64,000 nucleotides of DNA from positions 62,001 to 126,000 of the forward strand of contig JACBFI010000004.1 of assembly GCA_013391385.1 (NCBI GenBank), written 5' to 3'. This stretch comes from Sediminibacterium sp. Gen4 (GTDB taxonomy: Bacteria > Bacteroidota > Bacteroidia > Chitinophagales > Chitinophagaceae). A model generated the notes under the pieces. That model had not been told where the DNA came from. It made no database searches and was given only the letters and a program-made list of their open reading frames with translations. Within the stretch, counting starts at the first letter, position 1, and each line of letters opens with the position of its first letter. A program made the position numbers and the translations under genes. Of the stretch, positions 1 through 64,000 are shown piece by piece.

Positions 1-94
1 TGGCAGTAAAGATGGTTTTTTCTTTGGGCGTGGCTCCGATTATGACACCTCCGCTCACGATAAGACAAGCCTGTAAAAACATATGGTTTGACAT
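1..94 (-). CDS. N-terminal fragment of an unrecognised protein (cut by window edge)
   Basis: An open frame on the minus strand starts with ATG at 94 (a second ATG lies at 82) and runs off the left edge with no stop. The 31 visible residues include a hydrophobic stretch with SGGVIIGA followed by PKEKT, which could be a membrane segment or a nucleotide-binding loop. I do not recognise the family. It is divergent from ispH. The call rests only on the open frame and plausible composition. Confidence 0.35.
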   Translation of the reverse strand, partial: MSNHMFLQACLIVSGGVIIGATPKEKTIFTA

Positions 95-141
95 GCGCAA
101 CAGTTAGTTTGGTGATTGGAAGATAGGGAGAATTTGTTTAA

Positions 142-211
142 AGTCAATAGTCGATAGCAAATAGTCCATAGAAGATTACCATTAACTATGGACTATCAGC
201 CATTTGCTATC
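142..211. repeat. Heptamer-period inverted repeat upstream of ispH
   Basis: The left arm (142-171) reads as consecutive 7-base units: agtcaat, agtcgat, agcaaat, agtccat, ag. The right arm (186-211) is its inverted counterpart. Read on the minus strand the right arm is the left-arm segment 153-171 with exactly one extra 7-base unit (ggctgat) inserted. A 14-base spacer separates the arms, so the RNA or DNA could form an imperfect hairpin just upstream of the ispH promoter box. Member of the heptamer-repeat class seen at several other sites in this window. Confidence 0.8.
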
Positions 212-213
212 CC

Positions 214-221
214 TATCTTTG
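214..221 (+). promoter_or_regulatory. Bacteroidota -7 box (TATCTTTG) of ispH
   Basis: TATCTTTG matches the Bacteroidota -7 consensus TAnnTTTG and ends 4 bases before the ispH ATG at 226. Transcription would start almost on the start codon, so the mRNA would be leaderless or nearly so. No clear -33 TTG at the right spacing was seen. Confidence 0.5.
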
Positions 222-225
222 CTAC

Positions 226-1449
226 ATGAAGCAGTTCAATGTACCCGGAGAATACCGGAGCCCTTTGATTGGGAACATTAAGCAGAGAAGAAAAGAGCAG
301 GATAAATTAAAAAAAGATTTCTCCCCTACATTATTAGATCTTGGGGACTTGCAAATTTATTTAGCACGTCATTTTGGGTTTTGTTATGGTGTTGAAAATG
401 CCATTGAAATTGCTTTTAGAACCATTGACGAAAATCCGGGTAAGAGAATTTTTTTATTGAGTGAGATGATTCACAATCCACAAGTAAATGCGGATCTTCT
501 ATCAAAAGGTGTTCAATTTTTGCAAGACACCAAAGGAAAACAGTTGATTGCTTTTGATACGCTTACCAAGGATGATGTGGTCATCATTCCTGCATTTGGA
601 ACTACGCTGGAAATAGAAGCCATTTTGGAAGCAAAGGGAATACCCACTGAAAAATACAATACCACCTGTCCATTCGTTGAAAAAGTATGGAACCGAAGTG
701 AGCAAATTGCCAAGAAAGGGTACAGTATTGTAGTGCATGGTAAACCTCAACATGAAGAAACCAGAGCCACATTTTCACATGCTTCTTATCATACCCCCAC
801 AGTAGTAGTCAATGATATGGCTGAAACCATTGAATTAGCGAAATATATTACAGGCGAAAAACCTGCTCCTGACTTTTACCACGAATTTAAAGGTCGCTAT
901 TCAGAGGGATTTGATATTACAAAAGATCTACAAAAAATAGGAGTCGTTAATCAAACCACACAACTCGCAACTGATACTCAGGCTATTTCCGACTACTTAA
1001 AAAGTGTTTTCATTCGTCATTACCAATTAACAGCCGGTAATATAGCAGATCGTTTTGCAGATACCAGAGACACACTCTGTTATGCCACCAACGATAATCA
1101 AACCGCAGTAACGGGTATGCTTGCAGATACTGAGGCTGATATTGCCATTGTGATTGGAGGATATAATAGTAGTAATTCCTCACACTTAGTAGAACTGTGT
1201 GAAGAAAAGTTGACGACATATTTTATTGATGCCGCTGATAAATTGGTAGATCAACAAGAAATTCATCACCGCAATTGGAGAACAAAAGAACTAATATCCA
1301 TACATAATTATCTGCCTAAAAAGACACCACTTCGTGTTTTGATGACAAGTGGAGCCAGTTGTCCGGATGCCGTTGTTGAAGCCGTTATTCGAAAACTAGC
1401 TGGGTTTTATCAAGTTGAAGAACAACTAGAAAAATATATAGATGCATGA
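226..1449 (+). CDS. ispH: 4-hydroxy-3-methylbut-2-enyl diphosphate reductase (IspH/LytB)
   Basis: Catalyses the last step of the non-mevalonate isoprenoid pathway, reducing HMBPP to IPP and DMAPP with a [4Fe-4S] cluster in the cytoplasm. The 407-residue protein is longer than the E. coli type and resembles the long form of cyanobacteria, plastids and Bacteroidota, with an N-terminal extension of about 40 residues. Cluster cysteines are visible at C53 (GFCYGV), C148 (NTTCPF) and C285 (TLCYATND); a further Cys lies in SGASCPDA near residue 379. A substrate-site His is in HGKPQHEE around residue 171. The last codons overlap the start of the SMR exporter gene (ATGA), indicating co-translation. 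Confidence 0.95.
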   Translation: MKQFNVPGEYRSPLIGNIKQRRKEQDKLKKDFSPTLLDLGDLQIYLARHFGFCYGVENAIEIAFRTIDENPGKRIFLLSEMIHNPQVNADLLSKGVQFLQDTKGKQLIAFDTLTKDDVVIIPAFGTTLEIEAILEAKGIPTEKYNTTCPFVEKVWNRSEQIAKKGYSIVVHGKPQHEETRATFSHASYHTPTVVVNDMAETIELAKYITGEKPAPDFYHEFKGRYSEGFDITKDLQKIGVVNQTTQLATDTQAISDYLKSVFIRHYQLTAGNIADRFADTRDTLCYATNDNQTAVTGMLADTEADIAIVIGGYNSSNSSHLVELCEEKLTTYFIDAADKLVDQQEIHHRNWRTKELISIHNYLPKKTPLRVLMTSGASCPDAVVEAVIRKLAGFYQVEEQLEKYIDA

Positions 1450-1772
1450 GTTGGATCATCCTCATCATAGCAGGTTTATTTGAAGTGGGTTTTGCCGCTT
1501 GTTTGGGTAAAGCCAGACTCACTAGTGGAATGACTGCGATTGGCTGGTATGGAGGCTTTTTACTTTGTTTAACCATCAGCATGTTATTACTCATAAAAGC
1601 CACACAAGAGTTACCCATAGGCACGGCTTATGCGGTATGGACAGGGATCGGAGCGGTTGGAACTGTTATCATGGGTATTCTTTTCTTTAAAGAACCTGCA
1701 GATTTTTGGAGACTTTTTTTCATCACTACATTGATTGCTTCTATTGTTGGATTAAAGGTTGTTAGCCATTAA
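1446..1772 (+). CDS. SMR family exporter, SugE/Gdx (guanidinium) type
   Basis: A 108-residue inner-membrane protein with four predicted transmembrane helices, the usual length of small multidrug resistance proteins, which work as dual-topology dimers exchanging substrate for protons. The essential membrane Glu is E13 (GLFEVGFA). The PIGTAYAVWTGIGAVGT segment is typical of the SugE/Gdx branch, whose characterised members export guanidinium rather than broad quaternary ammonium drugs; substrate here is inferred. The start codon overlaps the ispH stop, so both are probably made from one transcript. Confidence 0.88.
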   Translation: MSWIILIIAGLFEVGFAACLGKARLTSGMTAIGWYGGFLLCLTISMLLLIKATQELPIGTAYAVWTGIGAVGTVIMGILFFKEPADFWRLFFITTLIASIVGLKVVSH

Positions 1773-1868
1773 TCCGTTACACATTTTTAGTGATTTCAAT
1801 ATCCTCCATTGCTCAAAGAAGTATTCATTCACTTCAGAAGCGTATATTTATAGTAACTTATAAAGTAC

Positions 1869-2495
1869 GTGAAAGAAAAAAAATCTGCTAGCGGTATCTA
1901 TATTTTTGGCAGTCTTATTAGCATTATAGCTGTAGGCTTACAGCTATGGGTAACCCTGAACAACAGAGAAGTTTCTATTCTACATACCATCATTCGTTTC
2001 TTTAGCTATTTTACCATACTCACCAACAGTCTTGTAGCGATTTATTTCACTTGCTTATGGCTTTTTCCTGCAACAAAGTTGGGGCTCTTCTTTAATAAAT
2101 TCAGTACCACTACAGCGATTACGGTGTATATTCTTGTGGTGGGCATCATCTATAATTTGCTATTAAGAAATATCTGGACAGTTACCGGATGGGGCAAGGT
2201 AGCAGATGAACTACTACACAGTTTCATTCCTGTATATTTTCTTGTTTATTGGTTATTTTTTACAGACAGAAAAAAACTAGAATGGAACGATGCTTTGCCT
2301 TGGTTATATTACCCACTCGCCTACCTTATTTACACATTAATCAGAGGCTCTATTACACATACCTATCCATATCCTTTTATCAATGTAATTAAGTTAGGTT
2401 ATCAGCAAACTTTGATTAATTGTCTTGGTGTAGGTGTGGTATTTTATGGACTGTTTCTGCTCATGATCGCTATCAGTAAAAAGAACAACGCCTAA
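1869..2495 (+). CDS. Pr6Pr family integral membrane protein
   Basis: A 208-residue protein with about six hydrophobic segments. It contains the FSYFTILTNSLVA stretch, conserved aromatic/Trp pairs and the loop of the Pr6Pr family (related to the FAR-17a/AIG1 fold). The start is GTG at 1869, followed by a Lys-rich N terminus. No function is established for the bacterial family. It stands alone between the SMR gene and another small membrane gene on the same strand. Confidence 0.7.
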   Translation: MKEKKSASGIYIFGSLISIIAVGLQLWVTLNNREVSILHTIIRFFSYFTILTNSLVAIYFTCLWLFPATKLGLFFNKFSTTTAITVYILVVGIIYNLLLRNIWTVTGWGKVADELLHSFIPVYFLVYWLFFTDRKKLEWNDALPWLYYPLAYLIYTLIRGSITHTYPYPFINVIKLGYQQTLINCLGVGVVFYGLFLLMIAISKKNNA

Positions 2496-2547
2496 TTAAC
2501 TACTGTTCTCCTAAACTAGTTTCCAGGATAATTGTTACAAATCCTAT

Positions 2548-2919
2548 ATGCGTTTTGTATATCTGGCAAATATCATTGTAGCGGGATGGATTGGCATATC
2601 AGCCCTTTTCTTTCCATCATATGCGGCTAGAACTGTATTTTCAAATGCCTATTCAGTTACTCCAGTGATACAGCTAACCGGAGCACTTTGGTTATCAATT
2701 GCAGTACTATCTGTATTCGGCTTCTTATATCCAATTCAATTTTCAGCAGTTTTATTATTACAACTGATCTATAAATCCTGTTGGTTGCTGTTTGTGTGCT
2801 TACCTGCCATTCAAAATAATAAGCCATACCCTGGAGGTATGGCTGTATTTTTTATTGTATGGGTTTTGATGCTTCCTTTTGTTATCCCGTGGAAATATCT
2901 ATTGAGTCAACACTATTAA
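2548..2919 (+). CDS. Hypothetical four-helix membrane protein
   Basis: A 123-residue, strongly hydrophobic protein with four predicted transmembrane helices (about residues 5-22, 40-62, 65-85 and 98-118). The helix layout is reminiscent of DoxX/DUF4345-like small membrane proteins, but I see no diagnostic motif and do not assign a family. It converges on the metal-efflux adaptor gene: its TAA (2917-2919) overlaps that gene's stop on the other strand. Confidence 0.65.
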   Translation: MRFVYLANIIVAGWIGISALFFPSYAARTVFSNAYSVTPVIQLTGALWLSIAVLSVFGFLYPIQFSAVLLLQLIYKSCWLLFVCLPAIQNNKPYPGGMAVFFIVWVLMLPFVIPWKYLLSQHY

Positions 2920-4055
2920 TCATCTTCCATTTTATTTTTCAACTTACCCAACAAACTGTAGGCGTTTTTGAGTACTACTTTTTGTTGTCTCCAATCGGTA
3001 TTTTCTTTTGCCTTTAACTCAATCATTTGCCGATCAGAAATGCCGATCTCTACTTCCACCATTTCAAATCGGGTAGAATCTTTTGCAATAAAAATGTAAG
3101 GCTTACTCTGATAACGAACGACCGCTGATTCCGGAACAGCGATGGCTTTCTTATTATCCAATTCAAAGCTACCATTCAGGAACATGCCCGGCAATAATTC
3201 ATGATTGGCATTTTCAAAATGACAATGCACCAATCCGCCTCTGTTCTCATCCACATTTCTGGTTACCAGAATAACATCTACTTCATATTTTTTTCCCGGC
3301 TTATCAGCAAGTGTAACACTTGCACGCATTCCTTTTTTGATCTGCATAATATCTTTTTCAAAAACCGTAAGTGCTGCATGAATATCATCAGGATCTACTA
3401 ACTCAAATAATACATCGGCTGGATTCACATACTTACCAATATTAACATTGACTTTGGCAACATATCCATTGATTGGAGATCTTAAACTAATAGTACGTGT
3501 AATAGTATTAACTGATAATTTTTCCGGATCAATACCTACGATTCTTAGCTTCTCTTCTAAAGATCGTATCAATACTTGTTGTATTTTAAACTCAGATGAT
3601 GCTTGTTGATAGGTTTTCTTACTCGCGGCATCTTGTTCACTCAGCTCTTTTTGACGACTAAGATCAGTACTGAGAAACTCCATTTTAGCTTTTGCCATCA
3701 AATAATCCTGTTGTAGCTGTACATAGCTCTGATCTTCCAGTATGGCTATGACTTCCCCTTTTTTTACCCCCATTCCCGGAAGTAGATGAGAACTTTTTAA
3801 GTAGCCCCCTAAAGGAAAACTCACTGACACCATACCCTGTGGTGGTACATCAACAACACCATTCACTTTGATAGTACTGTGCATATTCATTTCAGCAGGA
3901 TAGCCGATAGTAATGTCAGCATTTTTTAGTTGCTCTGCATTGAGTTCAACCATAGTCTCATGCTCCTCTTCTTTTACAACCTCAGTTGCAGCTTCTTCTT
4001 TTGTTCCGCATGATAGTAATACCACCATTACGATACTTAGCATATATTTTTTCAT
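2916..4055 (-). CDS. RND efflux periplasmic adaptor subunit (CusB/CzcB type lipoprotein)
   Basis: Membrane-fusion protein linking the inner-membrane RND pump to the outer-membrane channel of a heavy-metal efflux complex. The 379-residue protein starts with a lipoprotein signal (lipobox LLSC, Cys about residue 16). It then has a barrel-sandwich/lipoyl-like half, a coiled coil (about 105-170) with alternating Gln/Glu/Lys, the second half-motif SPINGYVAKVNVNIGKYV, and a beta-barrel domain. ATG at 4055 is preferred over an in-frame TTG at 4070, because the ATG gives a clean signal and begins 11 bases after the pump stop codon. No His- or Met-rich metal-binding tail is evident. Confidence 0.88.
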   Translation of the reverse strand: MKKYMLSIVMVVLLSCGTKEEAATEVVKEEEHETMVELNAEQLKNADITIGYPAEMNMHSTIKVNGVVDVPPQGMVSVSFPLGGYLKSSHLLPGMGVKKGEVIAILEDQSYVQLQQDYLMAKAKMEFLSTDLSRQKELSEQDAASKKTYQQASSEFKIQQVLIRSLEEKLRIVGIDPEKLSVNTITRTISLRSPINGYVAKVNVNIGKYVNPADVLFELVDPDDIHAALTVFEKDIMQIKKGMRASVTLADKPGKKYEVDVILVTRNVDENRGGLVHCHFENANHELLPGMFLNGSFELDNKKAIAVPESAVVRYQSKPYIFIAKDSTRFEMVEVEIGISDRQMIELKAKENTDWRQQKVVLKNAYSLLGKLKNKMEDD

Positions 4056-4066
4056 ATAACAGCTTA

Positions 4067-7000
4067 TCAATTCTTTTGTAATAAATAATCCAGCTGAATT
4101 TCATTCAACTGATGATCTCTTTGTACATCGGCATACTGCATTTGAATACCCAAAGCCTGATTCACCAATGTAGCCCACTCAATATAACTGATCTGCCCGT
4201 TTTTATAGTTCAGATTGGCAGTTTGTATAATGATATTGGATTGCGGCAAGGCACTGTTTTTAAAATAAGTCAAAGACGAATTGAACTTATCCCTGTGCTG
4301 TAATGCCTGTTGTAATTGAGTCTTTAAACGTAATGCAGCAATATCGGTATTTGCTCGATTCACCTGTTCCTGAACATTCGCTGCTTCTACCTTTGCTTTT
4401 TGTGCTTTATTGAAAAATGGAATAGACATCCCTAAAGTCACTGAAGAAAAACGATCTCCGGCAGTAAAGAAGCGTTCTGATCTGTTTTTATATTCCATCC
4501 ATCCCATTAATGACTGGTTATTATACCCAATCAGCCATTCGGGTCTTAGTTTTGCTTTCGCCAGTTGGGTTTCAGCTGCTGCCTGTTGCTCCTGTGCTTT
4601 GTAATACTGAAGTTCAGGATGTTGTTGTAATAAAGCAGTATCATACAATTGCTGAACAGTTACCAGTTCATCAGCCGGAACAATGGTGATGGCATCTTGT
4701 AACAACAACGCAAGTTCTAATTGAATAGCTTTACGATCAGATACATTCATCTGCATCATTTGCCGATTTTGCATAACCTGATTATCTAATGTTGTTTTCT
4801 CTAATAAATTGGATTCCCCTTTTTCAAAACGAAGCTGGGCTACTCTTTGAAAACTTCCATAAACACTATCGGCACGTTCTAGTACTTTTTTCCTTGCCAT
4901 CAAGTATTGTAATTCCAGGTATAGTTGACGGACTATTTTTTCCAATACCTGTTGTTGTATGACCGTATTCGCTTCAGCAGCGTTCAAATAACTATTCAAT
5001 ACCAACTCTTGCTTTCGATATACTATGCCTGCTGAGAAGGGTTGTAAAATCGATACACGTGAATCAAAATTGAAACTGTTATAATTACCTAGTTCTGTGA
5101 CCAACTGTGTTTTCGGAATATCCCTGGCTGTTCCTTTTAGTGCTGTATAGTATTTTTCTTGAAGTTGCCCCACTTTTAAGATGGGCGATTTTTCTTTGAC
5201 CAACTCCAACAGTTTTTCCAGTTTCATCGTCTGTGGTTGTTGCGCCTGCAAAGACCATGTCGACAACATCATTACAATAACAAGTAAAGGTTTCATGGGT
5301 ATTTGAATCTTTTTCTTTTCAAATAAAAGATACAAGGAAGGCAATACAAAGAGTGTAAGAAGTGTAGCTGATAATAACCCACCAATTACAACTGTTGCTA
5401 ATGGTCGCTGTACTTCCGCTCCAGCACCGTTACTCAATGCCATTGGTAAAAATCCAAGTGATGCAACAGCTGCTGTCATAAGAACAGGTCTTAATCTCGT
5501 TTCTGTTGCTTGAGCTATCACTTCCGGTATGGATGAAGAATTATTTTCTGCTTTTAACCGATTCATTTCTGTGATCAATACAATACCATTCAATACTGCA
5601 ACCCCAAACAATGCGATGAATCCGATTCCTGCGGAAATACTGAAAGGCATATCACGAATCCATAATGCAAATACTCCTCCAATAGCCGATAATGGAATGG
5701 CCGAAAAGATCAATAAACAGTATTTGAATTTTCTGAATGCAAAAAACAGCATCACAAAAATGAGTAACAAAGCGGCAGGTACTGCAATAGCCAATCGCTT
5801 GGTTGCTTGTTGCAGATTTTCAAACTGCCCTCCATAAGTAGCATAATAGCCTGCAGGTAGTTGAACTTGCTTTTTCACTTTGTTTTGCAACTCCTCCACA
5901 ATCGACTGTACATCTCTACCCCTAACATTAAACCCGATGGTGATCCGTCTTTGTGCATCTTCTCGTTGTATCTGATAAGGACCTTCCTGAATAGCTACAT
6001 GGGCCAGCACATTAAGAGGCACTTGTTGTCCGGATGGAAGCTCTACCAGCAGATCCCCAATCTCATCTACATTGTTGCGCTGCGACTCATTCAAGCGAAT
6101 CACCAAATCAAATCGCCTATCATTTTCGAAAATTTGTCCGGCAACACTTCCGGCATAAGCTGCTTGCACAGACCTATTCACTTCCGCAATCGTTGCACCG
6201 TATCGAGCAATGGCTTCTCTGTTATATGATATCACAAGTTGAGGAATACCGGTTACTGTTTCAACAAAAAGATCTTTGGCGCCTTCTACTGTTCCAATCA
6301 CTTCTCCTACCGCTGCTGCATATCTTGCCAAACTATCCAGATCATCCCCAAAGATTTTACAAACCACATCCTGTCTTGCTCCGGTCATTAACTCATTGAA
6401 ACGCATTTGCACCGGATACTGGAATCCGGTAGTTACACCCGGAACCGACGATACCCTTTCTCCCATTTTCTCCGCCAGTTCATCAAAAGTTTTGGCACTC
6501 GTCCATTCTTTTTTATCCTTTAATACAATGATCATATCAGCAGATTCGATGGGCATGGGATCTGAAGGAATTTCTCCTGTTCCGACTTTTGTAACGATCT
6601 TTTCTACTTCAGGAAATTCTTTTAATAAAATCTTTACTGCTTTCTGACTCTCTTGTAAAGTGGTCGTAAGTGAAGACCCTGTAAGTACCCTTGTTTCAAC
6701 GGCAAAATCACCTTCTTCTAACTTGGGTATGAACTCACCACCTAATGAGGATAGCACTACAACAGCTGCTGCAAACAATACTACTGACGAACCAATAATA
6801 ATACCCGGCGCTTTCATGGACTTATGCAATAGCGGTTTATACCATTGTTGTAGTCTTTGCATCATCTTATCAGAAATATTCTCTTTGTGACCTTGCTTTC
6901 TACTTAAAAAGAAAGCACTCATCATAGGTACATAGGTAAGCGATAAAATGAATGCCCCCAGTATAGCAAATGAAACCGTTTGTGCCATTGGCTTGAACAT

Positions 7001-8422
7001 CTTTCCTTCAATTCCCTGTAGAGAAAGAATGGGGAGATAGACAATCAGGATAATGATTTGTCCGAATACAGCTGCATTCATCATTTTACCACTGGATTCT
7101 TCCACACTTCTATCCATCTGCTCTCGACTCAACTTGGTTCCCATCGTCACTCCATTCAATTTCGACATTTTATGCATGACGGCTTCAACAATAATCACAG
7201 CGCCATCCACAAGAAGCCCAAAATCAAGCGCTCCCAAGCTCATAAGATTACCACTAACTCCAAATGCATTCATCATAATGATGGCGAACAACATCGAAAG
7301 AGGAATAACTGTTGCTACAATAAAGCCTGCTCTAAAATTTCCCAGAAACAACACCAATACAAACACAACGATCAATGCACCTTCCAGTAAATTGGTTTCA
7401 ACAGTTCCAATGGCATTATTCACCATTTTAGTTCGATCGAGAAAAGGATCAATCATCACACCCTCTGGAAGTGACGCTTCTATTTGCTTGATCTTTTCTT
7501 TGATATTTCTGATGACTTTATTACTATTTTCTCCTTTCAGCATCATTACCACCGCACCGGCAACTTCCCCATCCGTATTGTAAGCCAATGCACCATAACG
7601 TGTTGCCGCGCCAAATTTCACCTCGGCTACATCTCTTACCAATACCGGAATACCATTGGATCGTTTGATAACAATCTGTTGAATATCCTCTATTGATTTA
7701 GCCAGCCCGTCCGTACGAATAAATAAAACAGTAGGCCCCTTCTCAATATAAGCCCCCCCGGTATTTTGATTGTTATTTTGTAATGCATCATATACATCGC
7801 TAATGGACACGCCTAAACTCCTTAGCTTATCGGTTCGAACAGAAACTTCGTATTGTTTTAATTGTCCACCAAAACTGCTCACATCAGCAATACCTTCTGT
7901 TGCTAATAGTTGTTTCCTTATGATCCAATCTTGAATGGTCCTTAATTCTGTTTGAGAGAATTTTTGTTCATAACCTGGTTTGGGTCTAACTACATATTGA
8001 AATATTTCTCCCAAGCCTGTACTAACTGGACCCAGCTCGGGTACTCCCATTCCTTCTGGAATTTGTTGACGCACCTGAGCCAATCGTTCACTAATTTGGG
8101 TTCGTGCCCAATACACATCTGTTTGTTCATTGAATACAATGGTTACCAAGCTCAACCCAAATCTGGAAAAACTTCTTTGTTCTACAATGCCCGGCACATT
8201 GCGTGTTGCCTGCTCTATGGGCACTGTGATGAATCGTTCTACATCCGGTGCTCCTAAACTCGGAGCGGTAGTAATAACCAACACCTGATTATTGGTAATA
8301 TCAGGAACCGCATCAATAGGCAGTTTGGTAGTCTCAATAACACCCACAATCATGAGTGCCAGCACCATCAAACCTACTATCAGCTTATTCCTGACTGAGA
8401 AATGAATAATGGCATTTAACAT
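4067..8422 (-). CDS. CusA/CzcA family heavy-metal RND pump fused to a TolC-like outer-membrane factor
   Basis: One 1451-residue frame. Residues 1-1042 form a complete HME-type RND proton/metal antiporter: twelve helices, two periplasmic porter domains, and in the fourth helix the signature DFGLLVDGAVIIVE with the proton-relay acids of CzcA-type (divalent cation) pumps. From Met1043 a signal-peptide-like sequence ending SLQAQ is followed by about 390 residues with the helical repeats of TolC/CzcC outer-membrane factors. Such long fusions are common in Bacteroidota. The adaptor follows 11 bases downstream. The RND C terminus is cytoplasmic, so the internal signal could carry the channel part across the membrane and be cut by signal peptidase (inference). 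The closest distinction, CusA (Cu/Ag), has a different helix-4 motif. Confidence 0.92.
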   Translation of the reverse strand: MLNAIIHFSVRNKLIVGLMVLALMIVGVIETTKLPIDAVPDITNNQVLVITTAPSLGAPDVERFITVPIEQATRNVPGIVEQRSFSRFGLSLVTIVFNEQTDVYWARTQISERLAQVRQQIPEGMGVPELGPVSTGLGEIFQYVVRPKPGYEQKFSQTELRTIQDWIIRKQLLATEGIADVSSFGGQLKQYEVSVRTDKLRSLGVSISDVYDALQNNNQNTGGAYIEKGPTVLFIRTDGLAKSIEDIQQIVIKRSNGIPVLVRDVAEVKFGAATRYGALAYNTDGEVAGAVVMMLKGENSNKVIRNIKEKIKQIEASLPEGVMIDPFLDRTKMVNNAIGTVETNLLEGALIVVFVLVLFLGNFRAGFIVATVIPLSMLFAIIMMNAFGVSGNLMSLGALDFGLLVDGAVIIVEAVMHKMSKLNGVTMGTKLSREQMDRSVEESSGKMMNAAVFGQIIILIVYLPILSLQGIEGKMFKPMAQTVSFAILGAFILSLTYVPMMSAFFLSRKQGHKENISDKMMQRLQQWYKPLLHKSMKAPGIIIGSSVVLFAAAVVVLSSLGGEFIPKLEEGDFAVETRVLTGSSLTTTLQESQKAVKILLKEFPEVEKIVTKVGTGEIPSDPMPIESADMIIVLKDKKEWTSAKTFDELAEKMGERVSSVPGVTTGFQYPVQMRFNELMTGARQDVVCKIFGDDLDSLARYAAAVGEVIGTVEGAKDLFVETVTGIPQLVISYNREAIARYGATIAEVNRSVQAAYAGSVAGQIFENDRRFDLVIRLNESQRNNVDEIGDLLVELPSGQQVPLNVLAHVAIQEGPYQIQREDAQRRITIGFNVRGRDVQSIVEELQNKVKKQVQLPAGYYATYGGQFENLQQATKRLAIAVPAALLLIFVMLFFAFRKFKYCLLIFSAIPLSAIGGVFALWIRDMPFSISAGIGFIALFGVAVLNGIVLITEMNRLKAENNSSSIPEVIAQATETRLRPVLMTAAVASLGFLPMALSNGAGAEVQRPLATVVIGGLLSATLLTLFVLPSLYLLFEKKKIQIPMKPLLVIVMMLSTWSLQAQQPQTMKLEKLLELVKEKSPILKVGQLQEKYYTALKGTARDIPKTQLVTELGNYNSFNFDSRVSILQPFSAGIVYRKQELVLNSYLNAAEANTVIQQQVLEKIVRQLYLELQYLMARKKVLERADSVYGSFQRVAQLRFEKGESNLLEKTTLDNQVMQNRQMMQMNVSDRKAIQLELALLLQDAITIVPADELVTVQQLYDTALLQQHPELQYYKAQEQQAAAETQLAKAKLRPEWLIGYNNQSLMGWMEYKNRSERFFTAGDRFSSVTLGMSIPFFNKAQKAKVEAANVQEQVNRANTDIAALRLKTQLQQALQHRDKFNSSLTYFKNSALPQSNIIIQTANLNYKNGQISYIEWATLVNQALGIQMQYADVQRDHQLNEIQLDYLLQKN

Positions 8423-8538
8423 GCGCTTGATTTTAACTTCTGATCAATTAAGATACACTTATATCTATGAGATCCATTTTGCTATCGGTAAACGGCAAAT
8501 GGTATCCCCTGTTCTGTGAATACTACATCTTCTGGTAA

Positions 8539-8952
8539 TTAGCAGGTACGTGGAGGCTGAAAAATATCTTCCGGAGAGATAAAAAATCGGGATGGATCAT
8601 TCAATAAAGTAAACTCTTGTTCCACTTCATTGAAATCGACATGAATAATCTGTAATTTTTGAGGAGGCAAACTATTGGAAGCAATTACGCAGCAATCGTC
8701 CATTGTCTTAAATGGTAATGCTTCATCTCTGAGGTTATCGGTATCATCATTATCATTACCTAAGTAATGCATTTGTAGAAAAGTAAAGAGCGTTACAGAA
8801 GCATTACCTGCTTTATGCTCATAATAATGCTGAACCAAAACCGGTAACTTTAAAAGTTGACTGGCTTCTGTTGCTCCTAACAAATAGATGGCAGTAAATA
8901 ATATGGCTACCGTTTTACGCACCGAATAAAGGTACATAAATCCGATAGCCAT
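8539..8952 (-). CDS. Conserved hypothetical protein of metal-efflux loci
   Basis: A 137-residue protein with an N-terminal hydrophobic segment (residues 10-28, signal peptide or anchor). The conserved-looking stretch QLLKLPVLVQHYYEHK is followed by LFTFLQMHYLGND and an acidic run. Proteins of this pattern are commonly encoded beside CusA/CzcA pumps in Bacteroidota; their role is unknown. A CC pair lies near residue 87. It is on the same strand as the pump, 116 bases upstream, and 17 bases downstream of the barrel gene, so probably part of the same island. ATG at 8952; a second ATG at 8937 is possible. Confidence 0.7.
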   Translation of the reverse strand: MAIGFMYLYSVRKTVAILFTAIYLLGATEASQLLKLPVLVQHYYEHKAGNASVTLFTFLQMHYLGNDNDDTDNLRDEALPFKTMDDCCVIASNSLPPQKLQIIHVDFNEVEQEFTLLNDPSRFFISPEDIFQPPRTC

Positions 8953-8969
8953 TGTATCGATTTTTCAGA

Positions 8970-9782
8970 CTATTTAAATGCATTCAAAAAAAGCCACTCA
9001 AAACTCAGCATCCAGCTTTCATTGGCCATACGCATCATATCCCCACCCAACTGAAAACGATAACCCAGGTTCAATTTAGCCTGACTGTTAAAGATCAATT
9101 GTGCTGCCGGTGCTAGATCAACAAAATAGCGCTTCTTATCATAGGTACGCTGACCTAACAACTCTACATACAGGTTAAGATTGGTTTGCTCATAACTGGT
9201 ATACTTCTTAGGGAACAATAAATATCCAGCTGACAAAGAATAATTGAATGCCCGATAAGGAACCAGTTTAGGTCCGGGTGCATTCCTACCCTCTTGCAAA
9301 GATTCCGTCATACTTAAAGTTGTTGAGATGGCCAGTTTATGCAGCAATTGTGTGGCAATGATACCTGCCTGAACACCACTCTGATCACCTTCCAAACTCA
9401 ATTCATCATAAGGTGAGCGATTCCTGCTTTTGGATGCTTCAGCAAAAGCTGCCAATCTGAAATGACTGTACATACCATCAATCGTTAAGAAACGATATTT
9501 AGCATAAGTTCGATAACTTTCCGCTCTCACATTGTTACTATACATATCAGAAAAAGTAACAGCACCATGTATCATGAGATTTTTATTGACTCCAAACATG
9601 ATCTCAGAAGTATGTCTGCTTTCCGTTCTATTCGACATGCTATTTTTTAACCATTTAGCCGACTGTTTTACCCCTATAGATTTTGCAGGCATATTACTAG
9701 CTGGCTCGGTAAATACATATAATTCTTGAGCGGGTAAATAAATAGAACACAAAAGACCCAGCCCAATTAATATTTGCTTCAT
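8970..9782 (-). CDS. Predicted outer-membrane beta-barrel protein of the metal island
   Basis: A 270-residue protein with a signal peptide (MKQILIGLGLLCSIYLPAQ, cut about residue 19), then alternating amphipathic beta-strands and a C terminus of WMLSFEWLFLNAFK type, fitting an outer-membrane barrel. I recognise no specific family; similar proteins accompany HMA-domain and Cus-type genes in this phylum. ATG at 9782 is chosen over the longer frame because it starts the signal peptide directly. It lies 27 bases after the HMA gene stop and is probably co-transcribed with it. Confidence 0.65.
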   Translation of the reverse strand: MKQILIGLGLLCSIYLPAQELYVFTEPASNMPAKSIGVKQSAKWLKNSMSNRTESRHTSEIMFGVNKNLMIHGAVTFSDMYSNNVRAESYRTYAKYRFLTIDGMYSHFRLAAFAEASKSRNRSPYDELSLEGDQSGVQAGIIATQLLHKLAISTTLSMTESLQEGRNAPGPKLVPYRAFNYSLSAGYLLFPKKYTSYEQTNLNLYVELLGQRTYDKKRYFVDLAPAAQLIFNSQAKLNLGYRFQLGGDMMRMANESWMLSFEWLFLNAFK

Positions 9783-9809
9783 AAAAGAATTTAAGGTTGT
9801 GAAAATCAA

Positions 9810-10319
9810 TTAGAGAATAGCATGATATACACGCTTCCCATCTACAAAACCAGACTCATAGGTTTTACCCGCAGAAGCACTGTATTTTTTAAATTCTTTC
9901 GCAGAAACAAAGTTTTTATCTACGATGCTGAAAGTCTTTTCACCATTCAATAACTGATCATTCCCATTGATGAATTGAATCATCTTACCATCAACCTCTA
10001 CCTGAGATCCTTTTTTTGCTTTTATTCCATTAAATACTGATGTCACTTGTAATTGGGCAACAGAAAATCCCGCATCCACTACTGCGCGACTCAATGCATC
10101 AAAATCAACACCCATACCCGATTTAAAAACGATCTCATATGTTGACTTTTGAATGTCTACATTTATTTTTTCTACAAAAGCAATAGAAGACAAAGACTTA
10201 TACACTGCTTTAGAGCACATGGCGCAAGTAAGTCCACTCGCACGTAGATTGGCTTTCGTAAACTGGGCATTCGCGAGTAATCCAAATGATATAAATAATA
10301 AGAAGAAAATCTTTTTCAT
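9810..10319 (-). CDS. Secreted heavy-metal-associated (HMA) domain protein
   Basis: A 169-residue protein with a signal peptide (cut after LLANA, about residue 18) followed by an HMA ferredoxin-like domain (about 20-95) bearing the metal-binding motif GLTCAMCSK. The CxxC pair binds soft metals such as Cu(I), Ag or Zn. The remaining 70 residues are unassigned. Export implies a periplasmic role, perhaps handing metal to the adaptor/pump (inference). It is on the same strand as the other island genes, between the barrel gene and the Cys-rich HMA gene. Confidence 0.82.
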   Translation of the reverse strand: MKKIFFLLFISFGLLANAQFTKANLRASGLTCAMCSKAVYKSLSSIAFVEKINVDIQKSTYEIVFKSGMGVDFDALSRAVVDAGFSVAQLQVTSVFNGIKAKKGSQVEVDGKMIQFINGNDQLLNGEKTFSIVDKNFVSAKEFKKYSASAGKTYESGFVDGKRVYHAIL

Positions 10320-10403
10320 ATAAAATGATGTTTATGATAGCAAGGATATGTCACTACATTTCAGAGTGACATATCCGCTCATGATAAAAATTAGGTATTT
10401 CGA

Positions 10404-10871
10404 TTATTTGGTTTTAGCGCAACAATCTTTGCTGTCTTTTGCGCATTTGTCGGTGCAACATTCTTTACCTGACTTGCATTCTTTATCGCTGCAACAAGCT
10501 TTATCGTGCTTTACTGTTTCTGCACTGCCTTTACGCTCATATTTACAGCACTCATGAAGGTTGTTGTAAGCGTCATTATCAGCAGTTAAATCCTTGGTAT
10601 CATAGCCTGCAGCAGCTATTTTCTCTTGAATTTTTGCATTTGAGGTTTTAGCAGCAGCATACTTTACTTTCAGGATTTTGGTGTCTTCATTCCACAACGC
10701 AAAAGTGGCGCCACCTGATTTAGCTGCTTTTTCAATGGTAGACTTACACATACCACAGTTACCCCAAACTTTGATCTCTTCTGATTTTACAGCCGGAGAT
10801 TTAGCCTGAGCAATAGCGAAAACTGAAATGAAAGAAAATAGTATGCTTAAAAAAATAGATTGTGTTTTCAT
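10404..10871 (-). CDS. Secreted HMA-domain protein with metallothionein-like Cys-rich tail
   Basis: A 155-residue protein with a signal peptide (cut near AIAQA, about residue 23) and an HMA-like domain (about 30-97) with the motif WGNCGMCKST. The C-terminal third is rich in Cys and Lys: HECC, ACCSDKEC, KECCTDKC and DCCAKTK give about eleven Cys in 45 residues. This suggests multi-site binding of soft metals in the periplasm. ATG at 10871 begins the signal peptide, while the longer frame adds 13 non-signal residues. A perfect palindrome (10925-10947) lies about 55 bases upstream and may control it. Confidence 0.8.
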   Translation of the reverse strand: MKTQSIFLSILFSFISVFAIAQAKSPAVKSEEIKVWGNCGMCKSTIEKAAKSGGATFALWNEDTKILKVKYAAAKTSNAKIQEKIAAAGYDTKDLTADNDAYNNLHECCKYERKGSAETVKHDKACCSDKECKSGKECCTDKCAKDSKDCCAKTK

Positions 10872-10924
10872 GACAATAAAATTTAAATGGTTTGAATCTG
10901 AAATAATCAATAAATAAAAAGGGA

Positions 10925-10947
10925 TATACTAGTCACTGACTAGTATA
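10925..10947. promoter_or_regulatory. Perfect 10-bp-arm palindrome, possible metal-regulator operator
   Basis: tatactagtc, then act, then gactagtata: two perfectly inverted 10-base arms with a 3-base spacer. It sits between the HYC_CC_PP gene and the start of the Cys-rich HMA gene, with no T-run on either side, so it looks more like an operator than a terminator. No regulator is encoded in the island. Confidence 0.5.
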
Positions 10948-10970
10948 GAAGTCCATTACAGTTAATGGTA

Positions 10971-11363
10971 TCAGATTCTGAAAACACAGTTGAGAAGGTA
11001 CGTATCTTGTTCAGATAGTAATGGCGGACCATGTATATCTGCATAGATTTTTATACTGGTATTGTATAAAGGAGCTTCCAGTTGACTCAAAGAGCGAGGC
11101 ACTAAAGCTACCGGGGTTTGTATATCATAAGAAGCGGAAGAGGCTTTATGGGTATCTGCCAATTTCACCATCGTAAATTCTGTTTTGCAACAGCCTTTTG
11201 ACGAAGTTTCTTTTTTAGACATCCCGCAAATACAGCGCTCTTCAGGAACTTGATTAACCTGAATAGTACTGATTTCACCCATACAATAATGTACACTCAT
11301 GACCATTCCACTGCTGACAGTGAAATAAATCAATGCAATTATAGATACGAGTACACGTTTCAT
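10971..11363 (-). CDS. HYC_CC_PP family protein
   Basis: A 130-residue exported or membrane-anchored protein with an N-terminal hydrophobic segment. The motifs that name the family occur in order: VHYCMG (about residue 24), a Cys pair in SKGCCKTE (about 57) and HGPPLL (about 113). It also has CICGM. The family is confined largely to Bacteroidota, is usually found near metal-efflux and HMA genes, and has no established biochemical role; metal sensing or binding at the envelope is an inference from the His and Cys residues. It is the most upstream gene of the minus-strand metal island. Confidence 0.82.
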   Translation of the reverse strand: MKRVLVSIIALIYFTVSSGMVMSVHYCMGEISTIQVNQVPEERCICGMSKKETSSKGCCKTEFTMVKLADTHKASSASYDIQTPVALVPRSLSQLEAPLYNTSIKIYADIHGPPLLSEQDTYLLNCVFRI

Positions 11364-11419
11364 TACATGACAAAATTAAGTAAGAAGCGGTGAATACAGG
11401 CTATTTTTTTGTTAAATGA

Positions 11420-13465
11420 CTAATTGATAAAGTTCCACCAAACGCCTACCCTGGTCCAGAGTCCTAAAGATGGATAAACGGAGGAAACCATATTCAACTT
11501 ACTGAATTCAAAGCCTTTACTGGTATTAAGTGTATTCAGGTTTTCAAAGCGAACAAAGCCTTTGAAACTCTTTATTCTGAAATGAAGGAACAAATTGATA
11601 TCCGGACGATTCGAGATGGTTTCAGCATTTTGGTAAAAATAACGCCCTACAAAAGGAGAATAGCCATCCGCTTTATAAGGGGTGTGATAACGAATTTCCA
11701 GTCCGGTTGATAAAAAAAGATTGGTAAAAAAATTGCCTTCAAATGCAATCCTATTGCGTGTAAGTAAAGATGGAATATTGACCGGAGCCTGACCGGTCTT
11801 TTGCTGAAAATGTATTTCTGTATACCAATTCCAGTATCGAGATAATTTGAATTTCTTCTCCAGACTTACATGAAACACATTGAACAATGTAGCTTCCTGT
11901 TTTGCAAGAAAAAAACTATCAAAATAGATATAATTATTTACCACATAATAGTTGCCGGAAATTCTTAATCCATTTTTTGGGTTCTCATAATTCGCAAAAA
12001 GACGTACTACATTTTCTTTTCCAAAATTGGTACGATTATCAATTGGAAAACGACTAAGCGGATCAAAAATGAATGACGGGGATCGATTTACATTATGAAA
12101 ACCTACATTCAAGTATCCAAGCTTCTTCCCCAATAATCTTTTCATACTGATCCAAGCTTCATAATCGCCGGCATTCCATCCATTCAAATACAGTTCACCT
12201 CTTGCTTCAATATCCCAGACCTGATTCTTTGTCCGATTACGATATTCACCCAGCGCATATATATTATAAGTACTCTTTCTCAATATTGAATCAAATCGAC
12301 CACTTAAATTCTGCAATGCAATTCCCGCTTTTATAAACTGACTTTGGTTGTTCTTATCAGGGAATGTCAGCATGCTAAACTGATTGACAATATTTGTCCA
12401 GCGGTCGTTGTAATCAATATTCACCCTATCGAGTACCGTACGATTAAAATATTGTTCATATAGTAAAGAATCTACTGCATTATCTATGAACTGATAACTA
12501 TTGGATGAATACCGTAGCGTATGCTCCAACCGAAATCTTGGATAAAATATCTTGTAGGTAGTAGAATCTGTAACCAAAGAATCCTTTTTACCAAAATCAT
12601 AAAAATGTCTGATGAATAGGGTTGACTCCTTATAAATGTTTCCCGTATTCACTCCGGTATTAAAAGGGTTTCGACGCGCCGCTCCTGATCTTCCGAGTCT
12701 TGTTTCCAGTTCATAAGGATCATTCAAGGATAAACTATCCAGCCTTTTTACATTCTGTAAACCTCCATTCTCCGAAGATGCTGCTTTATTGGAAAGGAAG
12801 ATAAAGTACAAACCATATTTTCTATTCGGAGATTTATATTGAGACGTGAACCTGAAATTATTATGACTCGCGTTTTGATTTTTCACGTTACCCGGCGCAT
12901 TACTAAAACGGTACTCGAGTGAAAAATTAAAATTATCTTTTCGATTCTGTGTGTGCAGTACATTGATCAGTTGTTCTGCTTTACTACCCAGTAAATAAGC
13001 CAATTCTGTATATGGACGAGTGGTCTGATAGAACTTTGTTTGCTGAATGGTAAACTGGTAAATATCATACGCATGAAAGCCGGCATCAAAACCAGGACGC
13101 ATAAAAGGTGTAAATAAGAGCGACTGCGCAGCGGTTCCATAATTCCCTAATGACTGGTATTGATATGGTAATGGAAATCGCGTATAGAAATCATTGATAG
13201 AGGAATCAATCGTTCTGTTACGGGTAGAATCAAAATAGCGATAAAAAATCGTGATAGAGTCGGCCAAACTATTACGTGTCTTCAAAGAATCATTACCACC
13301 GGAATTGCGCATAGGTCTGCCATTACGATCATACGCAATAGCATTGCCCTGTGTAGATGATTGATTGCCCAAATTACGTGTACGAAGAGTACCTGTTTGC
13401 GCATGCAGCGTATAGCCCATGAGTAAAAACAGTAAACCAAAAAAAGGTCTTTTCACTAAACGCAT
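11420..13465 (-). CDS. Putative porin (Porin_10-like outer-membrane barrel)
   Basis: A 681-residue outer-membrane protein with a signal peptide (MRLVKRPFF...GYTLHAQ, cut about residue 22). A low-complexity N-terminal region is followed by many aromatic, alternating beta-strands to the C-terminal WTRVGVWWNFIN. Length and layout match the Bacteroidota 'putative porin' family (Porin_10). Substrate is unknown. The next gene on the strand upstream is purine nucleoside phosphorylase, 70 bases away. Many Bacteroidota have the same neighbour pair, but a functional link is not shown. Confidence 0.8.
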   Translation of the reverse strand: MRLVKRPFFGLLFLLMGYTLHAQTGTLRTRNLGNQSSTQGNAIAYDRNGRPMRNSGGNDSLKTRNSLADSITIFYRYFDSTRNRTIDSSINDFYTRFPLPYQYQSLGNYGTAAQSLLFTPFMRPGFDAGFHAYDIYQFTIQQTKFYQTTRPYTELAYLLGSKAEQLINVLHTQNRKDNFNFSLEYRFSNAPGNVKNQNASHNNFRFTSQYKSPNRKYGLYFIFLSNKAASSENGGLQNVKRLDSLSLNDPYELETRLGRSGAARRNPFNTGVNTGNIYKESTLFIRHFYDFGKKDSLVTDSTTYKIFYPRFRLEHTLRYSSNSYQFIDNAVDSLLYEQYFNRTVLDRVNIDYNDRWTNIVNQFSMLTFPDKNNQSQFIKAGIALQNLSGRFDSILRKSTYNIYALGEYRNRTKNQVWDIEARGELYLNGWNAGDYEAWISMKRLLGKKLGYLNVGFHNVNRSPSFIFDPLSRFPIDNRTNFGKENVVRLFANYENPKNGLRISGNYYVVNNYIYFDSFFLAKQEATLFNVFHVSLEKKFKLSRYWNWYTEIHFQQKTGQAPVNIPSLLTRNRIAFEGNFFTNLFLSTGLEIRYHTPYKADGYSPFVGRYFYQNAETISNRPDINLFLHFRIKSFKGFVRFENLNTLNTSKGFEFSKLNMVSSVYPSLGLWTRVGVWWNFIN

Positions 13466-13535
13466 GTCGTGGAATCTATTGCAAAATAAGGGTAAAGCTT
13501 GCTTGCAGGTAAGTTAAAACTATCAAATAAATCAA

Positions 13536-14357
13536 TTATAGTGTTTGAATCAGTTCTCTGAACAAGAGGGTAAGTTTTGGTTCTGCATCTGTAGCCGCTT
13601 GCAATACTTCTTCATGGGTAATGGTATTTTCCTCCTCGCGAATACCCAGATCAGTAATGACACTCATGGCAAAAACCTTCATGCCACAATGAACCGCTGT
13701 AATGGTTTCTTGTACGGTACTCATACCAACAGCATCGCCCCCTAACACATGTATTAATTTATATTCAGCTCTTGTTTCAAATGTAGGACCCGTTACCCCT
13801 GTGTATACGCCTTCATGCACATGGATATTGTTCTTACGGGCTATTTCTTTAACGGTATGGATCAATGCTTTGTTATAGGGTTCACTCATATCAGGGAAGC
13901 GAGTACCGATCGCATCTTCATTTTTGCCCAATAGTGGATTTACTGTAAAAAAACTGATATGGTCTTTAATAATCATTAAATCTCCAACATGAAAAGCTGG
14001 ATTCACCCCTCCGGCTGCATTGGACAGTAATAAAGTATCTACACCCAACATACGCATCACCCTTACAGGATAAGCTACCTGCATGGGAGTGTATCCTTCA
14101 TAAAAATGAAAACGACCACCCATCACCCACACTTTCTTACCACCCAGCTCTCCAAAAATGAGTTTACCCTTATGACCTTCAACTGTACTCACAGGGAAAT
14201 GTGGAATATCATGATAAGCGATTTCAAATTCCGGAATGATTTCATTGGCCAGATTACCCAAGCCACTTCCTAGAATGATTCCAATACTGGCATTCCCGGA
14301 AACTTTTTCACGAATAAAAGCACTTGTTTCTTGCAACTGTTGCATCACCAATGACAT
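13536..14357 (-). CDS. Purine nucleoside phosphorylase (PNP I / inosine-guanosine type)
   Basis: Cleaves inosine, guanosine and deoxy forms with phosphate, giving the base and (deoxy)ribose 1-phosphate, for purine salvage. The 273-residue length fits the trimeric PNP class. Visible motifs are the phosphate loop GIILGSGLG, the family signature GRFHFYEGYTPMQVAYPVR, LLLSNAAGG, GPTFETRAE and the base-site region. ATG at 14357 is chosen over an in-frame TTG at 14378 because the -7 promoter box (14375-14382) overlaps the TTG. It reads away from the cold-shock gene terminator. Confidence 0.93.
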   Translation of the reverse strand: MSLVMQQLQETSAFIREKVSGNASIGIILGSGLGNLANEIIPEFEIAYHDIPHFPVSTVEGHKGKLIFGELGGKKVWVMGGRFHFYEGYTPMQVAYPVRVMRMLGVDTLLLSNAAGGVNPAFHVGDLMIIKDHISFFTVNPLLGKNEDAIGTRFPDMSEPYNKALIHTVKEIARKNNIHVHEGVYTGVTGPTFETRAEYKLIHVLGGDAVGMSTVQETITAVHCGMKVFAMSVITDLGIREEENTITHEEVLQAATDAEPKLTLLFRELIQTL

Positions 14358-14374
14358 AGCTATTAATTTAATGG

Positions 14375-14382
14375 GCAAATAT
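14375..14382 (-). promoter_or_regulatory. -7 box (TATATTTG) of the PNP gene
   Basis: On the minus strand TATATTTG matches TAnnTTTG, ending 17 bases before the ATG at 14357. It rules out the longer annotated start, which would lie inside the promoter. Confidence 0.5.
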
Positions 14383-14425
14383 AACCAAAGCTATAAGCAT
14401 ACGTGCATTCTGCCTGTAGATACAT

Positions 14426-14457
14426 AAAAAAACCATCCCGCTTTAGGCGGGATGGTT
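14426..14457 (-). terminator. Rho-independent terminator of the cold-shock gene
   Basis: A perfect 11-bp stem (aaccatcccgc / gcgggatggtt, 14431-14441 and 14447-14457) with a 5-base loop, followed on the minus strand by a T-run. It lies 26 bases after the cold-shock stop codon. Confidence 0.92.
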
Positions 14458-14482
14458 CATAAGGTTAAGATGTATACTTAAA

Positions 14483-14686
14483 TTAGTTGATACGCTTAAC
14501 ATTAACGGCGTTAGGTCCTTTACGACCTTCTTGCACGTCGAAGATAACTTTATCGTTTGCTTCAATCTGATCGATCAGACCGTTAGCATGTACGAAAGTT
14601 TCTTTGCTGGAGTTATCATGCTTAATAAAACCAAAACCTTTTTCCTCGTTGAAGAACTTTACAGTTCCCTGAATTTGTGTGTCCAT
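14483..14686 (-). CDS. Cold-shock domain protein (CspA family)
   Basis: A 67-residue single-domain nucleic-acid chaperone that melts RNA structure. RNP1 is visible as KGFGFIKHD and RNP2 as ETFVHANGL; the fold starts at GTVKFFNEEKGF and ends VNVKRIN. It is a complete monocistronic unit: a well-formed promoter upstream (14718-14749), an AT-rich leader of about 30 bases, and a strong terminator downstream. Csp genes are often controlled through the mRNA leader, but this leader is short and consists of repeated AATTTAC units, so no long cold-shock thermosensor is seen. Confidence 0.95.
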   Translation of the reverse strand: MDTQIQGTVKFFNEEKGFGFIKHDNSSKETFVHANGLIDQIEANDKVIFDVQEGRKGPNAVNVKRIN

Positions 14687-14717
14687 TTGTAAAATTGTAA
14701 ATTGTAAATTAAGAGTG

Positions 14718-14749
14718 CAAATGTACGCCTAAAAAACTGCCCCACCAAT
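14718..14749 (-). promoter_or_regulatory. Bacteroidota promoter of the cold-shock gene
   Basis: On the minus strand an ATTGG (-33 core TTG) is followed after about 20 bases by TACATTTG (14718-14725), matching the TTTG / TAnnTTTG pattern of the Bacteroidota housekeeping sigma factor. The start codon is about 31 bases downstream. The leader contains two to three copies of the 7-base unit AATTTAC. Confidence 0.65.
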
Positions 14750-14918
14750 TAAATGAAGTCTTCAGCCACTGTTGATTGCATTTTTGATAGTAATAAAAAC
14801 AATCTAATACACTAACAATCAGTACATAGCAGCATTTTACCATTCATCCTTCTCTTTTGAGAATGATCTGTTAAATCGAATGAGTCATTTAACTTAGCGA
14901 GTACACAAATACATCTAT

Positions 14919-16748
14919 ATGCTACAAAAATTCATTGTATTTCTTTTAGTATTTGCCAGCATGTTCGATAGCATTGCCCAAAAAATCAGCTATAAAGTTG
15001 CTTTTCCAAATGCTGTACATCATGAAGCAAAAATTAGTTTGACTGTAACTGGTATCGCACAAAAAACAGCTGTCTTCAGAATGAGCCGTTCTTCTCCTGG
15101 CAGGTATGCAACACATGAATTTGGGAAAAATGTATATGATGTTACGGCATCAGATTTACAAGGAAATACATTAACGATCCGACGAATAGATGGAGATGTA
15201 TTTGAAGTGCCAGATCATAAAGGTGCCATCACGGTTACTTATACTTTATTTGCCAATCATGCCGATGGTACTTATGCCGGTATTGATCCTGAAAGTATTC
15301 ACTTCAATATGCCGGCAGCTTTTATGTGGATCAAAGGATATGATCGTGTACCCATTGAAATCAGCTTTGATCTCCCGGCAGAAAATAAAGGCATCGTAGC
15401 AACACAACTATTTCCTACTGATCGTCCTCATACATTCACTGCACCCGGACTTCAATACTTTATGGATAGTCCTACTAAAATAGGTGACCTTATTATTCGT
15501 GAATGGAAAGTATCCAATACTGATGGTAAGTCTTATACTATTCGTATTGCCTTGGAAGCTAATGCTACCAATGAGCAGGTTGATGAACTGACAGAAAAAA
15601 CAAAAAAAATTGTAGCAGAAGCAAAAGAAGTGTTCGGAGAATACCCGGTTTATGAAACCGGTCGATATACTTTTATCATGAGTGCGAACAGTTATGTACA
15701 AGGAGATGGAATGGAGCATAGAAATTCTACCATGATCTCTCAACCCACTGCTACTTTCAATCCTGCTTTTTTGTATGGTGTTACATCACATGAGTTTTTT
15801 CATAACTGGAATGTAGAGCGTATCAGACCAAAAACATTAGAGCCATTTAACTTTGAGAAAAGTAATATGAGTAATGAGCTATGGTTCGCAGAAGGATTTA
15901 CACAGTATTATGGAGATTTATTGTTAGCCAGAGCAGGAATTAATACTCCCCAACGTTTTATCGGAACAATCAATTCCCTTGTGAATACAAAATCAAATTC
16001 CCCGGGTGCTGTTTATTATTCTCCCGTTGATGCAAGTAATCATGCCGTATTTGTGGATGCATCCGTTTCTATCGATAAAAACAACTACGGGAATATGTTT
16101 ACTTCCTACTATACCTATGGTGCAGCCATTGCACTGGCACTGGATTTAGAATTGCAAACTGGATTTGGCAAAACACTAGATGACTATATGAAAGTGATGT
16201 GGAAGAATCATGGGAAGCCTGAAATACCCTATACACTTGCTACTATGCAACAAAGTTTAGCTGCAATCAGTAACCCAAGTTTTGCTGATAACTTTTTCAA
16301 AAAATATATTACCGGACATGAACCCATCAATTATGCAGCATTATTAGCGAAGGCAGGGTACATCGTCAAAAAATCCAATGAAGGGAAAGCGGTATCAGGA
16401 CTAAATCTCAAAACCAATGAAAGGGATAGTAAGCTGGTGATTGCTTCAACTACTACCAGAGGAACTGCTGCTTATGAAGCAGGTTTAGATATCAATGATG
16501 AGATTCTGCTACTGGATGAAACTCCCATGAAAACCCCTACAGATGTCAACAACTATATGCTAAATAAAAAGCCGGGAGATATTGTTAAAGTTACCTATAA
16601 ACACAGGGGTAAGGAGAAAACAACATCGCTGACCTTAAAGGAAAATAGCAGCTTAACAATTGTAGATATGAGTACTATAGGACAGACCATTACTGATGAT
16701 ATGAAAAAGATCAGAGATAGTTGGTTCACTTCGAAAACAAATCAGTAA
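14919..16748 (+). CDS. M61 family metallopeptidase with PDZ domain
   Basis: A 609-residue secreted or periplasmic peptidase, signal peptide cut about SIAQ (residue 20). It has an N-terminal beta-sandwich domain (about 25-180) and a gluzincin catalytic domain with the zinc motif HEFFHNW near residue 291. The downstream zinc-ligand Glu region follows as ELWFAEGFTQYYG (about 325), and a PDZ domain sits near the C terminus (about 495-580, AAYEAGLDINDEILLLDE). Characterised M61 enzymes are aminopeptidases preferring Gly/Ala. It is followed 32 bases later by a secreted RidA-like gene on the same strand. Confidence 0.9.
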   Translation: MLQKFIVFLLVFASMFDSIAQKISYKVAFPNAVHHEAKISLTVTGIAQKTAVFRMSRSSPGRYATHEFGKNVYDVTASDLQGNTLTIRRIDGDVFEVPDHKGAITVTYTLFANHADGTYAGIDPESIHFNMPAAFMWIKGYDRVPIEISFDLPAENKGIVATQLFPTDRPHTFTAPGLQYFMDSPTKIGDLIIREWKVSNTDGKSYTIRIALEANATNEQVDELTEKTKKIVAEAKEVFGEYPVYETGRYTFIMSANSYVQGDGMEHRNSTMISQPTATFNPAFLYGVTSHEFFHNWNVERIRPKTLEPFNFEKSNMSNELWFAEGFTQYYGDLLLARAGINTPQRFIGTINSLVNTKSNSPGAVYYSPVDASNHAVFVDASVSIDKNNYGNMFTSYYTYGAAIALALDLELQTGFGKTLDDYMKVMWKNHGKPEIPYTLATMQQSLAAISNPSFADNFFKKYITGHEPINYAALLAKAGYIVKKSNEGKAVSGLNLKTNERDSKLVIASTTTRGTAAYEAGLDINDEILLLDETPMKTPTDVNNYMLNKKPGDIVKVTYKHRGKEKTTSLTLKENSSLTIVDMSTIGQTITDDMKKIRDSWFTSKTNQ

Positions 16749-16779
16749 TTTAATAATCGATTCATCAATCTAATCACAC

Positions 16780-17298
16780 ATGAGAAAAATATTATTGCTG
16801 TTGATGGGTTACTGTTTCATTACCGCAACATTTGCTCAAACACCAGAACAAAAAATACAATCATTGGGCATTGTTTTGCCGGCGCCAACTAACCCTGTTG
16901 CCAATTATGTGAAATTTGTACGTACCGGTAACCTTATTTTTTTATCCGGTCATGGGCCTGCCAATGCAGATGGAAAGTATATCACCGGTAAGTTGGGAAA
17001 AGAACTTTCTATTGAAGAGGGTTATAATGCGGCTAAATTGACGGGTATCAATTTATTGTCAACACTCAAGGCTGCTGTTGGTGATCTTTCGAAAGTAAAA
17101 AGAATCGTAAAAGTATTGGGAATGGTGAATAGTACGGAACAGTTTACAGATCAACCCAAAGTAATCAATGGCTTTTCTGATTTGATGGTAACCATATTTG
17201 GCGATAAAGGTAAGCATGCAAGAAGTGCAGTGGGTATGGCATCGCTACCCATAAATATGGCTGTTGAGATCGAAATGGTTGTTGAGGTTGAAAACTAA
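16780..17298 (+). CDS. Exported RidA family protein
   Basis: A 172-residue protein with a signal peptide ([20 protein letters not shown]) followed by a RidA/YjgF-type domain. Recognisable parts are [27 protein letters not shown] and the C-terminal [20 protein letters not shown], where the Arg corresponds to the substrate-carboxylate Arg of enamine deaminases. RidA proteins hydrolyse reactive enamines/imines; this exported variant's substrate is unknown. The stop overlaps by four bases the stop of the convergent MFS gene. Confidence 0.85.
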
Positions 17299-18512
17299 AT
17301 ACTAGTTTTTGTATGCAATGCTTTGTATGCGTAATAAGTACTAGCGATCATCAATAAAGCTCCTAAAAAGAATGCGGCGCCCGGAAAATAAACGGGCGCT
17401 TCTTTATGTGTAAAGTAGGCAAAGAGATTCGTCATCAAAGGTGGACCGATAATAGAAGTAGCACTCATTAAACTGGTTAATGCGCCTTGTAATTCCCCTT
17501 GTTCGTTAGGTGGTACATGACCTGATATAATGGATTGTAAGGCCGGACCTGCAATACCACCCAAACAATAAGGAATTAAAAAAACAAACATCATCCATCC
17601 TTCTGTAGCAAATGCAAAAAGTACTAAGCCAAGTGCATATAACCCTAATCCAACATAAACACTTTTTTCATTACCAATACGCGGATTGATGACACGAACC
17701 AATCCACCTTGCACTCCTCCCACCAATAATCCCACAATCCCTAAAGAAATACCGATCATTTTAGGGCTCCATCCAAAACGTTCAATATTAAAAAAGCTCC
17801 AATTACTTTGTACGGCATGTCCGGCAATATAAATTAAGATCATGGAGATGATCAATCCTGCTACAGCAGGATATTTTTTCAGTTGTAATAAAGATCCTAC
17901 CGGATTGGCTCTTCTCCATTCAAAATTTCGCCTGTTTTCTTTTGATAAAGATTCAGGTAAAACAAAATAACCATAGGCACAGTTCAGTAATGCTAAACCC
18001 GCGGCAACAAAAAACGGAACACGAGCTCCTAACTCACCCAATAACCCTCCAATCATAGGCCCGAGAATAAAACCTAGTCCGAAAGCAGCCCCTATCATTC
18101 CAAAATTCTGTGCACGATTTTCTGGCGTACTGATATCAGCGATATAAGCAGAAGCAGTTGTAAAACTGGCACCTGTAATTCCGGCAATAACTCTTCCAAT
18201 GAATAACCATCCAATAGTAGGGGCAAATGAAAGGAAAAGATAATCAATACCGAATCCTAACAAGGAGAAAAGTAATACAGGTCTACGACCGTATTTGTCA
18301 CTTAAATTACCAAGAACAGGTGCAAATAAAAATTGTACAAATGCATAAGCAAACGTAAGCCAACCACCATACTGAGAAGCCTTACTGATATCTGAAGTTT
18401 GTAAAAGGTCTTCAATGAGTTTTGGCATTACCGGAATGATCAGTCCAAGTCCGGTTACATCAATCAACAACGTAATAAAAATAAATCCAATCGCAGCTTT
18501 ACGGTTTTGCAT
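17295..18512 (-). CDS. TCR/Tet family MFS transporter
   Basis: A 405-residue, twelve-helix major facilitator of the drug:proton antiporter (DHA1) group. It has the loop 2-3 motif [14 protein letters not shown], the helix-5 region [17 protein letters not shown] and the [12 protein letters not shown] helix 1 typical of TetA-like pumps. The chromosomal setting, with no adjacent TetR repressor, argues against a mobile tetracycline-resistance gene; substrate unknown. The gene ends in TAG. Confidence 0.88.
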
Positions 18513-18589
18513 ACTTGCTTATTTGAAAAGGGCTTTGCAAAGTTGCCGTATTCCAGTGAAGATTGAGCAAAGATGTAAGATTTGGGTAT

Positions 18590-18618
18590 AAAAAAAGAGG
18601 AGCCCGAAAGCTCCCCTT
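18590..18618 (-). terminator. Terminator of the DUF4382 lipoprotein gene
   Basis: Stem aagaggagc / gctcccctt (18595-18603 and 18610-18618, one mismatch) with a short loop, followed on the minus strand by a run of T's. It is 20 bases downstream of the DUF4382 stop. Confidence 0.85.
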
Positions 18619-18637
18619 AACCCTTGCTCTTGAAAAC

Positions 18638-19522
18638 CTACTTCTTGAGTTCGATAACACCTACATTGGTATTCTTAGGTGCTTCAACTTTAATATTATT
18701 AATGGTAGTGTCTTTATAATTATTCGAAGCATTGATAAATAAGGAGTAAGTACCGTTTTTTAACCCCCTCATTTTAAATTCCCCGTTTTTATTCGGTAAG
18801 GCATAAGCTGTATCTGTATTATTGAACAGTGTCAATACTGCTTTTGCATCCTGAGGTTTTACTTTACCGGAAACACTGGCTGTTTTTTTCTCAACAAAGA
18901 TGTGGAAGATGGGTTTCAGGTAAAACTTGTTATTGTTTACAACAATCACTGATCTGCTGATATCAAAGTCAAGCCATAAACGAATTCTGCCGGGCAGGTA
19001 TTCTTCACACTCATTTCCTTTCAATTTGATCAGGATATAATTAGGCTTATTCTCTGGCCAGTAGAGTGGATAAGTCACACTATCTTTTACCACTGAGTTT
19101 TGTGTTCCGATTTCAATTCTGATTAAACGAATAGCACCTTTAGGAATATCTGTAGCTGCTAATAGCGTATCAACTCCATTACGCAGATTCAAAATATCAT
19201 ATACACCTGCGCGAATATTTAGGTTTGTCCATACAAGACCAGAATCTTTTCTGTTACCTAATGTAGATCCGATATAAGCACCTATGCGATCCCAGTTACA
19301 GGTATCGTTTTTACGGGTATCTTTTGTGGTATCTACCAATACCTGGACTGCTTTGATGTCTACGAATACCTGATCAAAAAAACCAGGACCATCGGTCATA
19401 TACAAACTAAAATTTTGTTTCCCTGCAGGCGCTTGTGCAGATTCAGATTTTTGACAAGATGTGATGGTAAATGCAATAGCAAATAACATCAGGGTTCCGA
19501 GTAATGCTTGTTTTGTTTTCAT
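18638..19522 (-). CDS. DUF4382 domain lipoprotein
   Basis: A 294-residue lipoprotein (lipobox ITSC, Cys about 23). It has a DUF4382 domain (about 38-190) starting with the typical FSLYMTDGPG..VFVDIKAVQV and ending WLDFDISRSVIV. A C-terminal carboxypeptidase-regulatory-like beta-sandwich (about 215-290: KVKPQDAKAVLTL, GEFKMRGLKNGTYSL) follows. DUF4382 proteins are surface or periplasmic with no known activity. It has its own terminator and is divergent from the M20 peptidase gene. Confidence 0.88.
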   Translation of the reverse strand: MKTKQALLGTLMLFAIAFTITSCQKSESAQAPAGKQNFSLYMTDGPGFFDQVFVDIKAVQVLVDTTKDTRKNDTCNWDRIGAYIGSTLGNRKDSGLVWTNLNIRAGVYDILNLRNGVDTLLAATDIPKGAIRLIRIEIGTQNSVVKDSVTYPLYWPENKPNYILIKLKGNECEEYLPGRIRLWLDFDISRSVIVVNNNKFYLKPIFHIFVEKKTASVSGKVKPQDAKAVLTLFNNTDTAYALPNKNGEFKMRGLKNGTYSLFINASNNYKDTTINNIKVEAPKNTNVGVIELKK

Positions 19523-19700
19523 GTGTGCTTGTTTTTAGCGTAGCATTCAATCATCGGCTTTCAATCTGTTTTTTGATTAGAGACAAAAAGAATGCCTAGT
19601 GTGTACTAAGGTTTTGTTAAAGGATATTTTATAGTTATGTATCGACATAAAATGGCTGTTTACCTGCTGGTATCATTTTTCTCTATAAAAGTTTTGGTAA

Positions 19701-19729
19701 ATCAGTTGGCTTTGTAAAAGCCAACTGAT
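19701..19729. promoter_or_regulatory. Perfect 13-bp-arm hairpin between divergent genes
   Basis: atcagttggcttt, gta, aaagccaactgat: 13-base perfect arms with a 3-base loop, in the 278-base gap between the DUF4382 gene (minus) and the M20 peptidase gene (plus). No proper T-run follows on either strand, so it may be an operator or an mRNA 5' structure rather than a terminator. The rest of the gap is AT-rich with no coding sequence visible. Confidence 0.55.
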
Positions 19730-19800
19730 CAGTTACTTGGCCAAATTCCTGTATCAGATGTCCGAAATCTCATTAACTTGGTCTTCATCAAATGAGTTAC

Positions 19801-21099
19801 ATGAAAAAGATACCAGCTTTAGTTATTGCGTTGCTTCTGATCCAAAAAATTTTTTCGCAAGGGCTTTCCGATACGGAAATCAAGATCATAAATTGGGTAA
19901 AATCGAATCGGATAACCGCTGAAAAGTTGTTAGAAGAGACGGTTAATATTAATAGTGGCACATTTAATATTCCCGGTGTTAAAAAAACGGGAGAAGTTTT
20001 TAGCAGAGAATTACAAAAAGCGGGTTTACAAACGGAATGGGTAACATTACCTGATTCATTAAAAAGAGCAGGACACCTGGTTGCTTCCAGAAAAGGTAAT
20101 AAAGGAAAAAAGATCTTTATTATCGGGCATCTGGATACCGTTTTTGAACCGGATATGCCTTTTACACCCTATACCAAAATCAATGACTCAACAGCCACAG
20201 GTCAGGGTGTGAACGATATGAAGGGAGGTGATGTAGTGGTGGTAATGGCATTACAGGCATTGGAATCTTTGGGTTTATTAGAGAATACTTCTATTGTAGT
20301 ATACTTTACCGGGGATGAAGAAGAGTCTGGCAAACCCACCAGTATTAGTCGCGCCGATTTTATAGAGCGAGCAAAAGCTGCTGATGTTGCACTTGGATTT
20401 GAAACAGCACAAGGCATGAATACAATCGCTATTGGCAGACGTGGTTTTAGCAGTTGGAAATTAGAGGTGACAGCTAAAACCGGACATTCTGCCGGTGTTT
20501 TTGGACAAGGTTCGGGTTATGGAGCCATTTATGAATCAGCGCGTATTTTGAATGCATTTCGGGAAAATTTATCCAATGAAAAATACCTGACTTTCAATCC
20601 GGGTATCATTGCTGGTGGATCGGAAATGCAATATGATCACACACAAATAAAAGCATCTGTATTGGGTAAGACCAATATTATTTCGCCTTCAGTAATTGTA
20701 GAAGGTGACCTTCGTTTTCTGACTGAACAACAAAGAGAAAATGCCCGTGAAAAAATGCGGGCGATTGTTTCAAAAGAAAATTTAAATGGCACTAAAGCCA
20801 AGATTTCCTTTACAGATGGTATTCCGGCAATGGAACCAACCAAAGGTAATGATGCTTTGAGATTATGGGTGGATAAGGTTTCACGTGATATGGGCTTAGG
20901 ACCTGCTAACGCCGGCGACCCCGGATCAAGAGGTGCAGGTGATATTTCCTATGTAGCAAAATATGTAGACTGTATTGATGGACTGGGCGCTTCTGGTAAA
21001 GGAGCACATGCGGTTGGCGAGACCATCAACCTTAATGATCTACCGCTTTTAATACAACGTGCTGCAATATTAATTTATCGTCTTACACAAGCTCAATAA
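19801..21099 (+). CDS. M20 family metallopeptidase (glutamate carboxypeptidase-like), exported
   Basis: A 432-residue protein with a signal peptide (MKKIPALVIALLLIQKIFSQ). The M20 fold shows zinc-site motifs: IIGHLDTVFEP (His/Asp about 115), GVNDMKGGDVV (bridging Asp), GDEEESG (catalytic and metal Glu) and a C-terminal AHAVGE. The dimerisation domain lies between about 215 and 325. The match to the glutamate carboxypeptidase/CPG2 branch suggests removal of C-terminal acidic residues or amide hydrolysis; substrate is inferred. ATG at 19801 is chosen over 19792 because it begins the signal sequence. The NIPSNAP gene follows 6 bases later, in the same operon. Confidence 0.9.
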   Translation: MKKIPALVIALLLIQKIFSQGLSDTEIKIINWVKSNRITAEKLLEETVNINSGTFNIPGVKKTGEVFSRELQKAGLQTEWVTLPDSLKRAGHLVASRKGNKGKKIFIIGHLDTVFEPDMPFTPYTKINDSTATGQGVNDMKGGDVVVVMALQALESLGLLENTSIVVYFTGDEEESGKPTSISRADFIERAKAADVALGFETAQGMNTIAIGRRGFSSWKLEVTAKTGHSAGVFGQGSGYGAIYESARILNAFRENLSNEKYLTFNPGIIAGGSEMQYDHTQIKASVLGKTNIISPSVIVEGDLRFLTEQQRENAREKMRAIVSKENLNGTKAKISFTDGIPAMEPTKGNDALRLWVDKVSRDMGLGPANAGDPGSRGAGDISYVAKYVDCIDGLGASGKGAHAVGETINLNDLPLLIQRAAILIYRLTQAQ

Positions 21100-21105
21100 T
21101 TATTT

Positions 21106-21876
21106 ATGAATAAGAAATGGATATTCATTTGTTTGTTGCTATTGACTTTTACAGGGCATACTCAATCGAAAAGAGACTATTATCTGATCAGAGTGTATCA
21201 CTGTAAAAATGAGGAGCAATTAACCAGAACAGAAACATTTATTGAAAAAGCTTGGAAGCCGGCTGCTAAAAGATACGGCATTACTCAAGTTGGAGTATTC
21301 AAGCCCATCGCCAATGATACAGCAGTTATTAAAAAGTTATACCTGTTGATCCCAGCTCTTTCAACAGACTATTTGTATCAACTTGAAGATCGTATGATAA
21401 GTGATGCAAGATTTCAGGAAGATGGTGCTGCATATATACAGACCAAACATGATAACCCGACCTATGAACGTTTCGAGACCATTGTATTGCGAGCATTTTC
21501 TGATATGCCCCATTTAGAAGCCCCTACTTTGAAAAATCCGGCCCAGATGCGGGTGTATGAATTGAGAAGCTATGAATCGGCTTCAGAAAAGATCTATCGC
21601 AAAAAAGTTGAGATGTTCAATGAAGGAGGTGAGATCAAACTATTTAAGCGATTAAACTTCAATGCCGTTTTTTATGGCGAAGTATTGAGCGGTTCCCGAA
21701 TGCCTAATCTCATGTACATGACCAGTTTTGAAAATATGAATGACCGTAACGAGCATTGGAAAAATTTTAGTGCTGATCCGGAATGGAAAAGACTCTCTTC
21801 TATGCCTGAATATCAAAATACAGTAAGTAAAATTGACATTGTGTTTTTAACACCCACGCAGTATTCTGATCTTTAA
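21106..21876 (+). CDS. NIPSNAP family protein, exported
   Basis: A 256-residue protein with a signal peptide (MNKKWIFICLLLLTFTGHTQ) and two ferredoxin-like dimeric alpha-beta barrel repeats. The second begins with the family-typical MRVYELRSYES (about 150) and ends in EWKRLSSMPEYQNTVSKID. The biochemical role of bacterial NIPSNAP proteins is unknown. It is the last gene of the M20 operon and is followed directly by a strong bidirectional terminator. Confidence 0.87.
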   Translation: MNKKWIFICLLLLTFTGHTQSKRDYYLIRVYHCKNEEQLTRTETFIEKAWKPAAKRYGITQVGVFKPIANDTAVIKKLYLLIPALSTDYLYQLEDRMISDARFQEDGAAYIQTKHDNPTYERFETIVLRAFSDMPHLEAPTLKNPAQMRVYELRSYESASEKIYRKKVEMFNEGGEIKLFKRLNFNAVFYGEVLSGSRMPNLMYMTSFENMNDRNEHWKNFSADPEWKRLSSMPEYQNTVSKIDIVFLTPTQYSDL

Positions 21877-21880
21877 ATAA

Positions 21881-21912
21881 GAATAGCCTGATAATCTACT
21901 ATCAGGCTATTC
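21881..21912. terminator. Bidirectional terminator between convergent genes
   Basis: A perfect 13-bp stem (gaatagcctgata / tatcaggctattc) with a 6-base loop, followed by a T-rich stretch on the plus strand and A/T-rich sequence on the other. It separates the NIPSNAP gene from the convergent secreted-protein gene, so it can serve both. Confidence 0.88.
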
Positions 21913-21920
21913 TTTCATTT

Positions 21921-22478
21921 TTATTGGCAATTATTGTATTGTTCTATCAGTTTGGTTACTTGGGTGTAATCAAATTGTCCAGATTTAATATTGCTGATCA
22001 CAGCACTGCAATCTGCACATAGATTTATGATCACATCATTAAAATTCTTTTTTGATAGCCAATTCAGTTGTGCATCAGTTTTTAACTGAAGATAATAGTC
22101 GCCTGATTTTCCTTCTGCGGTAGATACAGTCACCATTTCAGCACCATTGTATAAAAGTTTACCGCTGTTATCAGTAACGCGGATATAGAGTATGGCTTTA
22201 CTGCCGGTTGTTACAACTTTATAAAAATCGTTTGCGTAGGAAACGTATCGGATTCCATTGATGGAAAATTCAGATAGTTCAGCGGGTGAATACAATTTCT
22301 TATTGCCGGAAGCATTGGTAAATAAAATATTCCCCTTTTTCTGTAACTGGTCTTTGATGGTTCCTTCCAGCACTTCATTAGAAGCAGTGATGACTGAGCC
22401 TTTGGTATCTGTTTGTGCAGACATGAATAATGGTAACATACCAAATAGAATGGCGATGTAAACGGATGCTTTTTTCAT
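21921..22478 (-). CDS. Hypothetical secreted protein under predicted TetR control
   Basis: A 185-residue protein with a signal peptide (cut after LFMSAQ, about residue 22). The mature part is mostly beta: GSVITASNEVLEGTIKDQ, then INGIRYVSYANDFYKVV, and a C-terminal part with two Cys (NLCADC). The opening resembles the short beta-repeat seen in many Bacteroidota exported proteins of unknown function; I assign no family. The palindrome at 22502-22521 lies about 24 bases upstream of its ATG and matches the one upstream of the adjacent TetR gene, so the regulator probably represses it. Confidence 0.7.
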   Translation of the reverse strand: MKKASVYIAILFGMLPLFMSAQTDTKGSVITASNEVLEGTIKDQLQKKGNILFTNASGNKKLYSPAELSEFSINGIRYVSYANDFYKVVTTGSKAILYIRVTDNSGKLLYNGAEMVTVSTAEGKSGDYYLQLKTDAQLNWLSKKNFNDVIINLCADCSAVISNIKSGQFDYTQVTKLIEQYNNCQ

Positions 22479-22501
22479 GGTTTTGATTTTAGTTAATTAA
22501 T

Positions 22502-22521
22502 TACTTACTAATAAGTAAGTA
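22502..22521. promoter_or_regulatory. Predicted TetR operator upstream of the secreted-protein gene
   Basis: Inverted arms TACTTACT / AGTAAGTA with a 4-base spacer (aata). The ACTTACT-N4-AGTAAGT core is identical to the palindrome upstream of the TetR gene. It sits 24 bases before the ATG at 22478, where a bound repressor would block transcription. Confidence 0.75.
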
Positions 22522-22537
22522 TTTGGTGTAAAAAAAT

Positions 22538-23110
22538 TTATCCTTTGAGTTGACGAATGATCGCCCGCTTTATTGTATCATAATCTTTTTTCCCGGTGAT
22601 TCTGGCCAATTGAACACCTGCTGCTAAATTCGTCATAACGAGTAATGTTTGGGTTCTGGGTGTTTCACTAAACTGAAATTCACCTGAACGTTTTCCCGCT
22701 GCCAGGGTTTCCTCTACCATTTTCAAAACCATCGTCACAAGTTGATGTACTTTTTCTTTCACAGACTCAGGTAGGGTATTATAATCAGATGCAATAGAAC
22801 CGATGATACAAATGCTGTTAGCATCCACCAAAATAGAATATCGTTCTATAAATTTTTCCATTGCGAAAGTTGCACTGGCATTCAACTGAACCAACTGCTT
22901 CTTCAACAATTGATACTGATCAATGTATTGATCAAGTACTTCTGCCAGCAAATCCTCTTTACCTCTGAAATGATAATGAACCGCCGCATTCTTGATTTGC
23001 AATTGTTCGGATATATCCGCATAACTAAATGCATTATATCCATGACTCTTGATCAATTGGGTTCCAATGCGAACAATTGCTTCTCGGGTATCGGTATGAC
23101 GAGCTGCCAT
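22538..23110 (-). CDS. TetR/AcrR family transcriptional regulator
   Basis: A 190-residue one-component repressor. The N-terminal helix-turn-helix (about 8-55) includes IVRIGTQLIKSHGYNAFSYA, ISEQLQIKNAAVHYHFRGKE and the recognition-helix YHF motif. The remaining helical domain (about 60-190) would bind an unknown ligand and dimerise. Family members bind short palindromes; two copies of ACTTACT-N4-AGTAAGT flank this gene, one before its own start and one before the next gene downstream. This suggests autorepression plus control of the secreted protein. Confidence 0.92.
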   Translation of the reverse strand: MAARHTDTREAIVRIGTQLIKSHGYNAFSYADISEQLQIKNAAVHYHFRGKEDLLAEVLDQYIDQYQLLKKQLVQLNASATFAMEKFIERYSILVDANSICIIGSIASDYNTLPESVKEKVHQLVTMVLKMVEETLAAGKRSGEFQFSETPRTQTLLVMTNLAAGVQLARITGKKDYDTIKRAIIRQLKG

Positions 23111-23124
23111 GACTTAAAGTTAAG

Positions 23125-23150
23125 AATAACTTACTAAATAGTAAGTTATT
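23125..23150. promoter_or_regulatory. Predicted TetR autoregulatory operator
   Basis: Perfect 11-base arms AATAACTTACT / AGTAAGTTATT with a 4-base spacer (aaat), 15 bases upstream of the TetR start codon. The core is identical to that of the operator at 22502-22521. Confidence 0.8.
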
Positions 23151-23177
23151 TGATCTAAAAATGATGAATGGTGCATT

Positions 23178-23690
23178 TTATTGTTTTTTCTTCTCTTTCA
23201 AATATTGCATAAAACGCACAAAATTATACCCAAGATGCAGTGCATCAATGACTTGTGCAATTCTATCAGCCTGTAATGATGGTGACTTCACAGCAACTAC
23301 CCACTTACTATAATAATTTCTTTGCGACAACGGCAACTGCTCAAAAAATGCTTTTGCCTGAGGTTCATCTACCAGACAAACCGCCAAGGCATAGGAAATT
23401 TCCGGCTGGGCATGATCGACCGTTAAGGACAAATTCACCATCGCTCCTTTTCGTTTGCCAATTGCTTTTCGCATGCTGGCATTAACGGGTAAAATAAAGG
23501 AACCATCGCCCATGGGCATTACGGCTACAGCTTTAATAGCATGTGAATCAATTTTACCTTTTACCCGGAAGGTTTTCCGGCTTCCCGGTCTTAATACTTC
23601 AGCGATATCCTGTGGGATCAGAATATAAGTCCAGCCCGACTTCTCTCCTTTCTCATCGAATTGTTGTAGTGAAGTTGTATAGCTGGTCAT
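23178..23690 (-). CDS. YdeI/OmpD-associated family protein with DUF1905 domain
   Basis: A 170-residue cytoplasmic protein. The N-terminal DUF1905 beta-barrel (about 15-95) includes GWTYILIPQDIAEVL, FRVKGKIDSHAI and the glycine-rich KAIGKRKGAMVNLSL. A C-terminal bacteriocin-protection/YdeI-like helical part follows, with FFEQLPLSQRNYYSKWV and the Lys-rich end. YdeI-type proteins have been linked to peptide resistance in enterobacteria, but no activity is established here. ATG at 23690 is preferred to a TTG/ATG six codons upstream. Confidence 0.8.
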   Translation of the reverse strand: MTSYTTSLQQFDEKGEKSGWTYILIPQDIAEVLRPGSRKTFRVKGKIDSHAIKAVAVMPMGDGSFILPVNASMRKAIGKRKGAMVNLSLTVDHAQPEISYALAVCLVDEPQAKAFFEQLPLSQRNYYSKWVVAVKSPSLQADRIAQVIDALHLGYNFVRFMQYLKEKKKQ

Positions 23691-23733
23691 AGCACTTACA
23701 AAATACAAAAGAAGCTGGGATTTTGGTTACGTC

Positions 23734-23761
23734 TAATGGTCAATGGTCCATAGTCCATGGT
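23734..23761. repeat. Four-unit heptamer array next to the clpB terminator
   Basis: Four consecutive 7-base units: taatggt, caatggt, ccatagt, ccatggt. The array ends directly against the clpB terminator hairpin. The same array-plus-hairpin pair recurs downstream of ssb (43648-43726). Confidence 0.75.
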
Positions 23762-23800
23762 AAAAGAAGGAGGCTGTACCAAAACTTTGATACAGCCTCT
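23761..23800 (-). terminator. Terminator of clpB
   Basis: Stem gaggctgta / tacagcctc (23770-23778 and 23791-23799), extendable inward by caaa/tttg, followed on the minus strand by CTTCTTTT. It lies 6 bases after the clpB stop codon. Confidence 0.82.
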
Positions 23801-23805
23801 TTGCA

Positions 23806-26409
23806 TTAATCCTCATTTCTAAATACCACTACCCCATCAAATGCATCAATCAATACTTTTTGTGATTTGTCGATCTCGCCTGCCAGGATTTTTTTACTCA
23901 ATGCATTAACGATCTGCTTTTGTATCAACCGCTTCAATGGTCTTGCGCCCATTTGAGGGTCATATCCTTGTTCACTCAAAAATTCTAATAAATATTCACT
24001 GAACTCTAATCGAATCCCGGTTTCTGCGACCATTTTCTTTAATCCATCCAACTGTATTTTCACAATACCCATGATTTGCTTTTTCTGCAATGGACTAAAC
24101 ATAATAATCTCATCTACACGATTCAGGAACTCTGGTCGAATTGTTTTACGCAACAGATCCATGACCTCATGTTTTGCACGTTCTGTTGCCTCTGCAATAT
24201 TTTCCTCGCGAACACCATCAAAAGCATCTTGAATCAAATGACTCCCGATATTACTGGTCATGATGATGATGGTATTTTTAAAATTCACGGTTCTTCCTTT
24301 ATTATCCGTTAAATGTCCGTCATCCAATACCTGTAATAATACATTCCAAACATCAGGATGTGCTTTTTCAATCTCATCCAGCAACACTACACTATAGGGT
24401 TTTCTTCTTACTGCTTCTGTTAATTGTCCACCTTCATCATAGCCCACATAACCCGGAGGAGCCCCTACCAATCGTGAAACCGTATGTTTTTCCTGATACT
24501 CACTCATATCAATTCTTGTCATCAGGTGTTCATCATCAAATAAATAGGCTGCCAATGCTTTTGCCAATTCTGTTTTACCTACGCCGGTAGTACCTAGAAA
24601 TATAAATGATCCAATAGGTTTACGTGGGTCCTGTAGTCCTGCTCTACTTCTTCTCACCGCATCGGCTACCGCAGTTATGGCTTCTTCTTGTCCAACTACA
24701 CGTTGATGTAACTCCTCTTCTAGGTGCAATAATTTTTCTCTTTCACTTTGCATCATCTTAGCCACGGGAATACCGGTAGCTTTTGCAATATTCTCTGCAA
24801 TGTCTTCCGCATCTACTTCCTCTTTCATCAATCGCCGACTTTGTTCGCCTAGTTGATTCAACTGATCCGTATAATCTGCTATCACAGCCTCCTGTTCTTT
24901 GATCTTTCCATAACGTATCTCTGCTACTTTTCCATAGTCTCCATTTCTTTCCGCTTGTTCTGCTTCTAGTTTCAGAGTTTCAATACCTGCTTTTGCCTGT
25001 TGTATTTTATCTACGATCTCTTTCTCATTTTTCCACTTAGCCTTAAGAGTATCTCTTTGTACACTCAGGTTACTAATTTCAATATTGAGCTCTTTTAGTT
25101 TTTCTTCATCATCTTCGCGCTTGATAGCCTCTCGTTCAATCTCTAGTTGACGAATTTGTCTTTCAAGTGTATCCAACTCCTCGGGCATGGAATTCATTTC
25201 CAGCCGAAGTTTGGCTGCACTTTCATCGATGAGATCAATGGCTTTATCGGGAAGAAAACGATCCGTGATATAACGATTGGATAATTCTACAGCTGCAATG
25301 ATCGCTTCATCCTTAATACGAACATGATGGTGTGTTTCATAACGATCTTTTAAGCCACGAAGAATAGAAATAGCATCTTCAATACCGGGTTCTTCAATCA
25401 TCACTTTTTGGAAACGACGTTCCAATGCTTTATCCTTCTCAAAATATTTTTGGTATTCATTTAAGGTAGTGGCTCCGATGGCTCTCAACTCTCCGCGAGC
25501 CAGTGCAGGTTTTAAAATATTAGCAGCATCCATCGCTCCTTCTCCGCCTCCTGCTCCAACCAATGTATGGATTTCATCAATAAATAAAATAATCTCTCCG
25601 TCACTGGCTGCTACTTCTTTGACTACCCCTTTCAATCTTTCTTCAAATTCTCCCTTGTATTTAGCACCTGCAATCAGCTGCCCCATATCCAATGTAAAGA
25701 TGATCTTAGACTTCAAATTTTCGGGAACATCACCGTTGATGATCCTCATGGCAAGTCCTTCTGCAATAGCAGTCTTACCCACACCGGGCTCACCTACTAA
25801 AATCGGATTGTTTTTACTTCTGCGTGATAAAATATGGAGTGTTCTTCTGATTTCTTCATCGCGTCCAATAACCGGATCCAATTTTCCTTGTCTTGCTGCC
25901 TCATTTAGATTACGGGCATATTTATTTAAGACATTAAATTGTGTTTCCTGTGTTTGTGACTGGATACTCTCCCCCTTTCTCAGGTCTTTAATTGCTGTTT
26001 TTAATCCTTTCTCAGTAAGACCCGCATCTTTAAGTGCTTTAGCAGTATTATCATTGATCTGAAGTAAAGCCAACATCAAATGTTCTGGACTGATGAATTC
26101 ATCACCAAACTCCTTTAACTGTGCATTTGCTTTCAAAAAAACGGTATTGAGGTCACGGCTGATGGTTTGTGCCGGTTCTCCGGATTGGTTTTTGGGTAAT
26201 CGTGCGAATGCTTCTTCCAGCTTTGTTTCTAAAAGAGGAATGGCCACATTATTTTTTTTCAATAAAAAAGCGATTGGACTTTCTTTATCGGCGATTAATG
26301 CTTTTAGTAAATGTTCCGTTTCAATAGACGGATGATTGGCATTGAAAGCCAGCTGTTGAGCAGCTTGAATGGTTTCCTGTGCTTTAATAGTATAATTGTT
26401 AACGTTCAT
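23806..26409 (-). CDS. clpB: ATP-dependent chaperone ClpB
   Basis: An 867-residue AAA+ hexameric disaggregase that works with DnaK to extract proteins from aggregates. It has an N-terminal Clp repeat domain (1-145) and AAA domain 1 with Walker A GEPGVGKTAIAEG (about 206). The long ClpB-specific coiled-coil middle domain (about 405-525) follows, then AAA domain 2 with Walker A GTTGVGKTELAKAL (about 605), and the C-terminal D2-small domain. The coiled coil separates it from ClpA/ClpC. It is monocistronic, with a terminator immediately downstream. No inverted repeat of CIRCE type was seen in the 131-base upstream gap. Confidence 0.97.
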   Translation of the reverse strand: MNVNNYTIKAQETIQAAQQLAFNANHPSIETEHLLKALIADKESPIAFLLKKNNVAIPLLETKLEEAFARLPKNQSGEPAQTISRDLNTVFLKANAQLKEFGDEFISPEHLMLALLQINDNTAKALKDAGLTEKGLKTAIKDLRKGESIQSQTQETQFNVLNKYARNLNEAARQGKLDPVIGRDEEIRRTLHILSRRSKNNPILVGEPGVGKTAIAEGLAMRIINGDVPENLKSKIIFTLDMGQLIAGAKYKGEFEERLKGVVKEVAASDGEIILFIDEIHTLVGAGGGEGAMDAANILKPALARGELRAIGATTLNEYQKYFEKDKALERRFQKVMIEEPGIEDAISILRGLKDRYETHHHVRIKDEAIIAAVELSNRYITDRFLPDKAIDLIDESAAKLRLEMNSMPEELDTLERQIRQLEIEREAIKREDDEEKLKELNIEISNLSVQRDTLKAKWKNEKEIVDKIQQAKAGIETLKLEAEQAERNGDYGKVAEIRYGKIKEQEAVIADYTDQLNQLGEQSRRLMKEEVDAEDIAENIAKATGIPVAKMMQSEREKLLHLEEELHQRVVGQEEAITAVADAVRRSRAGLQDPRKPIGSFIFLGTTGVGKTELAKALAAYLFDDEHLMTRIDMSEYQEKHTVSRLVGAPPGYVGYDEGGQLTEAVRRKPYSVVLLDEIEKAHPDVWNVLLQVLDDGHLTDNKGRTVNFKNTIIIMTSNIGSHLIQDAFDGVREENIAEATERAKHEVMDLLRKTIRPEFLNRVDEIIMFSPLQKKQIMGIVKIQLDGLKKMVAETGIRLEFSEYLLEFLSEQGYDPQMGARPLKRLIQKQIVNALSKKILAGEIDKSQKVLIDAFDGVVVFRNED

Positions 26410-26540
26410 ATTCGTGTATTTGCTATAATTAATGGTATTTGGAAGAATTTTGATCAGTCTTCACAAATGAATTCCTAATTTGTACACAAAAATTGTTCTA
26501 CTATTTTTTTTAGTGAATAAAACCATGAAATTCTGAAATT

Positions 26541-27596
26541 ATGTCTGTAAAATCTTGTTATTCCTGCATGAAAGTCAGTCTAGCACTGTGTTTTATGCTA
26601 TTCTTACAGTTTGCACATGCTCAATATGATTTTAGTGCTTTAGATAGTAAACTAGAAGCTTCTAAAAAAGAACTGGAGGGACATGTTGTGGCGATGATTT
26701 ATAAAGATGGCAAAGTAATTTATCAGAAAGCCATTGGTACAGATTTTAATGCGAAGGTGCAGGCTCCTATTGCCAGTGCCAGCAAATGGTTGACTGCGGC
26801 TTTGGTGATGGTTTATGTAGATGAAGGGAGAATTGCTTTAGATGATAAAGTCAGCAAATACCTCCCCATCTTCAGTAAGTACTCAAAAGGATATATTACG
26901 ATCAAGGATTGTTTATCTCATTTAACAGGAATAGAATCTGATCCTATTCGCAATCTGAAAGAGATGTTGAATCGAAAAAAGTATTCAAACCTGGAAGAAG
27001 AAATCAATGATTTTGCATCTACCAGAGAAATCATTTCCAACCCCGGATTAGAGTTCAGGTACAGTAATATTGGTTTAAATATTGCTGCTAAGATTCTGGA
27101 AATTGTTACCAAGAGAAGCTTTGAACAAATCATGGCGGAAAAGATCACAAGACCTTTGCAAATGCGCAACACCAGTTTTGCCAGTTTCAATGCGGTCAAC
27201 CCATCCGGAGGTGCACAATCAAGTGCAGGAGATTATATGACTTTTCTGGCCATGATTTTAAATAAGGGGGTTCATAATGGTAAAAGAATTTTGAGTGAGA
27301 AAGCCATTGAGCAGATGGAAACGGTTTATACAACTGCCAATATGATTAAATACGCCCCTAAAGCTGCTGAAGGTTTTCAATATGGATTTGGACAATGGAT
27401 CATGACCACAGATGAGAATGGGAAAGCTACCGCTATGACTTCTCCCGGATTATTCGGCACTTGGCCAATGATTGATCGATGCAGAGGTTATGCATGTATA
27501 TTTTTTACCAAGGGATCACTCGGAGAAGAGAAAAAACAATTGTATCTTACTATGAAGGATATCATTGATGGAATTCTTCCTTCTACTTGTAAATAA
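26541..27596 (+). CDS. Serine hydrolase of the class C beta-lactamase/DD-peptidase family
   Basis: A 351-residue exported protein (signal peptide cut after AHAQ, about residue 28). It has the penicillin-binding-protein fold: S-x-x-K in ASASKWLTA (about 80) and Y-x-N in FRYSNIGLN (about 175). A third-motif region follows near the C terminus (TSPGLFGTWP). The family includes esterases, D-aminopeptidases and beta-lactamases; activity cannot be told from sequence. ATG at 26541 is kept, but ATG at 26568 would give a shorter, cleaner signal peptide. The small membrane gene follows 8 bases later. Confidence 0.86.
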   Translation: MSVKSCYSCMKVSLALCFMLFLQFAHAQYDFSALDSKLEASKKELEGHVVAMIYKDGKVIYQKAIGTDFNAKVQAPIASASKWLTAALVMVYVDEGRIALDDKVSKYLPIFSKYSKGYITIKDCLSHLTGIESDPIRNLKEMLNRKKYSNLEEEINDFASTREIISNPGLEFRYSNIGLNIAAKILEIVTKRSFEQIMAEKITRPLQMRNTSFASFNAVNPSGGAQSSAGDYMTFLAMILNKGVHNGKRILSEKAIEQMETVYTTANMIKYAPKAAEGFQYGFGQWIMTTDENGKATAMTSPGLFGTWPMIDRCRGYACIFFTKGSLGEEKKQLYLTMKDIIDGILPSTCK

Positions 27597-27604
27597 CCTG
27601 ATCT

Positions 27605-27949
27605 ATGTATGAAAATAAACGAGAGCCACTGGCATCTAAACCTCTTTTCTATAGAAGAGTAGTTAAGAATCTTGTGTTTGCCTTGAGTGTATTGGCAATT
27701 TGTTTATTAACAGGGGTATTAGGCTATCATTATACAGCTGATATTGAATGGCTCGATGCTTTTCACAATGCTTCTATGATTTTATCGGGTATGGGACCTG
27801 TAGTAGAAATCAAAACAGTAAGCGGTAAATGGTTCTCTTCTTTTTATGCCATCTTTAGCGGCGTAGCATTTATTACAAATATTGGAATTGTGCTGGCACC
27901 TTTAGCACATAGATTTTTTCATATTCTACATTTGGAAGAAGATTTTTAG
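27605..27949 (+). CDS. Two-helix membrane protein with pore-loop-like segment
   Basis: A 114-residue protein with two clear hydrophobic helices (about 24-45 and 82-105). Between them lies a semi-hydrophobic loop, DAFHNASMILSGMGPV, then a polar GKWFSSFYAIFSG entry to helix 2. The outline (helix, re-entrant loop, GK-x-F-x-x-x-YA-x-x-SG helix) resembles a minimal two-helix K+ channel, but the TVGYG selectivity filter is absent (SGMGP instead). I therefore call it channel-like only. It appears co-transcribed with the upstream serine hydrolase. Confidence 0.6.
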   Translation: MYENKREPLASKPLFYRRVVKNLVFALSVLAICLLTGVLGYHYTADIEWLDAFHNASMILSGMGPVVEIKTVSGKWFSSFYAIFSGVAFITNIGIVLAPLAHRFFHILHLEEDF

Positions 27950-27982
27950 ATTGCACCGTTTAAGCAAAGTGAAATCTAAAAA

Positions 27983-30382
27983 TTATTCGAGATACCTCAC
28001 CGTTCTCGTCATTCTACCTTCTGAATTGATACCCTCCAACACCACTAATAATTTTTTAGAGAAATCATTATTATAAAATTCAACCCTGAAACGAGGTGTT
28101 TTTTTATTGGTAAGAATATAAGGATTCCAATAGAGTGTACTTCTGGTATCAGCTTCATAAGCAGGCTCTTTGGTATAAACAGGATTATAAAACTCTTTGA
28201 ATTTTGAATAGCCTGCTAGTATCGTACTTTCCATCCCTTTTTTATTGGGATCATTTCGTTGTACATCCCCACCTTTCTTGGTATAAATAGCAATCGCTCC
28301 ATCTGCACCTCCGCCGCCTGATCCGAAAAATGGAGGGCGCATCACTTTAATGTAAGCGATATCGGTAATAGGAATACTCTGTACCATATCTACATTCGTG
28401 ATCATTTCATTCAGATACAATGATGGAGTACCACCTCGCCAACTCATCGACATTTGAGCACCACTACCTGAAATTTGCAAGCCCGCAACCTTACCCTGTA
28501 AATAACTAAGCACATTCAAAGCACCGGGCATATTGTCATTGGCCAAATCAAAGCTGTAAGCATCTCCGCCGGAGAAAAGTCCACTCGCGTATTTTTCATC
28601 TAATACCTTTATGGGGTCTTTGATCTTTGCCTTTACTACTACTTCTTCTAAAGTAGCTGTTGCCATGCTTCTACGCAATTTCTCTTGTTCCTGTAAGAAT
28701 AAATTCATCCTTGCCAACCCGATACTATCCGACCACACCTGAAATACAGGCATCTGATCTATCCGGATAGTACTACCCGGTTCTTTCCTCAATAAACCAT
28801 TTCCCAATTGTACCTGTCCAACAAAACCTGTTTTATTTTTATCATTAAAGTTGTAATAAACACGTGCTGTATCAAAGAAAATAGATAGTGGCTCATCAAA
28901 AGTTCCGTCTTTTTGAATAGGAATAAAATATACACTGGAACTACTATCCTTTCCTTTCATAATTACATTTAATAATTCAGGCCCCCCAGCTCTTCCTGAT
29001 TCCATCCCGTATACCTTTCCTTTCAGCTTTATGAATTCTGTCTCAGGTGCATATTTTAGTACAGGTTGAGTAGCAGCTTTTAATTTATCCCAATCAAAAC
29101 GTCTCCAACCATTGGTAAGCATTACAAGATCCAATCTGGCAGTAATGGTATCTGCATCACTCTTTAAATAATAAGCCGGATTATGGATATAACCCCTGAG
29201 CTGATGGCTGATGAGAAAATCAGAGAAAATCGTATGCTGTTCTTCACCGGATAATTCCGCATCAGTTATTGAGATAGACATATTAGCCGCCGCAGTGTCG
29301 GATACTAAGATTTCCAGTATGTTTTTACCACGCTTTTCAAGACTTACGATACCAGGATTGATCTTGGAGTTGAATTCATGCATCCGATTGTTCACAAATA
29401 AAATCCTTTCTTCTAAGGGTATCCAATCATTGGTAAATAAAGAAAATTGAAGAATCCCTGTCTGTAATTCTTCAATGGGAACTGCAGTATTGATCACTGT
29501 TTTTGCAGTCATATTCAATCGCAGTTTGTACATCGGACGTTCATTCATATGAACCAGCAGATACAATTGCTGCATATTTTCGGGAACTTTTGCCGTTCTT
29601 TCTACCTGGATCAAAGCCTTATCATTTGTACCCGTAATACTAAGCGATAACCCCTCTTTTTGTATCCCTGTTAACTGCGTACTTCCTTTCATACCGTATT
29701 CATCTATCCAATCAACACGATATTGTTCTTCAGGCAAAGGTTTGAGAAAAAAGAAACCCATGCCATCATGCTTCACACGCAAAGTATCCAGTACTTGATT
29801 TTTTTGATTCATGAGCTGGGCTTTCACCATTACCGGACGCCCCTGTTGATCTGAGGCTTTAAAAGCTATTTTTTCATCGATTCCATAAACCAAATTACCT
29901 CCCTCCGGAAATAACTCTAGTCGGGTTTTGCGTACGGGTTTTATTTTAGCAACAGGAATCCCTTTATTGATGGGAATATCACGCTGGTAAATGAAACTAG
30001 TATCATCATTGAGCATCCAGCTGGTATAGGCTTTCACTCTAACGAATTCACCTTTATAGTCTGTGGGGATATCAAAAGACCCTTTGGCAGTAGCTTGAAA
30101 CAAAGGAGCAACAGTCTGACGCAACATTTTACCTTCCGTATCATACCAGTTCACGTATACATTCTTACTTAACGGACTTGGCATATATTCTGCCAACAGG
30201 TATAATTTATACCAGATGGTCTCTTCTTGATTATACAATTGCTTATCAAAGTGAATATGCATTTTTTCCTTTGGAAAGATATTGGCATGCGCATCCATAA
30301 TAGAGTCAATTTCCTGCGCAACCACTCTACTGGATACCATACCCCAAAAAAACAACCCCATAAGAAAATAAAAATGCTTCAT
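27983..30382 (-). CDS. Large exported protein with MG2-like domains and C-terminal TonB-plug domain
   Basis: A 799-residue envelope protein with a signal peptide (cut about VVAQ). It opens with the sequence type of Bacteroidota proteins that carry macroglobulin-like domains (EKMHIHFDKQLYNQEETIWYK at about 40 and FRVKAYTSWML). The middle is beta-rich. A TonB-receptor plug-like domain lies at about 610-710, where LNVLSYLQGKVAGLQISG is followed by PSLYLNEM and GADGAIAIYTKKG. No 22-strand barrel follows, so it is not a complete TonB-dependent receptor. Function is unknown. Start chosen at 30382; an in-frame ATG three codons upstream (30391) is possible. Confidence 0.78.
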   Translation of the reverse strand: MKHFYFLMGLFFWGMVSSRVVAQEIDSIMDAHANIFPKEKMHIHFDKQLYNQEETIWYKLYLLAEYMPSPLSKNVYVNWYDTEGKMLRQTVAPLFQATAKGSFDIPTDYKGEFVRVKAYTSWMLNDDTSFIYQRDIPINKGIPVAKIKPVRKTRLELFPEGGNLVYGIDEKIAFKASDQQGRPVMVKAQLMNQKNQVLDTLRVKHDGMGFFFLKPLPEEQYRVDWIDEYGMKGSTQLTGIQKEGLSLSITGTNDKALIQVERTAKVPENMQQLYLLVHMNERPMYKLRLNMTAKTVINTAVPIEELQTGILQFSLFTNDWIPLEERILFVNNRMHEFNSKINPGIVSLEKRGKNILEILVSDTAAANMSISITDAELSGEEQHTIFSDFLISHQLRGYIHNPAYYLKSDADTITARLDLVMLTNGWRRFDWDKLKAATQPVLKYAPETEFIKLKGKVYGMESGRAGGPELLNVIMKGKDSSSSVYFIPIQKDGTFDEPLSIFFDTARVYYNFNDKNKTGFVGQVQLGNGLLRKEPGSTIRIDQMPVFQVWSDSIGLARMNLFLQEQEKLRRSMATATLEEVVVKAKIKDPIKVLDEKYASGLFSGGDAYSFDLANDNMPGALNVLSYLQGKVAGLQISGSGAQMSMSWRGGTPSLYLNEMITNVDMVQSIPITDIAYIKVMRPPFFGSGGGGADGAIAIYTKKGGDVQRNDPNKKGMESTILAGYSKFKEFYNPVYTKEPAYEADTRSTLYWNPYILTNKKTPRFRVEFYNNDFSKKLLVVLEGINSEGRMTRTVRYLE

Positions 30383-30544
30383 TTCAATCATTTTGTGGTG
30401 TAAGATAAAGCATAAAATTAGTGTTTGATTTTTCAGTTATAGGTGGATGAATGTTAAATTCGATGGGATATGGATCGACTGATTCAAGAAAATTAAAATC
30501 CATACCATCAAATATTGATATCGTATTCCTGATTAAATCCTCAG

Positions 30545-30552
30545 TACATTTG
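30545..30552 (+). promoter_or_regulatory. -7 box (TACATTTG) upstream of queG
   Basis: TACATTTG matches TAnnTTTG. With transcription starting about 6-7 bases later, GTG at 30575 would have a short leader, while the longer TTG start at 30563 would be almost leaderless. No good -33 match was seen. Confidence 0.4.
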
Positions 30553-30574
30553 ATCAGATTGATTGATTGACACT

Positions 30575-31498
30575 GTGAAAACAACCCAACTCCTAAAAAA
30601 TCTGGCATCCCGCAATGGCTTTGATTATTGCGGTGTAGCAAAGGCTGTTCCATTGGATGAAGATGCCCGAAGATTAGAGCAATGGCTAAACCGTCATATG
30701 CACGGTTCTATGTCGTATATGGAGCGTTATTTTGATCTCAGGATTGATCCTACGAAGTTGGTACCCGGAGCGAAATCAGTGATCACTCTACTAAAAAATT
30801 ATTTCCCCTCTGAACAGCAAGAACCTACCAGCCCAAGGATTTCTAAATATGCATGGGGAGAGGATTATCATGAAGTCATCCGCTCACAACTCAAACAGTT
30901 ATTGGATGAACTGCGGGTTTCTGTCGGCGAAATTCAAGGACGTGGCTTTGTAGATTCTGCGCCAGTATTGGAAAGAAGCTGGGCTACCAGAAGCGGTACC
31001 GGCTGGATCGGCAAAAACGGGAACCTGATCACCAAGCAAAGCGGATCCTTTTTTTTCATCGCCACTTTAATCGTTGATATAGAACTGGAGTATGATGATC
31101 CGTTCGCAAAAGATTATTGCGGCACTTGTAGAAAATGTATAGATGCTTGTCCAACAGATGCTATTTTAGATAATAAAGTCATTGATGGAAGCAAATGCAT
31201 CAGTTATTTCACTATAGAACTTAAAGACGCATTGATACCCGATGAGATGAAGGGGAAATTTGATAATTGGATGTTTGGTTGTGATACCTGTCAGGATGTT
31301 TGCCCCTGGAATCGATTCAGTAATCCTCATCATGAACCTGCCTTTAATCCGTTACCAGAAATTTTGAATTTAAGTAGTAACGAATGGGAGCATCTGACTG
31401 AAGAGGCATTTAAAAAAATATTTCGCCATTCACCATTGAAACGTAGCAAATTCAAAGGTATTCAAAGGAATATATCTTTTCTGAAAAGCGATCATTGA
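30575..31498 (+). CDS. queG: tRNA epoxyqueuosine(34) reductase QueG
   Basis: Carries out the last step of queuosine synthesis on tRNA, reducing epoxyqueuosine with a cobalamin and two [4Fe-4S] clusters. The 307-residue length fits the short QueG form. N-terminal cobalamin-dependent reductase region: [26 protein letters not shown] and [14 protein letters not shown]. Two ferredoxin-type cysteine sets follow: [12 protein letters not shown] (about 190), then CISYFTIE and [13 protein letters not shown] (about 245). No C-terminal HEAT domain is present. Start is uncertain: GTG 30575 is preferred, TTG 30563 is possible. Confidence 0.94.
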
Positions 31499-31540
31499 TG
31501 TGTCATTATTTGATACCCAAATACATTTCTTGTATTGTAT

Positions 31541-31668
31541 TATGGAACGCAGATTGCCATGATCTTCATGATTGACGCTGATTTTATTCGCGCATATTAT
31601 AACTCATCATCTCCAAAGGATCGTAGAACGCCTTCGGAGATTCCGATGGAAAAATCTGCGTGCCATTA
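31541..31668. repeat. Intergenic element with inverted ends (acgcagatt type)
   Basis: The left end atggaacgcagatt (about 31542-31555) is inverted at the right end as aatctgcgtgccat (31653-31666), one mismatch. The interior holds further diverged copies (acgctgatt; catgat repeated). It fills the gap between queG and the stop codon of the convergent barrel gene. Similar 'cgcagatt' intergenic sequences are widespread in Bacteroidota genomes from my general knowledge. The 7-base period seen at other sites is not clear here. Confidence 0.5.
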
Positions 31669-31669
31669 T

Positions 31670-32278
31670 TTACCATAACCGATATGCCACTTTGAAACAT
31701 ACTCTTTTAAATGTATAATCAAATTTTCTTACTGTTGTCGATTCAGGATTAATCCACGGTGTGCTGGATGGCCATACCCAACTAGAATAAGGCAATAGAT
31801 GGTATTCTTCACCCATTTGTTTCACAGAAAAACCTGTACTCATTAATAAGGAATTTCGTTTACCTATTTTTATAGCATACCCAATTCCAATATCCGTATA
31901 CAATCCGTCAGTCTGTTTTACCGTATTCGAAGAAGGTGGTATTATAAAGCGAGGATCATGTGTATCTTGTACCCAAGAGAAATTATATCCAACATTAGCA
32001 TAGGTAAAGATTTTTTGCTCTTTTCCAAAGTGATAACGAACATCTGTAAATAAAGGCATACTTCTCATTTCATAATAATCAATGCCTGCTCCCAATCCAA
32101 AATGCCAGTTGTTCTTTACCCATCCACCAACCAGTTGAATTTGTGTACTTGTGCCGCTAGATCCATTGAGTAAAGCTATCTGAGGCATGAGATAGGAAGT
32201 CGTTTTTTTCACCTTACCTGTTTGTGCCTGAAGTTGGGTTGACAATAAACAAATGGCTGCGATGAATATATTTTTCAT
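31670..32278 (-). CDS. Predicted outer-membrane beta-barrel protein of the ECF cluster
   Basis: A 202-residue protein with a signal peptide (MKNIFIAAICLLSTQLQAQ). It has about eight amphipathic strands rich in Gly, Tyr and Trp, such as WHFGLGAGIDYYEM and IFTYANVGYNFSWV, and ends VCFKVAYRLW, a C-terminal aromatic typical of barrels. Size suits a small OmpW/OmpA-like 8-strand barrel; no named family recognised. ATG at 32278 begins the signal peptide and removes the overlap with the upstream gene, 20 bases away. Probably last gene of the sigma-factor operon. Confidence 0.65.
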   Translation of the reverse strand: MKNIFIAAICLLSTQLQAQTGKVKKTTSYLMPQIALLNGSSGTSTQIQLVGGWVKNNWHFGLGAGIDYYEMRSMPLFTDVRYHFGKEQKIFTYANVGYNFSWVQDTHDPRFIIPPSSNTVKQTDGLYTDIGIGYAIKIGKRNSLLMSTGFSVKQMGEEYHLLPYSSWVWPSSTPWINPESTTVRKFDYTFKRVCFKVAYRLW

Positions 32279-32297
32279 TTCTCGCTGATTGATATGA

Positions 32298-33554
32298 TTA
32301 ATTTTTGTTGATTTCAATTTTCCCAATGATTTCGGCATTGATAGGTTGACGATAATCGATTAGAAAAATTCCATTAGATGCAACAGCAATGGCATAACCT
32401 TGTATGGCAATAACATCATGTGGATCAAAACCACTCACGGTTTTGATATGTATAACATTAGACGGATCCGTTACGTCAAATAGTTTTAGTCCATCTGTAC
32501 CATCACAAATCAATAATGTATTCCCATCTTTTGAAAGTCCTTTTGGAGATTTTAACGGATAGGTCTTTACCAATTTCGGACTAAAAAGATTCTTGATATC
32601 TACTACATCCAACTGATTACTAAAACCACCACAGAATGTTCCACCACTTAAAGTAACATATGCATGTGTATCATCTGCTACTACAGGATCACAAGATCTG
32701 ACATGGGTAAATTGTCCAAGTAGTGAAGGCTGATCAGGATTGGATGCACTATAAATAAACATCCCGCCCTGGGCGCCGATGAATAAATTGTTTTTATAGG
32801 GAAAGATGGTTTCAATATTGCCTTGAACAAGGTCAACCTTATTCACATAAGCAGGTGATTCAGCCTTGGTGATATTGAATACTTTCAAATCATCATGGCT
32901 TACTGTGTACATTCTGTTTTGCTGTAACCCAAATCTTGCAGTTGAACCTGCAATAGCAACAGAGGCTGTTCCTGAAAAAGAAGAAGCGGACCCCCCCCCG
33001 CGAGAACCCAACGTAAATAAACCGGTTCTTTCAAAAAAATAATTCCGTGAACCGCTGGAATAGGGTTGAGATACTGTTGTATCAACACGTATCCATTTTT
33101 GGATCACCAATCCTGTATCTGCAAAAAAAGCGCCGTAGTAACGATGCGGGAAAACACCATTCAAAAATTGTTTCACTGTTACCTGAAGAGGATTGGTAAT
33201 ATCAATGGTTACCAGATCGGTATAACAATCTGCATAGAGATAGTTCCCATTAATAGCCATGTCTACACAACCGGGAATACTTATAAATGATATTTTCTTA
33301 GGGTTTGCTGGATCGGCAATATCTATGATGTGAACACCTTTATCTATATCATTCAAAAATAGATAATGACCTTTTAAAACAATCTTTCCGGGTTTTTCAA
33401 TCGCAGTAGAGGGTGCATTTTTGATACCGGCTTTAACTTGATCTTTTGTTTGATAAACCGGTCTAAAAAAACTGTAAGTTTCTTTAACAGTATCTTTCAT
33501 GCAAGAAGTAACTGTAAACGGAAGGAGTAACAGCAGTAAGTATTTTGTTTGCAT
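32298..33554 (-). CDS. LVIVD beta-propeller repeat lipoprotein
   Basis: A 418-residue lipoprotein (lipobox VTSC, Cys about 18). Repeated propeller blades carry the LVIVD pattern: GVHIIDIADPANPKKIS, LVTIDITNPLQV, LKVFNITKAESP, LDVVDIKNLFSPKLV and LKLFDVTDPSNV. LVIVD proteins are surface or periplasmic with a likely binding role; ligand unknown. An uninterrupted run of nine C's on the plus strand (32991-32999) encodes consecutive glycines in a Gly/Ser loop (SRGGGSAS). It sits between the anchored beta-rich protein and the small barrel on the same strand. Confidence 0.82.
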   Translation of the reverse strand: MQTKYLLLLLLPFTVTSCMKDTVKETYSFFRPVYQTKDQVKAGIKNAPSTAIEKPGKIVLKGHYLFLNDIDKGVHIIDIADPANPKKISFISIPGCVDMAINGNYLYADCYTDLVTIDITNPLQVTVKQFLNGVFPHRYYGAFFADTGLVIQKWIRVDTTVSQPYSSGSRNYFFERTGLFTLGSRGGGSASSFSGTASVAIAGSTARFGLQQNRMYTVSHDDLKVFNITKAESPAYVNKVDLVQGNIETIFPYKNNLFIGAQGGMFIYSASNPDQPSLLGQFTHVRSCDPVVADDTHAYVTLSGGTFCGGFSNQLDVVDIKNLFSPKLVKTYPLKSPKGLSKDGNTLLICDGTDGLKLFDVTDPSNVIHIKTVSGFDPHDVIAIQGYAIAVASNGIFLIDYRQPINAEIIGKIEINKN

Positions 33555-33605
33555 ACAAGAAGATTTGTAGCATACTGACACCCTACTTTACAGAACCGTT
33601 GCGCC

Positions 33606-34979
33606 TTATTTTTTGCTTTTAGAAAGTAATAAAGACATTTTAATAGAGGGACGGTACAAATGCTGGTTAAACCCATTTTGCTTTGATACATTACTCAGCA
33701 TATAATGTATTTGTGGACCAACAAACAAACGCTTCTGCTTTCCAATACCAATTTCAAGACCTGTAACTGCATCAAATTGCATATTGCGTAGTAAGGACCT
33801 GTTTTTGAAGTAATAAATATTATTATTGGCAATTCCTACATGAAGACCATTACTACTCAACATAAGATTGGCACCAACTCCTGCATACCATCTTAGCTCT
33901 GTTTGTTTCAACCAGTTCAAGGAACGATACCATTGAAGACCTAATCGAATGAAATGATACGAAGCGATATAATTTGCACTATCCCTTACTCCATAATACA
34001 CATTGGATTCATTGGCACGATTCACATTACTAAATTGTAATGTTCCAGAATTGCTACTACCAATTCTGTATTTTGTCTGATACAACTGATATCCAAACTG
34101 AATACCCAAGCTATTCTTTTTCTTTTTTCCGATGGTCTTACTGATTTCAACAGATGTACCGAATGAAAAATGATCCTGTACTTTGGGTCTGATTAAATTG
34201 ATTGGACCAGAACCGGGAGATGCAGTAGTTGACAATCCAGAGCCCACGAAATTATTGTATACAGCGTTACTACTGCCTTCAAAAAGTGAACCCAATGAGT
34301 TACGAATACCACTTTTCCCAATCAGTAATTCGGCTCTCCAATTCCATTGAGAACTTTTCTTTGGATGGGTTACCGTTTCTTGGGTTATAACAGCTACCGT
34401 ATCATATTGCAAAAGACCAATACTGGCTGTTTCACTGATGCCTATAATTTCTGGGATCAGCAATACACTATCTTTTTTTGGATGTGTAATAGACAAGTCT
34501 GGTTGTTCGGGCTTCACATTGACTGATAAAGTAGAAGAATCTATCTCAAGAACGGTTGGTTGTATGAATTCTTTTTTGTTTTTCGTTTTTGTTGATAAGA
34601 GAAAATCAGTAGAAGTTATGCCCGCATCTGTTTGATTGTTTTTTTGGCGGATAGTTTTGTGTATTACGGCTTCCGATAATGGCGAAGAATTGTTTGCTGA
34701 GGGGTTGATCTGTGCTCCTTCAGTTTTTGGTATGGTTGCTTGCGTGGTTCTAGGTTGAGCAGTTTGTGTGGTTACAGGTGTCTCCTCTTTGTGTGCTATG
34801 AATAACCAAAATGAGGCACCCGATAAGCCTACTAAAAGTGTAAACAGCCAAATTGCCCAACGACGTCTTCTTTTTTGCTGCAGGCTTGCGGCAACAGACT
34901 GCCATACTACATCATTGGGTTTGATGCGCAGACCAGAAAGTTCCTCCCTCACTTGTTCTTCAAAAGATTTATTGGGCAT
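33606..34979 (-). CDS. Anchored partner of an ECF sigma factor with C-terminal beta-rich domain
   Basis: A 457-residue protein. Its N-terminal cytoplasmic part of about 38 residues (FEEQVREELSGLRIKPNDVVW) ends in a run of Arg and one transmembrane helix (about 42-62). A Thr/Ser/Pro-rich periplasmic linker (about 65-200) leads to a beta-rich C-terminal half with barrel-like strands such as SLGIQFGYQLYQTKY and HFIRLGLQWYRSLNW. The ATG overlaps the sigma-factor gene by 11 bases. Position and topology suggest an anti-sigma factor, although no zinc motif or standard ASD is seen. Similar proteins follow ECF genes in Chitinophagaceae. Confidence 0.68.
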   Translation of the reverse strand: MPNKSFEEQVREELSGLRIKPNDVVWQSVAASLQQKRRRRWAIWLFTLLVGLSGASFWLFIAHKEETPVTTQTAQPRTTQATIPKTEGAQINPSANNSSPLSEAVIHKTIRQKNNQTDAGITSTDFLLSTKTKNKKEFIQPTVLEIDSSTLSVNVKPEQPDLSITHPKKDSVLLIPEIIGISETASIGLLQYDTVAVITQETVTHPKKSSQWNWRAELLIGKSGIRNSLGSLFEGSSNAVYNNFVGSGLSTTASPGSGPINLIRPKVQDHFSFGTSVEISKTIGKKKKNSLGIQFGYQLYQTKYRIGSSNSGTLQFSNVNRANESNVYYGVRDSANYIASYHFIRLGLQWYRSLNWLKQTELRWYAGVGANLMLSSNGLHVGIANNNIYYFKNRSLLRNMQFDAVTGLEIGIGKQKRLFVGPQIHYMLSNVSKQNGFNQHLYRPSIKMSLLLSKSKK

Positions 34980-35529
34980 ATCGATCTTTTTTTCCGTTAA
35001 CAGAATATTTTTCCAACCAGCTAATCAATAATGCCCTGGCTCGTGCATACTGTGATCTACTGGTACCTTCACTGATCCCTAATATTTTAGCGATCTCCAC
35101 GTGTGAATATCCTTCTACTGCATAGAGATTAAAAATGGTTTGATAACCTGCGGGTAATTGCCTGATAAGATTTAAAAGATCTTTCATCTGAATCTTCAAA
35201 TCTGGCTGGTGATTGTCTACAGGATGTAAATGGCTGTCTTCAAAGCCAAGATCCAATTGATATTGCGGCTTACGCTTCAAATAATTGATCGCCGTATTTA
35301 CCATAATTCTTCTAATCCATGCCCCCAGATCGCCCTCTGAACGAAACTGATGTAGGTTTTGAAACACTTTGATAAAGCCTTGTTGCAATACTTCTTCCGC
35401 ATCGTTCATACTCTTGGTATAGCGGAAACAGGTGCCCAGCATTTGCTCTGCAAATGTGTCATACAGCAGCTTTTGCGCAGCGGGATGTTGCTTCAGGCAG
35501 TCTTTTACCAGTTTCTGTTCGTCTAACAT
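34969..35529 (-). CDS. ECF RNA polymerase sigma-70 factor
   Basis: A 186-residue extracytoplasmic-function sigma factor with only regions 2 and 4. Region 2 (about 20-90) contains FRYTKSMNDAEEVLQQGFIKVF and GAWIRRIMVNTAINYLKRK. Region 4 (about 120-175) has LPAGYQTIFNLYAVEGYSH followed by the helix-turn-helix EIAKILGISEGTSRSQYARAR. It binds core polymerase to transcribe a dedicated regulon, likely including its own operon. It is the first gene of a four-gene minus-strand set with the anchored partner, the LVIVD lipoprotein and a small barrel. Confidence 0.94.
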   Translation of the reverse strand: MLDEQKLVKDCLKQHPAAQKLLYDTFAEQMLGTCFRYTKSMNDAEEVLQQGFIKVFQNLHQFRSEGDLGAWIRRIMVNTAINYLKRKPQYQLDLGFEDSHLHPVDNHQPDLKIQMKDLLNLIRQLPAGYQTIFNLYAVEGYSHVEIAKILGISEGTSRSQYARARALLISWLEKYSVNGKKDRYAQ

Positions 35530-35638
35530 GCAGTATATTCAGGGGGTTGACACGGTTAATGGTACTTGCGTTGCATATGGGTAAAAAATGGTGGCAAAAC
35601 TACCATATTCGATGCCAAAACAACTACCGTTTACATCC

Positions 35639-35646
35639 TACATTTG
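35639..35646 (+). promoter_or_regulatory. -7 box (TACATTTG) of bioA
   Basis: TACATTTG ends 4 bases before the ATG at 35651, predicting a leaderless or nearly leaderless mRNA and ruling out the longer open-frame start at 35588. Confidence 0.5.
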
Positions 35647-35650
35647 CCGT

Positions 35651-36919
35651 ATGAGTATTGCATTACGGGACAAAAATTGCATTTGGCACCCTTTTACCCG
35701 ACAAAAAAATATGGCCGATCCGATTGCTATTATAAAGGGTAAAGGATCCTTATTGTTTGACGAACAAGGGAATAGCTATATTGACGCTATCAGTAGTTGG
35801 TGGGTAAACTTACATGGACATGCACACCCTTATATCGCAGAAAAATTATACCAGCAGGCTTTAGAATTGGAACAGGTAATCTTTGCCGGATTTACGCACC
35901 GTCCGGCTGTTGAATTGGCAGAACGGCTACTGGCTATTTTACCGGGAAATTTTTCAAGAATATTTTATAGTGACAATGGATCTACCTCTACAGAAGTAGC
36001 TTTGAAAATGGCTATCCAGTATTGGTGGAATCAGGATCAGAAACAAAGGAACAAGCTCATCGCTTTCAAAAATAGTTATCATGGCGATACTTTCGGTGCC
36101 ATGAGCGTAAGTGATCGCAGTGTTTTTACATTGGCTTTTCATGAACTTCTTTTTGACGTTGTTTTTCTGGATACGCCTACACAAGAAAACATCAGTGAAT
36201 TAAAGACCACCATGCAGCAGCATGCAGCACAAACAGCCGCCTTTATTTATGAGCCTTTGGTTCAAGGTGCAGGTGGTATGAATATGTATGATCCTTACCT
36301 GCTCAATGAATTGTTGAATACAGCTAAGCTCAATGATATCATTTGTATTGCAGATGAAGTCATGACTGGATTCGGAAGAACCGGAAAATTTTTCGCCAGT
36401 GAGTACATGAATAAACAACCGGATATTATCTGTTTGAGTAAAGGTCTAACGGGTGGTACCATGGCACTAGGTGTAACAGCTTGTACCGATCGTATTTATC
36501 AGGCTTATGTGAATGATGATGCCATGAAAACATTTTTTCATGGCCATTCGTTTACAGCTAACCCTTTAGCTTGTACAGCAGCGTTAGCGAGTTTAGATTT
36601 ATTAGAAAAAGAAAGCTGCTTATTACAAATAGAAAAAATCACTGCTGCGAATATTTCCTTTGCGGATCAACTACGTACTACTGAACTACCCATTAAAGAT
36701 GTTCGCAGCTTGGGTACTATTCTTGCATTCGAAATAGATCAGGGTAAAAAAGAATACCTGAATCAAGTAAGTGCAACCATCACAAAAAAAGCATTAGATG
36801 CAGGCATGTACATTCGTCCACTCGGAAATACTGTTTATATCATGCCTCCATATTGTATTCTAGATGAGGAATTGGAGAAAGTGTATGAGTTTCTTCTTTC
36901 GGGTTGGGGGTTGAGTTGA
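35651..36919 (+). CDS. bioA: Adenosylmethionine-8-amino-7-oxononanoate aminotransferase (BioA)
   Basis: A PLP enzyme of biotin synthesis converting KAPA to DAPA with S-adenosylmethionine as amino donor. It is a 422-residue class III aminotransferase. The N terminus reads RDKNCIWHPFTRQKN, typical of BioA. Further on are SSWWVNLHGHAHPYIAE, YSDNGSTSTEVALKMA and YHGDTFGAMSVS. The PLP Lys region is ICLSKGLTGGTMALG and HSFTANPLACTAALASL follows. No other bio gene is adjacent. The TGA stop lies inside the first unit of a heptamer array that spans to the stop of the convergent gene. Confidence 0.95.
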   Translation: MSIALRDKNCIWHPFTRQKNMADPIAIIKGKGSLLFDEQGNSYIDAISSWWVNLHGHAHPYIAEKLYQQALELEQVIFAGFTHRPAVELAERLLAILPGNFSRIFYSDNGSTSTEVALKMAIQYWWNQDQKQRNKLIAFKNSYHGDTFGAMSVSDRSVFTLAFHELLFDVVFLDTPTQENISELKTTMQQHAAQTAAFIYEPLVQGAGGMNMYDPYLLNELLNTAKLNDIICIADEVMTGFGRTGKFFASEYMNKQPDIICLSKGLTGGTMALGVTACTDRIYQAYVNDDAMKTFFHGHSFTANPLACTAALASLDLLEKESCLLQIEKITAANISFADQLRTTELPIKDVRSLGTILAFEIDQGKKEYLNQVSATITKKALDAGMYIRPLGNTVYIMPPYCILDEELEKVYEFLLSGWGLS

Positions 36920-37040
36920 TAGTTGACAGATGATAGTTGACAGGAAGAAGTAAAGTAATTCTTGCTAATTACTTTACATTAATTATGAGTATATAAAATA
37001 TATAGTCCATGATCTACTGTCAACTATAAACTGTCAACTT
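36914..37040. repeat. Heptamer-period inverted repeat filling the gap between two convergent stops
   Basis: The left arm (36914-36943) is agttgat, agttgac, agatgat, agttgac, ag. The right arm (37003-37040), read on the minus strand, is agttgac, agtttat, agttgac, agtagat, catggac, ta. A 23-base stretch matches between arms with two mismatches. The 59-base AT-rich spacer is unrelated. The bioA TGA lies in the first unit, and the TAA of the facing gene abuts the other end, so the element occupies the whole gap. It could act as a bidirectional terminator. Confidence 0.85.
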
Positions 37041-38280
37041 ACTCCCTCTTTTTCGGCGGCTTATAATCAAAGGGCAGCATCGTTGCTAATTTTTCCCACC
37101 AGCCCCAGTAACCGGATGTAATCAGATCCAACCCTTCGAAATAACTACCATTGGCTAATACGGCGATGGCATTTTTTCTGGGGAGAACGATCTCTGATAC
37201 TACCGGTGTTTTCGGTTGAACAGATAAGGAATTCGTTCTTACATATTCATCCGGCACTTGTTTGTATTTATAGGTCACTTGTAGATGATCATCAAAATAC
37301 AATCCGGCTGTAAAGCTATCTATGGCAAATGCAATACTATCACCGGGTAAAAGCTGATTGATCAATACCGCCATTTTCTCAGGTTGTCGCATCACTTTTC
37401 GGTAATAATCTGCGCTGTCTTTATTTCCATTAGCCAACAAACTATCATTGACAACGATATTGCCATTACTATTGATATAGGTTCTGGAATTATAGATATT
37501 TCTGACTCTTTTCTTTTCTTCTTCACTCACCTTAATCAGCTTTCTTATTTCAAACCCCTCTTCAATCAATTGGTTTCTGAATAGTGATCGCATAAAGTGC
37601 ATCATAGATCCATAATATGCTTCTGTTCGGTTCCTTTCCCAACGATTCAATAATCTTTTGCGATCCGTTTCAATATCTTCAAATAAGGGATATCCTTGAA
37701 AATAAAATATCCGTGTGCCGTAATTGTATTCAAACACTTTTAAATCATAGCGCAAAATATATCCCAGTGCTCTGTTCTCAAGCACAATCGGCTCATCTGC
37801 AAAAGCGCGAAGAATATTTTCTTTTTTATTATAACGAAATCGAATGGTCTCCGGATTTTTAAGTTTACAATCCGCGGCTAATGCAGATGTTCCTATGAAA
37901 TTTTCTATAAAGAATTTTCCATATCGTTCCCATCCATTTTTTTCATATGGCTCTACAACTACTTCTTGCAGGATATTTACTTTAGGTTTTAATACCACTT
38001 CAATAAAAGCAGGTAATTGAGCATATTGAATTGTGGTTACATAGGTTTCATATCCAATACAAGATATTACTACATCAAAACGACCTTGCGGAAATCGGTC
38101 TAAAACAAATATACCCTCTGCATTTGTTACAGTTCCAATAGATGTATTACTTAAAAAGACATTGGCTAAATGAATGGGCTGTTTAGAATCACTGGCAATG
38201 ACTTTTCCTCTTAATGCTTGCTGGGCAAAGCAAAGATGAAGGTTTGCAATAAAGCTGATCAGTATCAATACGATTCTCAT
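37039..38280 (-). CDS. Carboxypeptidase-regulatory-like domain envelope protein
   Basis: A 413-residue exported protein (signal peptide MRIVLILISFIANLHLCFAQ). The N-terminal CarboxypepD_reg-like beta-sandwich (about 22-105) has LRGKVIASDSKQPIHLANVF, GTVTNAEGIFVLDRFPQG and ISCIGYETY. The rest is a conserved Bacteroidota domain of unknown function with WERNRTEAYYGSMMHFMRSL. No TonB barrel is present. ATG at 38280 is chosen because the longer frame's start would overlap the aspartate-kinase terminator at 38308-38338. Confidence 0.82.
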   Translation of the reverse strand: MRIVLILISFIANLHLCFAQQALRGKVIASDSKQPIHLANVFLSNTSIGTVTNAEGIFVLDRFPQGRFDVVISCIGYETYVTTIQYAQLPAFIEVVLKPKVNILQEVVVEPYEKNGWERYGKFFIENFIGTSALAADCKLKNPETIRFRYNKKENILRAFADEPIVLENRALGYILRYDLKVFEYNYGTRIFYFQGYPLFEDIETDRKRLLNRWERNRTEAYYGSMMHFMRSLFRNQLIEEGFEIRKLIKVSEEEKKRVRNIYNSRTYINSNGNIVVNDSLLANGNKDSADYYRKVMRQPEKMAVLINQLLPGDSIAFAIDSFTAGLYFDDHLQVTYKYKQVPDEYVRTNSLSVQPKTPVVSEIVLPRKNAIAVLANGSYFEGLDLITSGYWGWWEKLATMLPFDYKPPKKRE

Positions 38281-38307
38281 GCCACGATTTGAAGCAACAA
38301 TTTCAAT

Positions 38308-38338
38308 GAAAAAAGCCACCTGAAAAAGCAGATGGCTT
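38308..38338 (-). terminator. Terminator of the aspartate kinase gene
   Basis: Stem aagccacctg / cagatggctt (38313-38322 and 38329-38338, one G-U pair) with a 6-base loop. It is followed on the minus strand by TTTTTTC and lies 26 bases downstream of the kinase stop. Confidence 0.85.
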
Positions 38339-38363
38339 AAATATTAACCTCTTTTAACATTCA

Positions 38364-39683
38364 TTACAAGCCAAATAAACCGCTATTGAGGAGTTGTAAT
38401 GTTTTGGTTTTATACTTACTAGGAACCAGCAAAGAAATATTATGTGTACTTCCGCCATAACTCACCATCGTAACCGGTATTTCCTGAATAGCATTGAATA
38501 GCTTTTGTAATACAGCATCTGTTTGCGCTATTTCATTCCCTACAATAGAAACAATGGTTTGATCTTTATCTACTTCCACTGTTCCGAATGGCTCCAGTTC
38601 TTTTACGATACTACTGAGTGCCGTATCCGTATCAATGGTAACAGATACCGCTACCTCAGAAGTCGTGATCATATCAATAGAAGTGCGATATTTTTCAAAT
38701 ACTTCAAACACTTTTCTTAAAAATCCATAAGCCAGCAACATTCGACTGCTCTTAATCTTGATAGCAATGATTCCATCTTTTGCTGCTACCGCTTTCACAC
38801 CTACACTACCAGCTTCTTTGGTGATGACGGTTCCGGGAGCATCCGGTTGCATGGTATTCAACAATTTCACCGGAACATTCTCTTGTTGTGCCGGCCAGAT
38901 ACAAGTGGGATGTAAAATTTTTGCACCGAAATAGGCCAATTCAGCTGCTTCATCAAAACTCAATTGTTCAATGGCTACTGTTTTATTGACAATACGTGGG
39001 TCATTGTTATGCATACCATCGATATCTGTCCAGATTTCACAAACACTAGCATGAATAGCCGCTGCTACGAGAGAAGCGGTATAATCACTACCACCTCTTT
39101 TCAAATTATCGACTTCCCCTTTTGAATTGCGACAGATATAACCTTGGGTAATGAATAATTTTTTGTCTTTATGCAGTTGTAACTGCTGGCTCAATTTAAC
39201 CTTGATACTCCCCAGTTGAGGTTCTTCATTGGCATCAATGGTCATAAATTCCAGTGCAGGCAGCAACATATGATCGATTCTTTGTTCTTCCAGATAGCAA
39301 CTGAATAATTTGGTGCTCATCAATTCGCCTTGCGCCAGAATATCTTTATTCAATGCTTCGCTAAAAGAAATACGCAAGATGATATTGAGGAATTCAAAAT
39401 GTTCAGTAATTACTGCATTGGCTTTGACGCGAACGGCATCTGTTTTTACCAGATCCAGCACAAACTGTCGATAATGTGCTTCCAGTTGATCGATTCTTTG
39501 TTTGGCTGCCTGTCTATCGCCCTGAGATAAACTGTTGCTGATTTCCACTAAAGCATTGGTAGTTCCACTAAGTGCACTAAGCACCACTATTGTTGGCTCT
39601 GCATCTTTCGTAATTAGTTGTGATACCTGATGCATACGTTCCGGCTTACCTACGCTGGTGCCGCCGAACTTCATTACTTTCAT
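38364..39683 (-). CDS. Aspartate kinase (monofunctional)
   Basis: Phosphorylates L-aspartate, the first step toward Lys, Thr, Met and diaminopimelate. The 439-residue protein has the N-terminal kinase motif KVMKFGGTSVG, the aspartate-binding segment FITQGYICRNSKGEVDNLKR, GSDYTASLVAAA and WTDIDGMHNNDPR. Two ACT domains (about 300-435) probably bind a feedback amino acid. There is no fused homoserine dehydrogenase, unlike ThrA. Standing alone with its own promoter and terminator, its lysine or threonine sensitivity cannot be read from sequence. Confidence 0.93.
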   Translation of the reverse strand: MKVMKFGGTSVGKPERMHQVSQLITKDAEPTIVVLSALSGTTNALVEISNSLSQGDRQAAKQRIDQLEAHYRQFVLDLVKTDAVRVKANAVITEHFEFLNIILRISFSEALNKDILAQGELMSTKLFSCYLEEQRIDHMLLPALEFMTIDANEEPQLGSIKVKLSQQLQLHKDKKLFITQGYICRNSKGEVDNLKRGGSDYTASLVAAAIHASVCEIWTDIDGMHNNDPRIVNKTVAIEQLSFDEAAELAYFGAKILHPTCIWPAQQENVPVKLLNTMQPDAPGTVITKEAGSVGVKAVAAKDGIIAIKIKSSRMLLAYGFLRKVFEVFEKYRTSIDMITTSEVAVSVTIDTDTALSSIVKELEPFGTVEVDKDQTIVSIVGNEIAQTDAVLQKLFNAIQEIPVTMVSYGGSTHNISLLVPSKYKTKTLQLLNSGLFGL

Positions 39684-39724
39684 AAGATTCCCCCTCCCCC
39701 GATTTTTAGTTGTTAAATGAGGTG

Positions 39725-39732
39725 CAAAGGTA
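39725..39732 (-). promoter_or_regulatory. -7 box (TACCTTTG) of the aspartate kinase gene
   Basis: On the minus strand TACCTTTG matches TAnnTTTG and lies about 41 bases before the ATG. The leader carries a G-rich stretch (GGGGGAGGGGG) just before the start codon, possibly an unusual purine-rich ribosome site. Confidence 0.5.
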
Positions 39733-39792
39733 AATGATGAGAAGCTAAGTTTTCTAGGATTTTAAAGAACAGTTGTTAGCCAAACTGTTGTG

Positions 39793-40875
39793 TTAATCCA
39801 TCCATGCAATACCTAATTTTTCTCCCAACGCTTTTAAATCATCTACTACACTTGCCACAATGGGTATTCCCTTTTCCATCCGCTCTTGTTCATATTCCCG
39901 TTCCGGATCACCGGGTATCAACACACGATCTAGTCCGGGCGCAGGCTTCGCATTGCGAAAACGAGTGATCCAGTTATCCATATGTGTTGTGAACTCCTCT
40001 GCAGGACGAAAAGCATCTACGCGCATCGCACCAAAAAAATGTCCAAGACCTTTCCCCGGCATATTTTCAGGCATGGGCACATATGCCGGAAAAGGCGGAG
40101 CCCAAGGACCATAGCTGCCCCCACTAAGCACTGCGGAAAAAATATCAACGATGGCACCCAATGCGTAGCCCTTATGACTTCCATGTTCACGATCGCTACC
40201 CAATGGAAGTAATGCTCCTTCTTTCTTTAAAATATTGGCATCAGTAGATGCATGACCTTCTTTATCCTGTACCCAACCCAATGGTGCAGCTGCATTTTTT
40301 CTTTGCAGTATTTCTAATTTGCCGTTTGCGGCAGTGGTAGTTGCCATATCTGCTACAAAAGGAGGTTGTTCTCCCGCTGGAATAGCTACTGCGATCGGAT
40401 TGGTACCCAACATTCTTTCAATAGAAAAAGTAGGTGCTACCAAAGCACTCGCATTGGTCATAGCCATACCAATCATTTGATGTTCCAATGCCATCATCGC
40501 ATGATACCCTGCAATACCAAAGTGATTGGTATTGCGAACACTTACCCATCCTGTACCCACTTGTTTGGCTTTTTCAATCGCGATCTGCATTGCAAAAGGA
40601 GCTACTACCAGACCTAAACCGGCATCACCATCCACTACAGCGGTTGATGGTGTTTCATGAACCACTTGAATATTTGGGGTTGCATTGATCCTGTTCACTT
40701 CCCATAATCGAACATAGCCACTGAGTCGGGCAACACCGTGACTATCGATACCCCGTAGGTCTGCGGATACTAAAACAGTGGTTGCGGTAGTGGCATCCAC
40801 ATCAGAACAGCCCATTTTCAGGAATACTGCTTTGGTAAATGCATACAATGATTCATACGTATATACCTGATCCAT
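39793..40875 (-). CDS. Ldh family (malate/L-lactate type) NAD(P)-dependent oxidoreductase
   Basis: A 360-residue enzyme of the LDH2/MDH2 family, unrelated to classical lactate dehydrogenases. It has the typical N-terminal motif DLRGIDSHGVARLSGYV, GTGWVSVRNTNHFGIAGYHAM and the nucleotide region LGTNPIAVAIPAG, followed by DMATTTAANGKLE. HGSHKGYALG lies near the C terminus. Substrates in the family include malate, lactate, ureidoglycolate and others, so the reaction is not assigned. No related catabolic genes adjoin it. Confidence 0.88.
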   Translation of the reverse strand: MDQVYTYESLYAFTKAVFLKMGCSDVDATTATTVLVSADLRGIDSHGVARLSGYVRLWEVNRINATPNIQVVHETPSTAVVDGDAGLGLVVAPFAMQIAIEKAKQVGTGWVSVRNTNHFGIAGYHAMMALEHQMIGMAMTNASALVAPTFSIERMLGTNPIAVAIPAGEQPPFVADMATTTAANGKLEILQRKNAAAPLGWVQDKEGHASTDANILKKEGALLPLGSDREHGSHKGYALGAIVDIFSAVLSGGSYGPWAPPFPAYVPMPENMPGKGLGHFFGAMRVDAFRPAEEFTTHMDNWITRFRNAKPAPGLDRVLIPGDPEREYEQERMEKGIPIVASVVDDLKALGEKLGIAWMD

Positions 40876-40925
40876 GCCTGCAAGTTACGAATGGAGAAGC
40901 AGTAGAAAGAAATCAAACGAAAATA

Positions 40926-41597
40926 TTACTCCTGATAGGTGTTATAGATGCCATTCTTTATGGCATAAATAGCGACACCTGCAGTGGTTTTTACATTCAT
41001 TTTTTCGAGAATCTTTACGCGGTGACCTTCCACGGTACGAGAACTCATGAAGAGTAATTCGCCGATTTCTTTACTGGTTTTTTCTTCACAAATGAGTCGT
41101 ATGATTTCTTTCTCTTTGTCAGAGAAAAGCTTGGAAGCATCTGCTTTATAAGGGTTGAATTCACTTCGGGCAATGAGTTTTACCAGACGACCTGATGTTG
41201 TTTTACAGTAGTAGGGACTTCCGGTGTAGACCATTCTGATGGCATCCACAATCTCGCCTCGATCTGCATTTTTGATGATATAACCCATCGCACCGGCTTC
41301 CAAAGCATCGATGACCATTGCATCACTATCAAAAGAAGATAAGGCAATGGATTTGATGGCAGGATATAGTTCTTTGATTGTTTGGATGGCTTCAATGCCA
41401 TCCATTTCGGGCATTTTCAGATCGGTTAAAACAATATCCGGATGGAGCTCTTTTGCCATTTGTATCAACTGTTTTCCATTGGCTGCATCTCCTACTAATT
41501 CGATCGTGGGTTCCTTCAGTAGTAATAATGAGAGTCCATCTCTGAAAATATCATGATCATCGGCTATCAATACACGAATACGGGCAATTTGTTCCAT
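40926..41597 (-). CDS. NarL/LuxR family response regulator
   Basis: A 223-residue DNA-binding regulator. The receiver domain (5-122) has acidic residues DD at 13-14, phospho-acceptor D59 (VLTDLKMP), and conserved Ser (ALSSFDS) and Lys (YIIKNAD). The C-terminal LuxR-type helix-turn-helix (about 155-210) has SDKEKEIIRLICEEKTSKEI and SSRTVEGHRVKILEK. It is 2 bases downstream of its cognate HisKA_3 kinase gene, so both form a two-component system. Target genes are unknown. Confidence 0.94.
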   Translation of the reverse strand: MEQIARIRVLIADDHDIFRDGLSLLLLKEPTIELVGDAANGKQLIQMAKELHPDIVLTDLKMPEMDGIEAIQTIKELYPAIKSIALSSFDSDAMVIDALEAGAMGYIIKNADRGEIVDAIRMVYTGSPYYCKTTSGRLVKLIARSEFNPYKADASKLFSDKEKEIIRLICEEKTSKEIGELLFMSSRTVEGHRVKILEKMNVKTTAGVAIYAIKNGIYNTYQE

Positions 41598-41599
41598 AG

Positions 41600-42349
41600 T
41601 TATAAAGGTATTCTGAAATGATATTCTGTTCCACTTCCGGGAACTGTTTCAAGATATACTTTACCTTTTAATATTCCGGCTCGGCGAAGGATATTTTGTA
41701 ACCCTAAACCTTTTCCCTGATCCATCACTTTTTCCTTATCAAATCCACAGCCATTATCCTTTATCAGGATATTCAATTCTTTTTTCTCTTCATACAAATG
41801 GATCTTGATTTCAGAAGCATTTGCATGCTTTATTGCATTATTCAGCACTTCCTGAAACAATCGGAAAATATGGATTTCTTTCTCTTTGGTGATCGCCAAA
41901 TCCGTTACTGAATTATCGAGCTTAATAGATAATCCATTTCCTTCAGCCAACAACTCAGTTATTTCGGTAATGGCAGTTACTAAACCTTTTTTCTGCAGGG
42001 TATAGGGCATGATATTATTGGATATCTCTCTTAGTCTCTTGGCTATATGATCAATATGGGTGGATGTTTTACCCAATATCATCAAATCATTTTTATCCTT
42101 CGTATCTAGTAAATGGAGATTCATTTTGATGACAGACAGTAGTGGACCCAGATCATCATGAAGATCAGAAGCGATACGCCCTCTTTCGGTTTCAAGCAAC
42201 TCAACTTCCATACGTAATCGGTCCTCGTATTGCCTTGATCTTTTTTTATGTTGTCGAATAATGGTCACAAGAAAAAAAGCAAGGATTGTACCAATAATCA
42301 AGGTGGTAATCAGTATCGTAATGTAAATTCTTGCTTCGCTGGAATACAT
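41600..42349 (-). CDS. HisKA_3-type sensor histidine kinase
   Basis: A 249-residue kinase with one N-terminal transmembrane helix (about 9-31) and a short coiled coil. The HisKA_3 dimerisation domain carries H64 in ASDLHDDLGPLLSVIKMNL. The HATPase_c domain has the N box EVLNNAIKHANAS and G boxes DNGCGF and GKGLGLQNILRRA. No sensor domain is present, so signal input probably comes through the membrane helix or the preceding seven-helix protein, whose gene overlaps this one by 40 bases. Confidence 0.92.
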   Translation of the reverse strand: MYSSEARIYITILITTLIIGTILAFFLVTIIRQHKKRSRQYEDRLRMEVELLETERGRIASDLHDDLGPLLSVIKMNLHLLDTKDKNDLMILGKTSTHIDHIAKRLREISNNIMPYTLQKKGLVTAITEITELLAEGNGLSIKLDNSVTDLAITKEKEIHIFRLFQEVLNNAIKHANASEIKIHLYEEKKELNILIKDNGCGFDKEKVMDQGKGLGLQNILRRAGILKGKVYLETVPGSGTEYHFRIPL

Positions 42350-42972
42350 AGTACTGCTAATGTATACACCAAATGTGCTAAAAAATTCACAATAACCATG
42401 ATATAATATACTCCTCTAAAGAAATCATTACTGAATTCCTGTTGAAAAAGGAATAAACTTTCAATAAAAATACGATAACTATAATAAACAACTGAAGTGA
42501 CACAGATCAAAAAAACGGCATTTTTCCAGAGCGTAATATCATCCTGAAAAATCACTTTGTTGAGTTGATTGATAGAACAAAGAATAAGTACTGCAGAATA
42601 ATAGATCCTATAGTAAGAATTTATTTGAAAGATACTGTTCAGGATCAGATTATCAAATATCCAAATTCCGATGCCAACTAGAAAAAGTGCAATGAAATAA
42701 ATTTTACTTTTTTGGGAGCTCCAATTATAAAAAAGCCATAAAAAAATGGGAAACTCAATTAAAACATAGCAATTGCTAATAAATGCGCTTTTATAACCTG
42801 AGTAAATGATGGTCCTAATAAATAATTCAAATGTAAATGCCACAATCATATAGACGTAAAATGGTCTATAATAGAGCCCCATTCTTTTTTTGCGGATGAT
42901 GGCATATACTACCCCTAAAGCCATCACTATTGCTGCACAGTACGATATTATTTGCCTAATCGAGTCTGCCAT
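42310..42972 (-). CDS. Seven-helix membrane protein, possible sensor partner of the kinase
   Basis: A 220-residue protein with about seven hydrophobic helices and aromatic-rich loops (GLYYRPFYVYMIV, FYNWSSQKSK). I recognise no named domain. The 40-base overlap with the downstream kinase gene implies translational coupling. Because that kinase lacks a sensory domain, this protein is a candidate input module (inference). Confidence 0.7.
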   Translation of the reverse strand: MADSIRQIISYCAAIVMALGVVYAIIRKKRMGLYYRPFYVYMIVAFTFELFIRTIIYSGYKSAFISNCYVLIEFPIFLWLFYNWSSQKSKIYFIALFLVGIGIWIFDNLILNSIFQINSYYRIYYSAVLILCSINQLNKVIFQDDITLWKNAVFLICVTSVVYYSYRIFIESLFLFQQEFSNDFFRGVYYIMVIVNFLAHLVYTLAVLCIPAKQEFTLRY

Positions 42973-42977
42973 TCAAA

Positions 42978-43283
42978 TTAACCATTCAAGGGTGAAGAAG
43001 TAGTAGGGCAAAATGGCGGACAGCGGACACCTTCTTCTAAAATAAGATCGGATGTTTGAACCATATCTGCTCCGTTTTCATCCACACCTACCAATATCGC
43101 ATGAATGGTACCATTTTCTTGCTTACCATAATAAATTCGTAAAGATGCGCAGCCGGGTTGACTTAATAATGCTAAGACTGAGTCTTTGCAAAACATTTCT
43201 GAGTTCACCATACCTGCTGGAACGTCAACTTGGTAGTGAGAAGTCATATCAATAGCTTCCTGTAAGGAAATGAAATGTTCCAT
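42978..43283 (-). CDS. Conserved hypothetical protein with RCPPFC tail
   Basis: A 101-residue soluble protein beginning MEHFISLQEAIDMT. It has LSQPGCASLRIYYGK, a central beta-strand HAILVGVDENGADM and the C-terminal ILEEGVRCPPFCPTTSSPLN. From memory this pattern recurs in Chitinophagaceae proteins of unknown function; no domain is assigned. ATG at 43283 is preferred because the longer frame includes the hairpin at 43336-43369. It lies 5 bases upstream of the seven-helix gene, on the same strand. Confidence 0.65.
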   Translation of the reverse strand: MEHFISLQEAIDMTSHYQVDVPAGMVNSEMFCKDSVLALLSQPGCASLRIYYGKQENGTIHAILVGVDENGADMVQTSDLILEEGVRCPPFCPTTSSPLNG

Positions 43284-43335
43284 AGTATCAAAACAATTGG
43301 TGCTTGTAAATATAAGGTAGGAAATCAGTAAACAG

Positions 43336-43369
43336 GAGCGGGCTGATCCCCCCATGAACCGACCCGCTC
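43336..43369. other. GC-rich hairpin in the leader of the RCPPFC-tail gene
   Basis: gagcggg (43336-43342) pairs with cccgctc (43363-43369) around a 20-base loop. It lies about 53 bases upstream of the ATG at 43283 and is unlike the surrounding AT-rich DNA. No T-run follows on the minus strand, so a terminator is not supported. Confidence 0.4.
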
Positions 43370-43503
43370 TTGAAATGCCCGGTATGATGTCATCAACAGT
43401 TAGCCGGTACTTCAATGATATCCTGTTATCTGATGAGTACTCTTCTGATGTCCTGGAAGAAATAGAAGATCTCTTTTCAAGACAATATTATTTCATAACA
43501 TGA
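43354..43503 (+). CDS. Possible 49-residue small protein
   Basis: A short plus-strand frame from ATG 43354 to TGA 43501-43503 in the otherwise empty 43284-43640 gap. The translation contains SRYFNDILLSDEYSSDV and EEIEDLFSRQYYFIT, a plausible amphipathic helix. There is no clear ribosome site, the start lies inside the hairpin loop, and no family is recognised, so this is only a candidate. The gap downstream to 43640 is AT-rich with nothing visible. Confidence 0.22.
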   Translation: MNRPALEMPGMMSSTVSRYFNDILLSDEYSSDVLEEIEDLFSRQYYFIT

Positions 43504-43647
43504 AGAAAGCATTACGTAGAACTACGCAAAACGAACGTATGTCTACGGTTTTTTGCATTATAACTATCAAAGAATCAATAAATTAAATTATTTGGACATA
43601 TAAATTGGGGGTTGCAGAAGTGAAATAGGCAACTTGAGATTGGGTGT

Positions 43648-43688
43648 ATAGTTCATGGTTATGGTCCATAGTCCATGGTCGATAGTAA
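43648..43688. repeat. Heptamer array next to the ssb terminator
   Basis: Units atagttc, atggtt (one base short), atggtcc, atagtcc, atggtcg, atagtaa. The middle shares atggtccatagtccatggt (19 bases) exactly with the array beside the clpB terminator, and like it abuts a terminator hairpin. Confidence 0.75.
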
Positions 43689-43726
43689 AAGAAAGAGGTT
43701 GCATCTGACTTTTGATACAACCTCTT
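43689..43726 (-). terminator. Terminator of ssb
   Basis: A 13-bp stem (aagaggttgcatc / gatacaacctctt, one mismatch) with an 8-base loop, followed on the minus strand by TCTTTTAC, about 30 bases after the ssb stop. The hairpin is a diverged copy of the clpB terminator. Confidence 0.82.
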
Positions 43727-43755
43727 CGCTTGGTAATTTATATGACCTGGTTTGA

Positions 43756-44211
43756 TTAGAATGGTAAATCATCCATCGGCTCTGTCAATTCATTGGGTGA
43801 GGATACAGTGGGCTGACCTCCTCCATAGGCAGGTGCCGATTGTGGCGTATAACCACTATTGCCTGATGCAGTATTACTACCACTTCCTTCACTCCCTTTG
43901 GTTCCGATCAATTGAATACTCAACACTCGCAAAGTAAGGGAAGCACCATTTCTACCGTCTTGGGTAGTATAAGTACGTACATCCGGATTACCTTCAACAT
44001 ATACTTGCGTTCCTTTTTTCAGGTAAGGAACTACACCTGTGCGGTCTGTCCAATAAGAGCAATCCACCCATACCGTACGGTCTTTTTGTACACCCTGAGC
44101 ATCTTTATATTTTTCAGTATGTGCTACCGTAAAATTGATCACATTCTTTCCGTTCACATTGTTCAAAATGGCATCTTTTCCCAGATTGCCAATCACCAAT
44201 AATTTTATCAT
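43756..44211 (-). CDS. ssb: Single-stranded DNA-binding protein
   Basis: A 151-residue protein that coats single-stranded DNA in replication and repair. The OB fold (1-105) has KLLVIGNLGKDAI, VINFTVAHTEKYKDAQG and WVDCSYWTD. A Gly/Ser-rich linker leads to the acidic C-terminal tip EPMDDLPF, which recruits partner proteins. ATG at 44211 gives the usual MIKLLVIG start; the longer frame adds 14 unlikely residues. This is a second-type, short Bacteroidota SSB, and may be one of several paralogues in the genome. Confidence 0.93.
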   Translation of the reverse strand: MIKLLVIGNLGKDAILNNVNGKNVINFTVAHTEKYKDAQGVQKDRTVWVDCSYWTDRTGVVPYLKKGTQVYVEGNPDVRTYTTQDGRNGASLTLRVLSIQLIGTKGSEGSGSNTASGNSGYTPQSAPAYGGGQPTVSSPNELTEPMDDLPF

Positions 44212-44357
44212 AGCGTAATAGTTTCGGTAAATATCGGCAAAATGACTAATCATGGATACCGTATTTACCGCAAATTTTCAACGTTGTTTAATCAGGTAAG
44301 GAATTTGGTTTAACAAGCTTTCCAATTCTCAATACCGGATGATAAATTGTTTGCTAT

Positions 44358-44798
44358 ATGCAAGGATTACAATTAACCATTCCAACCTTACAAGACCACG
44401 GTCCTATCGTAGAAGCTGAAATTCATACGGATGAAGAAACATTTTTGAACGTTAAAAACTTCAACGGATACCATACTTATATCACCACCCGCTTATTGAT
44501 TGATACCGGTTCTAATATTTCCGGATTGGACAAATCCATCATAGAACGCTTACAATTAAACCGGTATCGTGATGATGCTACGGTGGATGGTGCAGGCGGA
44601 CGTTATGAACTCAAGTTATTTCGTGCGATCTTATACCTACCCATTTTCAGGGAAAAAGCCTTACCGATTGATCTGGTAGAAGGTGATTACAGCAATGCCC
44701 CTTATGATGGTATTATTGGCAGAGATGTGCTCCGATATTGCAGTTTTGTGTATGACGGATGGAGCGACACTTTCAAGTTAATGGCCGTAGATCTCTGA
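44358..44798 (+). CDS. Retropepsin-like aspartic protease domain protein
   Basis: A 146-residue soluble protein with a single retropepsin-like domain: the catalytic motif LLIDTGSNISGLD (about 47), the flap region GAGGRYELKLF, and the second hydrophobic-Gly motif DGIIGRDVLRYC. One DTGS per chain implies activity as a homodimer, as in retroviral proteases. No signal peptide is seen, so it is cytoplasmic; substrate unknown. It lies 96 bases upstream of mnmA on the same strand. Confidence 0.82.
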   Translation: MQGLQLTIPTLQDHGPIVEAEIHTDEETFLNVKNFNGYHTYITTRLLIDTGSNISGLDKSIIERLQLNRYRDDATVDGAGGRYELKLFRAILYLPIFREKALPIDLVEGDYSNAPYDGIIGRDVLRYCSFVYDGWSDTFKLMAVDL

Positions 44799-44868
44799 TT
44801 TTTCGTTATTCGAAACCCCTTCCGGCACCGAAAAGCCGCCACAAAGCCATGAATTCCGGCGCTTACTG

Positions 44869-44876
44869 TATTTTTG
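44869..44876 (+). promoter_or_regulatory. -7 box (TATTTTTG) of mnmA
   Basis: TATTTTTG fits TAnnTTTG, 18 bases before the ATG at 44895. It overlaps the alternative TTG start at 44874, which favours the shorter protein. Confidence 0.45.
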
Positions 44877-44894
44877 CAGACTAATTCAAATGAC

Positions 44895-46004
44895 ATGAGC
44901 CGTAAAGGAAAAGTGTTGGTGGCGATGAGTGGCGGTATAGATAGTACCGTTACGGCACTCATGCTCCATCACGAAGGATATGAAGTGGTAGGTATAACCA
45001 TGAAAACATGGGATTATGCCAGCAGTGGCACCAGCTCCAAAGAAACCGGTTGCTGCAATATTGATTCTTTCAACGATGCCCGTCAGGCAGCGGTACAGCA
45101 TGGATTCCCCCATTTTATTCTTGATATCCGAGAAGAGTTCGGAGATTTTGTGATTGAAAATTTTGTGGAGGAATACCTTGCGGGACGTACACCCAATCCT
45201 TGCGTAATGTGCAATACCCATATTAAGTGGCGTGCCTTACTCAAAAGAGCCAATGCCTTGAATTGTGATTTTATTGCAACAGGGCATTATGCAGAAATCA
45301 GACAACATACCAACAACCGCTATGTGATCAGTAAAGGATTGGATGCTACCAAAGACCAGAGTTATGTGTTGTGGGGACTGGATCAGGAACTGCTTAGCAG
45401 AACCATTATGCCTTTAGGTAAATACCACAAAAAAGATATTCGCCAAATGGCCATGGATATGGGCTATCCCGAACTCGCTAAAAAAAGCGAGAGCTATGAA
45501 ATATGTTTTGTTCCGGATAATGATTATCGAGGGTTCTTGAAAAGAAATGTAGATGGACTGGAAGAAAAAGTGAATGGCGGATGGTTTATAGATAAAAATG
45601 GAAAAAAATTAGGGCAGCATAAAGGCTATCCTTTTTATACCATTGGTCAACGAAAAGGTCTAGACATCGCTTTGGGGAAACCTGCCTATGTAACGGCTAT
45701 TGATCCTGATACGAATACGGTGGTGTTAGGCGACGAAGAAGACCTGGAACAAAATGATATGCTGGTCACCAAAATGAACTGGATCAAATACGATGGTATT
45801 TCTGACGGAATGGAAGTAATGGCAAAAATTCGCTACAAAGATCAGGGCGCACTTGCCAACTTATACAACCATGAACATGGAATTCGCGTTCGCTTTTACG
45901 AAAATGTAAAAAGCATTGCTCCCGGACAAAGTGCTGTATTCTATGAAGGGAATGATGTGATTGGTGGTGGAATTATTCAGCGGGGTGATTTGATTGCACT
46001 TTAA
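44895..46004 (+). CDS. mnmA: tRNA-specific 2-thiouridylase MnmA
   Basis: Adds sulfur to U34 of tRNA(Lys), tRNA(Glu) and tRNA(Gln) using ATP. The 369-residue protein has the N-type PP-loop AMSGGIDSTVTALML and VGITMKTWD. The first catalytic Cys is in TPNPCVMCNTHIKW (about 102), the second in SYEICFVPDNDYRGFL (about 200). IGQRKGLDIALG and a C-terminal beta-barrel complete it. ATG at 44895 gives the usual MSRKGKVLVAMSGG start. Its stop overlaps by four bases the stop of the convergent methyltransferase gene. Confidence 0.96.
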   Translation: MSRKGKVLVAMSGGIDSTVTALMLHHEGYEVVGITMKTWDYASSGTSSKETGCCNIDSFNDARQAAVQHGFPHFILDIREEFGDFVIENFVEEYLAGRTPNPCVMCNTHIKWRALLKRANALNCDFIATGHYAEIRQHTNNRYVISKGLDATKDQSYVLWGLDQELLSRTIMPLGKYHKKDIRQMAMDMGYPELAKKSESYEICFVPDNDYRGFLKRNVDGLEEKVNGGWFIDKNGKKLGQHKGYPFYTIGQRKGLDIALGKPAYVTAIDPDTNTVVLGDEEDLEQNDMLVTKMNWIKYDGISDGMEVMAKIRYKDQGALANLYNHEHGIRVRFYENVKSIAPGQSAVFYEGNDVIGGGIIQRGDLIAL

Positions 46005-47176
46005 TGCTTTCTTCTTAACAAGGCTGCGAACATCGTATCCGATTTTTGATGATAACCCGTCATCAGTTGCTGCATCACCAATTCAAGCGTATGATTCTGT
46101 TCTAATAACTGTTTAACGATTTCTTCATTTTCTCTTCTGAACAAAGAGCAGGTAATGTATAAGAGATATCCGCCGGACTGCAGTGTCTTTGACACATTCT
46201 GCGTAATTTTTCTTTGCAGTGCCGTATACAAAGTTATTTTATCTGTGCTAAAAAAAGCTAGTTGCTCTGGTGTTCTTGACCATGTACCACTGCCGGTACA
46301 GGGTGCATCACAAATGACAAGATCATAGGGTTCACCGGTATAACTAAAAGTGGAGACTGATAAATCAGCAATAAAAGCATCATACCGATCAATACCAGCT
46401 CTTTCAAATCTTTGTTTCAGATTGTGAAGAATAGAACTTCTGGCATCTGATACGGTTAGTGAAACTTTTTGTAAGTAATCATACACTAAAATAGATTTAC
46501 CACCACTGGCTGCACAACAATCCCAAATCCGAACAGGTGATGGTAACTCCGCCGGTAATAATAATCTTACTCTTTGAGAGTTCAAATCCTGTATTACTAT
46601 TTCTTTGTCTATTTCAAGAATAGTATCCAGCTTGGTTCCATTCGATAATGCCAGTGTAGCATCCGATAACTCCTGAAAAGGAATAGCTGCATTATTTAGT
46701 TTTGTTCGGACAATAGTTTCGAATCCGGGTCTCACACGAATAAAAAGATCTGGTTGTGTAAACTCTCCGATGCTTAATGCAGGAAGTTCTATTCCTTCAC
46801 TCATTTCTTCTTTCCATGGATAAATATGCTGGATGCTAAAAACAGGATAGAGTTGTTCAATGAATCCTACTCTTTGCTCTAAATCGGCATTCCAATTTTT
46901 TATCCAGTCAGGCTTATACAAGCCCGACCAATACCCGGGTGTTTTTTCTGCAAAGAATAGGGCGATCTTCAATCGCTCTTTTACTGTTAATTCTTTTAGT
47001 GCGTGTCCAAGTCGGTAGTAACTATAACAAAGATGAGTGATATATTTTCTATCCTTGGCTCCATGTTTTTTTTCCTGAGCATAATACGCTTTCAGATAAT
47101 GCACCAATGGCTGCGATCCATTATATCCTTGAATTAGGGACACGGCAGTATTGAAGTATGACTGGAATCGCATCAT
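46001..47176 (-). CDS. RsmB/NOP family SAM-dependent RNA methyltransferase
   Basis: A 391-residue methyltransferase related to RsmB (16S rRNA m5C967) but not certainly orthologous. The N-terminal helical part (about 1-90) is followed by the SAM-binding Rossmann fold: IWDCCAASGGKS (about 232) and DAPCTGSGTWSRTPEQ. The catalytic-Cys strand is LLYITCSLFRRENEEIV. Both conserved Cys (PC and TC) are present, consistent with m5C chemistry. MMRF at 47176 is preferred to the longer start. It is convergent with mnmA. Confidence 0.88.
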   Translation of the reverse strand: MMRFQSYFNTAVSLIQGYNGSQPLVHYLKAYYAQEKKHGAKDRKYITHLCYSYYRLGHALKELTVKERLKIALFFAEKTPGYWSGLYKPDWIKNWNADLEQRVGFIEQLYPVFSIQHIYPWKEEMSEGIELPALSIGEFTQPDLFIRVRPGFETIVRTKLNNAAIPFQELSDATLALSNGTKLDTILEIDKEIVIQDLNSQRVRLLLPAELPSPVRIWDCCAASGGKSILVYDYLQKVSLTVSDARSSILHNLKQRFERAGIDRYDAFIADLSVSTFSYTGEPYDLVICDAPCTGSGTWSRTPEQLAFFSTDKITLYTALQRKITQNVSKTLQSGGYLLYITCSLFRRENEEIVKQLLEQNHTLELVMQQLMTGYHQKSDTMFAALLRRKH

Positions 47177-47270
47177 GGGGTATGAGGTTACATCAGCACA
47201 CAACATCACTCGTTTATAGCGAGATTTGTTTCCAGGTGTGCCTTATGAATTTACATTAAATTCTCGAAAA

Positions 47271-48488
47271 CTATACTTCCAGTAATGTTTTCACCGGGTC
47301 TTTCCCGAAGAGCAATAATTCAGGGTTTTCAAGCAGTTCCTTTACTCGTACAAGGAAGCTAACGCTTTCACGTCCGTCAATGATACGGTGATCATAACTC
47401 AGGGCCACATACATCATCGGACGAACAAGCACTTGTCCGTTGATAGCCATCGGTCTTTCCTGAATTTTGTGCATGCCTAGAATAGCACTTTGTGGGATAT
47501 TGATGATAGGAGTACTCATTAAACTACCAAATACACCTCCATTGGTGATGGTAAATGTTCCTCCTTGTAATTCTTCAGCTGTCAGTTTGCTGTCACGAGC
47601 CTTACCTGCCAATTCCACTACTTTCTTTTCGATATCAGCCATGCTCAGACTTTCTACATTACGCATGACAGGCACTGTCAATCCTCGTGGAGTACTAACG
47701 GCGATACTGATATCTGCATAATCATGGTATACCAATTGGTCTCCATCGATGTATGCATTTACAGATGGCCACTCACCCAACGCAATGGCGCAAGCTTTTG
47801 CAAAGAAGCTCATGAAACCGAGGTTCACACCATGCAGTTCTTTGAACTTGTCTTTGTATTGTTTACGCACTTCCATGATACGAGTCATATCCACTTCATT
47901 GAAAGTGGTAAGCATCGCTGTTGTATTCTTCGCCTCCACCAAACGTTTGCTGATGGTTTTACGAAGATTGCTCATCTTTTCCTGGCGTACATTTCTACTG
48001 TATAACTCTCCACCTGCAAAGGCTTTTTTACCCGGATTGGCTAACGCTTCCAATACATCATGCTTTACGATCTTTCCTCCCGCACCTGTTGGTTTGATAT
48101 TAGAAGGATCAACTTTTTTATCAGCGATGATAGCTGATGCTACAGGTGTAGCTTTGATATCATTAGACACCGCTGTTACTGGCGCTTCATTTTTCACAGG
48201 TGCAGACACTGCCGCTTCTTTAGGTGCAGGAGCTGCGGCACTTTCAGGTTTAGCTGCAGTTTCATCAATTTTTGCCAGCACATCTCCGATATTGAGCGTG
48301 TCGCCTTCTTTACCTACAGTGGTAAGTATACCTGCTTGTTCCGCATTGACTTCAAAAGTGGCTTTCTCACTTTCCAGTTCAGCGATCACTTCATCACGCT
48401 CAACCCACTCGCCGTCTTTTTTGGTCCATTTCAACAAGGTTACTTCGTTAATGGACTCTCCTACTGTTGGTACTTTTATCTCAATCAT
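47271..48488 (-). CDS. sucB: 2-oxoglutarate dehydrogenase E2, dihydrolipoyl succinyltransferase
   Basis: The core acyltransferase of the 2-oxoglutarate dehydrogenase complex in the TCA cycle. The 405-residue protein starts with one lipoyl domain (1-78, lipoyl Lys K42 in ESEKATFE). An Ala/Pro linker and a peripheral-subunit-binding domain follow (about 122-158, [19 protein letters not shown]). The catalytic domain (about 170-405) ends with the active-site [16 protein letters not shown]. It follows sucA on the same strand by 49 bases, forming a sucA-sucB operon. No E3 gene is adjacent. Confidence 0.96.
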
Positions 48489-48537
48489 CGGGGATACCTG
48501 TTTATTACTTTATAATGATAAGGTTATTATTCAATGT

Positions 48538-51282
48538 TTAAATATCAAATGCTGTATTGATGATCTCTGCCTGCTCTGCTGCATGCACTTTTGCATAACC
48601 TGTAGCAGTTGCGGCACTTGCATTACGACTGATCACTCCAAAATTGATATTTTTTAAATTCATTTGAAGGAATGATGCTGCTCCCATATTCAATGGCTCT
48701 TCCTGAACCCAGAACCAGGTAGCTTTATTGTATTTTTTATGCAATGCTTCCAATTGCTTTTGAGGTAATGGATACAATTGCTCCAAACGAACGATCGCAA
48801 TATCTTTTCTGTTTTCTTTTTGCTGCTTATCAGACATCTCAAAGAATAGTTTTCCGGTACACAACAACACTTTTTTCACTTGCGTTGGATTTTCAACGAA
48901 TACATCATCAATGACTTCCTTGAAACCGGCTTCGGATAACTCAGTAATGCTGCTATAAGTAGCCGGATTTCTGAGATTGGCTTTGGGTGAAAAATTGATC
49001 ATCGGCTTACGGAAATTCCAAGCCAGTTGTCTACGCAAAGCATGGAATAAATTCGATGCTGTTGTGATATTTGTGATGACCATATTTAACTCGGCACACA
49101 TTTGCAGAAAACGTTCCAGTCTTGCACTGCTATGTTCAGGACCTTGTCCTTCATAACCGTGTGGCAATAACATCACCACTCCATTTTGGCGCTGCCATTT
49201 TTGTTCACCTGCAGCAATAAACTGATCGATCATGGTTTGCGCACCATTACAGAAATCTCCAAACTGCGCTTCCCAGATCACCAATGCATTGGGATTTGCC
49301 ATGGCATAGCCATATTCAAAACCTAAAACACCATATTCACTCAACAAAGAATTGTAAATACGGAATGACTCCTGATTCTCTGTAAAATGATTCAATCGAT
49401 TATATCCTTTATTGGTATTCTCATCACGCAGAATCGCATGTCTATGACTAAATGTTCCTCTTTGAACATCCTGTCCACTCATACGTACGATATTCCCTTC
49501 CATTAAAATAGAGCCGTAGGCCAACAGTTCTGCTGTAGCCCAATCTATTTTCTGTTCAGTCTCCAGCAATTTGGTTTTATCCTGCAACAACTTTTCTACC
49601 TTCTTCAATGGTTTGAATTCGGCAGGCCAACTCATCAATTTTCCAAACATCTGCTGTATCTGTTCTTGGGGAACGGCTGTAACAGGTGATTGTTCAAAAT
49701 CTTCTTCCGTTGCTTTGCGCATACTTTTCCAAACCAATTCAGGGGTTTGGTATTTGTAAGGGAGTGGATTTTGTTTCACTTCATCCAAACGCTCTTGCAA
49801 ATCAGCCCAAAACTTTTTCTCCATTTCTTTGGCCAATTGTTGTGCATCCGGTTCTCCGTTCTGTATCAAATATTGCGTATAGATCTCACGTGGATTCTGA
49901 TGTTTATCGATCAACGCATACAACTGAGGCTGGGTATACTTGGGATCATCTCCTTCATTGTGTCCATGCTTGCGGTAACAAACCATGTCAATGAAAATAT
50001 CCGAGTTGAACTCCTGACGATAACGTGTTGCGATCTCCGCACATTTTACTACAGATTCTGCATCATCTCCATTAACATGCAATACAGGCGCCTGTACCAT
50101 CGATGCAATCGACGTACAGTAATCAGCACTTCTCGCATCATCAAAGTCTGTAGTAAACCCGATCTGGTTATTGATGACATAATGAATGGTTCCACCTGTA
50201 TAATAACCGCGTAGATTACTCATCTGCAACACTTCATACACAACGCCTTGTCCGGCAACAGATGCATCACCATGAATGAGTATGGGAAGTATTTTATCAA
50301 AATCACTATTGTACAATACATCTGCTTTTGCTCTCGCAAAACCTACTACCACCGGATCTACTGCTTCCAAATGCGAAGGATTTGGCATGAGCTTTAAGTG
50401 AATGGTCTTTTGATCAGGCGTTTGAATTTCACTTCCATAGCCCATGTGGTATTTCACATCTCCACTACCCATGGTTTGATCCATCACAGCGGTTCCTTCA
50501 AACTCACTGAATATTTGTTCATAGGTTTTACCCATGATATTCGCCAATACATTCAAACGTCCGCGATGCGCCATCCCAATCACTACTTCCTGCACTTCAT
50601 GATTCGCTGCCACATTGATAATAGCATCCAACGCTGCAATAGTCGTTTCGCCACCTTCTAATGAGAAACGTTTTTGTCCGATGTATTTTGTGTGCAAGAA
50701 TTTTTCAAACATCACCCCTTGGTTCAGTTTTTCAAGAACACGCTTTTTCTTATCAAGCGAAAGGGGTTGTACAAACTGCTGCTCCATTTCACGGGTCAGC
50801 CAATCTATCTTTTTCTGGTCACTGATGTATTTGAATTCAATTCCTACATTCGAAGCATAACAGTTGTTGAGGTGCTGTAAAATATTTTTCAATGTAGTAG
50901 CACCCAAACCAATCAGATTCCCCGCCTGATAAGTAGTATTCAAATCCGCTTCAGAAAGACCAAAGAATGAAAGATCAAGATTAGCTCCTCTATCTTTACG
51001 CTGACGAATAGGATTGGTTTTAGCAATCAGATGACCTTTGTTACGATATCCAAGGATCAATCGATATACTTTGATCTCCTTCATCCAGTCAATTTGCTCT
51101 GCAGCTGTAATTTGACCATTGCTGCTCACAACGGCGCCGGAAGCATTGGACACGGCAAAATCAAAACCTTCAAAAAATTTTTTTAAGTCCGGATCAACAG
51201 ACTCAGGATTCTGAACAAATTCCTGATAAAGACTCTCAATGTATGCAGGATGGGAGTTTGTAATATACGAAAAATCCTTCAT
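48538..51282 (-). CDS. sucA: 2-oxoglutarate dehydrogenase E1 component
   Basis: The thiamine-diphosphate decarboxylase of the 2-oxoglutarate dehydrogenase complex. At 914 residues it has the family's usual length. The N-terminal region includes YIESLYQEFVQNPESVDPDL. The TPP-binding domain has AHRGRLNVLANIMGK, HGDASVAGQGVVYE and NNQIGFTTD. The transketolase-like Pyr domain (about 590-785) has FSHRHAILRDENTN and WEAQFGDFCNGAQTMIDQF. It is first gene of the sucAB operon and divergent from rpsT, from which a 238-base gap separates it. Confidence 0.97.
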   Translation of the reverse strand: MKDFSYITNSHPAYIESLYQEFVQNPESVDPDLKKFFEGFDFAVSNASGAVVSSNGQITAAEQIDWMKEIKVYRLILGYRNKGHLIAKTNPIRQRKDRGANLDLSFFGLSEADLNTTYQAGNLIGLGATTLKNILQHLNNCYASNVGIEFKYISDQKKIDWLTREMEQQFVQPLSLDKKKRVLEKLNQGVMFEKFLHTKYIGQKRFSLEGGETTIAALDAIINVAANHEVQEVVIGMAHRGRLNVLANIMGKTYEQIFSEFEGTAVMDQTMGSGDVKYHMGYGSEIQTPDQKTIHLKLMPNPSHLEAVDPVVVGFARAKADVLYNSDFDKILPILIHGDASVAGQGVVYEVLQMSNLRGYYTGGTIHYVINNQIGFTTDFDDARSADYCTSIASMVQAPVLHVNGDDAESVVKCAEIATRYRQEFNSDIFIDMVCYRKHGHNEGDDPKYTQPQLYALIDKHQNPREIYTQYLIQNGEPDAQQLAKEMEKKFWADLQERLDEVKQNPLPYKYQTPELVWKSMRKATEEDFEQSPVTAVPQEQIQQMFGKLMSWPAEFKPLKKVEKLLQDKTKLLETEQKIDWATAELLAYGSILMEGNIVRMSGQDVQRGTFSHRHAILRDENTNKGYNRLNHFTENQESFRIYNSLLSEYGVLGFEYGYAMANPNALVIWEAQFGDFCNGAQTMIDQFIAAGEQKWQRQNGVVMLLPHGYEGQGPEHSSARLERFLQMCAELNMVITNITTASNLFHALRRQLAWNFRKPMINFSPKANLRNPATYSSITELSEAGFKEVIDDVFVENPTQVKKVLLCTGKLFFEMSDKQQKENRKDIAIVRLEQLYPLPQKQLEALHKKYNKATWFWVQEEPLNMGAASFLQMNLKNINFGVISRNASAATATGYAKVHAAEQAEIINTAFDI

Positions 51283-51491
51283 GTGTAAAGATTGTACAAC
51301 TGGTTTGATAAACAGGTTGGCAAATATCGGTCATTGAAGGCAGAAAAAATGTCTAAATTTTGACGAAAATCAATTGAGCACTTCGGCTCAAGAATCAAGG
51401 TGCAAGTGGACAGTTACAGGGTGTATGGGTCTCAAAATGAGGCTTCTTGGAGTTTTTTTGATAAAAATTTCCTCTTTTGGTTTCAAGTCCT

Positions 51492-51499
51492 TACCTTTG
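51492..51499 (+). promoter_or_regulatory. -7 box (TACCTTTG) of rpsT
   Basis: TACCTTTG fits TAnnTTTG perfectly; the ATG at 51521 is 21 bases downstream, with an A-rich leader instead of a Shine-Dalgarno site. Two TTTG boxes lie upstream, but neither is at the usual spacing. Apart from this promoter, the 238-base sucA-rpsT gap shows no gene. Confidence 0.55.
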
Positions 51500-51520
51500 C
51501 CGTCCTGAAAAAAAAGAACA

Positions 51521-51775
51521 ATGGCAAATCATTCAGCTACTAAGAAAGATGTGAGACAAGCTGCTAAGCGTCGCGATCGTAACCGTTATTATGGTAAAAC
51601 TACCCGTAACGCCATCCGTGACCTGAAAGCCGGTACTGACGTGAAAGCGTATACCGAAGAGCTGCCTAACGTTATTTCTATGATCGATAAGTTGGCAAAG
51701 CGTGGTATTATCCACAAAAACAAAGCTGCTAACCTGAAGAGCAAATTAGCGAAGAAAGCAAACGTAACTGCTTAA
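51521..51775 (+). CDS. rpsT: 30S ribosomal protein S20
   Basis: An 84-residue, highly basic protein of the small subunit that binds 16S rRNA. Typical features are the start MANHSATKKDVRQAAKRRDR, the central helix and the C-terminal HKNKAANLKSKLAKKA. It has its own promoter and an immediate terminator, as is common for this monocistronic gene. Confidence 0.97.
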   Translation: MANHSATKKDVRQAAKRRDRNRYYGKTTRNAIRDLKAGTDVKAYTEELPNVISMIDKLAKRGIIHKNKAANLKSKLAKKANVTA

Positions 51776-51803
51776 TTGCTAAGCTTTTCGTTAGAATATA
51801 TTG

Positions 51804-51827
51804 AACCAGCCAATGGCTGGTTTTTTT
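51804..51827 (+). terminator. Terminator of rpsT
   Basis: Stem aaccagcc / ggctggtt with a 3-base loop followed by seven T's, about 29 bases after the rpsT stop and directly against the convergent kinase gene's stop. Confidence 0.92.
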
Positions 51828-53157
51828 ATGGGGTAGCTTTTGGTAAAGTAACGGTAAACCTATTTACCTGATTGGGCATGGGCGTATAGGTTAAACTGCC
51901 TTTATGCATATTCAGGATACGATGCACAATGGTTAAGCCCAACCCCACACCGGAAGCTTTTTGACGGGCTTGTTGCCCCCTGAAAAAGGGAATCATTATT
52001 TTTTCACGCTCTTCTTCACTGAGATGTTCTCCCTTTGTCTCCACATGTACCAAAATATCGTTTTCGACAAATTCGAGTATGATCTCTACTTTTTTGTTCA
52101 TGGAATAGAGATAGCCATTCCGAATGAGGTTACTGAACATCGATTTTAACAAGGCTTCATTACCTCGAACATTCAGGTCATTATCTGATGAAGGTGTATT
52201 CTTAAAAACCAATGATATACCGATATCAGGGAACATTTTCACACTGATGCTGATCTTATCATATAATATTTCATCTACCCTGCAAACGGGCCATGCTTTA
52301 TCAAAACTTTGTTGTTCAAATTGAGAGATCAATAAGAGGGAATTGGTGAGTTCAATCATACGTTCCTGATCCTGTTGCAAAGAAGCCAATACAGTTCTAT
52401 ATTCTTCTTCACTCAATTGATTTTTTAAAGCCGACTCTGTATGTGACAACATGGTTGCTAAAGGCGTCCGCAATTCATGTGAAGCATGATGAACGAAACT
52501 TCGTTGAAACTCGAATGTTTTTTCCAGCCTGGCAAGCATTGTATTGAATTTGCTGGCGATCAAATTTATTTCAGCGATTTGAGCATTTTCAGGAATTCTT
52601 TTCTTCAAATCACTCCCTGTAATATCACCCATTTGCTTACCCAGTTCAAGAAGTGGTGCAGTAAACGATTTGCTTAACCAATAAGAAAGTAGAGCCGTTA
52701 CCAATAATGCTATTGTAAAACCTAAAGCCAAAATCCAAATTAACCTAGATAACTGTTGCTGTCCCACCAAATCAATACCTGAAACCAAAACATTCACTTT
52801 ATCAGATGGGAAATATATATTGGCATAAAATCTATCCCCAACCATCCGTTCAAGTTCCCTGTTAGATTGGAGATCGTTGATCATTTTTTGATAGGAGGCT
52901 AACTGTATCGTGGTCGGATAAGTAAATATGACTTTCTGTACTGAGTCTAATATCACGATTTCTTCTCCGGCAAGAATATTCTTCTGGATCTCATTAAAAA
53001 AGACCAGTTCTACCCGCGATTGATACTGAATTTGTTTTTGATAAAAACCATAGAACTCCTCTCCTTCGTAATGTAACCGCTTCGTGAATTCTTCTTGACG
53101 GAAGTTGGCATACAAAAAATAAATAATGGTAAAGCAACTCAGCAAGATGAATGCCAC
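51826..53157 (-). CDS. HAMP-domain sensor histidine kinase
   Basis: A 443-residue (or longer) membrane kinase. Transmembrane helix 1 lies at the very start and a periplasmic sensor loop spans about 20-138. Helix 2 (about 139-160) and HAMP follow. HisKA has H227 in SHELRTPLATMLSHTE, and HATPase_c includes GVGLGLTIVHRILNMH. The layout matches metal- or envelope-responsive kinases of the CusS/ArlS type. GTG at 53157 is the only standard start, yet the open frame continues upstream with a basic stretch (RISFKLRFALRF) into the end of the regulator gene. The true N terminus is therefore uncertain. Confidence 0.9.
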   Translation of the reverse strand: MAFILLSCFTIIYFLYANFRQEEFTKRLHYEGEEFYGFYQKQIQYQSRVELVFFNEIQKNILAGEEIVILDSVQKVIFTYPTTIQLASYQKMINDLQSNRELERMVGDRFYANIYFPSDKVNVLVSGIDLVGQQQLSRLIWILALGFTIALLVTALLSYWLSKSFTAPLLELGKQMGDITGSDLKKRIPENAQIAEINLIASKFNTMLARLEKTFEFQRSFVHHASHELRTPLATMLSHTESALKNQLSEEEYRTVLASLQQDQERMIELTNSLLLISQFEQQSFDKAWPVCRVDEILYDKISISVKMFPDIGISLVFKNTPSSDNDLNVRGNEALLKSMFSNLIRNGYLYSMNKKVEIILEFVENDILVHVETKGEHLSEEEREKIMIPFFRGQQARQKASGVGLGLTIVHRILNMHKGSLTYTPMPNQVNRFTVTLPKATP

Positions 53158-53207
53158 TACAGCTGTAAAACGAAGGGCAAAACGGAGTTTGAAACTTATC
53201 CTGGTAT

Positions 53208-53888
53208 CTATTTGATGTAATATCCAAATCCGGGTTTGGTATGGATCAGTTTTTGTTCAAAGGGCTTATCAATTTTATTCCGAAGAAAACTGATATACAC
53301 TTCAATAGTATTGGTACCTGTATCAAATGTAAGGTCCCATACTTTTTCTAGAATTTCTTGCTTGGAAATCACCCTCTCGCGGTTTCGCGCTAATAAAGTG
53401 AGTAATGTAAACTCTTTGGCAGTAAGGTTAATATTCATACCTGCCCGTACTACAGACTTATTTTTCATATCGATCGTAAGGTCATCGACAATGATTTTTT
53501 CATCCTCATGTCCTTTATCCGTTCTTTTGAGCAGGGCTTTTACCCGAACGAATAATTCTTCGAAATGGAAAGGTTTTACGAGATAATCATCCGCTCCCAG
53601 ATCAAATGCTTCTACTTTGTCCTGAATCTGACCGATTGCAGTCAACATGATAATGGGAATCGTTTTATTAGCCGCCCTAAATTCTTTGCAGAGTTCGAGT
53701 CCGCTTTTGTAAGGAAGATTTACATCGAGTAAAACAATTGAATATAATTTGTTTTGAAATGCCTCTTCTGCTTCTTTTCCGTCTATGGCCAGATCTACCA
53801 AGTATCCCTGACGCCTGAGCTCATCCCTGATAATTGGACCAAGTTTGGCTTCATCTTCAACTAGTAGAATACTATGCGGGTTTTCCAT
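53208..53888 (-). CDS. OmpR family response regulator
   Basis: A 226-residue regulator. The receiver domain (1-120) has phospho-acceptor D55 (IVLLDVNLPYKSGLEL), ED at 11-12, conserved Thr (MLTAIGQ) and Lys (YLVKPFHFEEL). A winged-helix DNA-binding domain (about 130-226) follows with FTLLTLLARNRERVISKQ and TNTIEVYISFLRNKI. It lies directly upstream of the HAMP kinase gene, its presumed partner. Sequence resembles the CusR/CopR branch, so control of the metal island about 42 kb away is a possibility, not shown. It ends in TAG. Confidence 0.93.
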   Translation of the reverse strand: MENPHSILLVEDEAKLGPIIRDELRRQGYLVDLAIDGKEAEEAFQNKLYSIVLLDVNLPYKSGLELCKEFRAANKTIPIIMLTAIGQIQDKVEAFDLGADDYLVKPFHFEELFVRVKALLKRTDKGHEDEKIIVDDLTIDMKNKSVVRAGMNINLTAKEFTLLTLLARNRERVISKQEILEKVWDLTFDTGTNTIEVYISFLRNKIDKPFEQKLIHTKPGFGYYIK

Positions 53889-53918
53889 TACTTTGAATAA
53901 ATTTTCAAATTGAAAATA

Positions 53919-55643
53919 ATGAAAAAATTACTGCTTCTCCTACAACTATTTATGTTTCAACAATTATTTGCACAGAAATGGCAAACAGTTTTTGAACAAT
54001 CAGCAGGTAAACAGACCGTTACCTATGAGGAATGTATCCGCTACTATACAGCATTGGATGCTACTTTTTCTACCATTCATATCCAACAATTTGGGCTTAC
54101 AGATGCCGGATATCCCTTACACTTAGTGCTTTTCAGCAATGACGGAACCCATGACCCTGCCATCTGGCATAAAAGAAATAAACTGGTGATCATGATCAAC
54201 AATGGCATTCATCCCGGAGAGCCGGATGGTATTGATGCCAGCATGATGTTTTTAAGAGACCTGGCCACGGGTAAAATCAAAGCTCCTGATAATGTCGTAT
54301 TAGGAATCATTCCTGTGTATAATATTGGTGGAAGTTTAAACAGAAATTCTTTTTCCAGGGTCAATCAAAATGGACCAGAAAGCTATGGCTTTCGAGGTAA
54401 TGCACAGAACCTTGATCTGAATCGTGATTTTATTAAAAACGATAGTCGCAATGCCAAAGCGTTTGCAAAAATTTTTCATTACCTGAATCCAGACATACTG
54501 GTAGACAACCATGTGAGTGATGGTGCCGATTACCAGCATACCATGACATTACTGACTTCTCAACACAATAAGTTAGGTTCAATTATGGGTGCATACCTAC
54601 ATGATGTTTTTGAGCCTTCCTTATACAAAGGAATGGAGCAAAAAAACTGGAACCTGATTCCTTATGTAAGTTTTGAAGGAGGAAATCCGGAAAGAAATTG
54701 GACTGCTTTTTATGATGCACCTAGGTATAGCAGTGGTTATGCTGCTTTGTTTCAGACGATGGCATTTATGCCCGAGACACATATGCTGAAACCCTATGAC
54801 CAGCGCGTGAAAAGTACTTATGATCTGATGCAAACATTTCTGGAAGAAGGATCCAAACAAGCTGAAGCTATCAAAACAACCAGAAAAAAAGCCATTGATG
54901 CTGTAAAGCAACAACAGGAATTTCCCCAAACCTATCGTGTAGATACGACTCGATTTGATCAAATCAAATTCATGGGATATGCTTCTGCTCAAAAAATCAG
55001 TGAAGTAACCGGAATGAACAGGATGTATTATGATCGATCAAAACCTTATACCAAGGAAATCAGGTACTATAATTATTTTACTGGCGAACAGTTGGTGACT
55101 AAACCTAAAGCCTATATCATTCCTCAAGGATGGCATGAAGTAATCGACAGATTAGCTATCAACAATGTAACCATGCAAAGACTGAAGAAAGATACCCTGA
55201 TTGAAGTAGAAGTATCCAGAATTACAGATTACAGAACAGCTAGCCGACCTTTTGAAAAACATTATCGGCAGTCAGGCATTCGTGTATCGCAACAAAAAGA
55301 AAAGATTCGTTTTCTAAAAGGAGATTATATCATTTATACCGGACAAGCTGCTGACCGATTCCTGATTGAAACCCTGGAAATTGGAACCGATGACAGCTAT
55401 TTCTCCTGGAACTTTTTTGATGCCATCCTCCAGCAAAAAGAGGGCTATAGCAATTACAGATGGGAAGATGTTGCCGCCACGTATTTACAAGCACATCCTG
55501 AACTTAGAGCCGAACTCGATGCCAAAAAGAAAGCGGATGAAAAGTTCGCTGCATCCGCCAATGCGCAACTGGATTTTGTCTACAAGAAATCACCTTACTA
55601 TGAGCCTGCACATATGAGGTATCCGGTGTTTAGGTTGGAGTAG
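53919..55643 (+). CDS. M14 family zinc carboxypeptidase, exported
   Basis: A 574-residue exported protein (signal peptide MKKLLLLLQLFMFQQLFAQ). The carboxypeptidase-A-type fold in the first half shows the zinc motif NNGIHPGEPDGIDASMM (His and Glu about 90), NLNRDF-type LDLNRDFIK and VDNHVSDGADYQH. The catalytic Glu region follows as FMPETHML. The C-terminal 250 residues are beta-rich and unassigned. ATG at 53919 replaces an in-frame TTG three codons upstream. The TAG stop lies at the first unit of a heptamer array. Confidence 0.87.
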   Translation: MKKLLLLLQLFMFQQLFAQKWQTVFEQSAGKQTVTYEECIRYYTALDATFSTIHIQQFGLTDAGYPLHLVLFSNDGTHDPAIWHKRNKLVIMINNGIHPGEPDGIDASMMFLRDLATGKIKAPDNVVLGIIPVYNIGGSLNRNSFSRVNQNGPESYGFRGNAQNLDLNRDFIKNDSRNAKAFAKIFHYLNPDILVDNHVSDGADYQHTMTLLTSQHNKLGSIMGAYLHDVFEPSLYKGMEQKNWNLIPYVSFEGGNPERNWTAFYDAPRYSSGYAALFQTMAFMPETHMLKPYDQRVKSTYDLMQTFLEEGSKQAEAIKTTRKKAIDAVKQQQEFPQTYRVDTTRFDQIKFMGYASAQKISEVTGMNRMYYDRSKPYTKEIRYYNYFTGEQLVTKPKAYIIPQGWHEVIDRLAINNVTMQRLKKDTLIEVEVSRITDYRTASRPFEKHYRQSGIRVSQQKEKIRFLKGDYIIYTGQAADRFLIETLEIGTDDSYFSWNFFDAILQQKEGYSNYRWEDVAATYLQAHPELRAELDAKKKADEKFAASANAQLDFVYKKSPYYEPAHMRYPVFRLE

Positions 55644-55733
55644 GTTATAGCCTATGGTTCATAGCGTATGGTAGAAAATATTGAGTAATTCATATCATTC
55701 ATGCTATATGCTATGACCTATAAGCTATCTGCC
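55642..55733. repeat. Heptamer-period inverted repeat between convergent stops (second example)
   Basis: The left arm (55642-55676) is aggttat, agcctat, ggttcat, agcgtat, ggtagaa. The right arm (55691-55733), read on the minus strand, is cagatag, cttatag, gtcatag, catatag, catgaat, gatatg. The first unit overlaps the M14 TAG, and the right arm ends one base before the stop of the facing MFS gene. Arms are similar but not identical; the spacer is 14 bases. Confidence 0.82.
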
Positions 55734-55734
55734 A

Positions 55735-56922
55735 CTACTGCTCGTATCCCCTCAACTTCTTCGCAATAAACACTGAAAAGAGTACAATCACTATGCTGAG
55801 ATAGCCTACCCAGGAGTAATGAACAATGGTATGATCTGGTTTGCTGATGACGATTATTCCTGCAATGAGTGAGGCGATTCCTGAGAACAGTTGTTGGATA
55901 GATCCATTAAAACTCATAAAACTACCTCTTTGCTCGGCCGGCACCACATTGCTGATAATAGCTTGTGCAGGGATACCCCTACCTGTACTTAATACAAACC
56001 AGATCCCGGTAACGATCAGCACGTAGTAGTACTTGATGGCAGGCATATTGGTGATCAGGAATATCGGTATGAGAGAAATCAATGCAAAGAACATGAAAGT
56101 GTTATGTTTTCCATATTTATCAGCCATCTTACCTATCAATGGAGAAGTAATGAAAGTAGCAATACCTCCCACCATGTAGATCATATTACGTTGGGTATCT
56201 GTAAATCCTACATTGAATTCCATATATGGATTTAAAAAAGGGATGATCAGAAAATGTCCCAGCATCAATGCAGCAGATAAGCCCAATGCTACCAATTGTG
56301 TTCTACTGGTCATCACATTTTTTAGCATAATGATGGGTTTTACTCTTTGTCCATGGATATGGGAAGACATAGAAGGTAGGTAACGCATCAATAGGGCTGT
56401 TATAATGATACCCAAACCTCCAATTAATAAGAAGGGTGAATGCCATCCTAACCATCCGGCCAAATACAAAGCAGAAGGAACTCCTACAATAGAAGCCAAA
56501 GAAAAAGCAGAGAATAAGATACCCATTGCTTGTCCTCTTTTCTCGTAAGGAAAACTATCAGCAACAATACTCAGTACCTGCGCACCGATCAATCCACCAA
56601 ATAAACCGGCAGTGATCCTTGCAAGCAACAACAATAGATAAGATGGGGCAATGCCACAGCAGAGCGTACCGATCGTAAATCCGATATAACCAAATAATAA
56701 TACTTTTTTTCTATCATAGCCATCTACATAAAAAGCAGCAGCAAAGCCTGATACAGCCGCACTAATGCTATAAGAAGCTACGATTACGCTGAATTGTCCG
56801 GGTGTGATGTTAAAATAAGGCATCAAGAAGTTGCCTAAGGGCATCATCACCATGAAATCGAGGATATGTGTAAAGTTGACACTTGCTAATAAGACCAATA
56901 AAATCCTTTCTTTCCAATTCAT
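55735..56922 (-). CDS. MFS transporter (DHA1-type)
   Basis: A 395-residue, twelve-helix major facilitator, with helix 1 HILDFMVMMPLGNFLMPYF, helix 4-5 ITAGLFGGLIGAQVL and the loop motif GKMADKYGKHNTFMF. The sequence type resembles arabinose-efflux-permease/drug-export proteins. Substrate is unknown and no linked regulator is present. It lies 81 bases from the DUF2807 gene end, with that gene's terminator between. Confidence 0.85.
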   Translation of the reverse strand: MNWKERILLVLLASVNFTHILDFMVMMPLGNFLMPYFNITPGQFSVIVASYSISAAVSGFAAAFYVDGYDRKKVLLFGYIGFTIGTLCCGIAPSYLLLLLARITAGLFGGLIGAQVLSIVADSFPYEKRGQAMGILFSAFSLASIVGVPSALYLAGWLGWHSPFLLIGGLGIIITALLMRYLPSMSSHIHGQRVKPIIMLKNVMTSRTQLVALGLSAALMLGHFLIIPFLNPYMEFNVGFTDTQRNMIYMVGGIATFITSPLIGKMADKYGKHNTFMFFALISLIPIFLITNMPAIKYYYVLIVTGIWFVLSTGRGIPAQAIISNVVPAEQRGSFMSFNGSIQQLFSGIASLIAGIIVISKPDHTIVHYSWVGYLSIVIVLFSVFIAKKLRGYEQ

Positions 56923-56968
56923 AATCAGCTTTTAAAAAATTCCGGGGATAAGATTAATAACCTTACAT

Positions 56969-57000
56969 AAAAAAGGTAACCCGATTGAGTTACCTTTTTT
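56969..57000 (-). terminator. Terminator of the DUF2807 gene
   Basis: A perfect 12-bp stem (aaaaaaggtaac / gttacctttttt) with an 8-base loop, so the A-run and T-run form part of the stem and either strand ends in T's. It lies 3 bases after the DUF2807 stop. Confidence 0.9.
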
Positions 57001-57003
57001 AAT

Positions 57004-57726
57004 TTATTGTTGTAGCTTTTTCACTTCTCCGCTACCACTTACTTTTTGGGATATTACTGCTTCTCCTTTATAATAAACAGATCCAATACCACTAATGGAG
57101 ACATCCAATTTATTATCGGCAAAGATTTTAACATCACCACTACCTGATATCTTCACAGAAGCATTTTCAGCCTTTAGCTCTGAGGCATTGCAGTCTCCAA
57201 TACCACTGATTTGAATTTTCGCATCTCGTGTTTCACCTGAAAGTACAAGAGAGCCACTGCCACTGATCTTTGCATCCAGTTCAGGGGTATTGGTTTCTAA
57301 ACGCAGATCGCCTACTCCGGAAACACTTAGTTTCAAACGATCGGAGCCGGTAAACTTATTCATCCCGATGATACTTCCGGAACCTGATAACTTTAACTGC
57401 TCAAGTTTAGGAGTAGTGATATATACTTTCAGCTTTTCACTGGTAATAAAGTTGATATTCCTTCTCATTTTCACTACCAGTTCATCCCCCTCCATTTCTG
57501 TAATAATATATTCCTGAAGATTTTCATCTGCTTCTACTTTTACGGTTGTTCCCTCTCCTTGGGTGAGTTCAACATCCATAAAACCTTTCAAATGAATTCT
57601 CTCAGCGGTAAGTCCTGATCTTTCCTCAACAGTTACGTTTCCATTCCCTTTCACTCGTTTTGACCCGATAAATACACAGGAACCGAGCAGGGAAACAAAG
57701 GCCACTGTGATGAAAAAAATTCTCAT
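57004..57726 (-). CDS. Head GIN domain (DUF2807) lipoprotein
   Basis: A 240-residue lipoprotein (lipobox LGSC, Cys about 17) made of a right-handed beta-helix of the DUF2807/head-GIN family. Repeated short rungs carry S-G-S-G or S-G-x-G turns (KLSGSGSI, SVSGVGDL, KISGSGSLVL, QISGIGDC, KISGSGDV, SISGIGSV, KVSGSGEV). Function is unknown; such proteins are usually periplasmic or surface-exposed. Single gene with its own terminator, divergent from guaA. Confidence 0.9.
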   Translation of the reverse strand: MRIFFITVAFVSLLGSCVFIGSKRVKGNGNVTVEERSGLTAERIHLKGFMDVELTQGEGTTVKVEADENLQEYIITEMEGDELVVKMRRNINFITSEKLKVYITTPKLEQLKLSGSGSIIGMNKFTGSDRLKLSVSGVGDLRLETNTPELDAKISGSGSLVLSGETRDAKIQISGIGDCNASELKAENASVKISGSGDVKIFADNKLDVSISGIGSVYYKGEAVISQKVSGSGEVKKLQQ

Positions 57727-57832
57727 GTTGTTGGTTTAAGACCTCGAAATTATCAAAAAGGGCCCTGAATCCATCACCATTCCTGTGGATTTTATGACCA
57801 TTTATACGCTCTCAAGACCACCAAATTTCATT

Positions 57833-57840
57833 TACCTTCG
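57833..57840 (+). promoter_or_regulatory. -7-like box (TACCTTCG) of guaA
   Basis: TACCTTCG differs from TAnnTTTG at one position and ends 4 bases before the guaA ATG at 57845. It suggests an almost leaderless mRNA and argues against the longer open-frame start at 57785. Confidence 0.45.
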
Positions 57841-57844
57841 CGCC

Positions 57845-59380
57845 ATGACAGAAAAAATCCTCATTCTTGACTTCGGTAGTCAGTACACCCAACTGATCGC
57901 CAGGGCTGTTCGTGAAGCCAATGTATATTGTGAGATCATTCCTTTTCATAAACCCTTTCAATATGAAAAAGGCTTAAAAGGAATTATTCTCAGTGGTTCT
58001 CCTTTCAGCGTCAATGAAGAGAATGCCCCCAATGTTGATATCGCTACTATGATCAGCCAATTACCCGTATTGGGAGTTTGTTATGGTGCACAACTGACCG
58101 CTAAAAATTTTGGAGGACGTGTAGATAAATCAAATAAAAGAGAATATGGTCGCGCAAAAATGGAAGTGCTGCAAGAAGACCAGCTCTTAATGGGTGTAGC
58201 CAATGGATCGCAAGTATGGATGAGTCATAGTGATTCGATTGTTGCGCTGCCTGATGGCTTTGAGATCACTGCCGTAACAGAAAGTATTCCTGTGGCTGCA
58301 TTTAAAAAAAATGGTACTGATACTAATCCTTTATACGGCATTCAATTTCACCCAGAAGTATACCATTCAACAGAAGGCAAAAAAATCATCCGCAACTTTT
58401 TAGTCAACATCTGTGGTTGCACACAGGACTGGACGCCGGCTTCATTTGTTCATGAAACAGTGGAACAACTCAAAGAACAGATTGGCGACCATCATGTGAT
58501 CATGGCATTAAGTGGTGGTGTAGATAGTACGGTAGCTGCTACTTTAATCAGTAAAGCCATTGGTAATCGATTACATGGAATATTTGTAGACAATGGTGTA
58601 TTGAGAAAAGATGAATTCAAACAAGTTTTAGATACTTATAAAACAATTGGACTGAATGTTACCGGTATAGATGCCAGTCAGCGCTTTTATGATGAGTTCA
58701 AAGACAAAACCGATCCTGAAGCAAAAAGAAAAGTGATTGGTCGGTTGTTCATTGATGTATTTCAGGAAGAAGCTAAAAAAGTAGCAGGTGTAAAATTTTT
58801 GGGACAAGGCACCATTTATCCGGATGTGATTGAAAGTGTAAGTGTACATGGTCCATCACAAACCATTAAATCACATCACAATGTAGGAGGCTTACCAGAT
58901 ACCATGCATTTAGATCTGGTGGAACCTCTGCGTTATCTTTTTAAAGATGAAGTGAGAAAAGTGGGATTGGAATTGGGCATCCCTGCGGATATGATCAATC
59001 GTCATCCGTTCCCTGGACCGGGTTTGGCCATCAGAATATTGGGAGAAGTAACAGCAGAAAAAGTAGCCTTATTGCAGGCCGCAGATGATATATATATCAA
59101 AGCGTTGAAATCTCATGGTCTTTATTCGCAGGTTTGGCAGGCCGGAGCCATTCTATTGCCTGTTAAAAGTGTAGGAGTAATGGGTGATGAACGTACTTAT
59201 GAATTTACAGTTGCCCTAAGAGCTGTTACCTCAGTTGATGGCATGACAGCCGACTGGGCTCATTTACCTTATGAGTTCCTGGCACATGTTTCTAATGAGA
59301 TCATCAATAACGTTCGAGGTATTAACAGAGTGGTATATGACATCAGCAGCAAACCACCTGCAACCATCGAGTGGGAATAG
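57845..59380 (+). CDS. guaA: GMP synthase (glutamine-hydrolysing)
   Basis: Converts XMP to GMP using glutamine and ATP. The 511-residue protein has an N-terminal class I glutamine amidotransferase domain with Cys in [10 protein letters not shown] (about 78) and the His-Glu of QFHPEVYHS. The ATP-pyrophosphatase domain follows with the PP-loop [15 protein letters not shown] (about 222), and the dimerisation domain ends PATIEWE. ATG at 57845 matches the conserved [17 protein letters not shown] start. It ends in TAG. Confidence 0.97.
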
Positions 59381-59384
59381 GCAT

Positions 59385-59392
59385 TATTTTTG
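59385..59392 (+). promoter_or_regulatory. -7-like box (TATTTTTG) before the periplasmic-binding-like gene
   Basis: TATTTTTG fits TAnnTTTG, 17 bases before the ATG at 59410 and 4 bases after the guaA stop. The gene could have its own promoter as well as read-through from guaA. Confidence 0.35.
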
Positions 59393-59409
59393 AGTAGTTA
59401 AGATCACAT

Positions 59410-60582
59410 ATGCGTATACTTAGAAAGTTCATACTTGTACTCATCATTTTGATCAGTCACTATTCTGCTTCTGCTCAGGAACAATCAAAAGTTTGGAAAG
59501 TAGCAGTATTTGCACCCGTTTACCTAGACTCTGCTTATACCCAAGATGGCAACTATCGTCTGGGTAATCAGATATTACCTCGCTACATGATGCCGGGTTT
59601 GGATTTTTATAATGGTGTGATGTTGGCCATCGATTCACTCAATGCGGAGAAGCAACCCATTGAAGTTGTTTTTTACGATTCAAAGAGTATGAAAGGCAGT
59701 ACCCACAACGCCATTCTTGATTCTACGCTTGCAGATGTTTCATTGATCATCGCCTCTTTCAATAATAGAAATGAGATCAAGCCTTTGGCTGATTTTGCAT
59801 TAGAACATGAAATACCATTGATCTCAGCTACTTATCCCAATGATGCAGGACTTACCGAAAACCCCTATTTCATTCTGATCAACCCAACACTAAGAACACA
59901 TCTGGAAGGCATGTATACTTATTTGCAAAGAGTATACCCCACCAGTACTATGACGATGTTTAGAAGAAAGGGTGCAGTAGAAGATATGATTCAGAACAGT
60001 TTTGCTGAGATTGCCAAAAGTTCAACATCAGTTCCTTTAAAAATTAAAACGGTAGAGCTGACAGACAGCTTTACCACAAGTCAGGTGATTAGCTATTTAG
60101 ATAGTAGCCGTCAAAATATCGTGATCTGTGGTACCCTGAATGAAACTTTCGGAATCAATCTTGTAAAATCATTGAGTGAATCCAAAAAATATAGGAGTAT
60201 CGCCATAGGTATGCCTACATGGGATGCTTTGAGAGGCGTTGATAGAAATGTAGAAATTGTATATACCACACCGTATCATTTTGTTAGAACAGATAAGATA
60301 GGACTGGATATTACCAACAGCTATCGAAACAAATTTTCAGGTAGACCCAGCGATATGGTATTCAAAGGGTTTGAAGCCATGTATCGTTTTACCAAACTGC
60401 TGATTAAACATGAGGGTTCTCTAATAAAAAATATGTCTGATAAAAGTTTAAAGCTCTTTAATGATTTTGATCTTCAACCTGTAAACCCCTACAGCAATAA
60501 CCCCAACGCAGTGGATTATCTGGAGAACAAAAAACTGTACTTTATCCGAAAAATGGATGGTCAGATTCGTTCAGTCAACTAA
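59410..60582 (+). CDS. Periplasmic-binding-protein-like (type I fold) exported protein
   Basis: A 390-residue protein with a signal peptide (cut after SASAQ, about residue 22). It has a type I periplasmic-binding fold like the Peripla_BP_6 / branched-chain amino acid receptors: WKVAVFAPVYLDS, GVMLAIDSLNAEKQPIEVVF, DVSLIIASFNNRNEIKPLAD and a last part GRPSDMVFKGFEAMYRF. No ABC transporter genes are nearby. Bacteroidota have many such stand-alone proteins, some with LysM domains, which I do not see here. Ligand unknown. Confidence 0.78.
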   Translation: MRILRKFILVLIILISHYSASAQEQSKVWKVAVFAPVYLDSAYTQDGNYRLGNQILPRYMMPGLDFYNGVMLAIDSLNAEKQPIEVVFYDSKSMKGSTHNAILDSTLADVSLIIASFNNRNEIKPLADFALEHEIPLISATYPNDAGLTENPYFILINPTLRTHLEGMYTYLQRVYPTSTMTMFRRKGAVEDMIQNSFAEIAKSSTSVPLKIKTVELTDSFTTSQVISYLDSSRQNIVICGTLNETFGINLVKSLSESKKYRSIAIGMPTWDALRGVDRNVEIVYTTPYHFVRTDKIGLDITNSYRNKFSGRPSDMVFKGFEAMYRFTKLLIKHEGSLIKNMSDKSLKLFNDFDLQPVNPYSNNPNAVDYLENKKLYFIRKMDGQIRSVN

Positions 60583-60618
60583 ATCCCAACAAAATATTAG
60601 TCTGCTTGTTAAAGTTGC

Positions 60619-60852
60619 ATGCAAGATTTTAAAGGCAACAAATCTTCCTTACCCTCCAAGATCTGTGTTACCTGTCAACGACCTTTCTCCTGGCGTAAAA
60701 AATGGGAAAAAGTATGGGATGAGGTTAAGTATTGTTCGGACAAATGCCGTCGAAAGCCACAAGCTGCAAGCTACAGGCTACAAGGAAAGAGTTCAAAGCC
60801 TCAAGCTTCAAGCCGCAGGCTACAAGAAATTGGATATAAGAATAAAAATTAG
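60619..60852 (+). CDS. DUF2256 zinc-ribbon-like small protein with repeat-encoded tail
   Basis: A 77-residue protein. Residues 1-45 are the full DUF2256 domain: LPSKICVTCQRPFSWRKKW, then EKVWDEVKYCSDKCRR, with a four-Cys zinc-binding pattern at C16, C19, C39 and C43. DUF2256 proteins usually end about there. Codons 46-69 are instead encoded by an intergenic-type heptamer array starting exactly at codon 46 and give a 14-residue repeat (KPQAASYRLQGKSS, then KPQASSRRLQEIGY). The tail ends KNKN and a TAG. Function of the family is unknown. Confidence 0.8.
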   Translation: MQDFKGNKSSLPSKICVTCQRPFSWRKKWEKVWDEVKYCSDKCRRKPQAASYRLQGKSSKPQASSRRLQEIGYKNKN

Positions 60853-60911
60853 TTCATAACTTTTTTGCAAAGTTTGAAGCTTGTAGCTTGAGGCTTGTGG
60901 CTTGAAGCTTA
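60754..60911. repeat. Heptamer-period inverted repeat overlapping the DUF2256 gene 3' end
   Basis: The left arm (60754-60826) has ten units: aagccac, aagctgc, aagctac, aggctac, aaggaaa, gagttca, aagcctc, aagcttc, aagccgc, aggctac. The right arm (60872-60911), read on the minus strand, has aagcttc, aagccac, aagcctc, aagctac, aagcttc, aaac. Left-arm units 1-4 and 7-10 are two copies 42 bases apart. The right arm ends 9 bases before the exonuclease start codon. The 45-base spacer is AT-rich. Confidence 0.9.
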
Positions 60912-60920
60912 CATCTCATC

Positions 60921-61937
60921 ATGGCACTTATTACATTTACTGATCAAGGACTTTATTGTGAAGCAGGACAATTTTATATTGATCCCTGGCGACCTGTTGA
61001 TCATGCGGTGATCACACATGCTCACAGTGATCATGCAAGATGGGGATCGGGACACTATCTATGTCATCATGATACTTTACCCATTCTTCGTTTGAGATTG
61101 GGTACTATACAAGCACAATCTGTTGCCTGGGGCGAACCGGTGTATAAAAACGGAGTAAAAATATCGCTACACCCTGCCGGACATATTATTGGTTCTTCGC
61201 AAATAAGAGTTGAATACAAAGGAGAAGTGTATGTTGTAAGTGGCGATTATAAAACAGAACCGGACGGCATCAGCGGAAGTTTTGAGCCGGTTCGTTGTCA
61301 CACATTTTTGACTGAATCCACTTTCGCCCTTCCAATTTATCAGTGGGAGCCACAGGAAACCATGTTTAGTAAGATCGGTCAATGGATCACAAAGAATCAG
61401 CAAGAGGGAAAGACCAGTGTACTGATTGCTTATAGTTTAGGGAAAGCACAAAGAATACTGCAAGCTATTACACCTGTCACTCAAAATATTTTTGTACATG
61501 GTGCTATCTGGAATACGCATAAAACATTGCAGGATCATGGTATTCTTTTACCGGATGTTCAGAGAGTAACACCGGACATTCCAAAAGAGAAATTTCGTTC
61601 ATCGGTTGTCATTGCACCTCCAGGTGCTACTGAAAGCAGTTGGATGAAAAGATTTCAGCCCTATGCTACAGCAGTTTGCAGTGGATGGATGCAGGTTCGT
61701 GGCAACTTCAGAAGAAACAATACTGATGCAGGTTTTGCACTAAGTGATCATGCGGATTGGAAAGGACTACTCAGCGCCATTGAAGCAACCGGCGCTACCA
61801 AGGTTTTTGTTACCCATGGATTCCAATCTGTATTAAGCAGGTACTTGAATGAAAAAGGTATTGAAGCTGCTGAAGTAAAAACAGCCTATGGTGAGGAAGA
61901 AACACTATCTGTAACGGAAAATCCTAATGAACTATGA
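60921..61937 (+). CDS. Ligase-associated DNA damage response exonuclease
   Basis: A 338-residue metallo-beta-lactamase/beta-CASP nuclease of the type always linked to a Lig-type ATP-dependent DNA ligase and an Lhr-like helicase. It has the metal motif THAHSDHARWG (about 32), further ligands in HPAGHIIGSSQI and VVSGDYKTEPDG, and C-terminal ALSDHADW and FVTHGFQS. In studied homologues (SNM1-like, ExoMR type) the operon serves DNA repair. The stop overlaps the ligase start as ATGA, so translation is coupled. Confidence 0.93.
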   Translation: MALITFTDQGLYCEAGQFYIDPWRPVDHAVITHAHSDHARWGSGHYLCHHDTLPILRLRLGTIQAQSVAWGEPVYKNGVKISLHPAGHIIGSSQIRVEYKGEVYVVSGDYKTEPDGISGSFEPVRCHTFLTESTFALPIYQWEPQETMFSKIGQWITKNQQEGKTSVLIAYSLGKAQRILQAITPVTQNIFVHGAIWNTHKTLQDHGILLPDVQRVTPDIPKEKFRSSVVIAPPGATESSWMKRFQPYATAVCSGWMQVRGNFRRNNTDAGFALSDHADWKGLLSAIEATGATKVFVTHGFQSVLSRYLNEKGIEAAEVKTAYGEEETLSVTENPNEL

Positions 61938-63532
61938 AAGCCTTTGCCGTATTGGTTCAGTTATTAGGTAATGCTACCGGTACGCTTGAAAAACTACATG
62001 CGTTATCGCATTATTTTTCAACCGCAGATCCAAAAGACAGGGTTTGGGTGATCGCCATTTTTAGTGGTAGAAGACCTAAAAGAGCAATTTCTACCACACA
62101 GTTAAAACAATGGTGTATTGAATCAACAGATTTACAAGAATGGCTTTTCGAAGAATGCTATCATACAGTAGGCGATCTAGCAGAAACAATCGGACTGCTA
62201 CTCCAGCCTACATCATCTACAACAGAAAATTTACCACTGTACTACTATATTGAAAGATTGATTCAACTACAAAATGAGGATGAAGAAGAAAGAAAGAAAT
62301 TCATTACAGATGTATGGAAAGAATTGGAAAAAGATGAACTTTTTGTATTCAATAAGTTGATCACTGGTGGATTCAGAATTGGTGTCTCACAAAAAATGAT
62401 GGTGAATGCTTTAGCAAAAGCTACAGAACTGGATGCTTCTTTAGTAGCACATAAAATCAGTGGCAGTTGGGATCCTCAAACAATTTCTTTTGATCAATTA
62501 TTATTGGAAGACAGTGGCAATAATGATGACTCAAAACCTTATCCCTTCTATTTAGCACATGCATTGGATGGTGAACCTCATAACCTAGGTGACCCCTCTG
62601 AATGGCAGGCAGAATGGAAATGGGATGGTATCAGAGGATAGATCATTAAAAGAAATGGAACACATTATGTTTGGAGTCGCGGTGAAGAACTCATGACCGA
62701 TAAATTTCCCGAATACATCTCTTTCATTGATTCTATACCGGATGGAACAGTCTTAGATGGTGAGATCATGCCAGCCAAAGACGGACAACCACTTCCCTTT
62801 AGTGTTTTGCAAACCAGGATCGGTAGAAAGACCATCACAAAAAAGCAGTTGCTAGAAGCTCCTATTGCTTTTTTTGCATATGACCTCTTAGAGTGGGAAG
62901 GAAAAGATATCAGACATGTAACTACTACTGAGAGAAGAGCATTATTAGAAGGTTTCATCACTTCGATTCAATATCAACCTAATATTTATTTATCACCATC
63001 CATTCGTTTCAATAACTGGGATGAGCTCACTAGCATTCGAGAAAATGCACGGGAATACCATGCGGAAGGATTGATGCTCAAAAGAAAAAAAGGACCTTAT
63101 CAAGTAGGAAGAAAAACCGGAGATTGGTGGAAATGGAAAATAGATCCATTAACCATTGATGCGGTGATGATCTATGCACAAAAAGGACATGGTCGCAGAA
63201 GCAATCTCTATACCGATTATACTTTTGCGGTAAAAGATGGAGATAAACTGGTGAGTTTTACCAAAGCCTATTCAGGACTCACCGATAAAGAATTTGCACA
63301 AGTAGATGCTTTTGTAAAAAACAATTCAATAGAAAAATTTGGACCGGTAAGAACCGTAAAACCGGAACTGGTTTTTGAAATTGCTTTTGAAGGAATTGCG
63401 GCTTCTAGTAGACATAAAAGCGGCGTGGCTTTACGTTTTCCCAGAATTAACAAATGGAGAACAGATAAAAAGCCTGATGAAATCAATACATTAGATGATC
63501 TAAAGCAGCTGTTGGCTGTATATGGAAAATGA
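61934..63532 (+). pseudogene. ATP-dependent DNA ligase interrupted by an in-frame amber codon
   Basis: The full frame (531 sense codons plus an internal TAG) has the length and layout of the ligase-associated ATP-dependent DNA ligase. An N-terminal DNA-binding domain (about 1-200) is followed by the adenylation motif I in EWKWDGIRG (Lys about 230). Past the TAG at 62639-62641, the same frame continues with IIKRNGTHYVWSRGEEL and motif III region DGEIMPAKDGQPLPFSVLQ. The nucleotidyltransferase EGLMLKRK, motif V WWKWKIDPL and the OB domain follow. Homologues have Gln where the TAG sits; CAG to TAG is a single C-to-T change. The second half has an ATG at 62693. The stop overlaps the helicase start as ATGA. 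Confidence 0.85.
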
Positions 63533-64000
63533 GCATTACAGAAACACATGGTTATAAAGTAGTAACAGATTGGCTATCCTCAAAAGGGTATAGTCCGTTT
63601 GCATTCCAGGCTGAAACATGGGAACATATTTTCCAACATCATTCGGGTTTGGTGAATGCACCCACCGGTTGCGGTAAAACCTTCTCTGTATTTCTTGGTG
63701 CAGTTATACAATTCATCAACCAACATCCTGAAACATTCAGATCATCAAAGAAAAATGGACTTCAATTATTATGGGTTACTCCTTTACGTGCGCTGGCCAA
63801 AGATATTGGAAGGGCCATGGAAGAAGCGATCCATGAAATAGGGATATCCTGGCAAGTAGGCATCAGAAATGGAGATACTGATACTTCAGAAAGGCAGAAA
63901 CAAAAAAGAAATATGCCTGAAGTATTGATCATTACTCCGGAAAGTTTACATCTTTTACTCGCACAAAAAGGATATCCTGATACATTCAAATCGCTTTCGC
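63529..64000 (+). CDS. Ligase-associated DNA damage response DEXH-box helicase (Lhr-like), partial
   Basis: The frame starts ATG 63529, overlapping the ligase stop (ATGA), and is open to the window edge (157 codons). It shows the N-terminal part of a superfamily-2 helicase: SPFAFQAETW (Q-motif-like), Walker A NAPTGCGKTFSVF (about 48, with Cys in place of the usual Ser/Tyr), motif Ia LLWVTPLRALAKDI and EVLIITPESLHLLL. Lhr-like helicases are large (about 800 residues in this operon type). Presence of the coupled start suggests that premature ligase termination would reduce its expression. Confidence 0.9.
   Translation, partial: MSITETHGYKVVTDWLSSKGYSPFAFQAETWEHIFQHHSGLVNAPTGCGKTFSVFLGAVIQFINQHPETFRSSKKNGLQLLWVTPLRALAKDIGRAMEEAIHEIGISWQVGIRNGDTDTSERQKQKRNMPEVLIITPESLHLLLAQKGYPDTFKSLS

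Follow-up and report, generated by a model that had tools for sequence, protein, structure and literature searches.

Heptad hairpins in Sediminibacterium: seven-base repeat arrays that mostly keep their positions and often differ in their units between sister species

The window analysed here, a stretch of 64,000 nucleotides from Sediminibacterium sp. Gen4, contains six sites built of consecutive, imperfect seven-base units (heptads), four of them with two inverted arms and two with a single arm (Table 1). The single arms lie 3' of clpB and ssb, neighbours already named by the initial annotation and confirmed by gene name, and each adjoins an ordinary terminator-like hairpin. Each site was scored by the highest number of lag-7 matches reached over 21 positions, with p values from 2000 dinucleotide shuffles per site. 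The period of seven initially described was recovered at 6/6 sites (p 0.0005–0.0035), and no other lag examined (5, 6 and 8–11; for the shortest site 5 and 6 only) scored above 12. The inverted counterpart proposed for four sites was likewise borne out by RNA folding (z-scores of -5.6 to -6.9).

Table 1. Heptad sites and adjoining hairpins in the window (lag-7 matches in 21 positions; p from dinucleotide shuffles).
Feature	Position	Strand	Lag-7 score	p	RNA fold z	Parts and context
Two-arm heptad hairpin, AGTCNAT units	142..211	.	14/21	0.0035 (weakest of six)	-5.6	5' arm about 142-171, 3' arm about 182-211; directly upstream of ispH (226-1449)
Single-arm heptad array, GGTCCAT/AGTCCAT	23734..23761	.	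17/21	0.0005	-0.2	3' of clpB
Ordinary terminator-like hairpin	23770..23802	.				Adjoins the clpB array; read from sequence
Two-arm heptad hairpin, AGTTGAC	36914..37040	.	16/21	0.001	-6.9	Arms about 36914-36943 and 37011-37039; convergent flanks, bioA and a carboxypeptidase-regulatory-domain protein gene
Single-arm heptad array, GGTCCAT	43648..43688	.	15/21	0.0005	-1.4	3' of ssb
Ordinary terminator-like hairpin	43694..43728	.				Adjoins the ssb array; read from sequence
Two-arm heptad hairpin, TATAGCC-type	55642..55733	.	16/21	0.001	-6.4	Convergent flanks, M14-peptidase-like and MFS genes
Heptad hairpin, AAGCTNC	60754..60911	.	17/21	0.0005	-5.6	5' runs 60754-60784 and 60796-60826, 3' arm 60870-60910; first part read as C-terminus of ORF 60557-60859

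The periodicity is specific to seven and lies above the shuffled level. The intergenic DNA of the window (38 pieces, 4,845 bp) gave seven runs of at least 15 matches at lag 7 and none at lags 5, 6 or 8–13; in 200 shuffles of these pieces the lag-7 count averaged 0.1, with a maximum of 1. Over the entire window, 15 windows reached this score vs 1.1 in 10 shuffles, some of these runs being coding or low-complexity stretches outside the heptad class. An Rfam 15 search of the window at gathering score returned no match. In the complete genome (G000), one unit pattern gave 431 matches vs 5 for its reversed control, a control that is not valid for AGTGAAA units because these are nearly identical when read backwards. 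By extrapolation, this genome would hold a few hundred heptad hairpins. Of 137 arrays, 106 were located in called intergenic gaps and 24 in called genes, the remainder standing at stretch ends; the class is mostly intergenic, in line with the initial description, and genome-wide. Its distribution within the one genus is uneven, sampled stretches of some species holding almost no arrays: G000, G315, G156, G361, G345, G340, G033 and G127 are array-rich, and G017, G334, G291, G353 and G010 array-poor.

Comparison with the colinear genome of a sister species (G315) revealed that most array positions are kept in both species and that orthologous positions often carry different unit types, or dialects. 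For 26 sites in 104 kb of colinear DNA, with occupancy defined as at least 13 of 21 matches, the sister genome carried the same dialect at 12, a different dialect at 8 and no array at 6. Occupancy was thus 20/26, vs 4/38 for array-free G000 gaps, and at the stricter threshold of at least 15 it was 15/26 vs 1/38. The G000 stretches and many of the G315 ones were chosen for holding matches, and some of their gaps are orthologous, so counts drawn from these stretches are not independent. Within the window, the gap orthologous to site 36914 holds a smaller AGTGAGT hairpin (12/21), that orthologous to site 55642 holds GGTCCAT-type arrays, and the counterpart of site 60754 retains its dialect (14/21). 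A search of 20 genomes for third-species orthologs of the 55642 gap brought up a close relative of its gene in no genome other than G000 and G315. Both single arms are absent from the sister genome, where the ordinary terminator-like hairpin stands alone 3' of clpB. At a further position (locus L004, 12921-13012), GTGAAAA units in G000 correspond to AGTGAGT units in G315 in regions of 123 and 122 bases that have a GTGAAAA-type edge in common, a case that, judged from sequence, we count for replacement and not insertion. In addition, the gap at L004 18138 differs by exactly seven bases between the two species; many other length differences between aligned gaps are not multiples of seven. The comparison of orthologous gaps proposed at the outset therefore yielded both a difference of one unit and a change of dialect.

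Two enzyme genes carry arrays internally, again with dialects that vary between species. A loop of HisRS contains arrays in 7/25 orthologs, in two dialects, and all seven array-bearing loops have the usual length (132 or 135 nt). In an E1 dehydrogenase fusion, the alpha/beta linker holds arrays in 7/30 orthologs (own included), in several dialects at one common position.

Gene 3' ends are enriched in arrays over divergent gaps. With G000 and G315 pooled, arrays were present in 27/72 convergent, 87/341 codirectional and 13/93 divergent gaps. No canonical terminator was found in the convergent gaps holding two or more arrays (0/13), compared with 6/14 with one array and 23/42 with none (Fisher p 0.0003 for two or more vs none), and 10 of those 13 gaps hold inverted pairs. 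Canonical U-tract (Rho-independent) terminators were rejected as an identity for the hairpins themselves: the four two-arm sites of the window form stable hairpins, and across 60 hairpins no U-tract followed the 3' arm (in the terminal 12 nt T stands at 0.37, and A ahead of the 5' arm at 0.32), so they are not textbook intrinsic terminators. Both kinds are hairpins 3' of genes, and heptad hairpins exclude the canonical ones in convergent gaps; they differ from Rho-independent terminators in lacking the U-tract and in their seven-base repeat structure.

The initial statement that each site uses its own heptamer went too far: the same units turn up at different sites, and a few dialects are common to several. 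Units of different sites in one genome agreed within one mismatch in 9.3% of comparisons in G000 (2.9% letter-shuffled) and 10.5% in G315 (2.2%), that is, at 3 to 5 times the null. Unit order is also partly kept between unrelated sites (4480 vs 4207 ± 23 shuffled), an effect that is significant though small in G000 (about 6%) and drawn from non-independent pairs. Between arms, unit order is mirrored in G000 (292 vs 259 ± 7) and G315 (182 vs 158 ± 5); among the matches listed from other phyla it is not significantly so (155 vs 145 ± 5, shuffle maximum 161). This cross-phylum set (L071-L181, at least 111 loci) was fetched with one dialect, which biases its consensus and lag-7 count. Units in G000 have a diffuse consensus, DGTNARW. 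A universal unit motif was rejected, the enrichment of RGNNA, a pattern picked after the units were seen, being mild. Joining all 136 G000 arrays in a single-link network was discarded as evidence, since a rough estimate suggests that most random heptamers would join too.

Altogether, the explanation that we place first, while stopping just short of commitment, is that these are 3'-end hairpins of imperfect seven-base repeats, held in place and rewritten by slippage and patch copying. Heptad hairpins would act as putative, possibly bidirectional, transcript-end structures, a role that may explain why they are kept in place. Their sequence would turn over through gain and loss of seven-base units by slippage, and short patches may be copied both from the facing arm and from arrays elsewhere in the genome, with shared heptads as the anchor for template switching or ectopic conversion. 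Slippage and patch copying together could then make a lineage drift towards a few dialects. The terminator contrast further suggests that array lineages may replace ordinary terminators by another 3'-end hairpin, which terminator predictors could miss.

Purely local generation, in which every site changes independently through slippage by seven and hairpin template switching and exchanges nothing with other sites, appears unlikely, although several observations speak for it. Adjacent units are more alike (5.19 of 7) than units at distance 4-6 (about 4.3), and template switching has been put forward as a hairpin maker in the accessible part of one report (PMC8794818). At site 142, the G000 5' arm complements its own 3' arm; in G315 the 3' arm is largely conserved and the 5' arm differs and pairs poorly. 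Sharing between G000 and G127 (8.2%) or G315 (8.9%) is close to that inside G000, as unit preference without exchange would predict, so part of it may reflect ancestry or preference. However, sharing is low in other pairs of genomes (G127 with G156 or G361 0%; G000 with G361 1.6%), and same-genome sharing exceeded the letter-shuffled null in every set tried. Unit order is common to sites as well, and arms match their own partner scarcely better than same-dialect arms of other hairpins (0.850 vs 0.823; own partner better in 16/24 in G000, 11/20 in G315 and 5/12 in congeners), which argues against arm-to-arm copying as the main process. The initial preference for local generation over transposition therefore stands in part: a transposon of fixed consensus is excluded, and a purely local origin is not sustained, given units and unit order shared across sites.

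A mobile element of REP, MITE or HUH type, with hairpins as copies moved by a transposase, is improbable. REP elements are linked with RAYT transposases, and dispersed intergenic hairpins with partly conserved unit order would suit such a mechanism, as would the Y1 transposase (PF01797) that scores over cut-off in G000 and five others of 14 genomes. The enzyme does not track arrays, however, and was rejected as generator: Y1_Tnp has no match in the array-rich G315, G127 and G151, stays under the cut-off in G033, and does occur in G010, which has no array in 60 kb and one in another 20 kb. Whole hairpins as dispersed elements were also rejected, since loops are not shared between sites (mean score 10.5 vs 10.3 shuffled, 92 pairs); dissimilar loops and many dialects uphold the initial judgement against a single transposon family of fixed consensus. 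Furthermore, the HisRS loop gains no length, and arrays mostly re-use positions, with few array-free gaps filled in the sister species. For target-site duplication, the gaps aligned between G000 and G315 offered no clean filled/empty pair to compare.

More doubtful still is a telomerase-like, templated enzyme that extends 3' ends by heptads at fragile hairpin gaps, for which the purine/G-rich strand should run towards the loop on both strands. The 5' arm is indeed mostly purine- and G-rich in this genus; G exceeds C in that arm in 58/76 hairpins. Adjacent arrays in G000 are predominantly convergent (n=29: +- 22, -+ 0, ++ 6, -- 1), the convergent arrangement is the commonest one among the matches listed from other phyla (n=98: +- 43, -- 30, ++ 19, -+ 6), and the available part of the Xanthomonas study describes convergent pairs likewise (PMC4692102). 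Both arms share one dialect around unrelated loops, and single arms exist. Against this, the G bias vanishes among the matches listed from other phyla (G>C 9, G<C 8, n=19), divergent exceptions were seen by eye (L010 14023-14104 and L245 14092-14129, one of the two in G315), and selection on RNA could equally yield a purine-rich 5' arm. No candidate enzyme was found: reverse transcriptases (PF00078) were rejected, occurring in 7/14 genomes without tracking arrays and being absent from the array-rich G000, G156, G361, G033, G345 and G151. Loss of the SbcD hairpin nuclease (TIGR00619) confined to array-rich genomes was rejected too; the nuclease was over cut-off in 0/14 genomes, with weak matches in 11, alike in array-rich and array-poor genomes, so that its loss is at most a permissive background. 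The broader proposal that, in some lineages, an activity adds heptads to the 3' ends of DNA at gaps that bear hairpins, from an interchangeable template, giving each lineage a few dialects and rewriting old sites in place, we regard as equally doubtful; if true, the same convergent-polarity behaviour would extend across Bacteroidota, Cyanobacteria, Patescibacteria, Desulfobacteraceae and others.

Least probable are sites at which a protein that binds DNA or RNA would read seven-base units, kept by selection for this binding: the mild, post hoc RGNNA enrichment (0.60 vs 0.41 letter-shuffled in G000; 0.61 vs 0.42 among the matches listed from other phyla with the query dialect removed) favours them, but the units are very diverse without a strong shared motif, dialects differ at orthologous sites, and the R-rich strand of single arrays has no preferred orientation to the genes (same in 8, opposite in 11).

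Slippage and patch copying at retained hairpins thus remain the reading we carry into the comparison with known repeats, and the testable question raised is what copies seven-base patches between sites, why the step is seven, and why certain lineages alone are affected. The comparison thereby opens to testing a mode of DNA rewriting in bacteria that has received little study.

As a kind, heptad repeats are partly known; the initial annotation knew of no named family, but published relatives exist (PMC4692102, PMC4679880). The Xanthomonas GGGAATC and Nostoc GGGGA(C/T)T repeats, as far as described in the available part of PMC4692102, are likewise tandem, intergenic seven-base units with convergent inverted pairs (here 22 +- vs 0 -+ of 29 in G000) and a gene context kept in sister species, at 83% there compared with 20/26 (at least 13) or 15/26 (at least 15) here. 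In those repeats one G-rich unit with quadruplex potential dominates, whereas the present arrays lack the GGGANTN consensus with G-tracts and comprise many AT-richer dialects; sites inspected by eye have no GGG every seven bases. Three further traits set them apart: orthologous positions with differing dialects, arrays inside coding linkers, and convergent gaps with at least two arrays and no canonical terminator. Unit-type switching is not described in the available part of that paper (PMC4692102). The TAACTGA direct repeats of Beggiatoaceae, Cyanobacteria and some Bacteroidetes are similarly intergenic and patchily distributed, with mixed heptamers in some genomes, but, in the portion of the source consulted, they consist of one fixed heptamer, are almost never inverted (one case) and, in the studied Beggiatoaceae genome, sit for the most part immediately 5' of start codons (PMC4679880). 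As cited in the available parts of both papers, Mrazek 2007 found heptanucleotides to be the most abundant class of long simple sequence repeats in most prokaryote genomes and proposed polymerase slippage over about 7 nt; these repeats are tandem, and the citing passages mention neither dialects, inverted arms nor turnover (PMC4679880, PMC4692102). REP elements, as outlined in the available part of PMC3733652, are also short intergenic palindromes in many copies. Heptad hairpins differ from the REP/RAYT system in having no fixed palindrome consensus and no dependence on a Y1 transposase, and from MITEs and DNA transposons in having no interior common to copies (92 loop pairs). Many dialects and in-place switching were not found described, the titles and abstract openings brought up by searches of open-licence PMC papers containing no account of dialect switching in heptad hairpins. 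In the accessible parts of these sources, heptameric repeats are presented as simple repeats for which polymerase slippage is a possible explanation (PMC4692102, PMC4679880); in the present arrays it is the site that is conserved and the repeated word that varies, both between genes and inside two enzyme genes.

All six intergenic sites for which the initial annotation had claimed an exact 7-base period bear it out, with 14–17 matches in 21 positions at offset 7 (the lag-7 score; shuffle p 0.0005–0.0035). The lag-7 scan of intergenic DNA proposed there, run on the window, yielded 7 runs scoring ≥15 against 0.1 expected, with no such runs at lags 5, 6 and 8–13. The inverted counterpart described for four sites was likewise found, as two-arm hairpins of imperfect heptads (fold z −5.6 to −6.9), while the clpB and ssb sites are single arms, each adjoining an ordinary terminator-like hairpin. 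Across the Gen4 genome (G000; 3.52 Mb searched, 98% complete), the pattern RGYYNATRGYYNATRGY has 431 matches versus 5 for its reversal. The window and 370 kb of further G000 stretches, a biased sample picked for holding pattern matches, contain 91 lag-7 runs ≥16, and each non-multiple of 7 among lags 4 to 22 gives at most 9. Of 137 arrays scoring ≥15, called intergenic gaps contain 106 and called genes 24, with about 90% of the DNA called coding; part of the in-gene matches are coding low complexity. Extrapolation from five to six sites in 64 kb gives roughly 300 heptad sites per genome.

Heptad-array sites and associated features in G000 (L-numbers, stretches outside the window)
Stretch	Position	Strand	Feature
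Window	142-211		two-arm site
Window	14687-14719		TTGTAAA array in divergent gap, nearly identical in sister species; may be a promoter feature instead of a class member
Window	23734-23761		single-arm site (clpB)
Window	36914-37040		two-arm site
Window	43648-43688		single-arm site (ssb)
Window	55642-55733		two-arm site
Window	60557-60859		short ORF, C-terminus encoded by heptad array; no Pfam match for that reading
Window	60754-60911		two-arm site
Window	60921-61937		ligase-associated DNA damage response exonuclease, adjoining largest array
L004	16110-16598		TadA-like ORF, N-terminal extension through heptad arrays
L007	2734-3675		IspE-like ORF, likewise
L015	44-1342		thiolase-like ORF, likewise
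L016	13792-14811	-	DUF6787 domain and PurN in one frame; linker of two heptad arrays, different dialects; possibly a gene fusion through the array
L018	17769-17949		heptad-bearing stretch of ~60 bp present twice, imperfect copies ~100 bp apart

A simple detector of canonical terminators (GC-stem plus T-run), run on stretches of G000 and its sister species G315, found one in 23 of 42 convergent gaps ≥40 bp without arrays, in 6 of 14 with one array and in 0 of 13 with two or more (two or more versus none, Fisher p 0.0003); 10 of these 13 hold inverted pairs by unit consensus. For convergent and codirectional gaps ≥60 bp together, the values are 50/184, 13/54 and 4/49, respectively (p 0.004). In the two species, arrays occupy 27/72 convergent, 87/341 codirectional and 13/93 divergent gaps. 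Furthermore, a heptad hairpin follows the HisRS stop in both, and the 170 nt past that stop contain no array ≥15 in the other 23 orthologs. Terminator exclusion, gap preference and the HisRS 3′ hairpin support, at the sequence level, a putative role as transcript-end hairpins, but no U-tract accompanies the heptad hairpins.

Adjacent arrays in G000 are nearly always convergent (n = 29: +− 22, −+ 0, ++ 6, −− 1); among listed matches in other phyla (111 loci, n = 98) the counts are +− 43, −− 30, ++ 19 and −+ 6. Purines predominate in the 5′ arm of 63 of 80 hairpins, and G exceeds C there in 58 of 76 (4 ties), with a weaker A>T bias (51 versus 27, 2 ties); the G bias is missing in 19 cross-phylum hairpins (9 versus 8). 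Divergent exceptions are found in GGTCCAT, a quasi-palindromic dialect (recurrent unit type).

G315 (HisRS 91% identical; window colinear at ~82% DNA identity) was compared at 26 G000 sites in 104 kb of alignment, 4 coding matches being excluded. With ≥13/21 counted as occupied, 12 sites carry the same dialect, 8 a different one and 6 none, the direction of change being unpolarised between two species; at ≥15, 15 of 26 are occupied (8 same, 7 different). As a control, array-free G000 gaps score in G315 in 4/38 cases at ≥13 and 1/38 at ≥15. Three absences are weak calls: at window 36912 G315 has a small AGTGAGT hairpin (score 12), a decayed array lies at L004 15316, and L004 1358 is maybe no true site. 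Five occupied sites score only 13–14 (window 14692, 60751; L004 16598, 17386; L009 15763). The single arms at 23729, 43659 and L009 7061 are missing in G315, where the ordinary terminator-like hairpin stands alone. At L004 12921 the dialect differs at nearly equal length (123 and 122 nt) with one common edge. This comparison of orthologous gaps, proposed initially for strains, revealed an alignment gap of exactly 7 bases at L004 18138.

Each site had been credited with its own heptamer; units do differ between sites, but they fall into recurrent types (AGTCCAT, AGTGAAA/AGTCAAA, GGTGAAT/AGTGAGT, AGCTNCA, AGTTGAC, GATGTCN, AAATAAG). Within sets, 9.3% (G000) to 100% (congener G127) of site pairs have a common unit (≤1 mismatch), versus 1.3–4.3% under a letter-shuffled null. 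Sharing with G000 reaches 8.9% in G315 and 8.2% in G127, about equal to the within-G000 level, which counts against strictly genome-specific dialects; it is lower for G000–G156 (3.5%), G000–G361 (1.6%), G127–G156 and G127–G361 (both 0%). The arrays of G127 (L262–L264) are long, nearly pure AGTGAAG, up to ~12 units, and may be a recent expansion; those of G000 are short and mixed. Unit order is partly kept between non-orthologous G000 sites (4480 versus 4207 ± 23 shuffled, maximum of 100 shuffles 4275) and in five pooled congeners (3034 versus 2723 ± 18), with no similarity of inter-arm loops across sites. Mirrored unit order between arms is seen in G000 and G315, is less distinct in five congeners and is missing from the cross-phylum set. 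Same-dialect arms elsewhere match an arm nearly as closely as its own partner does (partner first: 0.850 versus 0.823 in G000, 0.826 versus 0.814 in G315, 0.758 versus 0.777 in five congeners).

Replication-linked slippage would alter the arrays and patches would be copied between them, with hairpin function holding positions in place; we infer the generator step, and give this combination slightly less than an even chance. It is favoured because Y1 transposases, reverse transcriptases and SbcD loss all fail to track arrays. Purely local generation at each site is unlikely; its standing was slightly raised, and that of slippage with patch copying slightly lowered, by G000–G127 sharing close to the within-G000 value. 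No SbcD over the curated cut-off was found in any of 14 genus and family genomes; where this hairpin nuclease is lacking, palindromes may be better tolerated.

Arrays also occur inside genes. A pyruvate-dehydrogenase-type E1 alpha/beta fusion has a convergent heptad pair as its interdomain linker. Linker arrays of several dialects occur in 7 of 30 congener orthologs (own included); flanks are similar in five of these seven, and two have a single arm. G315 carries yet another dialect. Seven of 25 HisRS orthologs have arrays in the loop preceding DFTLARG (AGTTGAC-type in G000, G315; GGTGAGT-type in G211, G345, G340, G156, G033), and their loop length is 132 or 135 nt, as in 23/25 overall. The array thus takes up the place of other sequence with no gain in length, which speaks against simple insertion; selection on loop length could produce the same constancy. 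The tabulated IspE-, TadA- and thiolase-like names were given by eye, and these ORF starts may be misplaced.

Within the genus, on 60 to 100 kb samples, arrays look close to all or none. No lag-7 runs ≥16 were found in 60 kb each of G017, G291, G353 and G010 (one array in another 20 kb of G010), and G334 has 1, A/T-rich, in 60 kb; G127 has 11 in 60 kb, all one dialect, G156 18 in 100 kb and G361 14 in 93 kb. The stretches sampled from G017 (L247–L249) lack heptads but carry a repeat of 9-base period, with 62 lag-9 runs in 60 kb. The AGTSAAA pattern occurs in 44 of 298 genomes of the order, a few very strong (G151 240 matches; genus-mates G297 and G331 0). An AGTCAAA array query of the genome-contig collection returned at least 111 stretches, those listed spanning Cyanobacteria, Bacteroidota, Patescibacteria, Desulfobacteraceae, Nitrospirae, Planctomycetota, Acidobacteria, Anaerolineales and others. 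These 111 listed loci hold 393 lag-7 runs, in part due to the query itself, versus 23, 54 and 34 at lags 6, 8 and 9; without arrays near the query dialect, 176/334 are left (stricter threshold 17). L145 (CAMBFS010000003.1), whose contig label reads Klebsiella pneumoniae MAG, has four lag-7 runs, one AGTCAAA type; that label may be wrong.

Heptameric over-representation and the slippage idea are credited to Mrazek and co-workers 2007 in excerpts of two papers (PMC4679880, PMC4692102). Excerpts of the latter describe Xanthomonas GGGAATC repeats as convergent pairs with 83% positional conservation, and G4-forming repeats at which transcripts start or stop more often than at a control set (PMC4692102). 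To the extent of those excerpts, the G000 arrays are of the same kind, alike in convergent-pair architecture; they are set apart by their many dialects that are not G-rich, by dialects that differ at orthologous positions, by arrays in coding linkers and by the exclusion of terminators.
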